DNA of 45,976 bases from Candidatus Rifleibacteriota bacterium (GTDB lineage Bacteria; Muiribacteriota; Ozemobacteria; Ozemobacterales; Ozemobacteraceae): positions 1 through 45,976 of the forward strand of contig JAAYNI010000089.1 of assembly GCA_012520995.1 (NCBI GenBank). The letters run 5' to 3'. Within the stretch, counting starts at the first letter, position 1. Each line of letters starts with the position of its first letter. A model generated the notes under the pieces. It was not told where the DNA came from. It saw nothing but the letters and a program-made list of their open reading frames with translations, and ran no database searches. This document shows positions 1 to 45,976 of this stretch, piece by piece. The position numbers and the translations under genes are program-made.

Positions 1-657
1 CCTTGGAAAGTAGCTAAAGAAAACGATAATGAAAAACTTGACGAAATCTTTTATACAGTCGGTGAATCCATAAGATTTGCTTCTGTTCTTATTGAACCTT
101 TCATGCCCCATATATCGCACAAAATGATCGCTCAGCTTGGCTGCAAAGAAAAATACGATATTAAAAACCTGACTTGGGGCGAATTAAAATCCGACACTAA
201 ATGCGAAGACCCTGTCCCCCTATTCCCAAGACTTGAAACAGAAAGAATAGCTAACCTTAAAAAGTCCACAGAGCAAAAGTCCTCTATAAAAGAAAGCAAA
301 CCCAAAACTGACGAAAATTTCATCAGCTTTGATGAGTTTGGCAAAATTGAGCTTTGCGTAGCCGAAGTCATAACCGCTGAAAAAATAGAAAATGCAGACA
401 AATTACTGAAACTGACTGTCAAAACATCTGATGATGACAGTGAAAATTCTGTTCGTGAGCTGGTCTCTGGAATAGCTTTGGATTATTCCCCAGAAGAGCT
501 CAAAGGAAAGCAAGTAGTATTGCTTAAAAACCTTAAGCCGGCAAAAATCAGAGGAGTAAAATCTGCAGGAATGCTATTAGCAACTGCCGGCAAAGATGGC
601 AAAATGACTCTCTTAGGATTTGACCGCCCTGCCAAAACTGGAGCGAAAATAAGCTAA
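1..657 (+). CDS. metG: Methionyl-tRNA synthetase, C-terminal part (5' end outside window)
   Basis: Charges tRNA-Met with methionine in the cytoplasm. Only the last 218 codons are present; the frame is open from base 1. The visible part begins in the helical anticodon-binding domain, with PWKVAK at the start and EPFMPHISHKM some 35 residues later. After a charged Lys/Glu linker comes a Trbp111-type tRNA-binding OB fold, running from about FGKIELCVAEV to the TLLGFD end. That appended dimerising domain is normal for the longer bacterial MetRS class. The stop is TAA at 655-657, and tatD follows 16 nt later on the same strand, a common bacterial pairing. No catalytic residues can be checked because the Rossmann domain lies upstream of the window. 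Confidence 0.93.
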   Translation, partial: PWKVAKENDNEKLDEIFYTVGESIRFASVLIEPFMPHISHKMIAQLGCKEKYDIKNLTWGELKSDTKCEDPVPLFPRLETERIANLKKSTEQKSSIKESKPKTDENFISFDEFGKIELCVAEVITAEKIENADKLLKLTVKTSDDDSENSVRELVSGIALDYSPEELKGKQVVLLKNLKPAKIRGVKSAGMLLATAGKDGKMTLLGFDRPAKTGAKIS

Positions 658-673
658 AACAGGTGCCAACCAT

Positions 674-1465
674 ATGAGCAAAAAAGAATTGATCGATGTC
701 CACACCCATCTTAATGATGAACGCCTTATAGACGACTTGGACGGTCTTATCTTCAGAGCCAAAGATGCAGGAGTAGGAAAAATAATTAATGCTGCCTGCA
801 CAGTTGCTGAATCAAAACAAGTAGCTGACATAGCCGAAACCCATCGTGAATGCTATGCTACCGCTGGTATTCACCCTCACAATGCCTTAGAATATAATGG
901 GCAATCTTCCCTGAACAAACTAAAAGAAATCTTGGGGCACCCTAAAGTTCTTGCTGTAGGCGAAATAGGCCTTGATTATCACTATAATTTTTCACCTGCA
1001 GAAGCTCAAAAAAATGTATTCAGAAATCTTTGGTTGCTCGCCCACGAGCTAAACATGCCAGCAGTTCTCCATATCCGAGAAGCATATGATGACTTTTTTG
1101 AAATAATAAATGAGCTTCCAGCTCCACCGAAAGTCATGCTACACTGTTTCTCAGGAGATACAGACAATGCAAAAAGAGCAGTGGATATGGGCTTCCACTT
1201 CTCCATAGGCGGAATATTAACTTTCCCAAAATCAGATGAAACCCGAGAAATTTTCACTATGCTTCCAGAAAGCCGCATACATATAGAAACAGACGCACCT
1301 TATTTAGCGCCGCAGAAAAAGCGCGGCAAAACTAATGAACCGGCATATCTGCCTTTCGTGTTAAAAGCAATGGCAAAAGTACGTAATAAAACTGACGCAG
1401 AAATGACGGAAATACTCTGGCACAATGCCCAGGATTTTTTTGGAGATAAACTTGGCAAGGCTTGA
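674..1465 (+). CDS. tatD: TatD-family metal-dependent hydrolase (DNase)
   Basis: Cytoplasmic amidohydrolase-fold (TIM barrel) enzyme. Characterised TatD proteins are metal-dependent DNases with 3'-5' exonuclease activity. The 263-residue length is normal. Metal-site signatures are all visible: H-T-H at residues 10-12, E97 in GEIGLDYH, H133 in VLHIRE, H157 in MLHCFSG and D207 in ETDAPYLAP. ATG 674 lies 16 nt after metG and looks coupled to it; only a weak AGGTG precedes the start. The 3' end overlaps the likely TTG start of aroB by 14 nt. Assignment to the family is secure; the physiological substrate is not. Confidence 0.93.
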   Translation: MSKKELIDVHTHLNDERLIDDLDGLIFRAKDAGVGKIINAACTVAESKQVADIAETHRECYATAGIHPHNALEYNGQSSLNKLKEILGHPKVLAVGEIGLDYHYNFSPAEAQKNVFRNLWLLAHELNMPAVLHIREAYDDFFEIINELPAPPKVMLHCFSGDTDNAKRAVDMGFHFSIGGILTFPKSDETREIFTMLPESRIHIETDAPYLAPQKKRGKTNEPAYLPFVLKAMAKVRNKTDAEMTEILWHNAQDFFGDKLGKA

Positions 1466-2552
1466 AGAATATAAACTTAACTTTTCTAGAACTGATGAAG
1501 TTCACGTAGTTCTTGGAATTGACTGTCTCAGAGAAATAGTCTCAAAGATTTCGCTTCTGAGATTAGCTCCTCGCACAGCAATAATTACCAACACTACTGT
1601 CAGCGAACACTGTCTTGAGCCTCTTATGGAAGCTCTTTCTGCTAAAGGTATAGCATCTGAGCCAGTTATAATTCCTGATGGCGAAGAATATAAAACTTTT
1701 GACACAGCTCAAAAAATCATATCTTTCCTTGCAGAGAAAAACTTCACTAAAGACACATTCATTATAGCTCTTGGCGGCGGTGTTATTTGCGACTTGGCTG
1801 GTTTTACAGCTTCCATTTATAAAAGAGGATTACCATTGGTTCTTATTCCTACCTCTTTATTAGCAATGGTAGATGGAGCTATCGGCGGAAAAAATGCTGT
1901 AAATATGCCTGAAGCAAAAAATATGATAGGCACATTCTATCAGCCGAAACTCACAGCTATAAACGTATCCTATCTCCAAACTTTGCCGCTATCACAAATT
2001 TCATACGGCACAGCAGAGACTATCAAACATGCTCTCATAGCAGATCCCGCCTACTTTAAGTTTATAGACAATAATGCAGAGTCCATAAAGCAAAAAGACC
2101 TAAGCACCCTGCAAAGGTTAGTGAGACGCTCTATAAACATAAAAAAAAGTTTTGTCACCAAAGACGAGTTTGATGTGTCCACCAGAAAACACCTAAACCT
2201 TGGACATACCTTTGCCCATGCCATGGAAGCTGCTGGCAACTATCTGCGCCTTCATCACGGCGAAGCTGTAGGCATAGGTATGATAATGGCACTAAAAGCC
2301 TCCAAGCACCTTGAACTGCTCAAAGAAGACTATTCTCTGCAACTTAAAAGCCTGCTGATTAGAATGGGTTTGCCAATCTTACCGCCAGACGAATTTACTT
2401 CCCAAAGCCTCTTGGAAATAATTAAAGCAGACAAAAAAAATGATACCTCCAGCTACACTCTTATTTTGCCTGTAGAGATTGGAAGCACAATTATTAAAAG
2501 TCTCTCAGAAGAAGAACTTATACAGGTTCTTGATGCTGCTTTGGATATCTGA
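1452..2552 (+). CDS. aroB: 3-dehydroquinate synthase
   Basis: Second step of the shikimate pathway: converts DAHP to 3-dehydroquinate in the cytoplasm using NAD and a divalent metal. Family blocks are in order: the NAD-binding stretch ALGGGVICDLAGF, the substrate loop DGAIGGKNAVN, the metal-ligand helix HLNLGHTFAHAME and a second metal His in LHHGEAVGIGM. I chose TTG 1452 because a GGAG at 1446-1449 region sits a few bases upstream and gives a 366-residue protein of usual size. An ATG at 1425 in the same frame has no ribosome binding site and would deepen the overlap with tatD to 41 nt. aroK, a later step in the pathway, lies separately near 24.7 kb. Confidence 0.93.
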   Translation: MARLEEYKLNFSRTDEVHVVLGIDCLREIVSKISLLRLAPRTAIITNTTVSEHCLEPLMEALSAKGIASEPVIIPDGEEYKTFDTAQKIISFLAEKNFTKDTFIIALGGGVICDLAGFTASIYKRGLPLVLIPTSLLAMVDGAIGGKNAVNMPEAKNMIGTFYQPKLTAINVSYLQTLPLSQISYGTAETIKHALIADPAYFKFIDNNAESIKQKDLSTLQRLVRRSINIKKSFVTKDEFDVSTRKHLNLGHTFAHAMEAAGNYLRLHHGEAVGIGMIMALKASKHLELLKEDYSLQLKSLLIRMGLPILPPDEFTSQSLLEIIKADKKNDTSSYTLILPVEIGSTIIKSLSEEELIQVLDAALDI

Positions 2553-2594
2553 AAAACTCCTGCCAACAAAAACTCTTACTCTGCCTCATTTGAT

Positions 2595-2622
2595 TTAATT
2601 AGTTCGCTTTTTATGTTAGAAT
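2595..2622 (+). promoter_or_regulatory. Probable rnf operon promoter (extended -10)
   Basis: TAGAAT at 2617-2622 is preceded by TG at 2614-2615, giving a TGn extended -10. A weak -35, TTAATT at 2595-2600, lies 16 bp upstream. Predicted initiation is near 2630, about 30 nt ahead of the GTG start of rnfC. The preceding gene aroB ends at 2552, so an internal start here is expected. Confidence 0.5.
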
Positions 2623-2660
2623 AGTGCGACTCATTTTAACAGAGGAAGTAAGAAACTATT

Positions 2661-3989
2661 GTGATAAAAACAAAGACTTTTCCCTTCGGCGAACATACGC
2701 CTGGCATGAAAGAAACTGCAACTTTCCCAGTAAAAGTTTTGCCTCCGCCCGAAAGAGTCCTTCTTCATCTGTCACAGCATAAAGGCGCCCCCGCCATAGC
2801 AACAAAAAAAATGGATGATGACGTTCTTTACGGCGATCTTCTTGCAGAAGCAAGTGGTCATGTTTCAGTTCCGATACACGCATCAATCAGCGGCAAAATT
2901 ACAGGTTTCGGCAATTTTCTTCACCCTATGGGCTCACAGTCTTCGGCTTTCTTGATACGCAGGGATCCATCAATGCCCGAACCAGCCTTAGAAACAGAAA
3001 CCGACTTGGGACTAACAAGACGTTCTGAGATTTTGCAAAAAATCAAAGACGCCGGAATAGTCGGAATGGGAGGAGCAACCTTTCCAACGCACGTAAAACT
3101 CAGCCCTCCAGAAGAGTTTAAGATAGATACTGTAATTATTAACGGATCTGAATGCGAACCAGTGCTAACAGCTGACCATCGCAGCATGCTTGAATACCCT
3201 GATGAACTTATCTCAGGCCTGAAAATCTGCGTAGCTGTTCTTAAAGCTGATAGAGGTATAATTGCTATAGAAGACAATAAGCAAGATGCTGCTGATCTTT
3301 TAACCGCTAAGCTTGAAAAACAGCCTTCTTTACAAGTTCAGCTCTTAAGAACCAAGTATCCTCAAGGCAGTGAAAAACACTTAATTCTGGCCTGCACTGG
3401 CCGACGAGTTAAGTCTGGACAACTTCCAGCAAGCACTGGCGTTGTGGTTATAAACGCTTCTACTGCTATCGCTATTTCAAATGCCGTTATACGTTCAAAA
3501 CCCCTTACAGAACGCATAGTTACTCTTGCTGGCTCAGCTGTAAAAAATCCAGGCAACTATAAAGTCAGAATCGGCACAATAATATCCGATTTTATTGAAG
3601 CCACTGGAGGACTAAAAGAAGACATTACGCTTCGTAAAGTCATCTCTGGAGGCCCTATGATGGGATTTGCTCTGCCCTCCCTGGAATTGCCTATACAAAA
3701 AGGAACAGCCGGAATACTTTGCTGGACAGATGAAGAACTGGCTATCAAAGAAGAAACTCATTGCATAAGATGTGCAAGATGTGTAAGAGCTTGTCCGATG
3801 GGACTTGATCCCACATATCTGATGAAACTGCTAAAAGCCCAACAATTCGAAAAAGCCAAAGCTGAAAAACTCCTCGACTGTATCGAGTGCGGTGCTTGTT
3901 CTTATACTTGTCCAGCTGCAATACCTTTGGCTCAATATTTCGTAATGGGCAAACGTACTTTAATGGCTCAGCAAAAAAATAAGAAATAA
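2661..3989 (+). CDS. rnfC: Rnf complex subunit C
   Basis: Peripheral iron-sulfur and flavin subunit of the ion-translocating ferredoxin:NAD oxidoreductase, thought to carry the NADH site. The GTG start at 2661 keeps the expected N-terminal block FPFGEHTPGMKETAT; an AGGAAG lies about 12 nt upstream. The NADH/FMN region contains GGATFPTHVK and INGSECEPVLTADHR. Two ferredoxin motifs follow: C-I-R-C-A-R-C-V-R-A-C-P near residues 368-379 and C-I-E-C-G-A-C-S-Y-T-C-P near 407-418. Length 442 is typical of the shorter anaerobe forms. It is the first gene of the order C-D-G-E-A-B that is usual in clostridial-type Rnf operons. Confidence 0.95.
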   Translation: MIKTKTFPFGEHTPGMKETATFPVKVLPPPERVLLHLSQHKGAPAIATKKMDDDVLYGDLLAEASGHVSVPIHASISGKITGFGNFLHPMGSQSSAFLIRRDPSMPEPALETETDLGLTRRSEILQKIKDAGIVGMGGATFPTHVKLSPPEEFKIDTVIINGSECEPVLTADHRSMLEYPDELISGLKICVAVLKADRGIIAIEDNKQDAADLLTAKLEKQPSLQVQLLRTKYPQGSEKHLILACTGRRVKSGQLPASTGVVVINASTAIAISNAVIRSKPLTERIVTLAGSAVKNPGNYKVRIGTIISDFIEATGGLKEDITLRKVISGGPMMGFALPSLELPIQKGTAGILCWTDEELAIKEETHCIRCARCVRACPMGLDPTYLMKLLKAQQFEKAKAEKLLDCIECGACSYTCPAAIPLAQYFVMGKRTLMAQQKNKK

Positions 3990-4015
3990 GATAAGATAAA
4001 ATAAAATAACTAAAA

Positions 4016-5053
4016 ATGACAAAAAACAAAGAAACAAAGCTTATAGTAAATCCTTCGCCCCATATTCTGGTTCCGGAAACAACCAAAAGCATAATGTGGA
4101 ATGTTGCCTTAAGCTTGCTTCCGGCGACTATAGCAGGCGTTTATTTTTTTGGACTTAATGCTCTTGGAGTAGTAACAGCTGCAATTGTCGGAGCTCTTCT
4201 AAGTGAATACCTCATACAAAAGTTTCTCTTAAAAGTTCCTGTCACTATTAATGACGGAAGCGCTTTTGTTACAGGACTTCTCTTAGCCCTTTCCCTCCCT
4301 TCAACCTTGCCTTTTCTTATAGCTTTTCTGGGGGGTGTCATAGCCATTGCGATAGCAAAACAGCCATATGGAGGACTTGGAAAAAACATATTCAATCCTG
4401 CTATGACTTCCAGAGTAATAATGTTAATCAGTTGGCCCGTTTTAATGAGTCAATTTGCAAAACCTTCAACTTCTTCTGACGCAATTACAGCTGCTACACC
4501 ATTAACAGCCTTAAAGACAAATATGACAGACCATAAGCTTATTGCTGAGTTGACAGCAGACAACGTCACTCTTATAGGCGATCTTTTCAGAAAAATGAGT
4601 CTAAACTTTAAAGATATGTTTTTCGGCACAAATCTCCTTGGCACAATAGGAGAAACATCAAAACTTGCTCTCCTCATAGGCGCAGCTTGGCTTTTATATA
4701 AGCAAATTATAAGACTTCACGGTCCGCTGGCAATGATTACAACTGTTTTTGTAGGCACATGGCTTTACACTGGCAGCCTTGAATATGGACTCTTTCATCT
4801 CTTAGGAGGGGGAGTAATTATTGCAGCATTTTTTATGATTACTGATTATGTAACTACTCCCAAAACAGACAAAGGCAGAATTCTCTTCGGTATAGGATGC
4901 GGTCTTTTAACCATCCTGATAAGGTTTAAAGGAGCAAATCCCGAAGGAGCCTCATTCGCTATATTGATTATGAATGCCTTGACACCAATCATAGACAAAT
5001 TCTGCAAACCCGACAGATTTGATGCCCCTAAATTTATGAAAGAGGAAAAGTGA
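4016..5053 (+). CDS. rnfD: Rnf complex subunit D (membrane flavoprotein)
   Basis: Integral membrane subunit homologous to NqrB, carrying a covalently bound FMN and part of the ion path. The 345-residue product has many hydrophobic segments. A candidate flavinylation site lies at residues 155-163 (D-A-I-T-A-A-T-P-L), and NDGSAFVTGLLLAL precedes it. ATG 4016 has no clear Shine-Dalgarno sequence. The 26-nt gap after rnfC is a low-complexity purine run built from AAATAAGATAAG-like units, so translation may depend on the upstream gene. The stop TGA at 5051-5053 lies only 2 nt before the chosen rnfG ATG. Confidence 0.94.
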   Translation: MTKNKETKLIVNPSPHILVPETTKSIMWNVALSLLPATIAGVYFFGLNALGVVTAAIVGALLSEYLIQKFLLKVPVTINDGSAFVTGLLLALSLPSTLPFLIAFLGGVIAIAIAKQPYGGLGKNIFNPAMTSRVIMLISWPVLMSQFAKPSTSSDAITAATPLTALKTNMTDHKLIAELTADNVTLIGDLFRKMSLNFKDMFFGTNLLGTIGETSKLALLIGAAWLLYKQIIRLHGPLAMITTVFVGTWLYTGSLEYGLFHLLGGGVIIAAFFMITDYVTTPKTDKGRILFGIGCGLLTILIRFKGANPEGASFAILIMNALTPIIDKFCKPDRFDAPKFMKEEK

Positions 5054-5055
5054 CA

Positions 5056-5640
5056 ATGCTGAAAGATATGATTCAAACCTCATTATTGCTTGTAACAGTC
5101 GCGGCTCTTTCCGCCCTTATCTTAGCTGTCACCGAAGCCAAAACTGCTCCTCGTATAAAAGCCAATCTTTTACAGAAAGAATTGGAATTGCAAAAGAAAG
5201 TTTTTCCTGCTGCAGACTTTTTCCAAAAACAAGATATAAAACTCCCCGACCCTGCCGCTTCAATTTCCGCAGCTTATACAAATCAAAAGCTTTCCGGCGC
5301 CGTCTTGAGAGTTAGCGCCAGAGGCTACTCCTCCGACCTTGTAATGCTGGTCGGTATTGATCTGAACGGCAAAATTAAAGGTGCTGAAATAATCTCTTCC
5401 TCAGAAACACCAGGTCTTGGCGACAACATAAATAGTGAACAATTTTCACTTCAATTTTGCGAACTCCTGAATACAAATCCCGAACCTAATTTCAAAATCA
5501 AAAAAGACGATGGAGACGTAGATGCCGTCACCGCTGCTACTGTTACGTCCAGAGCCTTTTGTTCAGGCATTCAAAAAGCAAGCAGTCTCTTCGTAATAGC
5601 TAAGAGCAAACTTAGCCAAACCCCTCTTGCAAGCGATTAG
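5056..5640 (+). CDS. rnfG: Rnf complex subunit G (FMN-binding)
   Basis: Membrane-anchored subunit with an extracytoplasmic FMN-binding domain; a Thr carries phosphoester-linked FMN in characterised homologues. One N-terminal membrane helix (MIQTSLLLVTVAALSALILAV) is followed by the soluble domain. ETPGLGDNI is a family landmark. The flavinylation motif is D156-A-V-T-A-A-T162-V-T-S, which has Ala where the usual [ST]GAT motif has Gly. ATG 5056 is preferred because GAGG lies 10 nt upstream; a GTG at 5050 overlaps the rnfD stop but is too close to that site. Product 194 residues. An ApbE-type flavin transferase would be needed and is not in this window. Confidence 0.93.
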   Translation: MLKDMIQTSLLLVTVAALSALILAVTEAKTAPRIKANLLQKELELQKKVFPAADFFQKQDIKLPDPAASISAAYTNQKLSGAVLRVSARGYSSDLVMLVGIDLNGKIKGAEIISSSETPGLGDNINSEQFSLQFCELLNTNPEPNFKIKKDDGDVDAVTAATVTSRAFCSGIQKASSLFVIAKSKLSQTPLASD

Positions 5641-5653
5641 GAGAACATCTGAT

Positions 5654-6250
5654 ATGCTAAAAACTTTTTTAAACGGTATCTGGAAAGAAAATCCAACATT
5701 TGTAATAGCTCTGGGTATATGTCCCACATTGGCAGTTACAACATCCGCTAAAAACGCATTCGGAATGGGACTAGCCGCAACCTTCGTGCTTTTGGGCAGC
5801 AACCTATTCATCTCCCTTATTCGCAAGATTGTTCCCGACAAGATTCATATACCTGTCTATATCCTTGTAATAGCTACCTTTGTAACAGTTATTGACAAGC
5901 TCATTCAAGCCTATTCTCCAGCTCTTTCAGAAAGCTTGGGAATTTACATCCCACTAATAGTAGTCAACTGTATCATTTTAGGCAGAGCTGAAGCCTTCGC
6001 ATGCAAAAACCCTCCCATGAAATCAGTCGCAGACGCTCTAGGCATGGGCATAGGCTTCACATTCGCTCTCATTTGCATATCATCTATCAGAGAGCTACTA
6101 GGAGCAGGCACCATACTAGGACACGAAGTTTCATTTATCAAAAACCCGGCTCTTGTAATGATTTTGCCTCCAGGCGGATTCTTTGTTTTTGGCTTCATAA
6201 TTGCTGCAAAAAAATACTTTGATTCAAAACATCAGGGTGAAAATCAATGA
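5654..6250 (+). CDS. rnfE: Rnf complex subunit E
   Basis: Polytopic membrane subunit homologous to NqrD. It pairs with RnfA in the membrane and helps bind an intramembrane iron-sulfur cluster in solved Rnf/Nqr structures. The chosen ATG 5654 has AGGAG at 5639-5643, 10 nt upstream. An in-frame TTG at 5627 inside rnfG was rejected. The protein (198 residues) shows the family blocks NPTFVIALGICPTLAVTTSA, ESLGIYIPLIVVNCIILGRA and a PPGGFF loop near the end. The Cys in the N-terminal LGICPTLA and the one in VNCIILGRAE are at the places expected for cluster ligands. It overlaps rnfA by ATGA. Confidence 0.94.
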   Translation: MLKTFLNGIWKENPTFVIALGICPTLAVTTSAKNAFGMGLAATFVLLGSNLFISLIRKIVPDKIHIPVYILVIATFVTVIDKLIQAYSPALSESLGIYIPLIVVNCIILGRAEAFACKNPPMKSVADALGMGIGFTFALICISSIRELLGAGTILGHEVSFIKNPALVMILPPGGFFVFGFIIAAKKYFDSKHQGENQ

Positions 6251-6822
6251 CACAATTAATAGGAATACTGATATTATCAATTTTTGTTGAAAACTTTGTT
6301 TTCTCCCAGATTTTAGGACTTTGCCCATTCATAGGCGTTTCCAACAAGTTTGATTCAGCTTATGGCATGGGACTGGCTGTTACATTTGTCATGTTTGTTA
6401 CAGGAATAGTTACATGGCCGCTATACCATCTCATTCTTGTTCCACTTCAGCTTGAGTATCTCGAGACTATAGCCTTTATATTAGTAATAGCCGCATTAGT
6501 ACAGTTTGTAGAGATTGTTATGAAAAAAACTGCCAGAAACCTCTATCAAGCTCTGGGTGTCTACTTGCCACTAATTACCACAAACTGTGCCGTTCTCGGC
6601 GTTGCTCTCATTAACATCAAAAGGAACTACTCTTTTGCAGAAGCAGCAGTAAACGCCCTTGGCGGCGGACTTGGTTTTTTGATGGCTTTACTGATCATGG
6701 CGGGCATAAGAGAAAGACTTGAACTGGCTGAAATTCCAGCCTCTATGAAAGGCGCCCCTATTGCCTTCATAACTGGCGGAATTATGGCAGCAGCTTTCAT
6801 AGGTTTCTCAGGATTAATTTAA
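6247..6822 (+). CDS. rnfA: Rnf complex subunit A
   Basis: Polytopic inner-membrane subunit homologous to NqrE and partner of RnfE. The 191-residue length is standard. Family blocks include ENFVFSQILGLCPFIGVS near the N-terminus and LGVYLPLITTNCAVLGVAL in the middle. The Cys residues in these two loops match the cluster ligands of the RnfA/RnfE pair. ATG 6247 overlaps the rnfE stop as ATGA, so translation is coupled. It ends at TAA 6820-6822. A 136-nt gap with a small membrane ORF separates it from rnfB. Confidence 0.95.
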   Translation: MTQLIGILILSIFVENFVFSQILGLCPFIGVSNKFDSAYGMGLAVTFVMFVTGIVTWPLYHLILVPLQLEYLETIAFILVIAALVQFVEIVMKKTARNLYQALGVYLPLITTNCAVLGVALINIKRNYSFAEAAVNALGGGLGFLMALLIMAGIRERLELAEIPASMKGAPIAFITGGIMAAAFIGFSGLI

Positions 6823-6841
6823 TAAATGGAGCATACAAACA

Positions 6842-6943
6842 ATGCTGATTGTTACAGTGATAGCAGTTATAATAATCACAATAGTCTTTATTCTTTTAGG
6901 ATTGCTTTACTATGCTTCAGAAAAAATTAAAGATGAACAGTAA
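6842..6943 (+). CDS. Small membrane protein inside rnf operon, resembles the RnfB anchor
   Basis: A 33-codon ORF lies between rnfA and rnfB. It has a GGAG site at 6828-6831, 10 nt before ATG 6842, and ends at TAA 6941-6943. The product is one hydrophobic helix (VTVIAVIIITIVFILLGLLY) followed by the polar tail YASEKIKDEQ. The tail matches residues 23-27 of RnfB (LLSYASEKFQ) after a similar helix, and the two align without gaps over the whole N-terminus. It therefore looks like a free-standing relative of the RnfB membrane anchor, perhaps from a partial tandem duplication. It may be an accessory Rnf subunit. Function is inference; coding status rests on the ribosome site, position and resemblance. 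Confidence 0.7.
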   Translation: MLIVTVIAVIIITIVFILLGLLYYASEKIKDEQ

Positions 6944-6958
6944 CGGAGTTAATAAGCG

Positions 6959-7825
6959 ATGCAAATTATAATAGCTGTAGCTGTTTTAAGCACAATTGCT
7001 TTTTTTGCTGGCATTCTCCTGTCTTACGCTTCAGAAAAATTTCAAATTGAAACTGATGAAAAAACTGAAGAGATCTTAAAATATCTGCCAGGAGTCAACT
7101 GTGGAGCTTGCGGATATCCAGGATGCCAAGGCTTTGCTCAAGCTCTTTCAAGCAACGAAGCTTCACCTGACAGTTGCACTGTCATAAGTGCTAAAAATTT
7201 GACAAAATTAAAAACCTTTCTTGGTCTTGAAACTGCTGACAACAGTAAATCACAGAAACGCTTGGGTGCCCTGATTAAATGCAATGGCTCCGACTCAGAA
7301 GAGCACATGAAGTTTACATACGAAGGCATAAAGGATTGCCAAGCTGCTGTTTTACTGCAAAATGGCCCTTGGAAATGCCCGCACAGATGCGTTGGAATGG
7401 GTTCATGTGTGGCAGCTTGTCCCTTTGGTGCACTGAGCATGGGAGAAAAGCATATTCCTGTATTAGACGAATCAAAATGCGTTGGCTGTGCTGCATGCGT
7501 ACCTGCTTGTCCCAAGAACCTCATCAAGATGGTCGATATAGACAGAAGAGTTCACGTTCTTTGTAATTCAACTGATACTGCCAAAGAAGTCAGAGAACAT
7601 TGCAAAGTAGGATGCATAGGTTGCAAACTCTGTGAAAAAGTTTGTCCGACAGGTGCGATCACTGTAACCGACAACTTGGCAAAAATAGACTATAGCAAAT
7701 GTACTGATTGCGGTCTCTGTGCAGAAAAATGCCCGACTAAAGCCATCTTTGTTGAGCCGGAGCAACCAAACACAGAATCTGTTAAAGAAACCCAACCTAC
7801 AGAAAATAAAGCCGACAAAAAATGA
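6959..7825 (+). CDS. rnfB: Rnf complex subunit B (polyferredoxin)
   Basis: Cytoplasmic-face iron-sulfur subunit that accepts electrons from ferredoxin. A membrane anchor at about residues 2-22 is followed by the YASEK linker. Next is the N-terminal cluster domain with CGACGYPGC at residues 48-56 and a later Cys at 73. Four ferredoxin-type CxxCxxC-type motifs follow, ending in CP at about 154-155, 184-185, 229-230 and 258-259. This makes a multi-cluster RnfB like those of clostridia. The tail is Glu/Thr-rich. ATG 6959 has CGGAG about 10 nt upstream. The stop overlaps the next gene as ATGA. Confidence 0.95.
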   Translation: MQIIIAVAVLSTIAFFAGILLSYASEKFQIETDEKTEEILKYLPGVNCGACGYPGCQGFAQALSSNEASPDSCTVISAKNLTKLKTFLGLETADNSKSQKRLGALIKCNGSDSEEHMKFTYEGIKDCQAAVLLQNGPWKCPHRCVGMGSCVAACPFGALSMGEKHIPVLDESKCVGCAACVPACPKNLIKMVDIDRRVHVLCNSTDTAKEVREHCKVGCIGCKLCEKVCPTGAITVTDNLAKIDYSKCTDCGLCAEKCPTKAIFVEPEQPNTESVKETQPTENKADKK

Positions 7826-9705
7826 CTCGAAACGAATCTCATATGTGCAACCAAGATATCTCCGATAAAATTCTACTAGTTGCCATCAATACAAAATATA
7901 CCCATTCAAATTCAGCACTGCTTTCACTGAATGCCTATCGAATTGACCGAGGCGAAAAGCCGTTTCCTATGAAGCAATTCGATCTTAATCAAGGAGATGA
8001 CTACATACTAGGAGAAATCTTAGCTGCAAAGCCTGAGATTGTAGCTTTTTCAGTTTATATTTGGTCTTTAGAAAAAACTCTGAAAGCTGCTTCCGCCTTA
8101 AAAACTATTTATCCCGAAACACAAATAATTATGGGTGGCCCAGAAGTAAGTTGGCACACCGAAGACCTTCTAAAAGCAAATCCCTATATAGATATTGTAG
8201 TAAGAGATGAAGGTGAAGAAACATTCTTTGAACTTTCCAAAGCTTTGGAAAAAGCTCAAGATTTCACTCAAATACAAGGTATTACTGCCCGTAAAAATGG
8301 AATTGTTTTTTCAACTCCTGACAGACCAAAAATCCAAAATCTTGACGAACTCCCCTTCCCTTTTGCTCCCAAATATAACTTTTCCCATAAGAATTTCACT
8401 TTTTATGAGGCCTCTAGAGGCTGTTATTCTAAATGCGCCTACTGTCTGAGCTCTATTCAAGGCTCAGTGAGAACCAGAACACTTGAGCAAATAAAGAAAG
8501 ATTTGAATATCTTCTTTGAATCAGATTTCAAACAAGTCAGATTTGCAGACAGAACATTTAACTCTGATAAACAAAGAGCTATAGAAGTAATCAACTACAT
8601 AGTTGATAACAACAAAAAAAACATCCATTTTCATTTTGAAATCCAAGCCGATATCTTATCTGATGATGTTATAGAAGCCTTCGCTAGAGAAAGAAAAAGT
8701 ATTTTTCATCTTGAAATAGGCATACAATCAACAAACCCCAAAGCATTAAAGGCCGTCAACAGATATTATGATCCTGAAAGACTTAAAAAAGCAGTAAAAG
8801 CCCTTCGTTCAAGAACCCAATGCCGCTTACATCTGGATATATTAGGCGGTCTTCCATATGATACTTACTCTGACTTCAAAAAATCTTTCGATGATGTCTA
8901 CTCTTTAGCTCCAGAAGATATACAGATAAGTTTAGTAAAAATCCTCAAAGGCACTCCTATAGAAGAAAGAGTCATATCAGGCGAACTTGTCCCGCTTCCA
9001 TATCCGCCATATACTGTGATGAAAACACAATGGCTGACACCTATGGAAGCTGCTATGATAAATGATATTTCAAAACTGACTGAAGCTATTCATAATAAAA
9101 AGTTTTTCCAGAAATCATTGTCCTTAATTATTGACGCTCTTTTTGCTGGTTCAATATCAGATTTTTTTGAGAAGCTTGTCAAATTTTGGAGAAAACGACT
9201 TATCCCCTTTCACTCTATAAGCCCCAATTTTGTCGCTGTAAAATTAAACGAATTTGTTCAAGAAACTACTACTTTGACAGAGTTTCAAGAAAGAATTTCT
9301 GACATGTTGAGTCATGAGCTTAAGCTTGCTTCAAATACCCCTGGCAAGATCATTCCGAGCCCATTTCCCCCTATATCTTCTAATACTAAACAGCCTCTTT
9401 TCAGAGTTAACAGCGGCATTAAAATTTTCTACTACAAATACAGCCCATTAGAAGAGTCTCTTACCACAAAAGACAATCCGCAACCAGTGGTTTACAGATT
9501 CAGCAAAACAGGGATCCCTACCACTTGCCTTGAAGAATTCAGCAATCAAGCAACTGCTTTTGCGATAGAGTTTATTCAACAAAAAGGCGAGAAAAGCAAG
9601 TTTAAACAGGAATGGGCTAAAAGATTTGGTGAAGATAAGTCTGTCCCGGACTTTGAAACAATTTTAAAAAAGTTACAAAAACAAAATATTATAGTTCCGA
9701 TCTGA
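7822..9705 (+). CDS. B12-binding radical SAM protein
   Basis: A cobalamin-binding Rossmann-like domain occupies about residues 15-150 (MGGPEVSW near 104-111). A radical SAM core follows, with the cluster motif C201-x3-C205-x2-C208. SRGCYSKCAYC and the strand FEIQADILSD fit the B12-radical SAM class with a DUF4080-like C-terminus. Such proteins catalyse SAM-dependent radical chemistry, often methylation; the substrate is unknown here. ATG 7822 overlaps the rnfB stop by ATGA, so the gene is co-translated with the rnf operon. An alternative ATG 7843 would lose only seven residues. Length 627. A role tied to Rnf is suggested only by the coupling. Gap to the next gene is 57 nt. Confidence 0.85.
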   Translation: MTRNESHMCNQDISDKILLVAINTKYTHSNSALLSLNAYRIDRGEKPFPMKQFDLNQGDDYILGEILAAKPEIVAFSVYIWSLEKTLKAASALKTIYPETQIIMGGPEVSWHTEDLLKANPYIDIVVRDEGEETFFELSKALEKAQDFTQIQGITARKNGIVFSTPDRPKIQNLDELPFPFAPKYNFSHKNFTFYEASRGCYSKCAYCLSSIQGSVRTRTLEQIKKDLNIFFESDFKQVRFADRTFNSDKQRAIEVINYIVDNNKKNIHFHFEIQADILSDDVIEAFARERKSIFHLEIGIQSTNPKALKAVNRYYDPERLKKAVKALRSRTQCRLHLDILGGLPYDTYSDFKKSFDDVYSLAPEDIQISLVKILKGTPIEERVISGELVPLPYPPYTVMKTQWLTPMEAAMINDISKLTEAIHNKKFFQKSLSLIIDALFAGSISDFFEKLVKFWRKRLIPFHSISPNFVAVKLNEFVQETTTLTEFQERISDMLSHELKLASNTPGKIIPSPFPPISSNTKQPLFRVNSGIKIFYYKYSPLEESLTTKDNPQPVVYRFSKTGIPTTCLEEFSNQATAFAIEFIQQKGEKSKFKQEWAKRFGEDKSVPDFETILKKLQKQNIIVPI

Positions 9706-9762
9706 AAATAACCATTTCATCTTAATGCCTCTTCAGATCTATTGTTTTAAAAGGAGAGCAAT

Positions 9763-10029
9763 ATGCCTATTTATACATATAAAGCAAAAGACGAAAAAAA
9801 AGCCTGCCCATACTGCAAAAACAGCTTTGAAGAAATGCAATTAATCTCAGAGAATCCGCTAGCTGAATGCCCAGAATGCGGTGCACCTGTAACAAGAATT
9901 ATTCACCCAGTCAAAAGCAAAAGAGATGATTCCGCTAAGACTATTCTTTCTGATGAAAACCTCAAAAAACATGGCTTCAAGAAACTAGTAAACGCAGGCG
10001 GAGGAAAATTCGATGTCAGTGTGGATTAG
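9763..10029 (+). CDS. FmdB-family zinc ribbon protein
   Basis: Small 88-residue putative regulator or zinc-binding protein. It starts MPIYTYKA and has two Cys pairs, CPYC at about 16-19 and CPEC at about 36-39, separated by FEEMQLISENPLAE. This is the FmdB/FdhR-type zinc-ribbon layout. An AAAAGGAG site lies 7 nt ahead of ATG 9763. Function in this organism is unknown; the name comes from a putative regulator of formamidase genes. The TAG stop at 10027-10029 lies inside the TTAG that opens an intergenic repeat (see the repeat at 10026). Confidence 0.85.
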   Translation: MPIYTYKAKDEKKACPYCKNSFEEMQLISENPLAECPECGAPVTRIIHPVKSKRDDSAKTILSDENLKKHGFKKLVNAGGGKFDVSVD

Positions 10030-10374
10030 TGCTTTGTAACATCTAAAAGTTTATTATAGGACAGTTTTTTTCTATCCACAGATGTGATTTTAAGCATAGC
10101 TTAAAATCAGGGAGTAGGGTGTGGGGGTAGCAGTCCCAAACAAAGACATAGGATAGAAACTGCAGACAAAACTAAAACATTTATTTCTAATTTATACTTC
10201 ATAATTTCTAATTTAATTAAGCTCGCCGCCTGCCACGCACCACTCATCACTCGCCACTGTACGATATTAGCAAGTGCCAACAATGCTTTATTCTAAATCA
10301 AAATATCTTTTATAAGAATATCCTGGGGATTGGGTTTTCGTTCTCCCTCCCCCCACCACCCCTATGCCTATCTT
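10026..10374. repeat. Intergenic repeat, copy A (left end conserved)
   Basis: The 345-nt gap after fmdB holds no gene. It begins with TTAGTGCTTTG then TAACATCTAAAAGTTT, the left-end consensus shared with copies at 12314, 23520, 38175 and 38478. The fmdB stop codon is the TAG of this end. Further in are a TATCCACAGATGTG fragment, a perfect 10-bp hairpin at 10086-10108 (GATTTTAAGC, loop ATA, GCTTAAAATC) and a CACCACTC-rich stretch near 10230-10260. No right terminal repeat is recognisable before the convergent gene at 10375, so this copy looks degenerate or truncated. Confidence 0.6.
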
Positions 10375-12264
10375 TTATTGGTCAGCTGTTTTCAGAAAAA
10401 GGCTGTCAAAACCTTCAACCTGCTCTATTGTTTTGCCCAAAGCCTTAAGAATAACCTGCTCATGAGGAGGTCTTCTGCTTGCAACCTCTCTTAGCCGCTC
10501 AACAATCAAAGATCTCTTAGTTAAATTTAATTCATTGCTTGCTGCTCTGTAAAGATCTCTATGCAGTTGTTCTGACAAATTTTGCAACATTTCATATTCA
10601 ACTGAGTCATTTTCACTCACTTCGCCAATTGCTTGTTGCATTCCTGTTAAGAGCTGATCAAGACGCTCTGAAGTCTCAATAAAAATATCTACGAAATCTT
10701 CCATATCCAGATTCGCATAAGAAGGAGTCAGCAAATAGTCATCTTCTTCATTTGCCAATAAAGTCGGAACAGTCATTAAGTTTTTAACTTCCTTAGCAGT
10801 ATAAATCCCCGATATGGCAAAATTAAAGATAGCACTGCCAGCTCCTTTGGCAAAGCCTTGTTCAGCTTTCATGCTTTCCGGGCCTCTATGTACCACCAGA
10901 GCTAGTATTCTGTCGTGCTGCAAGGGAATTCTTACATATTGATTAAAAACCTTGTAATCTTTCACAGGCAACCAAGTAATATGCGGATGAGCTTTTTTGG
11001 CTGAATCAAAAGAAATTATAGCCAGATCATACTCATTGTTATACTTATTTGCAGCTGTCATCTTTGTTGCTGTAAAAGCTACTCTGGCATACTTGCCACG
11101 CAAAGATTCAGCATTTATCTGAATGGCCTTGGCTGACCAACATTTAACAGTTCGCCTGACAACTCCAGGCACCTTGAGCATGCTAATCTCGGGTTGCAAA
11201 TAGAAGTTTCTTAAGGTGGATTCATAGCCATATATGCCACCCGCTACCCTTGAGTCGTTCAAATAATTCGCAGCACAGAAAAATCTAAAAAGATCACTGA
11301 CTTTGCCTGACAACTTTTGCTCGCACATAGTAGACGTTATACTTGAAAGCCCTTGGCTCTTATTGGCGACTAATCGTCTGATAAATCTTCTGCGCATTGT
11401 TGCTGTATCGACAACTCTGGTTGAAAGATATTGAGCCCACATATAGACCTGTCCATAGTTCGCAATCATGTTCTCATCCGACCATGCAATCAAACTGTTA
11501 TCTGGGTTGCTAATAAAAGCTTCTATTTGCAAGGGATGACCTAATCCACACAGATAAGGAGCCAATTGCGACATAGACTCATTAAGCCAGGTGAACTCTT
11601 TTGGATCGTGATTCCAGTGAATCATGTGCTGAAACTCATGAGCAAGAGTAGACAAAAACTCATGAGAAGCAGGAACCACAGGGTTTATATCCAAATAAAG
11701 CATTTCACGTTGATTTGAAGCAGGATATTTTTTGGCTGAATAACAATCTCCAGCATTAAAATATCCCGCCACATAAGAATGTTTGCCCTTTGAAGGATTA
11801 AACCCGTCTTTTATATCCGTTAATAAAATGGTAATACTGGCATCATTGTCTATACCAGGTTTCCATTCAGAACCGAACATAGCTCGGGTGTTCGGATATA
11901 TCGTGCTATCAAAAACTGAAGCAATTTTATTTATAGATGCTGCAGAAACAGGTTTGCCGTATTCCACATATATATAACAATGCTTGCCTATCTTCCTTAA
12001 AACTGCTTTAGTTGTTTCTATTTTTTCTGTTTCAACATTAAAAGTGTAAAAGCTTTCAACTGTGCCAATAACAGGGGCAGCTCTTAAAACATCCAGAGAT
12101 TCTCTTGGCAAGTCCGCCAAGTGAAAGGTTTCTTTTGCTAAGCGTTCAGTCAAATTAATCCGCTGTGAAGGATCAGCCCAAAGGGTTGCTGAAACACATA
12201 AGAAAAGATAAAAAACAGCTGTCTTCAGAGAAAAGTCTTTTATTTTTTCAGATAATCTGACCAT
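10375..12264 (-). CDS. Secreted zinc metalloprotease (M30-like)
   Basis: Exported protein with a clear signal peptide: basic MVRLSEKIKDFSLK, hydrophobic core, and likely cleavage after LWA at about residue 30. The catalytic zinc motif is HEFQH at residues 209-213, in STLAHEFQHMIHW. A candidate third ligand is E229 in WLNESMSQ. Spacing and flanks resemble the M30 (hyicolysin-like) group of gluzincins. The C-terminal half has no domain I recognise and ends in a helical, Glu-rich stretch. The start codon 12264 has no Shine-Dalgarno site but sits 9 nt after a good promoter, suggesting a leaderless transcript. Likely extracellular or periplasmic protein turnover; the substrate is unknown. Confidence 0.8.
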   Translation of the reverse strand: MVRLSEKIKDFSLKTAVFYLFLCVSATLWADPSQRINLTERLAKETFHLADLPRESLDVLRAAPVIGTVESFYTFNVETEKIETTKAVLRKIGKHCYIYVEYGKPVSAASINKIASVFDSTIYPNTRAMFGSEWKPGIDNDASITILLTDIKDGFNPSKGKHSYVAGYFNAGDCYSAKKYPASNQREMLYLDINPVVPASHEFLSTLAHEFQHMIHWNHDPKEFTWLNESMSQLAPYLCGLGHPLQIEAFISNPDNSLIAWSDENMIANYGQVYMWAQYLSTRVVDTATMRRRFIRRLVANKSQGLSSITSTMCEQKLSGKVSDLFRFFCAANYLNDSRVAGGIYGYESTLRNFYLQPEISMLKVPGVVRRTVKCWSAKAIQINAESLRGKYARVAFTATKMTAANKYNNEYDLAIISFDSAKKAHPHITWLPVKDYKVFNQYVRIPLQHDRILALVVHRGPESMKAEQGFAKGAGSAIFNFAISGIYTAKEVKNLMTVPTLLANEEDDYLLTPSYANLDMEDFVDIFIETSERLDQLLTGMQQAIGEVSENDSVEYEMLQNLSEQLHRDLYRAASNELNLTKRSLIVERLREVASRRPPHEQVILKALGKTIEQVEGFDSLFLKTADQ

Positions 12265-12273
12265 ATTAGGACA

Positions 12274-12302
12274 ATTATACAGAAAAAAACGACAAACGAC
12301 AA
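12274..12302 (-). promoter_or_regulatory. Sigma-70 promoter of the M30-like gene, near-leaderless
   Basis: On the minus strand, TTGTCG (12297-12302) and TATAAT (12274-12279) are separated by 17 bp. Initiation about seven bases downstream would fall within about three bases of ATG 12264, which matches the lack of a ribosome binding site. Repeat copy B begins at 12314, just upstream of the -35. Confidence 0.7.
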
Positions 12303-12313
12303 ATCGCTAACTG

Positions 12314-12620
12314 CTAGTGCTGTATAACATCTAAAAGTTGCGTATTTAATATAAAGCAACCTAACAAACTCTTCAAGGCTATCTGTCTCAGCAACCGCAC
12401 TAGAGTGGTTAGTGGGTAGTGAAATTCTTTAGACCGATTTCTTGTCTTAATAATTACTATGCTTACTAATAAACAGCTGAAGGTCTGAAAAAAACAAATA
12501 TTGATAATACTTATATGTGCAATAAATGAAGAGAAAACATTGCAAATTTTGATCAAATAAAAATCTGTGTAATCTGTGTAATCTGTGGATAAAAAAGTTT
12601 TATTTGAAACACAGCACTAG
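12314..12620. repeat. Intergenic repeat, copy B: 307-bp element with terminal inverted repeats
   Basis: The element begins CTAGTGCTGT (12314-12323) and ends with the exact inverse ACAGCACTAG (12611-12620). The inner flanks CTAAAAGTT and AACTTTT (read inverted) extend the similarity. An internal CGCACTAG ending at 12403 makes its first 90 bp match the layout of the 90-bp unit at 38478-38567. Bases 12419-12549 recur inverted at about 23595-23725 with roughly six differences by eye. Three copies of AATCTGTG lie near the right end (12561-12590). The right-end CTAG supplies the TAG stop of the DnaJ-like gene. No transposase is present, so this is MITE-like. It fills the gap between the protease and DnaJ-like genes. 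Confidence 0.75.
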
Positions 12621-13477
12621 TATTTCAGGCCTGCTTCGGCAGCAAACTTTTCAAAAAGAGCTTTTTCTTGTTCTGTCAGATCTTTCGGAATGTTGATTTC
12701 AGCCGTTATAAACAAATCGCCGCCTGGAAAACCTTGTCCCGCAAGACGTAATACTGAGCCATTCTGAGTGCCTGGAGGAACTGTAACTATCAAGCTTTTG
12801 CCGCCAGGGTGTTTAAGCTTTACTTTGCTGCCCAAAACCGCCTGAGCTATGTTTATATAGATCTTAGTCTGCAAATTTCTGCCGACTATGGTAAAAGGGT
12901 CTTCATCTTCAATAGAAAGCCTAACTTTATTACCTTCTGCATCACGGATAATAGTACCAGACATGCTTCCTTCTGGTATAGTTAATATTTGAGTGCCGCT
13001 AGATAAACCCGTTGTCTCAACTCTTCCGCCAGCAAGCGCTATCGACAATGGCACTTTCAAAACCGGAATAGAGCGTTTTTTTGAAAAAGCCGAGCCGCGA
13101 TTAATTATGTTTTCAAAAGATGAGAAAGGTGTGGAAGAAGTAGAACTGGAGCCACCTCTAAACGAAAATCCACTGAATATGTTTTTTAAGAAGTCGCTGT
13201 CAACTCCAGAAGCAAACTCGCTGAAAGGCCCTTGCGAAGAGAAACCGCCAAAATTAAATGAAGAGCCTGCTTTTTGGGCTGCATCATATTTTTTGCGCTC
13301 TTCAGGCTTGCCTAATACTTCATAAGCTTCAGAAATCTTTTTAAACTTCTCTTCTGACTCTTTGGAACCTTGATTTACATCAGGATGATGTTTTTTAGCT
13401 AAAGCTCTGAAGGCTTTTTTTATTTCATCTTGGGTAGCAGTTTCTTTGACACCCAGTACATCGTAATAGTTTTCCAT
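12617..13477 (-). CDS. DnaJ-class co-chaperone without zinc finger (CbpA-like)
   Basis: Cytoplasmic Hsp40 that would stimulate a DnaK-type ATPase and present substrates. The J domain covers residues 1-68 with HPD at 31-33. A Gly/Phe/Ser-rich linker runs to about 125. The C-terminal substrate-binding domains follow, with blocks [25 protein letters not shown] and [14 protein letters not shown]. The four CxxCxGxG zinc repeats of true DnaJ are absent, so this is a type II/CbpA-like protein of 286 residues. It is transcribed from an extended -10 promoter only 6 nt from its ATG. Its TAG stop overlaps the repeat end CTAG. It may have a different native C-terminus if the repeat inserted within the gene. 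Confidence 0.9.
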
Positions 13478-13483
13478 GGTGCG

Positions 13484-13492
13484 ATTATATCA
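13484..13492 (-). promoter_or_regulatory. Extended -10 promoter of DnaJ-like gene, leaderless
   Basis: On the minus strand TGATATAAT (TG at 13491-13492, TATAAT at 13484-13489) lies 6 nt from ATG 13477. No Shine-Dalgarno site fits in that space. Transcription would start at or next to the A of the start codon. No convincing -35 is seen. Confidence 0.65.
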
Positions 13493-13532
13493 TACTTGGC
13501 ATCAAAAAAGGAGTTATTTTGCTATTATTTTA

Positions 13533-13541
13533 TGCTATAAT
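13533..13541 (+). promoter_or_regulatory. Extended -10 promoter of the 13562 gene
   Basis: TGCTATAAT (TATAAT at 13536-13541) lies 20 nt before ATG 13562, with a GGAG site at about 13552-13555 in between. It is divergent from the DnaJ-like promoter within an 84-bp region. No strong -35 is seen. Confidence 0.65.
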
Positions 13542-13561
13542 TGCTATGTTTGGAGTACTAA

Positions 13562-14338
13562 ATGCATAAATTTACCAATAAAACAAAGCCGCTTTTAATA
13601 TTTGCTATCGCAGCAATCTTTTTTTTATTTCTGCCAAATATAGCTTCAGCATGCGATGATACGTTGGTTTTATTGCTCACATCGCAAAATCCGAACAGTG
13701 TTTTCTCTAAAAGCATAAGAAATTTCATGTCATCACTGACAACCTTGGGAACAGCACTCAAATACACAACAAAAGATTCTTATCAAAAAGAACTATCAGG
13801 TGTTCTCTCCGCTTGGCTAAACTTCTCCCAGAACTTTATGCTCAATCCTCCTCAGGAGGCGAAAAACGACATTGAGTGGAGAAAAAAAATGACAGATGCG
13901 GGGCGACAAATAGCCCAAATTCGCAGAAATGTAGCAAACAAAAAATATGAGGAGGCTCACAACGGAGTTTTATCTCTCAGTTCATATATAGGCGTATTTT
14001 TTGAAGGCTTCGGGCTCTCTGACGACAACAAACTTTTTGTAGAAACTTCAGCATTCTTGGTTGAATTCGAAAAAAAACTAATAAACAAGCAATTTATACA
14101 GGCCTCTGAAGACATTCCAGCCATTAAAACCTACATTTCAAAGTTTGTTGAACTCCTGCCTGAAACGCAACGCGAAAGCTCAAGCACAAAACTATCAGAA
14201 TTAACTGTTGCCGTTCAAGATGGAATCAACAAGAAAACACCATTTGCTAAGCTCGACTCTTCTGTACAAGCTCTCAAATCAGAATTTGAAACCGTTCGTG
14301 CCAAAATTAAAATGAACGAATGGTTTTTAAAAGAATAA
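13562..14338 (+). CDS. Secreted helical protein of unknown family
   Basis: Not recognised. A 258-residue product with an N-terminal signal: MHKFTNKTKPLL, a hydrophobic core, then ASA followed by Cys at about residue 31. The -3 position is Ala, not Leu, so cleavage by signal peptidase I is more likely than lipoprotein processing. The mature part is almost wholly helical, rich in Lys, Glu and Ser, and has repeated amphipathic segments reminiscent of four-helix bundles. A GGAG site 6 nt upstream supports ATG 13562. The next gene, a CxxC thioredoxin-like protein, starts 18 nt after this stop, and a COG0701 permease follows. The trio probably forms an operon handling a metal, metalloid or thiol substrate (inference). 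Confidence 0.7.
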   Translation: MHKFTNKTKPLLIFAIAAIFFLFLPNIASACDDTLVLLLTSQNPNSVFSKSIRNFMSSLTTLGTALKYTTKDSYQKELSGVLSAWLNFSQNFMLNPPQEAKNDIEWRKKMTDAGRQIAQIRRNVANKKYEEAHNGVLSLSSYIGVFFEGFGLSDDNKLFVETSAFLVEFEKKLINKQFIQASEDIPAIKTYISKFVELLPETQRESSSTKLSELTVAVQDGINKKTPFAKLDSSVQALKSEFETVRAKIKMNEWFLKE

Positions 14339-14356
14339 TAGGCGGTCGAAAAACTT

Positions 14357-14626
14357 ATGTTAGAAGTTGTAGTTATTAAAAGTGCATCTTACTGCGTAAA
14401 CTGCACTGATGCTGAACGAATAGTCAATGAACTCGCAGAAAAATATCCTGACATAAAACCTGTAATTATGGTTACTGGAACCCCTGAATCCATGAAGTAT
14501 GGAATAGTCACAACGCCGGTAGTAGTCTTAGGCAAAAAAATATATTCAATGGGAAAACCTGTTATAAAAGCTAAAGTAGAAGGTTGGATAAAAAAAGAAC
14601 TCAAACTTCTCCAAGAAAAAAACTAG
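14357..14626 (+). CDS. Small thioredoxin-fold protein with CVNC motif
   Basis: 89 residues with a thioredoxin/glutaredoxin-like fold. The redox pair is C13-V-N-C16 after a short strand, and a cis-Pro loop GIVTTPVVV faces it. This matches the small redox-active disulfide protein family often encoded beside COG0701 permeases. It is probably cytoplasmic because no signal is present. It may deliver electrons or a thiol-bound metal to the permease. AGGCGG lies about 11 nt before ATG 14357. The TAG stop is followed 21 nt later by the permease start. Confidence 0.8.
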   Translation: MLEVVVIKSASYCVNCTDAERIVNELAEKYPDIKPVIMVTGTPESMKYGIVTTPVVVLGKKIYSMGKPVIKAKVEGWIKKELKLLQEKN

Positions 14627-14647
14627 CCATAAAAGGAGACAAACCGT

Positions 14648-15889
14648 TTGCTACAGTTTTTGCAAAGCCTAATATATTACACAGAAGGCGTTCTGATATA
14701 TTCAACCCTGGTGGAGTCCTCCGACAGTTTTTTGTCTTTTATAACCTTTTTCGCAAAAACATGGTTGCCATTTGTCTATAAACTGGGAGCTTTCATAGAA
14801 CCTGGACTCAATTCTCTATTCTCATTTATAGGCGAGCATCTCTTTTCAGGTATGGTTCCAGCTTTCTTTTTAGCTGGCGCCATCGGAGTCTTTCTCGATA
14901 AACAAAGAATCACCAAGTATATGGGAAAAGATGCCAAACCTTGGTATTCCTACCCCATAGCAGCTCTTTCGGGCGGCGTTTTAACAGTCTGCTCATGCGG
15001 CGTTATTCCTATTTTCACTAGCATCTGGTATCAAGGAGCTGGCATAGGTCCTGCTTTCACTTTTCTGATGGCATCGCCTGCTGTGAATATTATAGCTCTC
15101 TCCTACACTCACTCACTCTTGGGCAAAAACTTTCTGATCGGAAGAACACTCGCAGTTTTCTTTTCTGCTATACTCATAGGCCTAGGAATGAATTTCATAT
15201 TCAAAAAAGACGATCCGAGATTTCAAGATGAAACAGACCCAGACTTAATCTTTGTTGAAGAAGAGACTGGTTATACAGATATCCAACTGTTAATATTCTT
15301 TGCGATGCTGCTCTTTTTAATGATGCTGACAACCGGATTTCTGGATCCAGCGATTCTCAAGATAGCCGCTTTTCTTAGAATCACCTCAGACAGCTTCGCC
15401 TACAAATACTTTGCAAGGCTGACAGCCGCCATGCTTCAAGTAGTTTTTATAATATTCTATTCTAAGCATATTTTCGAGAAAGAAGAAATACAGCTTTGGT
15501 TAGACAAAACTAAAAACCTGGTTGTTCAAATACTCCCCAAAATACTCTTAGGCCTTTTCCTTTGTGGTGTTCTATTTGACAACAAACTGATTATCTCAAT
15601 GATGTCTATCTTCGACGACAACACAATTCTCAGCAATCTTTTGGCTTCAGTTGTAGGCTCCTTAATGTATTTCGGCACAATAGTCGGAGCTACCATTGTG
15701 CAAACTCTTCATAGTTGCGGCATGCACGCAGGCCCCTCTCTTGCCCTGCTACTCACTGGTCCTTCTGTGAGTCTTCCAAGCATCATAGCAATAGTGCCTA
15801 TTGTAGGCCGCAAAAAAGCTCTAGCATATCTCTCGCTTGTCATACTAACAGGAGCCTTGTCGGGATACATATACGGAAAATTTTTCTAA
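14648..15889 (+). CDS. COG0701 (DUF318/ArsP-like) permease
   Basis: Polytopic membrane permease of 413 residues in two homologous halves. The first half carries the signature VCSCGVIPI (Cys at about 115 and 117). The second carries LHSCGMHAGPSLALLLTGPSVSLPS. Members include ArsP-type exporters of organoarsenicals and SO_0444-type metal efflux proteins. The substrate cannot be told from the sequence. TTG 14648 is chosen because AGGAG lies 9 nt upstream, a strong site with no better ATG nearby. A charged loop in the middle (residues about 190-215) separates the halves. It follows the CxxC protein, consistent with redox-linked transport. Confidence 0.87.
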   Translation: MLQFLQSLIYYTEGVLIYSTLVESSDSFLSFITFFAKTWLPFVYKLGAFIEPGLNSLFSFIGEHLFSGMVPAFFLAGAIGVFLDKQRITKYMGKDAKPWYSYPIAALSGGVLTVCSCGVIPIFTSIWYQGAGIGPAFTFLMASPAVNIIALSYTHSLLGKNFLIGRTLAVFFSAILIGLGMNFIFKKDDPRFQDETDPDLIFVEEETGYTDIQLLIFFAMLLFLMMLTTGFLDPAILKIAAFLRITSDSFAYKYFARLTAAMLQVVFIIFYSKHIFEKEEIQLWLDKTKNLVVQILPKILLGLFLCGVLFDNKLIISMMSIFDDNTILSNLLASVVGSLMYFGTIVGATIVQTLHSCGMHAGPSLALLLTGPSVSLPSIIAIVPIVGRKKALAYLSLVILTGALSGYIYGKFF

Positions 15890-15944
15890 AGTTATGACTC
15901 CTTTCTTACGATATCTTTCTTATCCAATCAAGAAAGGCAGTCTA

Positions 15945-16232
15945 ATGAAAAATACGGCAAACATCCATGAAGAACGGCACAAACACGCCAACCTTGAAGC
16001 CCTTTTAGATGAAGTCAAACAAGAAGCAGAAACAGCAAATAAAAACTGGGAAGAAATGCAAGAGCGTCACAACAAAGCATTGCGTCTTTTGGCTCTGTCC
16101 TGCTTAAAAAATAAAATTCTTGAAACCAAGCTTGCTGAAATTCAAACAAGACATAGTGAGCTCTTGAGCGAATTCAACCGTCGGATTTGCGAAGACAGCG
16201 GAGACGATCTTCAGTTCTGCATAATTAACTGA
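15945..16232 (+). CDS. Small coiled-coil protein, unknown
   Basis: Not recognised. A 95-residue, soluble, strongly charged helical protein with Glu/Lys/His-rich heptads from about residue 5 to 75 (HANLEALLDEVKQEAETANK). It ends in an acidic tail with two Cys (ICEDSGDD, QFCIIN). GAAAGG about 7 nt upstream supports ATG 15945. An in-frame ATG at 15894 has no site and sits close to the permease stop. A strong hairpin terminator follows within about 15 nt. It could be the last gene of the permease operon. Confidence 0.65.
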   Translation: MKNTANIHEERHKHANLEALLDEVKQEAETANKNWEEMQERHNKALRLLALSCLKNKILETKLAEIQTRHSELLSEFNRRICEDSGDDLQFCIIN

Positions 16233-16246
16233 GAAAATAAACATAA

Positions 16247-16284
16247 AAAAAGAGAGAGAGTTCACAAGAACTCTCTCTCTTTTT
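16247..16284. terminator. Bidirectional Rho-independent terminator
   Basis: A 17-bp perfect stem (16247-16263 with 16268-16284) has an ACAA loop. Its arms are A-rich then AGAGAGAGAGTTC, so both strands end in T runs. It lies between convergent genes ending at 16232 and 16296. Confidence 0.9.
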
Positions 16285-16295
16285 ATTTACAAATT

Positions 16296-17219
16296 TTATG
16301 GTTCTGCTGCCAATTCTCTGACAGGAATAGCTGTCGTTATTATAGAGGAATTATTCATTTTCAGATTTTTATCTTTCGGAAAAGCTGTCTCCAGTGTAAT
16401 AGAAAGCAATGCAGTTTTTTTAGATTCCGCATGTGCTTTATAATCTACTTTAGCAGAGGCCGTATTAATATAAGAAGAGCCTTCGGAAGAAGAAGCATGA
16501 ATATACTTAACTATTTCGTTAATATTTATATTAATTTCAGTTACATCATGTAGAATTTCTCTACTATAAAGCTGGTCTTTCGAATCTTTGTTTTTAGCCG
16601 CTGCTATATATTGTTCATAGAGTTTCTTGCCGTCTAAAAATTCATTTGCGGGCTCTTTGGGAAATGTATAATCAAAACTGTATTGATTAAGATGTAAGGT
16701 GCCTTTTGCCCTCTTGTCTTTTGTCTTATCTTTGTCACAGGTTAACCTAAGGTCATTCCAAATAATAGTGCCTTTTGCTTCGCCAGAACCTCTACGCTCC
16801 GCGGAAGCTACAGGTATTATAGCAATAATCTGAGCCTTTCCTTCTTTAGGAACAATTTTGCCTGGAACAGCTGCTGCTGAGCAATAATCAAGAGTATTAT
16901 TCTTATCTAGCTTAAAAAGGCGACCTGAATAATTATAATGGTATCTAAAGTCAAACAAATGGATATTTTCAGTCTTTGTAGTTGGATTGACAATTACAAG
17001 GGAAGGATAAGAGGCCTTTGCAAAGGTATCAGAAATAATCCTAGAAGAGTTTCTAAGCTCTACTATCTGGGTTTGTGTCCAATTGCCTCTCAAAGCTGTT
17101 TTGCCAGCATATGAAAAGACCCCGTACATAGCAGCGGAAACAAGACCTGCTATCAATATGACCAACATAAGTTCGATCATGGTTACAGCTGTTTTTGTGT
17201 ATTTAAAAGTTCTGAACAT
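16296..17219 (-). CDS. Prepilin-like protein (PulG/GspJ-type N-terminus)
   Basis: Type IV pilin-like N-terminus: a basic leader, then A-V-T-M-I-E-L-M-L-V with Glu at mature position 5, and a long hydrophobic helix. The residue before the cleavage point is Ala, not the usual Gly. The rest is a 270-residue periplasmic domain of no recognised family, rich in Lys and Thr. ATG 17219 overlaps the upstream stop by one base (TGATG); the earlier in-frame TTG is less likely. It is the third gene of a coupled cassette with 17219-17821 and 17821-18531. It likely assembles into a pseudopilus or type II secretion-like fibre; the other machinery genes are not in this window. Confidence 0.78.
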   Translation of the reverse strand: MFRTFKYTKTAVTMIELMLVILIAGLVSAAMYGVFSYAGKTALRGNWTQTQIVELRNSSRIISDTFAKASYPSLVIVNPTTKTENIHLFDFRYHYNYSGRLFKLDKNNTLDYCSAAAVPGKIVPKEGKAQIIAIIPVASAERRGSGEAKGTIIWNDLRLTCDKDKTKDKRAKGTLHLNQYSFDYTFPKEPANEFLDGKKLYEQYIAAAKNKDSKDQLYSREILHDVTEINININEIVKYIHASSSEGSSYINTASAKVDYKAHAESKKTALLSITLETAFPKDKNLKMNNSSIITTAIPVRELAAEP

Positions 17220-17821
17220 CAAAAGTCACCCAATCCTACTGCAGAAACTGTAAATTCCTCCATAGACTCATACAGAAAATCTTTAGGATCCGCTCCCACA
17301 GTTATAGAATTCTCTTTACCTATGCGAGAAGAAACCTCAATTTTAAAGGTTGAAGTAGTTCCTGTACGCTTTGAAGAGGTTCCATCACTGGTTTTAGCCG
17401 TTGCTGTGCGCGTCAAACTTACTATAGTATAAAGTGCTTCATATGGAGAGCTGGTTTTAACGGTATCCAGATCCATTGAAAACAAATCAAAGTTATTTGC
17501 GGCCTCAGAAAACAAGAGAGAATCAAGTTGCGAATCATTGTTCGACTTTGCTGAGTCAAAAATATTGGCACCTGGAGCTTCATCGGCTTTTTTAGCAATC
17601 TCTCTCGGAAGCAGAATCAAGTGCATTTTTGCATGCTGTATAGCTGACTCTCCCATCAAATAAGCTTGGTATTGAGCAATGGTTTTCTTAGTCTGAGACT
17701 TAACCGATGAAGAAAGAGAAATAATCGAAAAGAGCAATCCAGCCATAATAAAAGCAAATATTAATATTATAGCTAACAGCATTCCTTCTTTTTTGTTTTT
17801 CAGTTTAAGTGAAGCCATCAT
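17219..17821 (-). CDS. Prepilin-like protein (PilX/GspK-like, lacks Glu5)
   Basis: About 200 residues. The leader KLKNKKEG is followed by MLLAIILIFAFIMAGLLF. Cleavage after Gly fits prepilin peptidase, but there is no Glu at position 5, as in GspK and PilX types that cap pilus tips. The helix runs into LSSSVKSQTKKTIAQYQAYLMGESAIQHAK, a typical PilX-like continuation. The soluble part is short and Ser/Thr-rich. The start ATG 17821 overlaps the upstream TGA, and the stop overlaps the downstream ATG, so all three genes are translationally coupled. Assignment as a minor pilin is by N-terminus only. Confidence 0.75.
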   Translation of the reverse strand: MMASLKLKNKKEGMLLAIILIFAFIMAGLLFSIISLSSSVKSQTKKTIAQYQAYLMGESAIQHAKMHLILLPREIAKKADEAPGANIFDSAKSNNDSQLDSLLFSEAANNFDLFSMDLDTVKTSSPYEALYTIVSLTRTATAKTSDGTSSKRTGTTSTFKIEVSSRIGKENSITVGADPKDFLYESMEEFTVSAVGLGDF

Positions 17822-18531
17822 CAAGCACCAAGATTAGATTTATAGGCAACAAGATGCAAATTTTTATTTCTTGATTTTTTCTCGGCAGGGTTACGATTTT
17901 TATCTGACCATCTTACTTGAACTACTATTTTCTTCATAAGTGCATAAGAATCTTCAGAATTTTTTGGAATGAGATGTCTGTTTTGAGGGCTCTGGGCAGT
18001 ACTGCCAGGCATTTCAATATCGAGAAAGAAGAGAGTCTCATTGCCGTCAGATGTTTGCTCTGTAACACTCACCCTTGTCTGAAATATAAAACCTTTAGGG
18101 CAGGTATAAGTTCCCTCTGCTATAAGTGGATATGAAGTAGTAACCGAAGGATCATTTGATAACAATTCTTTAAGAGTAGTTTGTATTACTGATTTATAAG
18201 CCTTCACTTCATCTTCGGTGAGATTATTCACCCTGTCCTCAGAAGTTGGACTATCTGTCTTTTTTGGAAAACCTATAACAGCAGGATTTCCTTTTCCTAA
18301 AGCCTGGAAAGGCAATTGCTTATGGAGAAAATCCATAATACATCTAGCTCTCGTGAAAGCCACACTCTCAGCATAAAGTTCATCTGTCCTTTTTGTTGCC
18401 CCTGTTAAAAAGCCGTAAACAGGCAAAAAGAGTAAAGCAAAAACAACAACAGCAACCATTAGCTCTACCATGGTCAAGCCAGAGATATTTCGCATGTTAA
18501 AAGTTTTTTGGCTATTAAAAATATTTCTCAT
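17821..18531 (-). CDS. Prepilin-like protein (GspI/PulG-type N-terminus)
   Basis: First gene of the prepilin cassette, 236 residues. Cleavage is predicted in SG/LTMVELMVAVVVF, with Gly at -1 and Glu5 present. A second in-frame ATG at 18495 would give a six-residue leader of standard length (MRNISG); ATG 18531 gives an 18-residue leader. Neither has a clear ribosome site, so the choice is open. A TATAAT -10 on the minus strand at 18548-18553 lies 16 nt upstream of ATG 18531, suggesting a short leader. The soluble domain is not recognised but carries a segment LFFLDIEMPG. Confidence 0.77.
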   Translation of the reverse strand: MRNIFNSQKTFNMRNISGLTMVELMVAVVVFALLFLPVYGFLTGATKRTDELYAESVAFTRARCIMDFLHKQLPFQALGKGNPAVIGFPKKTDSPTSEDRVNNLTEDEVKAYKSVIQTTLKELLSNDPSVTTSYPLIAEGTYTCPKGFIFQTRVSVTEQTSDGNETLFFLDIEMPGSTAQSPQNRHLIPKNSEDSYALMKKIVVQVRWSDKNRNPAEKKSRNKNLHLVAYKSNLGA

Positions 18532-18547
18532 TAGTTGAGTTTATTGC

Positions 18548-18553
18548 ATTATA
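18548..18553 (-). promoter_or_regulatory. -10 element of the prepilin cassette
   Basis: Minus-strand TATAAT preceded by a run of seven T. No good -35 is visible. It sits between the terminator of the upstream operon (18605-18644) and the first prepilin gene. Confidence 0.45.
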
Positions 18554-18604
18554 AAAAAAATCACAACTCTAAAAAGCTGTAATTTCACAAATAGACAGTC
18601 TAGA

Positions 18605-18644
18605 TTAAGAAAAAATGCAGTCCTCCTGACGGAGAACTGCATTT
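18605..18644 (-). terminator. Terminator of the 21221-18652 operon
   Basis: Arms 18613-18626 and 18631-18644 pair AAATGCAGT with ACTGCATTT and CTCC with GGAG, with one C-A mismatch and a 4-nt loop. On the minus strand the stem is followed by T-rich TTTCTTAATC. It lies 8 nt past the stop of the 18652 gene. Confidence 0.8.
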
Positions 18645-18651
18645 GATGGTT

Positions 18652-19671
18652 TCATTCACCTTTGTATATCAAAGGTATGTACATCACTTGGCGATTACCA
18701 GTTTTATCAGAAGCATCCACATAGAGGTAAGGCTTCTTGGGAAGATTTATTCTGGAAAACTCCAATGGATTAGTGTTGGGTTCATAAACAGGAACTGGTT
18801 CTCCGCCAGCACCAGAACAAACACCGAAGAATACTTTGGATTTATCCAGCTCATAGTTGTCGCCACCTACTACAGCAAGTTCCATTACTGTCTCTTTATC
18901 GACTTCTATAGCAAATTGTTCATCCAAAACCATATTCATGCCTAAATCTAATGTGGGAGCTTCCAAGAAGTCACCTTCTTGGAGATTGAAGATGGACCCC
19001 ATAGCATACACACTAGCAGTTTTAGGCAGAGGATATTTATCCTTCGGAAACTCCACAGGCCAACAGCTTCCTGTTTTGCCATTCGACAACTTAATGCTCA
19101 AACCACAAACTGGAGGCGTAATGTCTTTTACCGTGATGAGGATTGCCTTGGATCCCTGAGCATCTGTTTCTCCTAATTGCCCAGACTCATCATAGTAGGA
19201 CATTCTTCTGTTAACATAGCACCTCAACAATCCGCTTGATGTCGGTGCCGTAGGAACAAGCGTCATACGATCAGGATAGACTCCTGGGAGAGCGGGAATT
19301 GTTTTGGTTGTATTGGTAGCATTATCTGTAAGATACCAAACAACCACCGGAGTATCAGCCAACCATTCAGGATAGTTGAGGACATAATGTTGATCCTTGG
19401 TAGGAGGCATACCATCTATCAAAGCAGATTTAAGTGCAAGATGTATGGGAACATCCTCAATCAAAACAGGAGCAAAGATACTGCCATCTGACATGCGAAA
19501 ATCCAAAGGAACAACAGGAGCTGGATTAGCTTGGCGAAGAGGCAGAGAATCAGTGAACTCTGTAATCCAAGGGCGAGAGGGATCATACAGCTCCTTCTCA
19601 CCCCCCTGGGCAAGGAGGGGAGAAACAGCAATAATAGATAAGAGGAAAATAACTAGGATCTTTTTCTGCAT
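18652..19671 (-). CDS. Secreted protein with D-x-T-P-P motif, unknown
   Basis: Not recognised. 339 residues with a clear signal peptide: MQKKILVIFLLSIIAVSPLLAQ, cleaved near residue 21. The mature part begins GEKELYDPSRPW. A segment SKAILITVKDITPPVCG resembles the closing strand of bacterial Ig-like or cadherin-like domains, where D-x-T-P-P marks the start of the next domain. Four Cys in the middle could form disulfides. The start ATG 19671 has AGGAGA 11 nt upstream, contained in the last codons of the 19680 gene. It is co-transcribed with that gene, which has the same motif, and a terminator follows. Confidence 0.72.
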   Translation of the reverse strand: MQKKILVIFLLSIIAVSPLLAQGGEKELYDPSRPWITEFTDSLPLRQANPAPVVPLDFRMSDGSIFAPVLIEDVPIHLALKSALIDGMPPTKDQHYVLNYPEWLADTPVVVWYLTDNATNTTKTIPALPGVYPDRMTLVPTAPTSSGLLRCYVNRRMSYYDESGQLGETDAQGSKAILITVKDITPPVCGLSIKLSNGKTGSCWPVEFPKDKYPLPKTASVYAMGSIFNLQEGDFLEAPTLDLGMNMVLDEQFAIEVDKETVMELAVVGGDNYELDKSKVFFGVCSGAGGEPVPVYEPNTNPLEFSRINLPKKPYLYVDASDKTGNRQVMYIPLIYKGE

Positions 19672-19679
19672 TAGTCCGA

Positions 19680-21221
19680 TTATCTCCTCATTGTGTCAAA
19701 AGAAGCACCTGTATCTACAACGAAAATTGGAGATTCGAAGTATGTGGTGTTGTTTTTGCCAGCAACAGGACCGCTGGTTGAAGGCTCGTCATCAACTCTG
19801 ACAGCAAGTTTATATGAGGGCTGGTCAGCATATTTGTCTCTAGGATAGTTAGGAACTCTGAACACGGCACCAGCTGTTGAAAGGCTATCTCCTTCCCAGA
19901 TAGGGGTTTCATTGCCATGTTTGTCAACCTCAAAAATCGCACACTGAATTCTGTCAGCATTGGTGTTATTTCTTCTTCTGTCTCTGTTGTCTACTGAAGA
20001 AATAAATACCTGCAGCGGAACATTTTTGCGTACATAAATACCTTTAGGAGCTTTTTCATTACTGTCAAAGCTGAAGTTAGCCATTCTCTTAAGCTCTTCT
20101 TCCTCATGAACTTGAGTAGGCATATTTACAAAAGTATCCTTTACAGCTCTACCATGCCTATCAAACAAGAAACCTTTGAGAGTAAAGCGAACGGTTTTCT
20201 TTTCTGGATGCTGATCTCTAGCAGCAACAGTGCCGTCCAAAACAGGAGCTTGCCCAGGAACAAGTTTCAATCCGCCAACACCGCCTTCATCAATGGTTAC
20301 ATAGCTAAACTTGTATTCATCGGCAAGATCATCAAGAGTTTGTTTGCCATTAAGTTCGCTGTCCTTTGCTACAGTCATAAGATTTTTTGCATCTTCACCG
20401 CAAGGAGAACCTTGGAAATCACGTATGGAATTATCAAGTTTTTCCTGCAAATCATCTGTGCAAACATCGCCCACACATTCGCGAAGAGCAACCCAAACAT
20501 CAGGAGGTGTTACATCGTGAACAACGAGCTGCACGTTGGCTGTAGCGGTATTAACTCTTCTGCTGTTAACACGGTTCTGAGATTTTTCATCAAGATCCGC
20601 TATCTTAACATCCGCAGGAACTTCATCGCCTTTTATATAGTCATTTTCTATAAGATCCCGATATTCTTCTTCAGTAATTCCGCCGTCAATTCCAGGGCCA
20701 CCTACTGCCTCAGGAACTTCTACAAGTCTCGCAGCGTGGTTGCCGATTGAATAGTGCCCAGGCTGATAGCCTTCCGCATCGGCTTGAGTTGAGTTTTCCG
20801 CTCCAGGAATAGCCTCGCTGGTAGCACCTGGGATCGGATTGCCTTTTTCATCGGTGGCAGTCGAGGTCCAAGCGATAGACGGAGCATTGGGGTTTTGCTT
20901 CATATCTTCCGTGAATATAGTAGAGCCTTCACCGAGACTAACTTTAGTATCCTCAAAAGCATGAGTAGCATTAGTGGTCTTATCGTTTTGAGCTGCGAAT
21001 GTGCCACCATCAGACTTCGCTTCTAATGACATAGGTGCAGCCTGACCACCTTTTTTAGGATCAAACTCATCTGCAGTAACAACTTTCTGTTCTTCTTGCT
21101 CAGTCTGTTCTTCCTGCTGCTGGGTATCTTCGCCAAGAGCATAGGACATAAACTGCGGCACAGTAACAGCTACTAAGAACACGGCTACTACGCCTATGGA
21201 CAACCATTTAAAAACTTTCAT
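19680..21221 (-). CDS. Large exported acidic protein with D-x-T-P-P motif, unknown
   Basis: Not recognised. 513 residues beginning MKVFKWLSIGVVAVFLVAVTV, a signal or anchor, followed by a Gln/Glu-rich stretch (QQQEEQTEQEEQ). Low-complexity acidic segments lead to VNTATANVQLVVHDVTPPDVW, an Ig-like strand and motif parallel to DITPP in the downstream gene. Cys pairs lie in ALRECVGDVCTDD, and a later one in GSPCGEDAKN. A strong GGAGGAG site lies about 5 nt upstream of ATG 21221. Base composition is slightly more GC than neighbours by eye. It lies divergent from exbB with a 413-bp gap. Possibly an outer-surface adhesion or stalk component (inference). Confidence 0.7.
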   Translation of the reverse strand: MKVFKWLSIGVVAVFLVAVTVPQFMSYALGEDTQQQEEQTEQEEQKVVTADEFDPKKGGQAAPMSLEAKSDGGTFAAQNDKTTNATHAFEDTKVSLGEGSTIFTEDMKQNPNAPSIAWTSTATDEKGNPIPGATSEAIPGAENSTQADAEGYQPGHYSIGNHAARLVEVPEAVGGPGIDGGITEEEYRDLIENDYIKGDEVPADVKIADLDEKSQNRVNSRRVNTATANVQLVVHDVTPPDVWVALRECVGDVCTDDLQEKLDNSIRDFQGSPCGEDAKNLMTVAKDSELNGKQTLDDLADEYKFSYVTIDEGGVGGLKLVPGQAPVLDGTVAARDQHPEKKTVRFTLKGFLFDRHGRAVKDTFVNMPTQVHEEEELKRMANFSFDSNEKAPKGIYVRKNVPLQVFISSVDNRDRRRNNTNADRIQCAIFEVDKHGNETPIWEGDSLSTAGAVFRVPNYPRDKYADQPSYKLAVRVDDEPSTSGPVAGKNNTTYFESPIFVVDTGASFDTMRR

Positions 21222-21634
21222 AACTCCTCCTATATTTTATTACAAATTTATTTAATAGGACAAAACGGACATTAAGTATTTAAAGAACCGCTATCCACTT
21301 TTATAATACTCCAATAATACTTTAAAAGTTAAAAAAAAGTTTACGATGTATTTTTACCGGATCCGTACAGATTTCCGAGAGCGGACAGCTTCCTCCCACT
21401 TCGGAATAACATAAAAAACTTCCATTTGTGAAGAGATAATGACAATCTGTACACTTGTTTTTTATATTTTTCTTTTTTCCTTCTTTTTAAACCCTCTAAA
21501 AGACTTTAAAAAGCTCCCCAAGCCTTATCTCCAAAATAACAGACTTATTTATTCTGGTTGACAGAGAAGCGAGTTTCTCCTATACTCAAACCTATACTTA
21601 ACATGACTTAGTGCTACCCTGCAAAGGAACTCAT
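21222..21634. other. Divergent intergenic region (no gene)
   Basis: Holds a minus-strand ribosome site for the 21221 gene and the plus-strand exbB promoter. Near 21374-21405 an imperfect hairpin pairs CCGA with TCGG and AGTGG with CCGCT on the minus strand, using one G-T pair. CGGATCCG lies just beside it. No ORF of note. Confidence 0.4.
21558..21586 (+). promoter_or_regulatory. Consensus sigma-70 promoter of exbB-exbD-tonB
   Basis: TTGACA at 21558-21563 and TATACT at 21581-21586 are separated by exactly 17 bp, the best promoter match in the window. Initiation near 21593 would give a leader of about 42 nt to ATG 21635. Confidence 0.88.
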
Positions 21635-22189
21635 ATGCAACAGCTCCCAAACATTTCCAGATTCTTTGAAGCAGGCGGCTTTTTAATGTATCCCATGACT
21701 TTGGGCGGCATTGCTATTTTCGCTTTTGGATTTTTAGGAGTTTTATCCCACTTTACAGACAAAAGCTCTAAAAAAAAGTCATCCCCATTCTACTGGAGAG
21801 AAAAAGCAATTTCCGCAGCCGCCAACCCAAAACTACTGAACGACATTTCACCCATTGATAGTGCTGAACTTTATATTTCAAAAACAGAAGAAATATTCAA
21901 TCGCCACACTGTTCCATTAAAATTTTTAGCCCAAATAAGCACACTTATGGGTTTTTTAGGAACAGTTACCGGCATGATAAAAGTCTTCAACACTGTAGCT
22001 TCTCTTGGCACTGTTACACCTGGCGATTTGGCTAGCGGCATTCATGAAGCTTTATTTACTACGGCATATGGTTTAATTTTGGCATTAATAGCCTATTTTT
22101 TTATATATATAATTGAGCATCTAACTTCTCTTTCAATCGCTCACCTTGAAGAAGAAGTCATAGAAACGCTGGAAAAGCAAGAAGCTTAA
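21635..22189 (+). CDS. exbB: MotA/TolQ/ExbB proton-channel family protein
   Basis: Inner-membrane channel subunit that with ExbD converts proton flow into force on TonB. 184 residues, three predicted membrane segments. An N-terminal segment (LMYPMTLGGIAIFAFGFLG) precedes a cytoplasmic loop. The channel helices follow, with FLAQISTLMGFLGTVTGMIKVF and LASGIHEALFTTAYGLILALIAYFF, the conserved family block. AAGGA sits about 6 nt before ATG 21635; the upstream GTG 21611 lacks a site. Neighbouring exbD and tonB decide the ExbB rather than TolQ name, but TolQ is possible. Confidence 0.87.
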   Translation: MQQLPNISRFFEAGGFLMYPMTLGGIAIFAFGFLGVLSHFTDKSSKKKSSPFYWREKAISAAANPKLLNDISPIDSAELYISKTEEIFNRHTVPLKFLAQISTLMGFLGTVTGMIKVFNTVASLGTVTPGDLASGIHEALFTTAYGLILALIAYFFIYIIEHLTSLSIAHLEEEVIETLEKQEA

Positions 22190-22191
22190 TC

Positions 22192-22638
22192 ATGGCTTTA
22201 CGAAGAAAAAACAGAGACAAAGGCTTTGCACTGGATCTTACCACCTGTTCAGACATTATTTTCACTCTGCTTTTGTTTTATATACTCACACAAAGCTTTG
22301 TGCCTCAAATCCAGCTAGCTCTTCCGTCCCTTGAAACTCCTGAAACTTTAAAGGAAACCAATATTATAAAGATTACCGTTGACTCTTCTTCCAATATCAC
22401 ATGGAACGACGTTCCCCTATCTTCGCCTTTAAGAAAAAAACAAATAAAAGACTTTTTTGAAGCTGCTCCGCATGATTCTGCAATATTGATATATACCCAT
22501 GTCGATGCTCCCGCAGGAATCTGTATTGAACTCTTAGACAAACTACAACAAGCCGGAGCAAAGGCCGTCTCCTTTGCTGGCACCTTTATTGATGAACCGC
22601 CTGAAGCAAATCCAAAAGAGAATCAGAGTGAACCTTGA
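22192..22638 (+). CDS. exbD: ExbD/TolR family biopolymer transport protein
   Basis: Partner of ExbB. A short cytoplasmic stretch RRKNRDKGFALDLT is followed by one membrane helix with the essential Asp (TCSDIIFTLLLFYILTQ). A periplasmic domain follows, with LALPSLETPETLKETNIIKITVDSSSNITWNDVPL and a segment AILIYTHVDAPAGICIELLDKLQQAGAKAVSF typical of ExbD/TolR. Start ATG is 3 nt after the exbB stop, so the two are coupled. Length 148 residues. The end overlaps the start of tonB. Confidence 0.87.
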   Translation: MALRRKNRDKGFALDLTTCSDIIFTLLLFYILTQSFVPQIQLALPSLETPETLKETNIIKITVDSSSNITWNDVPLSSPLRKKQIKDFFEAAPHDSAILIYTHVDAPAGICIELLDKLQQAGAKAVSFAGTFIDEPPEANPKENQSEP

Positions 22639-23512
22639 AGACAAAAGCCATCCAATAATTCATCCTCTGAAAATATTCGCATTGATTCTCGCGATTACAA
22701 TGCAATATTTGCTTTGTTGGCAACTAGAGACTTTTTTCTTTCAAACAAACACATATTCACCAAAAGCAAAAATTATTCAAATTGCTCTGCGCCACAAAAA
22801 TCCCCCTAAGCAAACCTCAATTGTCAAAACAGAGAATCCCCCTATCTTCATGCAACCTCCTAAATTGGAAAAGCCATCCCCTCCGCCTCCTATAGAAGAC
22901 ATTAAAACAAAGCCTCCCTTGGCTCCTGAGCAGCCGAAAATTCAGAAAAAGCCTATTCTCCCTCCTGTAGAAAAGCCTAAAAGTAAAAAGCCGGAAAAAA
23001 AACAAAAACCCGTAAAAACAGAACATAAAAAAAAGAACTCATCTGCTCTATTGTCTGAACAATCTCAGAAAAATGAAATTAAGGATTCAGAACAACCCAC
23101 ACGAACGACACAACCGCCCGAGACAACAACTTCCCCCCCTGCCCTTTATTCAAATCAATTCCAAGATATCCAAGATATCCAAGATATTTCACGCTCTTCT
23201 GAAGAAAACCCCTCTTACGTAAACTCGCCTTCCCTGACAGAAGCTTATTTGCTTCAAATATCCAAAATACTCAACCGAAATAAGAACTATCCTCAGAGAG
23301 CTCGCAATAGAAAAATTTCAGGTGATGTCGAAGTAACTTTTTTTATAGCCAGAAACGGAAAAGCAAATAAAATCAAAATCATTTCCTCTCCTGAGCCCAT
23401 ACTGTCAGACGCGGTAAAAAAAACTCTGACTTCAACGAGGTTCCCTTCGCCTCCCACGGACTGGGATAGCGAAAAACCCGTTTCCCTTACAGTCAGCTTT
23501 TCTTTACGCTAA
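22592..23512 (+). CDS. tonB: TonB-family energy transducer
   Basis: Links ExbB-ExbD to outer-membrane receptors. A basic N-terminus and one membrane helix (FALILAITMQYLLCW) lead to a long Pro/Lys-rich periplasmic spacer. The C-terminal TonB domain contains KNYPQRARNRKISGDVEVTFFIARNGKANKIKIISSPEP and ends near LTVSFSLR. Inside the spacer, D-I-Q-D-I-Q-D-I is encoded by three 9-bp tandem copies near 23163-23190. The start is uncertain: ATG 22592 overlaps exbD by 47 nt without a site; GTG 22628 overlaps by 11 nt with AAGAGA nearby. No TonB-dependent receptor lies in the window, so its cargo is unknown. Confidence 0.85.
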   Translation: MNRLKQIQKRIRVNLEDKSHPIIHPLKIFALILAITMQYLLCWQLETFFFQTNTYSPKAKIIQIALRHKNPPKQTSIVKTENPPIFMQPPKLEKPSPPPPIEDIKTKPPLAPEQPKIQKKPILPPVEKPKSKKPEKKQKPVKTEHKKKNSSALLSEQSQKNEIKDSEQPTRTTQPPETTTSPPALYSNQFQDIQDIQDISRSSEENPSYVNSPSLTEAYLLQISKILNRNKNYPQRARNRKISGDVEVTFFIARNGKANKIKIISSPEPILSDAVKKTLTSTRFPSPPTDWDSEKPVSLTVSFSLR

Positions 23513-23519
23513 CTCCTTA

Positions 23520-23735
23520 CTAGTAGCCTGTAACATCTAAAACTTTTTTCTATCCGCAGATTACACAGATGACACAGATTTTTATTAGATAATAAATTTG
23601 CAATGTTTTCTCTTCATTTATTGCACATATAAGTATTATCTATATTTGTTTTTTTCAGAGCTTCAGCTGTTTATTAGTAAGCATAGCAATTATTAAGACA
23701 AGAAATTGAGTCTAAAGAATCTCACTGCCCACAAC
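23520..23735. repeat. Intergenic repeat, copy C (inverted relative to copy B)
   Basis: CTAG at 23520-23523 opens AGCCTG then TAACATCTAAAAC, which matches the right end of copy B read on the other strand. It continues with CCGCAGATTACACAG and ATGACACAGATT. Bases 23595-23725 match the inverse of 12419-12549 with about six differences. The far end (after about 23735) is not recognisable. The rest of the 521-nt gap to 24034 holds CATCTGTGTAATCTGTGGAT (23811-23830), then TTTCGTGTTTTTCGTGG at about 23878-23895. It also holds the promoter at 23970. No gene is seen in this gap. Confidence 0.7.
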
Positions 23736-23969
23736 CCACTGTTTGTTCTCTGTTTTAAAGAAAGCAATTTGAGGACAAAAGAATTTTGTCATTGGTTTCT
23801 TTATCTGCGGCCATCTGTGTAATCTGTGGATTAATATTTTCTGGAATTTTTATGCGGTTTTTGCTTTTTTCTTTTTTTTCGTGTTTTTCGTGGTTCCAAA
23901 AGGTATTAAAAGTTTTAGAGAAAATAAAAAATAAAAATCCGTTGCCATATTACGGATTTGGATTATCTA

Positions 23970-23978
23970 TGTTATACT
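23970..23978 (+). promoter_or_regulatory. Extended -10 promoter of the 24034 gene
   Basis: TGTTATACT (TATACT at 23973-23978) lies about 55 nt before ATG 24034, with GAGG 7 nt before the start codon. The leader is AT-rich. No good -35 is visible, as with other extended -10 promoters here. Confidence 0.6.
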
Positions 23979-24033
23979 TAGTGTACAGTTCTCGATAAGT
24001 TAATAAATAAGAGAAGAAAAGCGAGGTCTAACC

Positions 24034-24618
24034 ATGAAAAGATTATCATTCCTCTTAACTGCAATAATGCTTTTTGCAGCCATTGTTCCTCTTGCAGCAA
24101 ATCAACCAGAGGAAACATTCAGAGGTCCAAGCTTCAATAAAGAAGACAAAGCCTTCGTATCCCTCCTGTGGATGATTCATTCAGATATGGAACTCTGCAA
24201 ACGCAACCTAAGTCAGAACGGTTCGTTTATTTCAGCAATAGGTCATCTCAATGATGCCCAGTCAGCTCTCAAAAAGACAGAGATAGACCCTCAAAACATG
24301 GAGTTGGCTCGCGAAATTCACACAAGAATAAGCAAAATTAAATTTTATGCAGTAGTCAAAGACAAAACTGCCGCAGTAGAAAGACTTGACCAGCTCCTTC
24401 AGGTTTTGAACTACGCTTTGGGCGGAAACTCTTCCAGTTTGCCCAACTACGGCGGCTACGGAAGCGGTAACATTTATAACGGCGATAATTCAGGAAACTA
24501 TCCTGTTCCCGGAACCACCCATGAAAATGTTATTAATGGCGGAAACATTGGCGTTATCGGCGGCAGCCAAATGATGCCTATACTTCCCTCCACAGGCGGA
24601 CTACTACCTGTCCACTGA
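24034..24618 (+). CDS. Secreted helical protein with Gly/Asn-rich tail, unknown
   Basis: Not recognised. 194 residues with signal peptide MKRLSFLLTAIMLFAAIVPLAA cleaved near residue 22. A helical segment (residues about 35-130; FVSLLWMIHSDMELCKRN to LDQLLQVLNYALG) is followed by a Gly/Asn/Tyr-rich tail (GGYGSGNIYNGDN) ending HENVINGGNIGVIGG. Such tails suggest a surface or matrix protein. The TGA stop is followed, in the same frame, by the open frame of aroK with no other stop, so aroK has no separate upstream space. GAGG 7 nt upstream supports the start. Confidence 0.72.
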   Translation: MKRLSFLLTAIMLFAAIVPLAANQPEETFRGPSFNKEDKAFVSLLWMIHSDMELCKRNLSQNGSFISAIGHLNDAQSALKKTEIDPQNMELAREIHTRISKIKFYAVVKDKTAAVERLDQLLQVLNYALGGNSSSLPNYGGYGSGNIYNGDNSGNYPVPGTTHENVINGGNIGVIGGSQMMPILPSTGGLLPVH

Positions 24619-24672
24619 GCCTTAACAACTATTTCTCGCCTTTTAGATTTCCCAGCCCCTAGCCAATCTTTT

Positions 24673-25188
24673 TTGTCCCAACAAATCCTTCTCTTACTAG
24701 GCTATATGGCGGCTGGGAAATCTTATTTTAGCCAGGAAGCTGCAAAAAAATACAATTTATCCGCTTTTGACATAGATGATTTTACAGAGTCAAAAGCGGG
24801 TATTTCTATTAACGAAATTTTCAAAATTTCTGGCGAACCAGCCTTTAGAAAGCTGGAACATCAAGCTTTTTCGGAAATTCTGAAAAAAGCCCGTCTTTCC
24901 AAGACTCACTTTATAATTGCTGCAGGCGGAGGTTTATTAACCTATGAGCCCAACATCGCCTTACTGGAAGGCTTAACCCCTATTTTTATAGACACCCCCT
25001 TTGACATAATAAAAGAACGTCTAAAAGCAGGCAGAGAACAACGCCCTCTTGCTCCAGATGAAGAAAATGAATTAAAAAAACACTGGCAAACAAGACGCAA
25101 AAACTATATAAAATATTCTAAATATATAGTTGCCTGTGAAAAAGACTTTTACAATTTAATCGAATCTTTAATTGGAGTAACAAAATGA
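24673..25188 (+). CDS. aroK: Shikimate kinase
   Basis: Phosphorylates shikimate at the 3-hydroxyl, fifth step toward chorismate. The Walker A loop GYMAAGKS lies at residues 10-17. D-I-D-D follows a short helix (FDIDDFTESKAG). An AAGGGLLT substrate loop and the lid segment REQRPLAP are in place. 171 residues, normal length. TTG 24673 is the only start compatible with the P-loop position; it has no Shine-Dalgarno site, and the frame is open back to the TGA of the 24034 gene. An upstream ATT at 24637 is possible but less likely. Stop overlaps mazG as ATGA. Confidence 0.9.
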   Translation: MSQQILLLLGYMAAGKSYFSQEAAKKYNLSAFDIDDFTESKAGISINEIFKISGEPAFRKLEHQAFSEILKKARLSKTHFIIAAGGGLLTYEPNIALLEGLTPIFIDTPFDIIKERLKAGREQRPLAPDEENELKKHWQTRRKNYIKYSKYIVACEKDFYNLIESLIGVTK

Positions 25189-25997
25189 CAAAACCTGATG
25201 CTATAGAACAATTTTCACGTCTAGTAGATACCATAGCTCAACTTCGCTCAGAGCATGGGTGCAGCTGGGATAAAAAGCAAACATTTCTAAGCATGGGCAA
25301 ACATGTCAATAACGAAGCTCAAGAATTAGTAGAAGCTTTAAACAAAGAAGATCTTATCAACATCAAAGAAGAATGCGGCGATCTAATTATGACAGTCCTT
25401 CTTACAGCTCAAATAGCCTCTGAAGCTGGCACTTTTGATATAGCGGATGTCTGTGAAGGAATATCGGAAAAACTCATTTATAGACATCCACATGTTTTCT
25501 CAAGAGAAAACCCCGACTTACCTCCAGATGAGGTTCTCAAGCAATGGCAAGAAATCAAAATAGTTGAAAAAAAAGAAAAAAGTTCTATTGCAGCCATTAT
25601 GAAAGAGCAAGAAAAATATAAGTCTTCCATGATGGCTGCTGTAGCTCTCCAAGCTACGGCTGCAGAAACAGGGTTTGATTTCCCAACCGTTGACGGAGCC
25701 ATTCAAAAACTGCATGAAGAGTCAGCAGAATTACAAGAAGCAATTGATTCAAATGCAAACACTGAAGAAGAACTCGGCGATCTCCTCTTTGCAATAATGA
25801 ATATAGCCAGATTTGAAAATGTAGATCCAGAAATCGCTTTACGCAAGGCTTCAAAAAAGTTTACCAGCAGATTTACTGTAGTCGAAAAACTGGCCGAAGA
25901 AAATGGCGGAATGAAGGGTAAAAGCTTAGCAGAGCTTGACCAATACTGGGATCAGGCCAAGCTCATAGAACGTTCTCAAAACAATGAGTCTCATTAA
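25185..25997 (+). CDS. mazG: Nucleoside triphosphate pyrophosphohydrolase MazG
   Basis: Hydrolyses nucleoside triphosphates to monophosphate and pyrophosphate, clearing aberrant nucleotides. 270 residues with two MazG domains. The first carries KKQTFLSMGKHVNNEAQELVEAL and EECGDLIMTVLL. The second carries LHEESAELQEAI and EEELGDLLFAIMNIARF, with the metal-binding Glu/Asp of the E-x-x-E and E-x-x-D patterns. Good size match to the E. coli protein. It shares an ATGA overlap with aroK. Its TAA is just 2 nt from the stop of the convergent TPR gene, with no terminator between. Confidence 0.92.
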   Translation: MTKPDAIEQFSRLVDTIAQLRSEHGCSWDKKQTFLSMGKHVNNEAQELVEALNKEDLINIKEECGDLIMTVLLTAQIASEAGTFDIADVCEGISEKLIYRHPHVFSRENPDLPPDEVLKQWQEIKIVEKKEKSSIAAIMKEQEKYKSSMMAAVALQATAAETGFDFPTVDGAIQKLHEESAELQEAIDSNANTEEELGDLLFAIMNIARFENVDPEIALRKASKKFTSRFTVVEKLAEENGGMKGKSLAELDQYWDQAKLIERSQNNESH

Positions 25998-25999
25998 GC

Positions 26000-27832
26000 T
26001 CAATAATAACCTATGCTAGTTCTAAGATCCTTTAGTTCTTTGAGTTTGTCAGGATTCTGCTCAGAAGCTATAGCTCTGTCAATATAATCGCCTGCTTGCT
26101 GAAATTCATTTTTGCGAAGGCTTAGTTGTCCCAGAATCTTCCAAGCGTCAGAATTTTTAGGATTATATCTGATTGCGTTGTTAGCCGCAATTTCAGCATC
26201 TTCATTTTCATGAGCATCCAAATAAAGCGCCGCAGATAAAGACCAAGCCTGACTGCTTGAAGGATCTGCCGCCAAGGCATCATTGACATAATTTCTGGCT
26301 GTAAGATTGTCACCGTCATTTAAAGCCAAAATAGCTAAAGAATATCTGGGTTCATAAGCATCTGGAGCCAAACGGGCAGCATCTCTCAAAAAGCTCTTAG
26401 CATCATTAGAGTAGCCCATTCTGGAAAGCTCAACCGCAGCCTCATATTGAGCTTTAGAGTCATGAGGCTTGTTCAAAGCTTTAATTTTTACGAGATCTGC
26501 AGGAGAAGGTTTCGAGAGAGCTTCAAGGCGTTTTCGCTCCGCTTCCATTTCTTTAACCATCTGCTCATATTCTGCAACCTCTTTAAGATATGCTTTATAT
26601 TTTTTTTGATGCTCCTCATCAGCTCGTTTTTCTTTGGCTCTCTCATTATATATAGCTCTTGCAATATCAACATAAGGAGAGTCTTTTAGCTGATCATACA
26701 TCTTCACAAGATCATCGTAGGTGGTTTCGCGTTTCGCATTTATATAATCATAAAAGAGCTTATAGAAATCTTTGTCTAATTGAGAACCGGATTTTTTCAA
26801 GTATTTTTCATAAGCTATAAAGAGACCCCGCTCTGATTCAGCCAATAGAATAGGCTTACCAACTACTGCAGTCGCATAAAGCAAAAAGGCATTTTTAATA
26901 TCTTTAAGTTCCAGAGCGGTCATAGAAGCTTCAAAAAAGACATCTGAGTAAGAAGGATTATCTGTTCTGAATGCCGAAATATGTTCGAGAGCTTTTTTAT
27001 GCTCTCCTTTAGCAGTAAAAATCTTATATATTTCCAAGTGCGGAATAAAAACAGCAGCATCCAGCTTTAAAGCCCGTTCATAATAAGAGAGAGCTTTTTC
27101 AGGTTGTTTGGCAACCTCTGAATAAAAAGAAGCAAGCCAAGTAGTTACTGCATGATTATCCTCAAAATGCTTTCCTGAAGTTCTTTCAAAGAGTTCAACT
27201 TCAGCCAAGGGACTCTCCGACTGCTCAGGAAGAGTGCGCAAAAAGGTTATTGCACCAATTTCAGAGTCAGGATGTCTTTGTAAAAGTTTTTTTGAAGCTT
27301 CATATGCAGTTTTGTTTTCCGAAAGAAAAAATGAAGTTCTGACCAAGCCTTCCAAGACTCCTCTGCTTAAATTTTCAGGCAAATTCAGGTGACTTAAAAC
27401 TTCATAAAGAGTCATGGCAACTGTTATGTCGCCAGTCTGCTCATAAAGACCCGCCAAGGCATAGCCGTCTCTTGGCATCCTTTCGTAAGTCATGGCTCGT
27501 TCAAAAAGAACTATAGCGGTTTCCAAGTGTCCTTTTCTGGCAAAAGCATAAGCCAGCATAGAAAGAACTTCATAGTTTTCATCCAGAGGCTTAAGCGATT
27601 CGATAACTGTGTCGTAATCGCCTCTTAAATTCGCATTTCTGGCTGTTTCCAAAAGCTTTTGGTCTCTAGCTGCCTTTTCAGCTGCAGGATCTGCCTCAGG
27701 CTCATCCGCTTTCACTTGCAATGGCTGAGTCGGAGTTACAGGAACAGGTTTAAAAACAAAATAATATGCTGCCACTCCTAAGCAAGCAATAACCAAAACA
27801 GCAATAAACAGTACCAGTTTAATTTCTTTCAT
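26000..27832 (-). CDS. Membrane-anchored TPR-repeat protein
   Basis: 610 residues: an N-terminal membrane helix (KLVLFIAVLVIACLGVAAYYFVF), a short Pro/Thr linker, then many tetratricopeptide-type helical repeats. Typical patterns include GHLETAIVLFERAM, PEKALSYYERALKLDAAVFIPHLEIYK and KNSDAWKILGQLSLRKNEFQQAGDYIDRAI. A charged coiled-coil stretch near the middle (KKYKAYLKEVAEYEQMVKEMEAERKRLE) breaks the array. TPR arrays act as protein docking scaffolds, here on the periplasmic side. Partner unknown. The MITE at 27865 lies 33 nt upstream of the start codon, in the promoter region. Confidence 0.82.
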   Translation of the reverse strand: MKEIKLVLFIAVLVIACLGVAAYYFVFKPVPVTPTQPLQVKADEPEADPAAEKAARDQKLLETARNANLRGDYDTVIESLKPLDENYEVLSMLAYAFARKGHLETAIVLFERAMTYERMPRDGYALAGLYEQTGDITVAMTLYEVLSHLNLPENLSRGVLEGLVRTSFFLSENKTAYEASKKLLQRHPDSEIGAITFLRTLPEQSESPLAEVELFERTSGKHFEDNHAVTTWLASFYSEVAKQPEKALSYYERALKLDAAVFIPHLEIYKIFTAKGEHKKALEHISAFRTDNPSYSDVFFEASMTALELKDIKNAFLLYATAVVGKPILLAESERGLFIAYEKYLKKSGSQLDKDFYKLFYDYINAKRETTYDDLVKMYDQLKDSPYVDIARAIYNERAKEKRADEEHQKKYKAYLKEVAEYEQMVKEMEAERKRLEALSKPSPADLVKIKALNKPHDSKAQYEAAVELSRMGYSNDAKSFLRDAARLAPDAYEPRYSLAILALNDGDNLTARNYVNDALAADPSSSQAWSLSAALYLDAHENEDAEIAANNAIRYNPKNSDAWKILGQLSLRKNEFQQAGDYIDRAIASEQNPDKLKELKDLRTSIGYY

Positions 27833-27864
27833 ATGTGCCTCTCTAAAAATTCTATCAGCTGGAA

Positions 27865-27994
27865 TAGGGTCTGTTGAACATTCAAAAATTAGTAACTATA
27901 AGCTACTGAAAATATATCGATTATGACGACTTTCAGTAAACTCATCATAATCTTTAAAAACAGTAAGTTACACACCAATGTTCAACAGACCCTA
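27865..27994. mobile_element. 130-bp TA-flanked MITE-like element
   Basis: An 18-bp perfect inverted repeat bounds it: TAGGGTCTGTTGAACATT at 27865-27882 and its inverse at 27977-27994. TA at each end may be the target duplication, as in IS630/Tc1-mariner type elements. Subterminal GTAACT and TACTG are also partly mirrored. No ORF of any size is inside, so it is non-autonomous. It sits upstream of the TPR gene, so it may carry or disrupt its promoter. Family assignment is by the TA ends only. Confidence 0.72.
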
Positions 27995-28088
27995 ATATAA
28001 GCAAATGCTAATAAAAGTTTTAATCTATAAGCTATGCTAAAAAATTCGCAATCACAAGCCGAATTCTATTATGACGAGGAGAAGAAAT

Positions 28089-28430
28089 ATGCAAAACAAA
28101 GAGACCTTACACCCTGAAAGCTTGCCAATCCAAGCTAATCATTTAAAAGACAATATCTCAATTGATATTTGCCATATACTTGCAGCTAATCAAGCTCTTT
28201 TAAAGAATATGAGCTTAAAAATTGAAAACCTCGAATCAGAACTCAGACTCATGAGAAAGAAAATATCCGAGAAGGAAAAACACGAACACAGCATGCTTCT
28301 GCTTCTCGCAGCCCCGCCTCAACAAAGCAAAGTCTGGAAACCTAAGGAACTGCCTAATATACAAGAGCATAAAAGGAAGTTCTCAGCTTTTGACAGATTT
28401 TTTAGGCCTTGGGTGATGCGAAGAGAATAA
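28089..28430 (+). CDS. Small coiled-coil protein, unknown
   Basis: Not recognised. 113 residues starting MQNKETLHPESL, with a helical, heptad-like middle (NMSLKIENLESELRLMRKKISEKEKHEHS) and a basic C-terminus ending WVMRRE. GAGGAG lies about 7 nt before ATG 28089; the ATG 28071 in the same frame lies upstream of that site. Soluble, probably oligomeric. The stop abuts the stop of a small minus-strand gene with zero bases between. Confidence 0.65.
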   Translation: MQNKETLHPESLPIQANHLKDNISIDICHILAANQALLKNMSLKIENLESELRLMRKKISEKEKHEHSMLLLLAAPPQQSKVWKPKELPNIQEHKRKFSAFDRFFRPWVMRRE

Positions 28431-28553
28431 TCAGTCTTCAACCACCACTATTTCTCTAACCTTTTCCAGATCCAAAGTGCCTTCTTTGTAGGCTATATAA
28501 TGTTTACAGGTTTCGCAATCTGAATTTTCGTAAATTTCCCAGCAGTAAGTCAT
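28431..28553 (-). CDS. 40-residue Cys-containing small protein
   Basis: A short minus-strand ORF of 40 codons with a strong AAGGAG site 10 nt upstream of ATG 28553. The product starts MTYCWEIYENSDCETCKHYI and ends EIVVVED. The Cys pattern is C4, C13, C16; a C-W start plus C-x-x-C recalls short zinc-knuckle proteins. Its TGA stop at 28431-28433 touches the stop of the convergent 28089 gene. Coding is supported by the ribosome site and codon usage; no family assignment is made. Confidence 0.6.
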   Translation of the reverse strand: MTYCWEIYENSDCETCKHYIAYKEGTLDLEKVREIVVVED

Positions 28554-28659
28554 GTTTTTGTAACTCCTTGGTCTGATATTTAGCATGAAAAACAGTAAGG
28601 CAAATCGCCTTGGGGAATAGTACCCTAATTTACATAAAAAATCAAGTTATCCTAAAGCT

Positions 28660-28696
28660 AAGACCCCTCTGAAGAAGAGGCTTCCAGAGGGGTCTT
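28660..28696 (-). terminator. GC-rich hairpin downstream of YiiX-like gene
   Basis: AAGACCCCTCTG (28660-28671) pairs perfectly with CAGAGGGGTCTT (28685-28696); AAG and CTT extend the stem inward. The tract after it on the minus strand is AGCTTTAGG, a poor T run, so termination is only likely. It resembles the CCCTCTGA stem after the neighbouring paralogue (30496-30540). Confidence 0.5.
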
Positions 28697-28783
28697 GTCA
28701 TTAAATATTAAACACTTTTTCTATTCACAGATTAACCAAAACAATGGAGATTGAGCACTGTCCGTTAATCCCTGCTCACTGTT

Positions 28784-30403
28784 TTATTTAGGCCAGTCAA
28801 TTATAATTTTATCTTTTCCAGGAAAAGCCAAGTCTGTAGGACTTGTAAAATCATCGCTGACCAGACCTTCTGCACTGCCTGGCATAAGCTTGGATAAAGG
28901 CTTGCCAATCAAGGGCCAATCGGCAACAACCTCTCTGCGATCATTCACCCAGTCGATAATTTCCATTACAGTGTCAATACCTGCAGGCAATTCAACATTC
29001 TGTTGTCTTGCCAAACCGCCCACCAGTTCGCCGATAGAATTAGTATGCTTGTAAATAGGCATAAAGAGCTGGAATGCTATTTTCAGGAATTCTTTCTTAG
29101 AAACTCCAGCCATTTGAACAATTTTATTTACGTCTTTCCTGATAGCGTTTGCTATGCGAAGCTTAGCCGCCTTTTCTCTTACAAAACCAATTCCAAATGG
29201 AGTTTTAAACCTGCCTGAAGCCTTGTCAGCTTTGTATTGTTGGCTAGCCTTCTTATAATTAGGCATAGCTTTGTCAGCTTTTATAAGATTAACTGTCCTG
29301 TTAAGACGATCGTAAGCCTTTTTATCAGGAAAAGCTTTATCGAAAACGGCACACTGAGGAATAACGGTATAAATAAGAAACTTCTGCAACTTATCAAAGT
29401 CCGGATTCGACATGTACTCCGTAGTAAACTGAACAATTTCATCCGAAAGTTTGAAGCGATCCTTAGGCTGAAGACTGTCTATCACTGATTGTAAAGCTCT
29501 AACAAGACCGTCTCTTTTGGGATCCTTGTTAGCTATTGAAAGACCTGCGCTCTTATATGCTTTATAAACAAGCTCACTGCAATAAAAAGCTCCATCGTTG
29601 TCCTTGTCAGTAAATGCGTAATCATAGGGCTTGCCGAGCTGCTGATAGGCGTATGACAAAGCCTTATTGATAATTCTTTGGGCTTCGGCTTCTGGCATAC
29701 CCTGCGTCGGACGCACTATACGAAAACGTCCATAATGACTGAACTCTTCAAACCACATCACCATTCTTATCTGATCTTTTGTGGAATCGCCTGAATAGCC
29801 TGTTATACCCATAGCTTCAATCATAACCGGAGGAGAAACATGAGTAACCAACGTGGCGTGGAAGTAAGGCCCTTTAGTCATCATGCAAATCATATTATTT
29901 TCTATATCTTTCGGACTATCAGGACCGTTAAGAACTACGTCGCCGACTTTACAAGCCTGTATCATTTCAACGTAGTCAGCATCTTTACGGATCCTTCTGG
30001 CCCATCTCAGCATGTGATCTATATTGCCGAAATCTTTTGAAAATTGTGAAGGTTTGACATTGGGAAAAAAGCTTTTGCAAAGACGTATTGAAGCTTCTTT
30101 TCCGCCTTTATCACCAGTATAAGGAGCTTTTCTTTCTTTACACAACTTAAGTTGTGGATAATAAATTGGCAAAAGCTTCATCCGGATCAACTCAATTTCT
30201 TCTTCCGTAAGGTTTTCCAAATAAGCTTCTTCTATCTGATCTAAGGGATTGTATTGAGAGGTTTCATCAACCGCCTCTGAAATAACCTCTACATTTTCAT
30301 CTGAATCAATGCTAACCTCAAAAGGTGAAACAGCAAAGATTGGTGATGAAAAGCCCAAGAGGAGTGATATTAAAAATATGGAAACAGCTTTTTTTCTTAT
30401 CAT
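28784..30403 (-). CDS. Secreted YiiX/YebB-type NlpC/P60 cysteine hydrolase
   Basis: Exported 539-residue protein; signal MIRKKAVSIFLISLLLGFSSPIFA is cleaved near residue 24. An acidic linker precedes a circularly permuted papain-like core. Candidate catalytic residues are H182 (PYFHATLVTH), E196 (MIEAMGI) and C275 (FYCSELVYKAY), the order seen in YiiX-type enzymes. VGDVVLNGPDS and QLGKPYDY are family blocks. The 250-residue C-terminal helical region is not recognised. CGGAG 7 nt upstream supports ATG 30403 over TTG 30421. These hydrolases act on cell-wall peptides or lipids; substrate here unknown. A paralogue with two nonsense codons lies directly upstream. Confidence 0.82.
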   Translation of the reverse strand: MIRKKAVSIFLISLLLGFSSPIFAVSPFEVSIDSDENVEVISEAVDETSQYNPLDQIEEAYLENLTEEEIELIRMKLLPIYYPQLKLCKERKAPYTGDKGGKEASIRLCKSFFPNVKPSQFSKDFGNIDHMLRWARRIRKDADYVEMIQACKVGDVVLNGPDSPKDIENNMICMMTKGPYFHATLVTHVSPPVMIEAMGITGYSGDSTKDQIRMVMWFEEFSHYGRFRIVRPTQGMPEAEAQRIINKALSYAYQQLGKPYDYAFTDKDNDGAFYCSELVYKAYKSAGLSIANKDPKRDGLVRALQSVIDSLQPKDRFKLSDEIVQFTTEYMSNPDFDKLQKFLIYTVIPQCAVFDKAFPDKKAYDRLNRTVNLIKADKAMPNYKKASQQYKADKASGRFKTPFGIGFVREKAAKLRIANAIRKDVNKIVQMAGVSKKEFLKIAFQLFMPIYKHTNSIGELVGGLARQQNVELPAGIDTVMEIIDWVNDRREVVADWPLIGKPLSKLMPGSAEGLVSDDFTSPTDLAFPGKDKIIIDWPK

Positions 30404-30458
30404 CTTACTACTCCGCTCCAATAGTTTTATTAGACTGCTTTATAAGCATACTACTTAG

Positions 30459-30464
30459 ATTATA
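30459..30464 (-). promoter_or_regulatory. -10 element of the 30403 gene
   Basis: Minus-strand TATAAT lies about 55 nt from ATG 30403, downstream of the terminator of the paralogue (30496-30540). No convincing -35 is seen. Confidence 0.4.
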
Positions 30465-30495
30465 CTATAAAGTTTACAATGCCGCATCCCAATTA

Positions 30496-30540
30496 AAGCA
30501 AATACCCTCTGAAATAGAAATTATCAGAGGGTTTTTGCTT
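30496..30540 (-). terminator. Hairpin terminator after the interrupted paralogue
   Basis: A 17-bp stem (30496-30512 with 30524-30540), with one T-T mismatch, contains ACCCTCTGA and TCAGAGGGT. It lies 10 nt past the stop of the interrupted gene; a T-containing tract follows on both strands. Confidence 0.75.
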
Positions 30541-30549
30541 TAACTTTCC

Positions 30550-32214
30550 TTATTTAGGCCAGTCATATATAATTTTATCGTTTGAAACAGCCGCCAAATC
30601 CATAGGGCTGGTAAAGTCATCAGTAACTTTGCCTTCCGCAGAACCTGGCATTATGCTCGCTAAAAGCCCACCGATTACTGGCCAATCAGCAACTACCGTA
30701 CGCCTGGCATTCAGCCAGTCTACTATTTCCATCAGGGTTTTTATGCCTGAAGGAAGCTGCATATTTTGTTGCCTTGCCATACCTCCAAGCAAATCTCCAA
30801 CTGAGCCCATATGTTGATAAACAGGGAGAAAAAGCTGAAATACTATTTTAACCAACTCTCTCTTTTGGACTCCCGCCGTTTTAGCAAGCTTATCAATATC
30901 TTGGAAAACAGCAGTTCCTATACGAAGCTGAGCCGCTTTTTCTCGTGCTATTCCTATCCCAAAACCTGTTTTATACTTGCCAGCATCTCTTTCCTCATTA
31001 TATTGCTGCTGAGCCTTTTTGTAATTTACCATAGCTTTGTCGTTCTTTAGCAAGTCTATGGTTCTATTCAGGCGATCATATGCTTTTTTGTCAGGAAAAG
31101 CTTTGGCAAAAACGCCACAATTTGGAACAACCGTATAAACCAAGAATTTTTGCAGCTTGTCGAAATCAGGATTGGCTGTGTATTCATTAGCAAAAGACAT
31201 TATTTCATTCGCAAGAGTAAAGCGATCGCGAGGCTGCAAGCTATCTACAACAGCCTGTAAGGCAGTAACAATTGAATCTCTTTGAGGGTTTTTGGCAGCA
31301 ACATTAAGACCAGTACTCTTGTATGCCTTATAAACCAGCTCGCTGCAATAAAAAGCTTTGTCCCCGTCACTATCCGTAAAACCATAGTCATAAGGCTTTC
31401 CCAGCTGTTCATAGGCATAAGATATAGCACCTTCTATAGCTTTTCGAGCATCCGCTTCTGCCATGCCATTAGTAGGGCGAACTATTCGAAAACGGCTATG
31501 ATAACCGAACTGTTCATACTACATCAGCATTCTGACTTGATCCGTTGTAGGATCTGAGGAATCTCCAGTTATACCCATAGCTTCAATCATGACCGGAGGA
31601 GAAACATGCGTAATCAATGTAGCATGGAAATAAGGACCTTTAGTCAGCATGCAAATCATGTCATCTTCCATTACAGTCGGTCTATTCGGGCCAGATATTA
31701 CAGCATCGCCAACTTTGCAAGCTTGTATCATTTCTATCAAAGCTTTGTCATTTTGAACTTCTCTAGCCCAATTCAGCATATAATCCATATTTCCGAAGTT
31801 TTTTGAAAACTGTCCAGGTTTAACATTCGGGAAGAAGCTCTTGCAAAGCTCTATTGAAGCTTCTATTCCGCCTTTCGCGCCCATATATGGAGGTTTCTGT
31901 TCCTTGCATTGTTTCAACTGTGGGTAGTAATCAGGCAGAAGTCCTATTTGAAGGAATTTCATTTCTTCTTCCGTAAGATTATCAAGAAAATCTTCGTCTA
32001 TTACAGCAGTTCCAAGCTCGGATTCCGCATCATTGTCAATGCCAGAAGCACTTTTATTAATTTCTGTTGCTTGTGAGCCAGAGATGCTTTCGGTCGTAAC
32101 TGTTCCAGTTTGTTCCGTATAGCCAACATCGAATGGAGAAGACGCAAAAATTGGGAAGGAAACTCCCAATCAAAACAAACATGTCAATACTGCAATAAAT
32201 CTTTTTGCTATCAT
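30550..32214 (-). pseudogene. YiiX-type hydrolase paralogue interrupted by two in-frame stops
   Basis: The frame runs from ATG 32214 (CGGAG about 11 nt upstream) to TAA at 30550. It aligns over its whole length with the intact gene at 28784-30403, about 555 codons. Codon 15, in the signal peptide, is TGA at 32170-32172 where the intact copy has Leu (TTA to TGA is one change). Codon 232 is TAG at 31519-31521 where the intact copy has Trp (TGG to TAG). No frameshift is seen. Catalytic blocks FHATLITH, IEAMGI and FYCSELVYKAY are kept. Protein conservation is high, so loss is recent or the stops are read through. Other genes here end normally at TGA and TAG. Confidence 0.8.
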
Positions 32215-32366
32215 ACTATTAATTACTCCGCTTATTGTCTTTGAGTTTAATACTCCGATTTTACACAAAAGTTTGCAGAGAACATAAGCCCTCTTTGATT
32301 TTATCCTTTGTTTTTCTCACAAAATATAATAATATTCCTTAAGATCTTTTAAAAAGAGACTTGAAA

Positions 32367-33542
32367 ATGAAACAAATTATTTTAAAAAAGAACACAGAAT
32401 TTTCTATTATTCAAGGACACCCTTGGGTATACAAACATTCAATTAAAACCGCTCCTAAAAATTTAAAAACAGGCGAGCCCGTTGAAGTATTGACTCATAA
32501 AGAAAAGTTTGCCGCTTACGGCATAGCTGACGTAGACTCGCCAATATTTGTAAGACTATTCCCTTCTCAAAATGCTCAAGACATCCACAAGGAAATAGAG
32601 AAGCTAATATTTGAAGCAACCGAGACAAGACGATTTTTATTCAGAAACTCCGACACCACTGCTTGGAGAGCTATTAACGGCGAAGGTGACGGAATATCGG
32701 GTCTTATCGTTGACCTTTATGGCGATACAATGGTTTTACAGCTCTACACATTAGCATTGGAACCCTATAAGCAAACTATAATTGCCAGCCTTCGCAAGGC
32801 CTATCCAGAAGTCAAACACCTTTGGCAAACAGATAAAATACGCATTATTAAATCTGACGGCCCTCAACTGCTCTACGGAAAAGACAAAACTGGCACAGCC
32901 TCCTTCAAAGAAAACGGCATGCTTTTTGAAGCAGATCTTATCAACGGACAAAAAACCGGCTTTTTCTTGGATCAAAGAGATAACCGACAATTAATAAGAG
33001 AGGTTTCAGAAAACAAAAAAGTGCTGAATATCTGCGGCTACACAGGTGCCTTTACCGTTGCAGCCGCTTATGGCAAAGCTTGTGAAACAGTAACAGTTGA
33101 TATTTCTGCTCCCGCCCTTCAAGAAGCCGAAAAAAACATGAAGCTGAACGGATTTTCAAGCCCCAAACATTCTTTTGAGAAGGCGGACATGTTCAATTAT
33201 CTTGAAGAAGCAAAAGAAAACAGCTTTGATATAGTTATAACAGACCCGCCCAGCATGGCAAAAAATGCCGGCGAACGTTTGAAGGCAGGAAGAGCTTACA
33301 GAAAATTGGCAAAACTAGCTGCAAAAACCACAAAACCTGGCGGCTTTATGTTTGCAGCCTCCTGCACATCTCAAATCAGCCGTCAAGAATTTAGCGAAGC
33401 TCTGCTTTCCGGAATCACTTCTGCAGGAAAAAGAGCTGTTCTATTAAAAGAATCTTATCACGCTGGCGATCACCCTGTTTTACCTGCCCACAAAGAAGGT
33501 CTTTATCTCAAAGGCATGCTTTTTAAAATTTATGAGAAATAA
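32367..33542 (+). CDS. RlmI-like rRNA (cytosine-C5) methyltransferase
   Basis: SAM-dependent methyltransferase of the RlmI/RlmK type; E. coli RlmI methylates C1962 of 23S rRNA. A PUA-like N-terminus (KKNTEFSIIQGHPWVYKHSI) is followed by a linker domain and a class I SAM fold. The fold has NICGYTGAFTVAAA (SAM loop), TVDISAPALQEAEKN and the catalytic-loop DPPSMAKN. 391 residues from ATG 32367, which has AAGAGA about 7 nt upstream; a TTG at 32361 is also in frame. A TATAAT at 32325-32330 may be its -10. Its 3' end overlaps the Nudix gene by 11 nt. Confidence 0.88.
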   Translation: MKQIILKKNTEFSIIQGHPWVYKHSIKTAPKNLKTGEPVEVLTHKEKFAAYGIADVDSPIFVRLFPSQNAQDIHKEIEKLIFEATETRRFLFRNSDTTAWRAINGEGDGISGLIVDLYGDTMVLQLYTLALEPYKQTIIASLRKAYPEVKHLWQTDKIRIIKSDGPQLLYGKDKTGTASFKENGMLFEADLINGQKTGFFLDQRDNRQLIREVSENKKVLNICGYTGAFTVAAAYGKACETVTVDISAPALQEAEKNMKLNGFSSPKHSFEKADMFNYLEEAKENSFDIVITDPPSMAKNAGERLKAGRAYRKLAKLAAKTTKPGGFMFAASCTSQISRQEFSEALLSGITSAGKRAVLLKESYHAGDHPVLPAHKEGLYLKGMLFKIYEK

Positions 33543-33981
33543 TTCGGAAACAATCCAAGTTGCTGCTGCTGTCATAGTAAATGATGGCAAGGTTTTGCTT
33601 GGAAAAAGACAAGGCGGCCTATTAGATGGTAAGTGGGAATTTCCAGGAGGAAAAATCAAGCCGTTTGAAACATCTCATGAAGCTGCAATACGTGAAATCA
33701 AAGAAGAGTTGGGCATATCAATATGCCCACTTAAAACTGTTTACAGCTTAGAACACTCATATCCGGATAAAACAGTCAACATTCATTTTTGTATTTCTGT
33801 GCTAAATGATTCAGAAAAAGCCATTGGCACCTTAAAAGCCCATTCTGAAGCAGCATGGTTTTCACCCAGCTCTTTACCTGAGACAACAATGTGTGAAGCA
33901 GACAGACAAGCCTTGTCACATATAGACTTTGAGAAGATATTTGAACTAATTGAAAAAAAGAAAATAAAAGGATACTTATGA
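33532..33981 (+). CDS. Nudix (MutT-type) hydrolase
   Basis: 149 residues. Starts MRNNSETIQVAAAVIVNDGKVLLGKRQG and contains a full Nudix box at about residues 38-60 (GGKIKP..E......REIKEELGI), including R-E-I-x-E-E for metal binding. The WEFPGGKI opening and single-domain length match MutT/8-oxo-dGTP pyrophosphatase-type enzymes. It overlaps rlmI-like by 11 nt and overlaps buk by ATGA, so all three are co-translated. Likely a nucleotide-pool sanitiser. Confidence 0.87.
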   Translation: MRNNSETIQVAAAVIVNDGKVLLGKRQGGLLDGKWEFPGGKIKPFETSHEAAIREIKEELGISICPLKTVYSLEHSYPDKTVNIHFCISVLNDSEKAIGTLKAHSEAAWFSPSSLPETTMCEADRQALSHIDFEKIFELIEKKKIKGYL

Positions 33982-35063
33982 AAAACCATAAAAATGTAAT
34001 AGTGATAAACCCGGGGGCAGCAACAACAAAGATTGCACTTTACACAGATAAAAAGGAACTTTGGTCTGACGAACTTTTTCATGCCAAAGAAGAAATAGCG
34101 GTTTTCAAGAGCAGCATAGAACAGCTTGAATATAGAAAAAACAAAGTATTGGAAGCTCTTGAGCAAAAAGACTTTGATTTAGCAGATTTAGATGCCGCAA
34201 TAGGAAGAGGCGGCCCAGTCAAACCATTGCCAGGTGGCGTATACAAAGTAGGGCCTGAGCTTTTGAAAGACCTTTCTAATCCCGGCGCGGTTGATCATGC
34301 TTCCATACTAGGCGGTCTCATCGCCTACGAACTTTCTAAAATCGCAAATGTGCCAGCATATATTGCCGACCCAATATCAGTTGATGAATTTGACGACTTG
34401 GCCAGAATCTCAGGTTTACCTGAAATAAAGCGCCCTGCCCTTTCTCACGCTCTAAACGTAAAAGCTGTCGCCTTAGAAATAGCTGAAAAACAAGGCAAAA
34501 AACTAGAGGAAGTCAACTATATAGTTGCCCATTTAGGAAGCGGCTTCACTATATCACCTTTAAGGAACGGCAGAATAATTGATACTAACAGCGCAAATGA
34601 CGCAGGTCCCATGACACCCATGAGATCAGGCACTTTGCCAAACCAAGCCTTCGTAAAATTATGTTATAGCGGCGAGTATACTTACAAGGAAATGATGAAT
34701 AAACTTCTCAGGAACTCGGGCCTGACAGGTCATTTAGGCACCTCAGATGTCAAAGAAATTTCTGCAAGAATTGCCAATGGAGATGAAAAAGCAAGGCTAT
34801 GTTTAGAAGCTATGGCTTACCAGATTTCAAAAGACATAGGAGCTTGTGCAGCCATTCTCAAAGGCGATGTAGACGCAATAATATTAACAGGCGGTGTAGC
34901 CTATGACAAAAACGTGGTAGGATGGATCACTGAACGCGTTTCTTTTATAGCCCCTATCATAGTCAGGCCTGGACAAAAAGAAATGCAAGCCTTGGCAGAT
35001 CATGCTTTCAATGCTCTGGATGGCACTGAAATTGCAAATGATTACGCAACTTCTGGAGTATAA
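33978..35063 (+). CDS. buk: Butyrate kinase
   Basis: Converts butyryl-phosphate and ADP to butyrate and ATP, the last step of the Ptb-Buk butyrate route, in the cytoplasm. 361 residues, ASKHA fold. Landmarks are NPGAATTKIALY at the N-terminus, GRGGPVKPLPGGVY, HLGSGFTIS, and NDAGPMTPMRSGTLP. AILTGGVAYD-type ATP-binding is present as IILTGGVAYDKN. ATG 33978 overlaps the Nudix stop. ptb follows 5 nt after its stop with an SD GGAG at 35054-35057, so the two form one transcriptional unit. An isobutyrate kinase variant cannot be ruled out. Confidence 0.93.
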   Translation: MKNHKNVIVINPGAATTKIALYTDKKELWSDELFHAKEEIAVFKSSIEQLEYRKNKVLEALEQKDFDLADLDAAIGRGGPVKPLPGGVYKVGPELLKDLSNPGAVDHASILGGLIAYELSKIANVPAYIADPISVDEFDDLARISGLPEIKRPALSHALNVKAVALEIAEKQGKKLEEVNYIVAHLGSGFTISPLRNGRIIDTNSANDAGPMTPMRSGTLPNQAFVKLCYSGEYTYKEMMNKLLRNSGLTGHLGTSDVKEISARIANGDEKARLCLEAMAYQISKDIGACAAILKGDVDAIILTGGVAYDKNVVGWITERVSFIAPIIVRPGQKEMQALADHAFNALDGTEIANDYATSGV

Positions 35064-35067
35064 AACA

Positions 35068-35952
35068 ATGTCTTTTCAAGAAATAGAAAAAAAACTATTA
35101 CATAACAAAGTAAATTTAGCAGTATGTATGCCTGAAGACGCAAACTCACTGACTGCCGCCAAAGATGCCACTTATTCTGGCTATGTGAATTGTATACTCG
35201 TAGGTTCACCTAACAAAATCAGAAGCATACTTGATGAAATTGCCCCTGAATACTCTCCCGAGATCGTTGCCGCAGAAACTCCTGAAGAAGCGGCGGCCAA
35301 ATCAGTTGAACTCGTAAAAACAGGCAAAGCCGCTGCCCTGATGAAAGGAACTATTTCAACCCCTATTTTACTAAAAGCTGTTTTAAACAAAGACACTGGA
35401 ATTAGACAACAAAAAATTCTTTCTCATGTCTTGATTTTCGAACATAACTCAAACCTGAAGTTTTTAACCGATGGCGGAATGATCCCGGAACCTACTTTGG
35501 AACAGAAAGCAGAACTGATAAACAATGCTAAACATGCCGCACAAAAGCTTGGCATAGACATTGTAAGAGTTGCGGTTCTCGCTGCGGAAAACAAAGTGGA
35601 TTTGAGCAATGAACATTCTTGCCATGCAGCCATTCTGGCTCAAATGTCCAAACTGGGACAATTTGGCGAAGACTGTATCATAGAGGGTCCTATGACACTT
35701 GACGTGGCAATGTTTCCAGAGATAGCTTCCCAAAAAAGCATCTTCAATGAAGTGGCTGGAAAAGCTGATATACTCCTAACCTCAGACATAGACACAGGCA
35801 ATGTCCTGGGCAAATCTCTTATATATCATGCAAACACTCTATGCGCAGGTCTTATAATAGGAGCCTCTTGCCCTATTATACTCTTGTCCCGAGCTGACAG
35901 TGACAAGGTTAAGTTAAACTCTATAAAAACCGCATTAGCTATTGGAGCATAA
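35068..35952 (+). CDS. ptb: Phosphate butyryltransferase
   Basis: Converts butyryl-CoA and phosphate to butyryl-phosphate. 294 residues, the usual length. Family blocks are ALMKGTISTPILLKAVLNKDTG, LTDGGMIPEPTLEQKAELINNA, EGPMTLDVAMF and ADILLTSDIDTGNVLGKSL. ATG 35068 is chosen with GGAG 10 nt upstream; the TTG-type ORF extension to 35002 lies within buk in another frame. The acyl preference may be butyrate, isobutyrate or related, since Pta/Ptb share this fold, but its coupling to buk supports butyryl. Confidence 0.93.
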   Translation: MSFQEIEKKLLHNKVNLAVCMPEDANSLTAAKDATYSGYVNCILVGSPNKIRSILDEIAPEYSPEIVAAETPEEAAAKSVELVKTGKAAALMKGTISTPILLKAVLNKDTGIRQQKILSHVLIFEHNSNLKFLTDGGMIPEPTLEQKAELINNAKHAAQKLGIDIVRVAVLAAENKVDLSNEHSCHAAILAQMSKLGQFGEDCIIEGPMTLDVAMFPEIASQKSIFNEVAGKADILLTSDIDTGNVLGKSLIYHANTLCAGLIIGASCPIILLSRADSDKVKLNSIKTALAIGA

Positions 35953-35964
35953 TTCTCTTGCATT

Positions 35965-36267
35965 ATGAAAGCAACCAGAAGAAGCCAAGTAAAGAATCTC
36001 CTGAAAATTCTTAACTTTCAAAATTCGGAAATTCAACCCTTGACTCCTAATAAAAAGGGCACACCTCCAACCGAAAAAAAAGACACGCTAAAGCCTGCCA
36101 AATGCAGACAATGCAACCATTTTTTCATAACTTGGGAAAGATCTGTGCCCTATGGATGTGAAGCCTACGGCTTTAAATCCGCAAAACTCCCTTCTATATC
36201 CGTAAAAGAAGTCTCTGGAGAGCCTTGCAACCTTTTTAAACAGAAACAGACACCTGCCAAATACTAG
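35965..36267 (+). CDS. Cys-rich small protein (CxxC zinc-ribbon-like), unknown
   Basis: 100 residues. A basic N-terminus with a Pro/Lys linker is followed by a conserved-looking core CRQCNHFFITWERSVPYGCEAYGFKS and an end block GEPCNLFK. Two C-x-x-C-like and two further Cys suggest a zinc site. Similar short CxxC-HFxxTW-PYGC proteins occur in many bacteria, function unknown. No Shine-Dalgarno site precedes ATG 35965, which is 12 nt after ptb, so it may be translated by coupling. The TAG stop (36265-36267) lies in CTAG as at other repeat edges. Confidence 0.75.
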   Translation: MKATRRSQVKNLLKILNFQNSEIQPLTPNKKGTPPTEKKDTLKPAKCRQCNHFFITWERSVPYGCEAYGFKSAKLPSISVKEVSGEPCNLFKQKQTPAKY

Positions 36268-36480
36268 TGAACAGTGCTCAGTGAACACCGTGGACAGTGA
36301 AATTTTAGAACTCAATCACTGAAACTAACAACTGCTTTAACAAGGTAGTAAATAAGCGTTTTTTTGTCTTTTAGTTGCTTCGAATCTTCTGTCCAGTGCC
36401 TACTAATCCCAGTCCGCAGAGCAAAGCGTTGGTAATATGCGGACAAATATCCAATCTTCTTACTCGCACTCGCCATGCAC
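36264..36480. repeat. Intergenic degenerate repeat region, copy E
   Basis: Within the 370-nt gap to murC. It begins CTAGTGAACAGTGCTCAGTG, a degenerate start unlike the five CTAGTGC copies beyond the first six bases. AACTGCTTTAACAAGGTAGTAAATAA at about 36329-36354 recurs as ACTGCTTTAAGAAGCTCGTAAATAA at about 38631-38656. An AGTGCCTACTAATCCC tract and a CACTCGCCATGC stretch follow. No ORF is convincing. The promoter at 36500 closes the gap. Confidence 0.45.
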
Positions 36481-36499
36481 TATAAGCATAATCACATTA

Positions 36500-36528
36500 T
36501 TGCATTTAATACTCTTTTATGTTACCAT
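36500..36528 (+). promoter_or_regulatory. Promoter of murC (extended -10)
   Basis: TTGCAT (36500-36505), 17 bp, then TACCAT (36523-36528) with TG at 36520-36521. Leader of about 100 nt to TTG 36638. Confidence 0.55.
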
Positions 36529-36637
36529 CTACACCACTTCAGCTGCCTAGAAAAATCTGGTAAGTGAAACGCAGAAAACTGCCGATATATTCCATGGCGA
36601 AATTCACAAAACAGCAAGAAGGGAGAGCCGTCAGATC

Positions 36638-38056
36638 TTGAACTGCCCTAAACATCTTCACTTCATTGGTATAGGGGGAATCGGCATGAGCGGCCTGGCC
36701 AGAATCTATGCCTCAAAAGGCTATAACGTCAGCGGCTCAGATCGTTCCAGCAATACCCAAACACATGATCTAAAGCTTGCAGGTGTAATAGTGTATGACA
36801 TGCACTCCTCGGAAAATCTGCCGTTAGTCGATGATCTCGCCGTTGTTGTAAGCACAGCTATACCTGAAAATAATCCAGAACTAATTGAAGCTAAAAGACG
36901 CGGCTTGAGAATTCTTCACAGATCCGACTTGCTTGCTAACCTTATAAACAGCCATGCCTTCAGTATCGCTGTAGCAGGGTGTCACGGAAAAACCACGGTT
37001 TCATCTATGCTTTCCTCTATTTTCGTATCAGCAGGCAAAGACCCGACTTGCGTTGTAGGCGGATATGTAAATGAACTCAAAGGCAATTGCCACACTGGTT
37101 CCTCTGATATTCTAATAGCTGAGGCTGATGAAAGCGACGGCACTTTTCTAAAGTATAAACCGACACATGCTATTATCACGAATGTAGACAATGACCACAT
37201 AGAACATTACTCAACACTAGAAGCAATAATAAGAGCCTTTGAATCCTTCGCCGCCAACATTGAGCAAGAAGGCAAACTCTATTTGTGCAATGACAGCCCA
37301 ATTGCCAGAAACCTCCTATTACCTGAAGAACTGGATATTGTCTCCTATGGAATAGACATTCCTTCAGACTATTCAGCAGAAAACATCACTTATCACCCCT
37401 TTGGTTCCTCTTTTGACTGTATCCATAGAGGACAAAAATTAGGTACAATAACCTTGGCCGTGCCTGGCAAGCATAATATTTTGAACGCATTGGCAGCCGT
37501 ATCTGTCTCACTGGACTTCGGCATATCATTTGAACAAATAACCTCCGCTCTATCCGTTTTCGCTGGAGCAGGACGCAGATTTGAGCTCAAAGGCCGCTAT
37601 GAAGGTATAACTGTAATAGACGATTACGGACACCATCCAAATGAAATCAAAGCAACCTTGGAAGCAGCAACTACCCTGGGTGCTGAAAGAATTGTCGTTG
37701 TTTTCCAGCCACACAGATACACACGAACTCTATTCCTTTCCAATGAGTTCGGAAGATGTTTTGATAATTGCGATAAACTTTTCATAACAGATATATATCC
37801 TGCCTCTGAAAAACCTATTCAAGGCGTTACAAGCAGAATCATTTTGGACAGCATGCCAGTTTCAAACAGACGTAAGGTCAAGATGGTAAAGAACGTGGAA
37901 GACGCCAAATATCTCCTGATGGACTATCTAAAGCCAGGAGACGTGGTTTTTACAATAGGAGCAGGTTCAATTACTGAATTAGGTCACCAGGTTTTAGAAT
38001 CAATCAAAGCACGTAACAGCGTAGCACCTATGGCAATAAACGCTGCTGCAGTTTAA
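36638..38056 (+). CDS. murC: UDP-N-acetylmuramate--L-alanine ligase
   Basis: Adds L-Ala to UDP-MurNAc in peptidoglycan synthesis, cytoplasmic. 472 residues; three Mur domains. Landmarks: N-terminal HFIGIGGIGMSGLARIY, the ATP loop GCHGKTTVSSML at about residues 112-123, DNDHIEHY, and HPNEIKATL with the C-terminal QPHRYTRT. TTG 36638 is preceded by GGGAG about 12 nt upstream; no ATG fits. It stands apart from other mur genes, which are not in the window. Confidence 0.94.
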   Translation: MNCPKHLHFIGIGGIGMSGLARIYASKGYNVSGSDRSSNTQTHDLKLAGVIVYDMHSSENLPLVDDLAVVVSTAIPENNPELIEAKRRGLRILHRSDLLANLINSHAFSIAVAGCHGKTTVSSMLSSIFVSAGKDPTCVVGGYVNELKGNCHTGSSDILIAEADESDGTFLKYKPTHAIITNVDNDHIEHYSTLEAIIRAFESFAANIEQEGKLYLCNDSPIARNLLLPEELDIVSYGIDIPSDYSAENITYHPFGSSFDCIHRGQKLGTITLAVPGKHNILNALAAVSVSLDFGISFEQITSALSVFAGAGRRFELKGRYEGITVIDDYGHHPNEIKATLEAATTLGAERIVVVFQPHRYTRTLFLSNEFGRCFDNCDKLFITDIYPASEKPIQGVTSRIILDSMPVSNRRKVKMVKNVEDAKYLLMDYLKPGDVVFTIGAGSITELGHQVLESIKARNSVAPMAINAAAV

Positions 38057-38067
38057 AGAGGTAAAAA

Positions 38068-38178
38068 ATGGTTTTACTATCAGTTCTGATTTGTTTCTCA
38101 GTAGCTATATTTTTGTCTAAAGCTTGCGTTTTCGTAGGTTTTAAACTCTTAGATAAAATAAAAGCATCTTACCGCTAG
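38068..38178 (+). CDS. Tiny membrane protein after murC, ends in a CTAG repeat boundary
   Basis: A 36-codon ORF with AGAGG about 7 nt before ATG 38068. Product MVLLSVLICFSVAIFLSKAC, one hydrophobic helix, then VGFKLLDKIKASYR. The TAG stop at 38176-38178 is in the CTAG that opens repeat D1. The last codons form one arm of a 17-bp perfect inverted repeat with D1 (38149-38165 with 38183-38199), so it may be only a terminator-like hairpin region. Coding status is uncertain. Confidence 0.4.
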   Translation: MVLLSVLICFSVAIFLSKACVFVGFKLLDKIKASYR

Positions 38179-38199
38179 TGCTGCTTTTATTTTATCTAA
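38149..38199 (+). terminator. 17-bp inverted repeat after murC
   Basis: TTAGATAAAATAAAAGC (38149-38165) and its exact inverse at 38183-38199 form a 17-bp AT-rich stem with a 17-nt loop. It straddles the start of repeat D1. It may act as murC's terminator, or reflect repeat structure. Confidence 0.45.
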
Positions 38200-38481
38200 A
38201 AGTTTCGTATTTGTTTTTCAAACTTCACAAGACAATATCCGCTTATAAGATCACGCCATGATAAGTGGTGCGTAGCGGGTGGCGAGTTGAATTGTTTAGC
38301 TCCCCCTAGCATCGAACATCAGCATCTGTCCTTAATCAGAGGCTAGGGCGAAAATTGTGATTATGCGGTAGCAGAATGCAATTTTTGCCCAATTTTGCCC
38401 TCATCTGTGTGAATCTGTGTCCATCTGTGGATATAAATAAATGTACCCGATAACAAACTTTTAGCTGCAACAAAATACTAG
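38175..38481. repeat. Intergenic repeat, copy D1: 307-bp element
   Basis: Begins CTAGTGCTGC and ends ACTAG at 38481; the inverse of the right end (CTAGTATTTTG, then TGCAGCTAAAAGTTT) mirrors the left end (CTAGTGCTGCT, then TATCTAAAAGTTT) imperfectly. Length 307 equals copy B. Three ATCTGTG units lie near the right end (38402-38429). A CCATGATAAGTGGTGCG to GTGGCGAG stretch lies inside. The right-end CTAG is shared with D2. Confidence 0.65.
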
Positions 38482-38567
38482 TGCTGCTTTTTCTCTAAAA
38501 GTTACCCGTAAAATCTTATCTCGCGTTTTAACCGATTTGTTTATTTCAGATGCTACAGTCGCACTAG
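38478..38567. repeat. 90-bp repeat unit (copy D2)
   Basis: Begins CTAGTGCTGC and ends GTCGCACTAG; CTAGTGC is the exact inverse of GCACTAG. Length is exactly 90 bp, like the first part of copy B (12314-12403). TCTAAAAGTT occurs at the same offset in both. It shares its first CTAG with the end of D1, so the two copies are fused at one CTAG. Confidence 0.7.
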
Positions 38568-38739
38568 AGGGAGTAGGGGGGCGAGGGGTAGTGAAACACC
38601 TTTCAACTCAACATTACAGCCAACGACTGCTTTAAGAAGCTCGTAAATAATTAAAACTTTAAAATTTGAAAAACAGAGAAGAAAACTTCGAATAAATGCA
38701 CTTTACGGTAAACATTCAGCTAAAACAGACTATTAGCGT
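38568..38739. other. Intergenic tail after repeats (no gene)
   Basis: Holds a G-rich stretch (AGGGAGTAGGGGGGCGAG), then GTAGTGAAAC, then the ACTGCTTTAAGAAGCTCG block at about 38631-38648 that recurs near 36330. No ORF is seen before the M16 gene's stop at 38740. No hairpin with a T run was found. Confidence 0.4.
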
Positions 38740-41301
38740 TTATTTTTTATATAAAGCCGGATCAAAAGGAGCTGCTACCGTCACATTGTAGGTGCCTGTA
38801 GCCAAAAAATACTCATTTTTAATAGCCTCCAAATCTCCTGCTGTAATCCCAGAGATTTCGTTTTCATAAGCTTTATACCAAGCATAACCTCTGCCTGTTA
38901 TTTCATCATGTGAAAGCTGACTGGCTAGCGCCCAGTTACTTGCGAGCTTTGAAAAGTGCTCTGAAATCATCCTGACTTTTGCGGCATTTGTTTCAGTTGT
39001 ATCTATTGAAGAATTCTTAAACTCTTCTAAAGTCATTTCTAGAACTTCCAGTGCATTATTTGCATTATCAAGGTTTGTTTGCGCAAACACACACATACAA
39101 CCGTCATTTACCATTTCTTCATACTCGACAGATATATCAGTCAAGATACCGGTATCTACAAGACGAGTTCTCAAAAAATCACAGTTTTGATTATTCAAAA
39201 TATTCACTAACATCTTAAAGGGAAGAGTCCTCGGCTCATGCAAAGGAAAAGTCCTATTAGCCACAAGTATGCGTGCCGAAGAAAACTTATCTTTTACAAT
39301 AGCAGGCACAGAATATTCTACCGCCTTCCAAACATTAGGAGTTATATCCACTACCTTCCCGTTTGGCAAGTCTGAAAGAATTGCAACAATCTTCTCTGTA
39401 ACTTCTTTGCTATAGAAATCTCCAACTATTGAGACCACAATATTCGGAGCAATATAATGCTGTTTATAGAAATCCAACAAAAGAGACTTAGTTATCTTTG
39501 AAACATCATCAATTGTGCCCAAAACGCTATAAGCAAGAGAGGTTCCTGGAAAAATAGCAGTCTTGGCTTTGTCTATAGCACCTGCCCATGCTGTAGAATC
39601 ACGGGCTATAATCGCCTTTTGTATAGAATCAGAAACATAGGCTATTTCATCGTTAGGAAATGAAGGGGTAACCAGCATTTTAACAAATTGTTCCAAGGAA
39701 TCGATAAGATTTTCTGACAAGGTCGTCATATCAAATGCAACATAACTATATTCACAACTCAAAGTATAATAAATAGCCTTATCCTTGCAAAAGTCATCCA
39801 AACTTCTCCAACCTTTGGGAACAAAGCCTTTATCAAGCATTTCAGCCGTAAAGTTTGCAACCCCTTTACGATTTTTAGAAGTCTCCCTTTGAGAACCAGC
39901 AAGAATCTTAATTGAAACCGAGACAGAAGGAATATTATGATTTTCTTTCAAGATAAGTCTTAATCCATTTTTCAGGGTCAACATTTCAGGCAAAGCCGAT
40001 TCGGGAATTTGCTCGGGTTCGATTCTTGCAATAGTAAGATTGGATTCCGAAAAGTAGTCTATCAGTACACGCAAAATGTCATGATGATTGACACCTTTAA
40101 TTTTATTAATATGTGACTCAGCCTTATCCAAGGTCGATATCATAGCGTATTTTCCGTAATGCCTTACTATGTTTGGCAAACCCTCTCTCCTAAATACCTC
40201 CTTTGCCAAAAGGCGCCTTTTAGCTTTCTCTACTTTTTCTGCAGTAATATTTTCTCTCAGCCCTGACAAAACAAACGATATCAAATCATTTGCTGAATTA
40301 TTGGATTTGCTTGGAGAGGTTTTAAAAAAGAAAGAAAAAAGAGAGTCATATTTTGAAGGTTCAAAACTGACTTGGCAAGAGGATAAAGCAGGATCATTGA
40401 AATGTGAGAATATTGAAGGTTCAGAGAAAAGTTCAAAGAGAACTTCCAGCGAAGAGGTATCTAAACTATCTATACCAGGCACACGCCAAGCTATTTCAAC
40501 ATGAGATAAATCTGTTTTATAATGAATTTTTTCTGTACGAAGTTCTCGTTGCGGAGGCTCTGGAGGTATATATTGCATAACTTTGTCTATTTGAATTCTG
40601 GAAAAAGAGTTTTTTAAAGCCTCATAGGCCTTATCCGGATTGACATCGCCAGCAATCACAACCCAAGCATTAGATGGAAGATAAAAGGTCTGATAAAATT
40701 TCCAAAGCTTATCAACTGAAATGTTTGCCAGAGAGTCTTGCGTTCCATTCTTTGCCTGCCTGTAAGGATGATAGTTAAAAGCTTTTTCATACAAAAGGTT
40801 CCGCAATATGTTTTCCGGGTCGGACATTTCTGAAATATTATTCTGCTTGAGAGAGCTCTGATGATTCTCAAATGCAGAGGCTTCAAAAAGAGCATTAAAC
40901 ATTCCTTCGGTAGCAAGGAAAAGCATCCTCTCAAGGTTTGATGATGAAGATGTAAAAATATAAGAGGAATAATCCCTAGAAAACTCTTTTGACAAGCTGA
41001 TTCCATATTGCCGCAATTCTTTGTGCAGTTTTCCATCCGGAAATGCATGCGAAGAGGAAAAAAGCATACTCGAAGTTAGAGCCGCTTTGCCAGCTTCAGA
41101 TGCTTCTTCATTTACAGAACCCGCTTTTACAAAGTAACCAACTGAAACAGCAGGAACAGTCTTTACTGGCTGCACATACAAGTTCAAACCGTTATCAAGC
41201 AGAAACTGTTTGGCACCTTCTGCAGAAACAGTTGTTACTACCAAAGTCAAAAAAGCAATAAGATAAAGCTTTATAAAGAAAACTGTTTTGTTGTTTTGCA
41301 T
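38740..41301 (-). CDS. M16 peptidase-fold protein lacking both zinc motifs
   Basis: 853 residues, signal peptide FFIKLYLIAFLTLVVTTVSA near residues 8-27. Two M16 halves are each recognisable. Where active enzymes have H-x-x-E-H in G-L-A-H-F-L-E-H-M-L-F, this protein reads G71-K-A-A-L-T-S-S-M-L-F81. In the second half it reads G480-V-A-N-F-T-A-E-M-L-D. Thus both His-Glu-His sets are lost though the flanking scaffold stays. It is therefore probably a non-catalytic chaperone- or receptor-like protein in the periplasm, as inactive M16 partners can be. ATG 41301 is preferred over GTG 41307 since AGGA lies at suitable spacing. No active M16 partner is in the window. Confidence 0.85.
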   Translation of the reverse strand: MQNNKTVFFIKLYLIAFLTLVVTTVSAEGAKQFLLDNGLNLYVQPVKTVPAVSVGYFVKAGSVNEEASEAGKAALTSSMLFSSSHAFPDGKLHKELRQYGISLSKEFSRDYSSYIFTSSSSNLERMLFLATEGMFNALFEASAFENHQSSLKQNNISEMSDPENILRNLLYEKAFNYHPYRQAKNGTQDSLANISVDKLWKFYQTFYLPSNAWVVIAGDVNPDKAYEALKNSFSRIQIDKVMQYIPPEPPQRELRTEKIHYKTDLSHVEIAWRVPGIDSLDTSSLEVLFELFSEPSIFSHFNDPALSSCQVSFEPSKYDSLFSFFFKTSPSKSNNSANDLISFVLSGLRENITAEKVEKAKRRLLAKEVFRREGLPNIVRHYGKYAMISTLDKAESHINKIKGVNHHDILRVLIDYFSESNLTIARIEPEQIPESALPEMLTLKNGLRLILKENHNIPSVSVSIKILAGSQRETSKNRKGVANFTAEMLDKGFVPKGWRSLDDFCKDKAIYYTLSCEYSYVAFDMTTLSENLIDSLEQFVKMLVTPSFPNDEIAYVSDSIQKAIIARDSTAWAGAIDKAKTAIFPGTSLAYSVLGTIDDVSKITKSLLLDFYKQHYIAPNIVVSIVGDFYSKEVTEKIVAILSDLPNGKVVDITPNVWKAVEYSVPAIVKDKFSSARILVANRTFPLHEPRTLPFKMLVNILNNQNCDFLRTRLVDTGILTDISVEYEEMVNDGCMCVFAQTNLDNANNALEVLEMTLEEFKNSSIDTTETNAAKVRMISEHFSKLASNWALASQLSHDEITGRGYAWYKAYENEISGITAGDLEAIKNEYFLATGTYNVTVAAPFDPALYKK

Positions 41302-41325
41302 ATTCACTTTCCTAGATATAGGAAA

Positions 41326-41353
41326 ATTTTATCACATTAACCCTTTAAAACAA
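41326..41353 (-). promoter_or_regulatory. Probable promoter of the M16 gene
   Basis: Minus-strand TTGTTT (41348-41353) and TAAAAT (41326-41331) are 16 bp apart, about 25 nt from ATG 41301. Weak -35, fair -10. Confidence 0.5.
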
Positions 41354-41434
41354 GAAAAAACACTAGTTTATCAACTCAAATCAATTAAGTGCCGATATGA
41401 GAAAGAAATAATCATTGAACATGGGGGCAAAAGA

Positions 41435-42661
41435 ATGCGAAAATTCAACAATCCATTTTTATTAGGCGCCATATCTGCTGTCTTAGCTGTTACACTTTTT
41501 ACAGGCAACAGCTTTCTGACAACAATATTTGCAGGAGCTTTCAGCAATCAGCCTAAAGAAATTCGTCAGGGAGTTTCTCTGGGACTTCTCCGCAGAAGCC
41601 AAGTTAATCAACAGAGCCTTAAAATGCCGCAAACCAAGATGAGATTTGCAAATATGCTACTTAGCGCCTTACAGCTGATAGATTCAAAATATCAGACAAT
41701 ATCCGACTTAATAAGCAGCGGTATAATAACAGAATCCGGCATGACAAAATATATTACCAGAAAAGAAGTATTCGAAACCCTATGCAGAAGTGCTGAATAC
41801 TTCATGACCAAAGCAAAAAGCATACAAACTCCTAACATGGTTGCCGTCAATTATTCCGACTATCAAGTTCCAGCCAAATATGCAAAATCTGCCTATTACC
41901 TGCAATACAAATTCATCGTAAGAGGTAAAGCTGAAAGCAAGTTCGACCCTGAATCAACTGTCACTTTAAGAGAAGCTGTTTATTTTTTACAAAGATTCTA
42001 CGAAGCTATTTCAGCTGATATGATGGCTAAGAAACAACCTGACAAAATCTGTTTTATAGACTTGCCGATGGATCACTTCATGATGAAAACAATAAGAAAT
42101 TTGGTAACTGAAGGCGCCTTCGACAAACTGATGCTTTCACCCACATTTGACGGCGACTCCTATATGAACAAAACTGATTTCAGTGAGATGGTTGCAGGAA
42201 TCCTGGAGAGATCTGGAAAAGAAGTCTCAATAGTAAGACTTAAAACACTATTCACAGAAAAAGATCCAGAAAATCTTACTAGGAGAGAGTTGGCTCTAGG
42301 TTTAGAATATCTTTTTGATGAACTTCAATCCATATCCAGAAATATTTCTCAAAGCATTTCTTATAAAGATGTTGCAGGAGATTCTCCAGAATATGTAGCT
42401 CTTATAAAACTCGCTTCAGCAAATATAAGACTTGGCTACGTAAATTCTGAGCTGCGCCCATTGGAAAAGGTAAGCAGATATGAAACAGTTACAGTCCTAA
42501 ACAAACTTATGATCGCCCTTCACGGCGCTCCTAGAGAAATGGAAGAGGAAATAGAAAACAAGCCTGTTCAAAAAGAAGATATTCAAAGACTGGAAAACAT
42601 AATTAGAGAAAAGCAAGCCAGAATAAGAAGAATCCTTGGAAGTGCCCCTACCCATTACTAA
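41435..42661 (+). CDS. Exported SLH-domain-like protein
   Basis: About 408 residues. The N-terminus MRKFNNPFLLGAISAVLAVTLFTGNSFL is a signal or anchor. Three degenerate S-layer homology motifs follow: the TKYITRKEVFETLCRS region, the CFIDLPMDHFMMKTIRNLVTEGAFDKL region and the YKDVAGDSPEYVALIKLASANIRLGYVN region. TRRELALGL and SRYETVTVLNKLM are the conserved R-x-E tails of SLH repeats. The C-terminus is a basic coiled-coil. ATG 41435 was chosen; an in-frame ATG at 41288 would place a long unrelated stretch before the signal. SLH domains bind secondary cell-wall polymers or pyruvylated glycans. A strong terminator follows. Confidence 0.8.
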   Translation: MRKFNNPFLLGAISAVLAVTLFTGNSFLTTIFAGAFSNQPKEIRQGVSLGLLRRSQVNQQSLKMPQTKMRFANMLLSALQLIDSKYQTISDLISSGIITESGMTKYITRKEVFETLCRSAEYFMTKAKSIQTPNMVAVNYSDYQVPAKYAKSAYYLQYKFIVRGKAESKFDPESTVTLREAVYFLQRFYEAISADMMAKKQPDKICFIDLPMDHFMMKTIRNLVTEGAFDKLMLSPTFDGDSYMNKTDFSEMVAGILERSGKEVSIVRLKTLFTEKDPENLTRRELALGLEYLFDELQSISRNISQSISYKDVAGDSPEYVALIKLASANIRLGYVNSELRPLEKVSRYETVTVLNKLMIALHGAPREMEEEIENKPVQKEDIQRLENIIREKQARIRRILGSAPTHY

Positions 42662-42679
42662 TTTTTACTCCTAAACAAG

Positions 42680-42722
42680 AACAGCTCTGAATGTTCCTTT
42701 AACATTCAGAGCTGTTTCTTTT
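42680..42722. terminator. Rho-independent terminator between convergent genes
   Basis: AACAGCTCTGAATGTT (42680-42695) and its inverse (42701-42716) form a perfect 16-bp stem with a 5-nt loop, followed by TCTTTTTA. It ends the SLH gene; the minus-strand partner ends at 42732. Confidence 0.9.
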
Positions 42723-42731
42723 TAATTTAAT

Positions 42732-43271
42732 TCAGTATTTTTCTTCGCCTCTAAGTTTTTCAACTTCAAGCGCCAATTCTCTCACCTTGTCACCATAGAT
42801 ATCATTTTTCTTATAGAAGCTCGCAAGCTCTTCTAGAACTTCTATTTTTTTGGCGACATCATCGGGAGATACAGCTTGAATTTGCTCAAGCAGCCTAGCC
42901 TCTTCTTTTCTTATAATTTGTATTTCATTGCGAATCTGGGTTGCCGCTATGCCTATAACAAAAGCCAAAGCTAAAAACAAACCCCATTTCAAGCCAGAAA
43001 CGAAACTTTTTCTGACAGAATCATCGCTGTCCATATAAGTCCTAGCAGGAAGCTTAAGAGTCTCATCTTTGAGTTTCAGTTCTGATTTTCCTTCAGTGGA
43101 AAGCTTTTCTATAATTGCATCCCATTCTTCGGCAGAAATATTCTCAGGCGGGATTTTAGCCTCTTTCTCAAGAGCTTTCTTACAATCTTCGCAAGATGAT
43201 ATATGTTCAAGCGCCTTTTCATTATCAGGGTTTTCTAAAAAAAGCTCTCTGGCCTTGTCACAAGTATTCAC
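42732..43271 (-). CDS. zf-HC2 anti-sigma-factor-like membrane protein
   Basis: 179 residues from GTG 43271, which overlaps the xth stop as GTGA and has TTGGAG 8 nt upstream; the longer ORF from 43346 lies inside xth. An N-terminal H-x3-C-x2-C (HISSCEDC), with an upstream Cys in NTCDKARELF, is the zinc-binding anti-sigma domain. A cytoplasmic linker leads to one membrane helix (GLKWGLFLALAFVIGIAAT), then a coiled-coil. Such proteins sequester ECF sigma factors. No sigma gene is in the window, so the partner is unknown. Confidence 0.75.
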   Translation of the reverse strand: MNTCDKARELFLENPDNEKALEHISSCEDCKKALEKEAKIPPENISAEEWDAIIEKLSTEGKSELKLKDETLKLPARTYMDSDDSVRKSFVSGLKWGLFLALAFVIGIAATQIRNEIQIIRKEEARLLEQIQAVSPDDVAKKIEVLEELASFYKKNDIYGDKVRELALEVEKLRGEEKY

Positions 43272-44074
43272 AGATTTAACTCCAATATGACCGGACAATG
43301 ATCTGATGGTCGTTCTCCCCCGCGTAAGGTCTGATCTATTCTGCAATCTTTAACCATTTTCATAACAGGTTCAGTTGCTAACATCAGATCTATACGTAAA
43401 CCTCTATTACTGTCAAAACCTCTAGTTCTATAATCAAACCAGCTATAATCTCTTTGTTCAGGGTTCAAAACAGCATAAATATCTTTTAAACCCCAATCAA
43501 GAAGAGCCTCAAGCCATTCGCGCTCCTCTGGAAGAAAGCAGCATTTGCCTGTTCTCAGCCATCTTTTTGCATTTTGTTCCCCTATTCCGACATCCAAATC
43601 ATCCGGAGCGACATTCATATCTCCCATTATCACAATGTTATCTGAAGGTGAATAGTTTTGCTTTAAGAGCTGCAAGAGATTAGCGTAAAATTCTTTTTTT
43701 TCAGGAAACTTGGTCGGATGGTCACGCGATTCTCCCTGGGGAAAATATCCATTCATAACGGTAATCTTTTCACCCGAGGAAAGAGTATAAACTGCTGAGA
43801 TAAAGCGCTTCTGGGACTCTTCTTGGCCCTTCAGCAAACCTTTGACGACCGAGGAAGGTTCAATGTCAGAAAGTATAGCCACGCCATGATAACTTTTCTG
43901 TCCATAAATGTAAGAGCTGTACCCCATTTCTCTCACAGCTTCTTCCGGAAAGTCATTGTCCGAACATTTAATTTCCTGCAGAGATATTATATTGGGTTTT
44001 ACTTCCTCTATCAAAGCTTCTAAATGATGAAGTCTAGCTCGAATACTGTTCACATTATAGGTTACAATTTTCAT
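43268..44074 (-). CDS. xth: Exodeoxyribonuclease III (AP endonuclease family)
   Basis: Cleaves at abasic sites and removes 3' blocks in base-excision repair. 268 residues, usual size. Conserved elements are TYNVNSIRAR at the N-terminus, QEIKCSD, YHGVAILSD, GDMNVAPDDLDVG, the DYSWFDYR block, and the end PSDHCPVILEL with the catalytic His. ATG 44074 overlaps the hslO stop as ATGA; its own stop overlaps the zf-HC2 start. The three genes form one minus-strand operon. Confidence 0.94.
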   Translation of the reverse strand: MKIVTYNVNSIRARLHHLEALIEEVKPNIISLQEIKCSDNDFPEEAVREMGYSSYIYGQKSYHGVAILSDIEPSSVVKGLLKGQEESQKRFISAVYTLSSGEKITVMNGYFPQGESRDHPTKFPEKKEFYANLLQLLKQNYSPSDNIVIMGDMNVAPDDLDVGIGEQNAKRWLRTGKCCFLPEEREWLEALLDWGLKDIYAVLNPEQRDYSWFDYRTRGFDSNRGLRIDLMLATEPVMKMVKDCRIDQTLRGGERPSDHCPVILELNL

Positions 44075-44955
44075 TCTGATTCTTCCGATTTATTTTTTTT
44101 CTCTCTAAGGATGCTTGCTATTTCTGTTTCATTAACCAAGTAAACTTTACTGCAAAAATGACATATAGCTTCGACTGTTCCATTCTTCTGCAAGATATCC
44201 TCAAGATCACTTATAGGCAAATAAGCTACAGAACGTAAAATTTTATCTCTTGTACACTGACATTCAGCTGTTAAAGTGCGATTTTCTGTAGGCTTTAAAT
44301 CCTCAATTTTCAGAATCTTTAATATTTTAGGTAGTTCTAAATTCTGTTCTAAAGCTTTTTTTATTGTCTTGTCATTAAAACGCTCTAAAACCTCCACAAA
44401 AGTTTCTGTCATACAACTTTCTTGCTTTGTCACCTTAAGAGCGACTACATTGCAGAGACTCCCAGCATGGCTTACAGCTGTTATTTCAACTGCTGTGGGA
44501 AAGCCCAGATTGTTATAATAGCGTGCAACCACCTGACTAAAATTGAAGGGAGAAGAAGCAAGTTGACTGGCTGATAAAACTTGAGTAGAAGTTGAGGCTA
44601 TAATCGCCACTTGTCCATATGCTCCTAATATTTTATCAAAATTTTCAGACACGTTTTGATCTAACTCTGTTAAAGTTTTGATGTTGGTATATGCCCTTAT
44701 ATTTCCATTTTTACCTGCGTCTGCAAAGCAGCCCTTCACCGGACCATCAACCGCAACTTGAAGGGAAATCCTTCCGTCAGGTTCTGTTAAGCGATCTGAA
44801 AGCAAAGCTGCCGCCGCCATACCTTGTCCCATAAACAAGGCGGCAAGAGGGCCAGCTCTATGCTGTTTTTCCAGTTTTTTAGCTGCATCTGTGACATTGA
44901 CATACGTCAATTCAAGGTTCTTTTCTTGCGAATATCCAGTGAGAAAATAGTCCAT
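44071..44955 (-). CDS. hslO: Redox-regulated chaperone Hsp33
   Basis: Holdase chaperone active under oxidative stress. About 294 residues from ATG 44955, with AGAGG 6 nt upstream; the TTG at 44979 lies before the ribosome site. The N-terminal body has the LMAL-type GPLAALFMGQGMAAAALLSDRL. A C-terminal zinc switch is present: C-Q-C in TAECQCTRDK and C-H-F-C in AICHFCSK. All four switch Cys are in place. The stop overlaps xth as ATGA. A TATAAT on the minus strand at 44983-44988 is its probable -10, next to a CAGTTTAAACTG palindrome. Confidence 0.94.
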   Translation of the reverse strand: MDYFLTGYSQEKNLELTYVNVTDAAKKLEKQHRAGPLAALFMGQGMAAAALLSDRLTEPDGRISLQVAVDGPVKGCFADAGKNGNIRAYTNIKTLTELDQNVSENFDKILGAYGQVAIIASTSTQVLSASQLASSPFNFSQVVARYYNNLGFPTAVEITAVSHAGSLCNVVALKVTKQESCMTETFVEVLERFNDKTIKKALEQNLELPKILKILKIEDLKPTENRTLTAECQCTRDKILRSVAYLPISDLEDILQKNGTVEAICHFCSKVYLVNETEIASILREKKNKSEESE

Positions 44956-44982
44956 TTGAGCCTCTATAATTAAATTCAAAGA

Positions 44983-45000
44983 ATTATACAGTTTAAACTG
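44983..45000 (-). promoter_or_regulatory. hslO -10 and adjoining palindrome
   Basis: Minus-strand TATAAT (44983-44988) abuts the perfect 12-bp palindrome CAGTTTAAACTG (44989-45000), which contains the recombinase stop codon. The palindrome could be an operator or chance. No good -35 is seen. Confidence 0.45.
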
Positions 45001-45871
45001 CTTCAGCCTTGAATACTATAATTTTGTCAATGAACTCTCGGATAATCTCTGCATCCAATTCTGTAATTTCTGTGTACTTTTTAACCAGTGCAAGGAAGCG
45101 GTCGGTATTGAGGGAGTTTTCTTTTGCTGTATCAATGGCATTCTTTAACACATCCACCTTTGTCTCAAGAGCTTTCTGCTCAGCTTCATATTCAGCTGAC
45201 ATTTTGTAAAAACGCTCTTCGGAAATTTTGCCCATCACATTATCCTCATATAGCTTTCGAATGATTTTGTCTATGTTAGCAATACGAGCCTGTGCTTGTT
45301 CGTACTCCTTTTGAATTTGGCGGAGTTCTTTGGCAAGCTCCTTTTCTGAATTATTCATAACTATACGGATGAATTCCTGTTCATGGTCTTTGGCAAAGGA
45401 GGTTACACGTCTTAAGTCCTCCAGCAAAAGCTGTTCCACCACAACATTGCGTATCTGGTGTGAACTGCACATCCCCTTTTTCTTGCGGTAAGTAGCACAA
45501 ACGAAGTATTCCTTATCGCGTGACCATCCCTTTCCTCTAACCTGATACAGCTTCGCCCCACAGTCGGCACAGAACATCATACCTGAAAGCATTCCCATTT
45601 CACCTAATCGTGATGGTCTTCGCTTGCCATCTCTGATTTTCTGCACTGTTTCCCAAGTGCCCTCATCGATAATTGCTTCATGGGTATTTTTGAAAACCAG
45701 CCAATCTTCTGGATTGTTCATTATCATGACTTTGTTCTTATATGACTTTTTAGAAGTCTTGAAATTTACTGTGTGACCTAGATATTCCATTTTAGCCAAA
45801 ATATCTGCTACGGTACGAGCCGACCAAGCATATGGGTTTTCAGGCGGTCTTGCTGGAGTGTTAATACCCAT
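44993..45871 (-). pseudogene. Large serine recombinase remnant (catalytic domain missing)
   Basis: 292 residues that match the C-terminal two thirds of large serine recombinases of clostridial conjugative elements. Visible parts: a recombinase domain fragment ([25 protein letters not shown]), a zinc ribbon with CADCGAK and [11 protein letters not shown], a long coiled-coil, and a DUF4368-like end. The N-terminal resolvase domain with the catalytic Ser and the first half of the recombinase domain are absent. An in-frame TGA precedes the Met by a few codons and bases 45880-45976 are non-coding, so the gene is broken. Base composition is somewhat more GC than neighbours by eye, a sign of transfer. 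No attachment site is recognised. Confidence 0.8.
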
Positions 45872-45976
45872 TTTGCGTAAGCGTCAAGAAATTAACGTCT
45901 ATATAGATTACGATAAAGGTATTGCAAGGTAAAAATATCCATACAACAACCACACAATTTATTGTATTATGTTAAC
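45872..45976. other. AT-rich flank, nothing recognised
   Basis: No ORF or RNA gene seen. It may be the junction between the recombinase remnant and unrelated sequence. Confidence 0.4.

Follow-up and report, generated by a model that had tools for sequence, protein, structure and literature searches.

A stop-codon-associated family of short CTAG-ended elements, probably MITEs, in a Candidatus Rifleibacteriota genome

The window analyzed here is a 45,976-nucleotide stretch (GenBank contig JAAYNI010000089.1, our C53) of a Candidatus Rifleibacteriota genome (assembly GCA_012520995.1; 2.84 Mb, 101 contigs, 96.4% complete). It holds five copies, A, B, C, D1, and D2, of one repeat family, which a sequence-only reading had described as 307-bp and 90-bp repeats with CTAGTGC ends; that observation was confirmed in part. 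Element ends were scored against a position profile derived from 107 of them, which picked out B and D2 at both ends, A and C at their outer end, and D1 at its right end. The left end of D1 was missed because of 6 extra bases inside it.

Copy A (positions 10026 to 10130; minus strand, as judged from module order) is partial, its other end having been sought and not found. Its end, TTAGTGCTTTGTAACATCTAAAAGTT (end score, 33.9), is followed by CTATCCACAGAT, then by a hairpin of GATTTTAAGC and GCTTAAAATC and by G-rich sequence. The in-frame stop of a zinc-ribbon (FmdB-like) gene (9763 to 10029, plus strand; 88 amino acids; 41/41 positions of PF09723) is the TAG at 10027 to 10029 of the copy’s terminal TTAG. 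Copy B (12314 to 12620, plus strand) is complete, with CTAG at both ends (end scores, 36.5 and 33.1). It comprises a 90-bp hairpin module with a predicted terminal stem (12314 to 12403, plus strand; CTAGTGC to GCACTAG), a degenerate G/T-rich tandem stretch, AGTGGTTAGTGGGTAGTGA (12404 to 12422, plus strand), and the motif ATCTGTGTAATCTGTGTAATCTGTGGATA (12561 to 12595, plus strand), which reads TTATCCACAGAT on the reverse strand, with a DnaA-box-like TTATCCACA, and is found also in other genomes. The CTAG end of B supplies the stop TAG (12619 to 12617) of a DnaJ-like gene (12617 to 13477, minus strand), an open reading frame matched to position 152/152 of PF01556 (DnaJ C-terminal domain).

Copy C (23520 to 23740, minus strand) is partial and inverted relative to B, to which it is 92% identical over 203 bp (B positions 91 to 289); its end at 23520 is CTAGTAGCCTGTAACATCTAAAACTT, and a TonB_C gene (22574 to 23512) stops 7 bp ahead of it. 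Copies D1 (38175 to 38481, plus strand) and D2 (38478 to 38736, plus strand; 259 bp; end scores, 29.9 and 20.0) are both complete and adjoin, the single CTAG at 38478 to 38481 being common to both. From about 38264, the interior of D1 is a high-copy core, 84 to 99% identical at about 30 other sites. D2 opens with its own 90-bp hairpin module (38478 to 38567, plus strand), and 3 bp separate its far end from the stop of an M16 peptidase gene (38740 to 41307, minus strand).

The exact 307-bp length, inverted ends, and coordinates first given for B and D1 all held. Of the five left ends that had been thought alike, that at 10026 starts TTAG and not CTAG, that at 38175 carries the 6 extra bases, and that at 23520 belongs to the other end type, with CTAGTAGCC at its start. 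D2 and the left part of B do share a 90-bp unit running from CTAGTGC to GCACTAG, but D2 had been taken to stop at 38567 and in fact continues to a matching inverted end at 38736 (score, 20.0). The 90-bp unit is a predicted hairpin module at one end of the element, not a whole element. CTAGTGC by itself proved a poor mark of the family (6 seen versus 4.1 expected in the window, not significant), whereas the full end of ~26 bases is significant.

Across the genome, the repeat family is real and bigger than the first reading had seen: a direct count, pooled from retrieved stretches and so a lower bound, gave at least 149 distinct ends. The proposed genome-wide search for further copies bore out the family, since one 25-base end (≤3 mismatches) gave 52 matches versus 0 for its reversed control, far above chance expectation, and the ends align over ~26 bases, past CTAG; a second end type (CTAGTAGWCTGT...) gave 72 matches. 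The 25-base end (≤3 mismatches) had no match in 95 relatives, including 23 of the same family. A relaxed end pattern gave only isolated matches across 381 further genomes, and those inspected in other genomes (L211, within a parB gene, L212, L213, and L215) were judged to be chance. An exact-pattern scan of GTDB r220 (84,980 species; the host’s own record may be omitted) returned one other record, Coriobacteriia MAG Emb289P3, with 9 end matches, closely similar to the host family’s ends; some belong to complete 167-bp elements, bounded by CTAGTGGTCTGTTACAACTAAAAAG and predicted to fold as an almost perfect hairpin (−100 kcal/mol). Four end patterns had no match in viral contigs, and plasmids and phages gave chance matches only, including a 21-base Vibrio match. 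With no Rfam match anywhere in the window and no match in the literature by sequence-level search, the earlier remark that the family was not recognized was fair. This second host, the modular hairpin structure, and the placement on stop codons had been missed in the sequence-only reading.

Complete copies (n = 24) span 77 to 572 bp (median, 282 bp) and share terminal inverted repeats of ~26 bp; being short, non-coding, and multi-copy as well, they fit MITEs in these general respects. Given this span and the differing interiors of B and D1 (ends common, 57% over a gapped global alignment), the equal length of those two copies is a coincidence. CTAG stands at both termini in 18 of the 24, and a few have unequal four-base flanks (CTAG..CTAA and CTAG..TTAG). 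A typical copy runs from an inverted end through the module, degenerate G-rich tandem sequence, a core that varies, and the ATCTGTGTnnATCTGTGGATA motif to the other inverted end. The self-folding module is 86 to 92 bp long (22 copies), with its own CTAGTGC start and GCACTAG end; folding of 14 copies gave its predicted terminal stem z values between −0.6 and −5.3 (−2.15 in B), and the G-rich stretch follows it in nearly all of the 22 modules listed.

Near-identical cores (84 to 99%) are joined to quite different left modules. Exchange of modules must therefore have taken place, for which recombination within the G-rich stretch that they share would be the simplest account. Of 148 ends, 16, D1/D2 among them, directly adjoin another copy with one common CTAG. 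Cassettes that a site-specific recombinase joins and swaps at CTAG, with the 90-bp hairpin as one and a second unit of ~200 bp as another, would also produce such shared CTAGs, a module closing with its own CTAG, and differing modules on near-identical cores. We regard this as very improbable, however, as the second unit has no terminus at the inner CTAG and the exchange can also be put down to recombination within the G-rich sequence.

The elements spread without breaking the genes that they touch. Among genes of at least 100 codons running into an element end, 39, with 39 distinct C-termini, stop at its TAG, whereas 4 enter in the two remaining frames together (binomial p = 6e-15; one third per frame is expected under random gene disruption). 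Ends fall on a stop codon in 43/139 cases versus 9/144 approaches to unoccupied noncoding CTAG in a 446-kb genome sample (Fisher p = 7e-8), and 1 to 12 bp past a stop in 25/139 versus 8/144 (Fisher p = 0.0014). Under a stricter gene-calling rule, the unselected 446-kb sample gave 3/21 ends on a CTAG stop, which is compatible with but under 31%. Most genes tested by profile matching are full length, with profile ends reached in asparaginase (336/337), sugar transferase (443/445), chromate transporter (166/166), the Ca-ATPase C terminus (174/175), UDG (141/141), and DnaJ_C (152/152), and a match also to the model end in a heptaprenyl diphosphate synthase component; CYTH, RsmG, and TilS matches end before the model end and are less informative. 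Of the 9 end matches in the Coriobacteriia MAG, 2 coincide with the stops of open frames (243 and 304 codons). An apparent orientation bias (end type GC on stops more often than AG) was dropped, as letter-based end typing was unreliable.

At stops, the occupied site reads YTAR in 42/43 cases (35 CTAG, 5 TTAG, and 2 CTAA), as for the target of IS5-derived MITEs of the MITEPsy1 type, whereas CTAG is found in just 12/44 TAG stops of the genome sample. As native stop codons are used, CTAG predates the element; this is the chief reason for regarding it as target and not element sequence. Its presence on both sides, seen directly in complete copies, together with its preexistence at the gene, suggests that the target was duplicated, whether as TA or as CTAG; the unequal end flanks fit neither decisively. 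TA is central in nearly all ends, and the TA-ended type is common among bacterial MITEs according to the relevant part of one survey (PMC2229807), so an IS630/Tc1-type family duplicating the TA inside CTAG, like RUP with IS630-Spn1, might be considered. The DDE_3 (IS630) domain is absent from the whole assembly, however, and we think this origin rather unlikely.

The excess at stops would arise mainly by loss of insertions elsewhere, and loss of harmful insertions most simply accounts for the excess both at stops and 1 to 12 bp past them. Some enterobacterial intergenic repeats have been proposed to stabilize or end mRNA as hairpins, and elements kept for such use, with a predicted hairpin past the stop, might have gained a stop excess by selection. 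Genes adjoining elements point inward 86 times versus 39 outward (p = 3e-5), and both the 90-bp module and the Coriobacteriia element (−100 kcal/mol) are predicted hairpins, as such a role would have it. Yet no intrinsic-terminator pattern was found within or beside B, D1, or D2, and promoter avoidance by itself yields the same 3′ bias; a role in mRNA is thus a doubtful explanation. It is similarly doubtful that the transposition machinery actively prefers CTAG at or just past stops, as a safe-haven strategy in two distantly related hosts.

In our judgment, the family probably consists of non-autonomous DNA transposons (MITEs), mobilized in trans and integrating at the CTAG palindrome. A transposase supplied in trans would bind the ~26-bp inverted ends and cut CTAG (more loosely YTAR), the repaired site then bearing CTAG on each side. 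Insertion at a gene’s own C-TAG stop would keep the stop, TAG being part of the target and the duplicate lying directly against the element. Insertions at coding CTAG would break genes and those on or just past stops would be harmless, so copies would accumulate there. Inverted ends, a short palindromic target, and mobility in trans suggest, from known transposon biology, a CTAG/YTAR-specific DDE transposase, possibly of the IS5 kind.

The interpretation first offered, a MITE-like or REP-like family that may target CTAG, was thus supported in part. Its MITE-like side agrees with the inverted ends, about 150 in number, with strict CTAG, and with native stops as target. REP/BIME-like elements, whose movement depends on a Y1 transposase (RAYT, IS200/IS605 relatives), are likewise short, hairpin-forming, intergenic, and numerous, but the copies here end in true inverted repeats, with CTAG at either terminus, and not in a hairpin on one side, and the 96.4%-complete assembly has no match to Y1_Tnp (TnpA-REP/RAYT; PF01797). 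The REP-like reading is already largely refuted and most improbable.

Returning to MITEs mobilized in trans, the full-length element with a transposase and the same ends (CTAGTGCTGTGTTGCA/CTAGTAGACTGTTGCA), proposed earlier as a check, was found neither in the assembly (101 contigs, broken by repeats) nor in 381 other genomes nor, by exact pattern, in GTDB r220. IS630 transposase (DDE_3, PF13358) had no match anywhere in the assembly. The sole DDE_Tnp_1 gene in the assembly lies within a single-copy IS5-family element (contig C93, 853 bp), which shares 94.5 to 98% identity with elements carried by plasmids of Providencia and Proteus and is therefore probably a newcomer. It was rejected as the parent element on this identity, its other ends, and its single copy.

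A transposon of this kind could become abundant without harm to its host, the target being stop-containing and duplicated so that the protein is unchanged on landing; about 40 genes show such stop-preserving landing directly. The excess of stops over unoccupied CTAG is measurable, which makes targeting versus selection testable. Annotators have a marker in this as well, since the end of a gene in such a genome often coincides with a transposon boundary.

What is chiefly new here is the placement on stop codons; MITEs at CTAG are known from MITEPsy1 of Pseudomonas syringae pv. phaseolicola, the closest known element and best precedent. According to the parts of its description drawn on here, transposition of MITEPsy1 has been demonstrated by experiment, with duplication of CTAG or YTAA, and is attributed to an IS5-family transposase (ISPsy2) (PMC3189936). 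Like the present family, it is short, without a transposase, and inverted at its ends (18 nt of its own), with a CTAG target; unlike it, MITEPsy1 is 100 bp long, has 6 copies and another end sequence, GGAAGGTCTGAAAAAGCC, and interrupts genes with two of its copies, and those same parts make no mention of stop-codon landing (PMC3189936).

The IS5 copy on C93 resembles the family in sitting at T-TA-G, with TA on each side, inside YTAG, and differs in its transposase, single copy, and end sequence. Its end, TTAGGGTCTGTTG, is nonetheless similar to the Coriobacteriia element end, CTAGTGGTCTGTT, bar one inserted base and the first base; both read YTAG...GGTCTGTT, a partial likeness (YTAG and then GGYCTGTT) that may hint at an IS5 relation.

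Correia elements of Neisseria, with ~100 or more copies, resemble this family in being intergenic, in their inverted ends, and in having TA in their target. RUP of Streptococcus pneumoniae shares these traits, also with ~100 or more copies, as given in the relevant part of PMC2229807, but is tied to IS630-Spn1, whereas the host genome here is without an IS630 transposase. For neither RUP nor Correia does that part of the source describe CTAG strictness or stop-codon landing (PMC2229807). QMITE2 of Coxiella burnetii is a MITE near gene 3′ ends, with one stop-codon case discussed, in which the element lengthens the protein or an indel made the stop (PMC5896051); the present family, in contrast, keeps the native stop, and does so in dozens of genes.

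The tetranucleotide CTAG was depleted in the host genome (485 seen versus ~1,622 expected from base composition in a 446-kb sample comprising stretches L157 to L176 and the window). Within or next to most copies of the CTAG family (MITE-like repeats with CTAG ends) lay a G-rich run of degenerate tandem repeats (AGTGG/GTGGCGAGTGG/GGGAGTAGGG; window 10235-10260, 12404-12422, 38262-38285, and 38566-38592), which occurred in both orientations and is a possible site of recombination between copies.

The motif CCACAGATnnACACAGAT, which as found in the host contains a DnaA-box-like TATCCACA, was located at 12561-12595, 38400-38435, 23553-23580, and 10068-10083 in the window and in stretches L231 to L238, L241, and L242. 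It was counted 67 times in the host genome, 22 times in genome G028, and 11 times in G001, and it turned up a few times in genomes of other families; the reversed control gave zero matches in the same genome search. Outside the host, the motif was frequently in tandem, and none of its occurrences was seen within a CTAG element. Judged by these matches, it is a repeat present in distant families.

Two direct copies of 240 bp (window 29996-30235 and 31762-32001; 73% mutual identity), each inside one of two neighboring minus-strand genes, are probably paralogous domains.

An 853-bp IS5-family element on host contig C93 (4372-5226 region; L089 1164-2016), with TA on both flanks, encodes a 251-aa transposase. 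Providencia and Proteus plasmid copies (94.5 to 98% identity) and partial matches in Pasteurellaceae plasmids indicate its probable recent transfer into the host genome. A decayed CTAG-family copy adjoins this element.

A Coriobacteriia genome (MAG WQXH01; stretches L147 to L155), probably of a different phylum from the host, carried a 167-bp near-perfect palindrome whose CTAG ends closely resemble those of the host's family.
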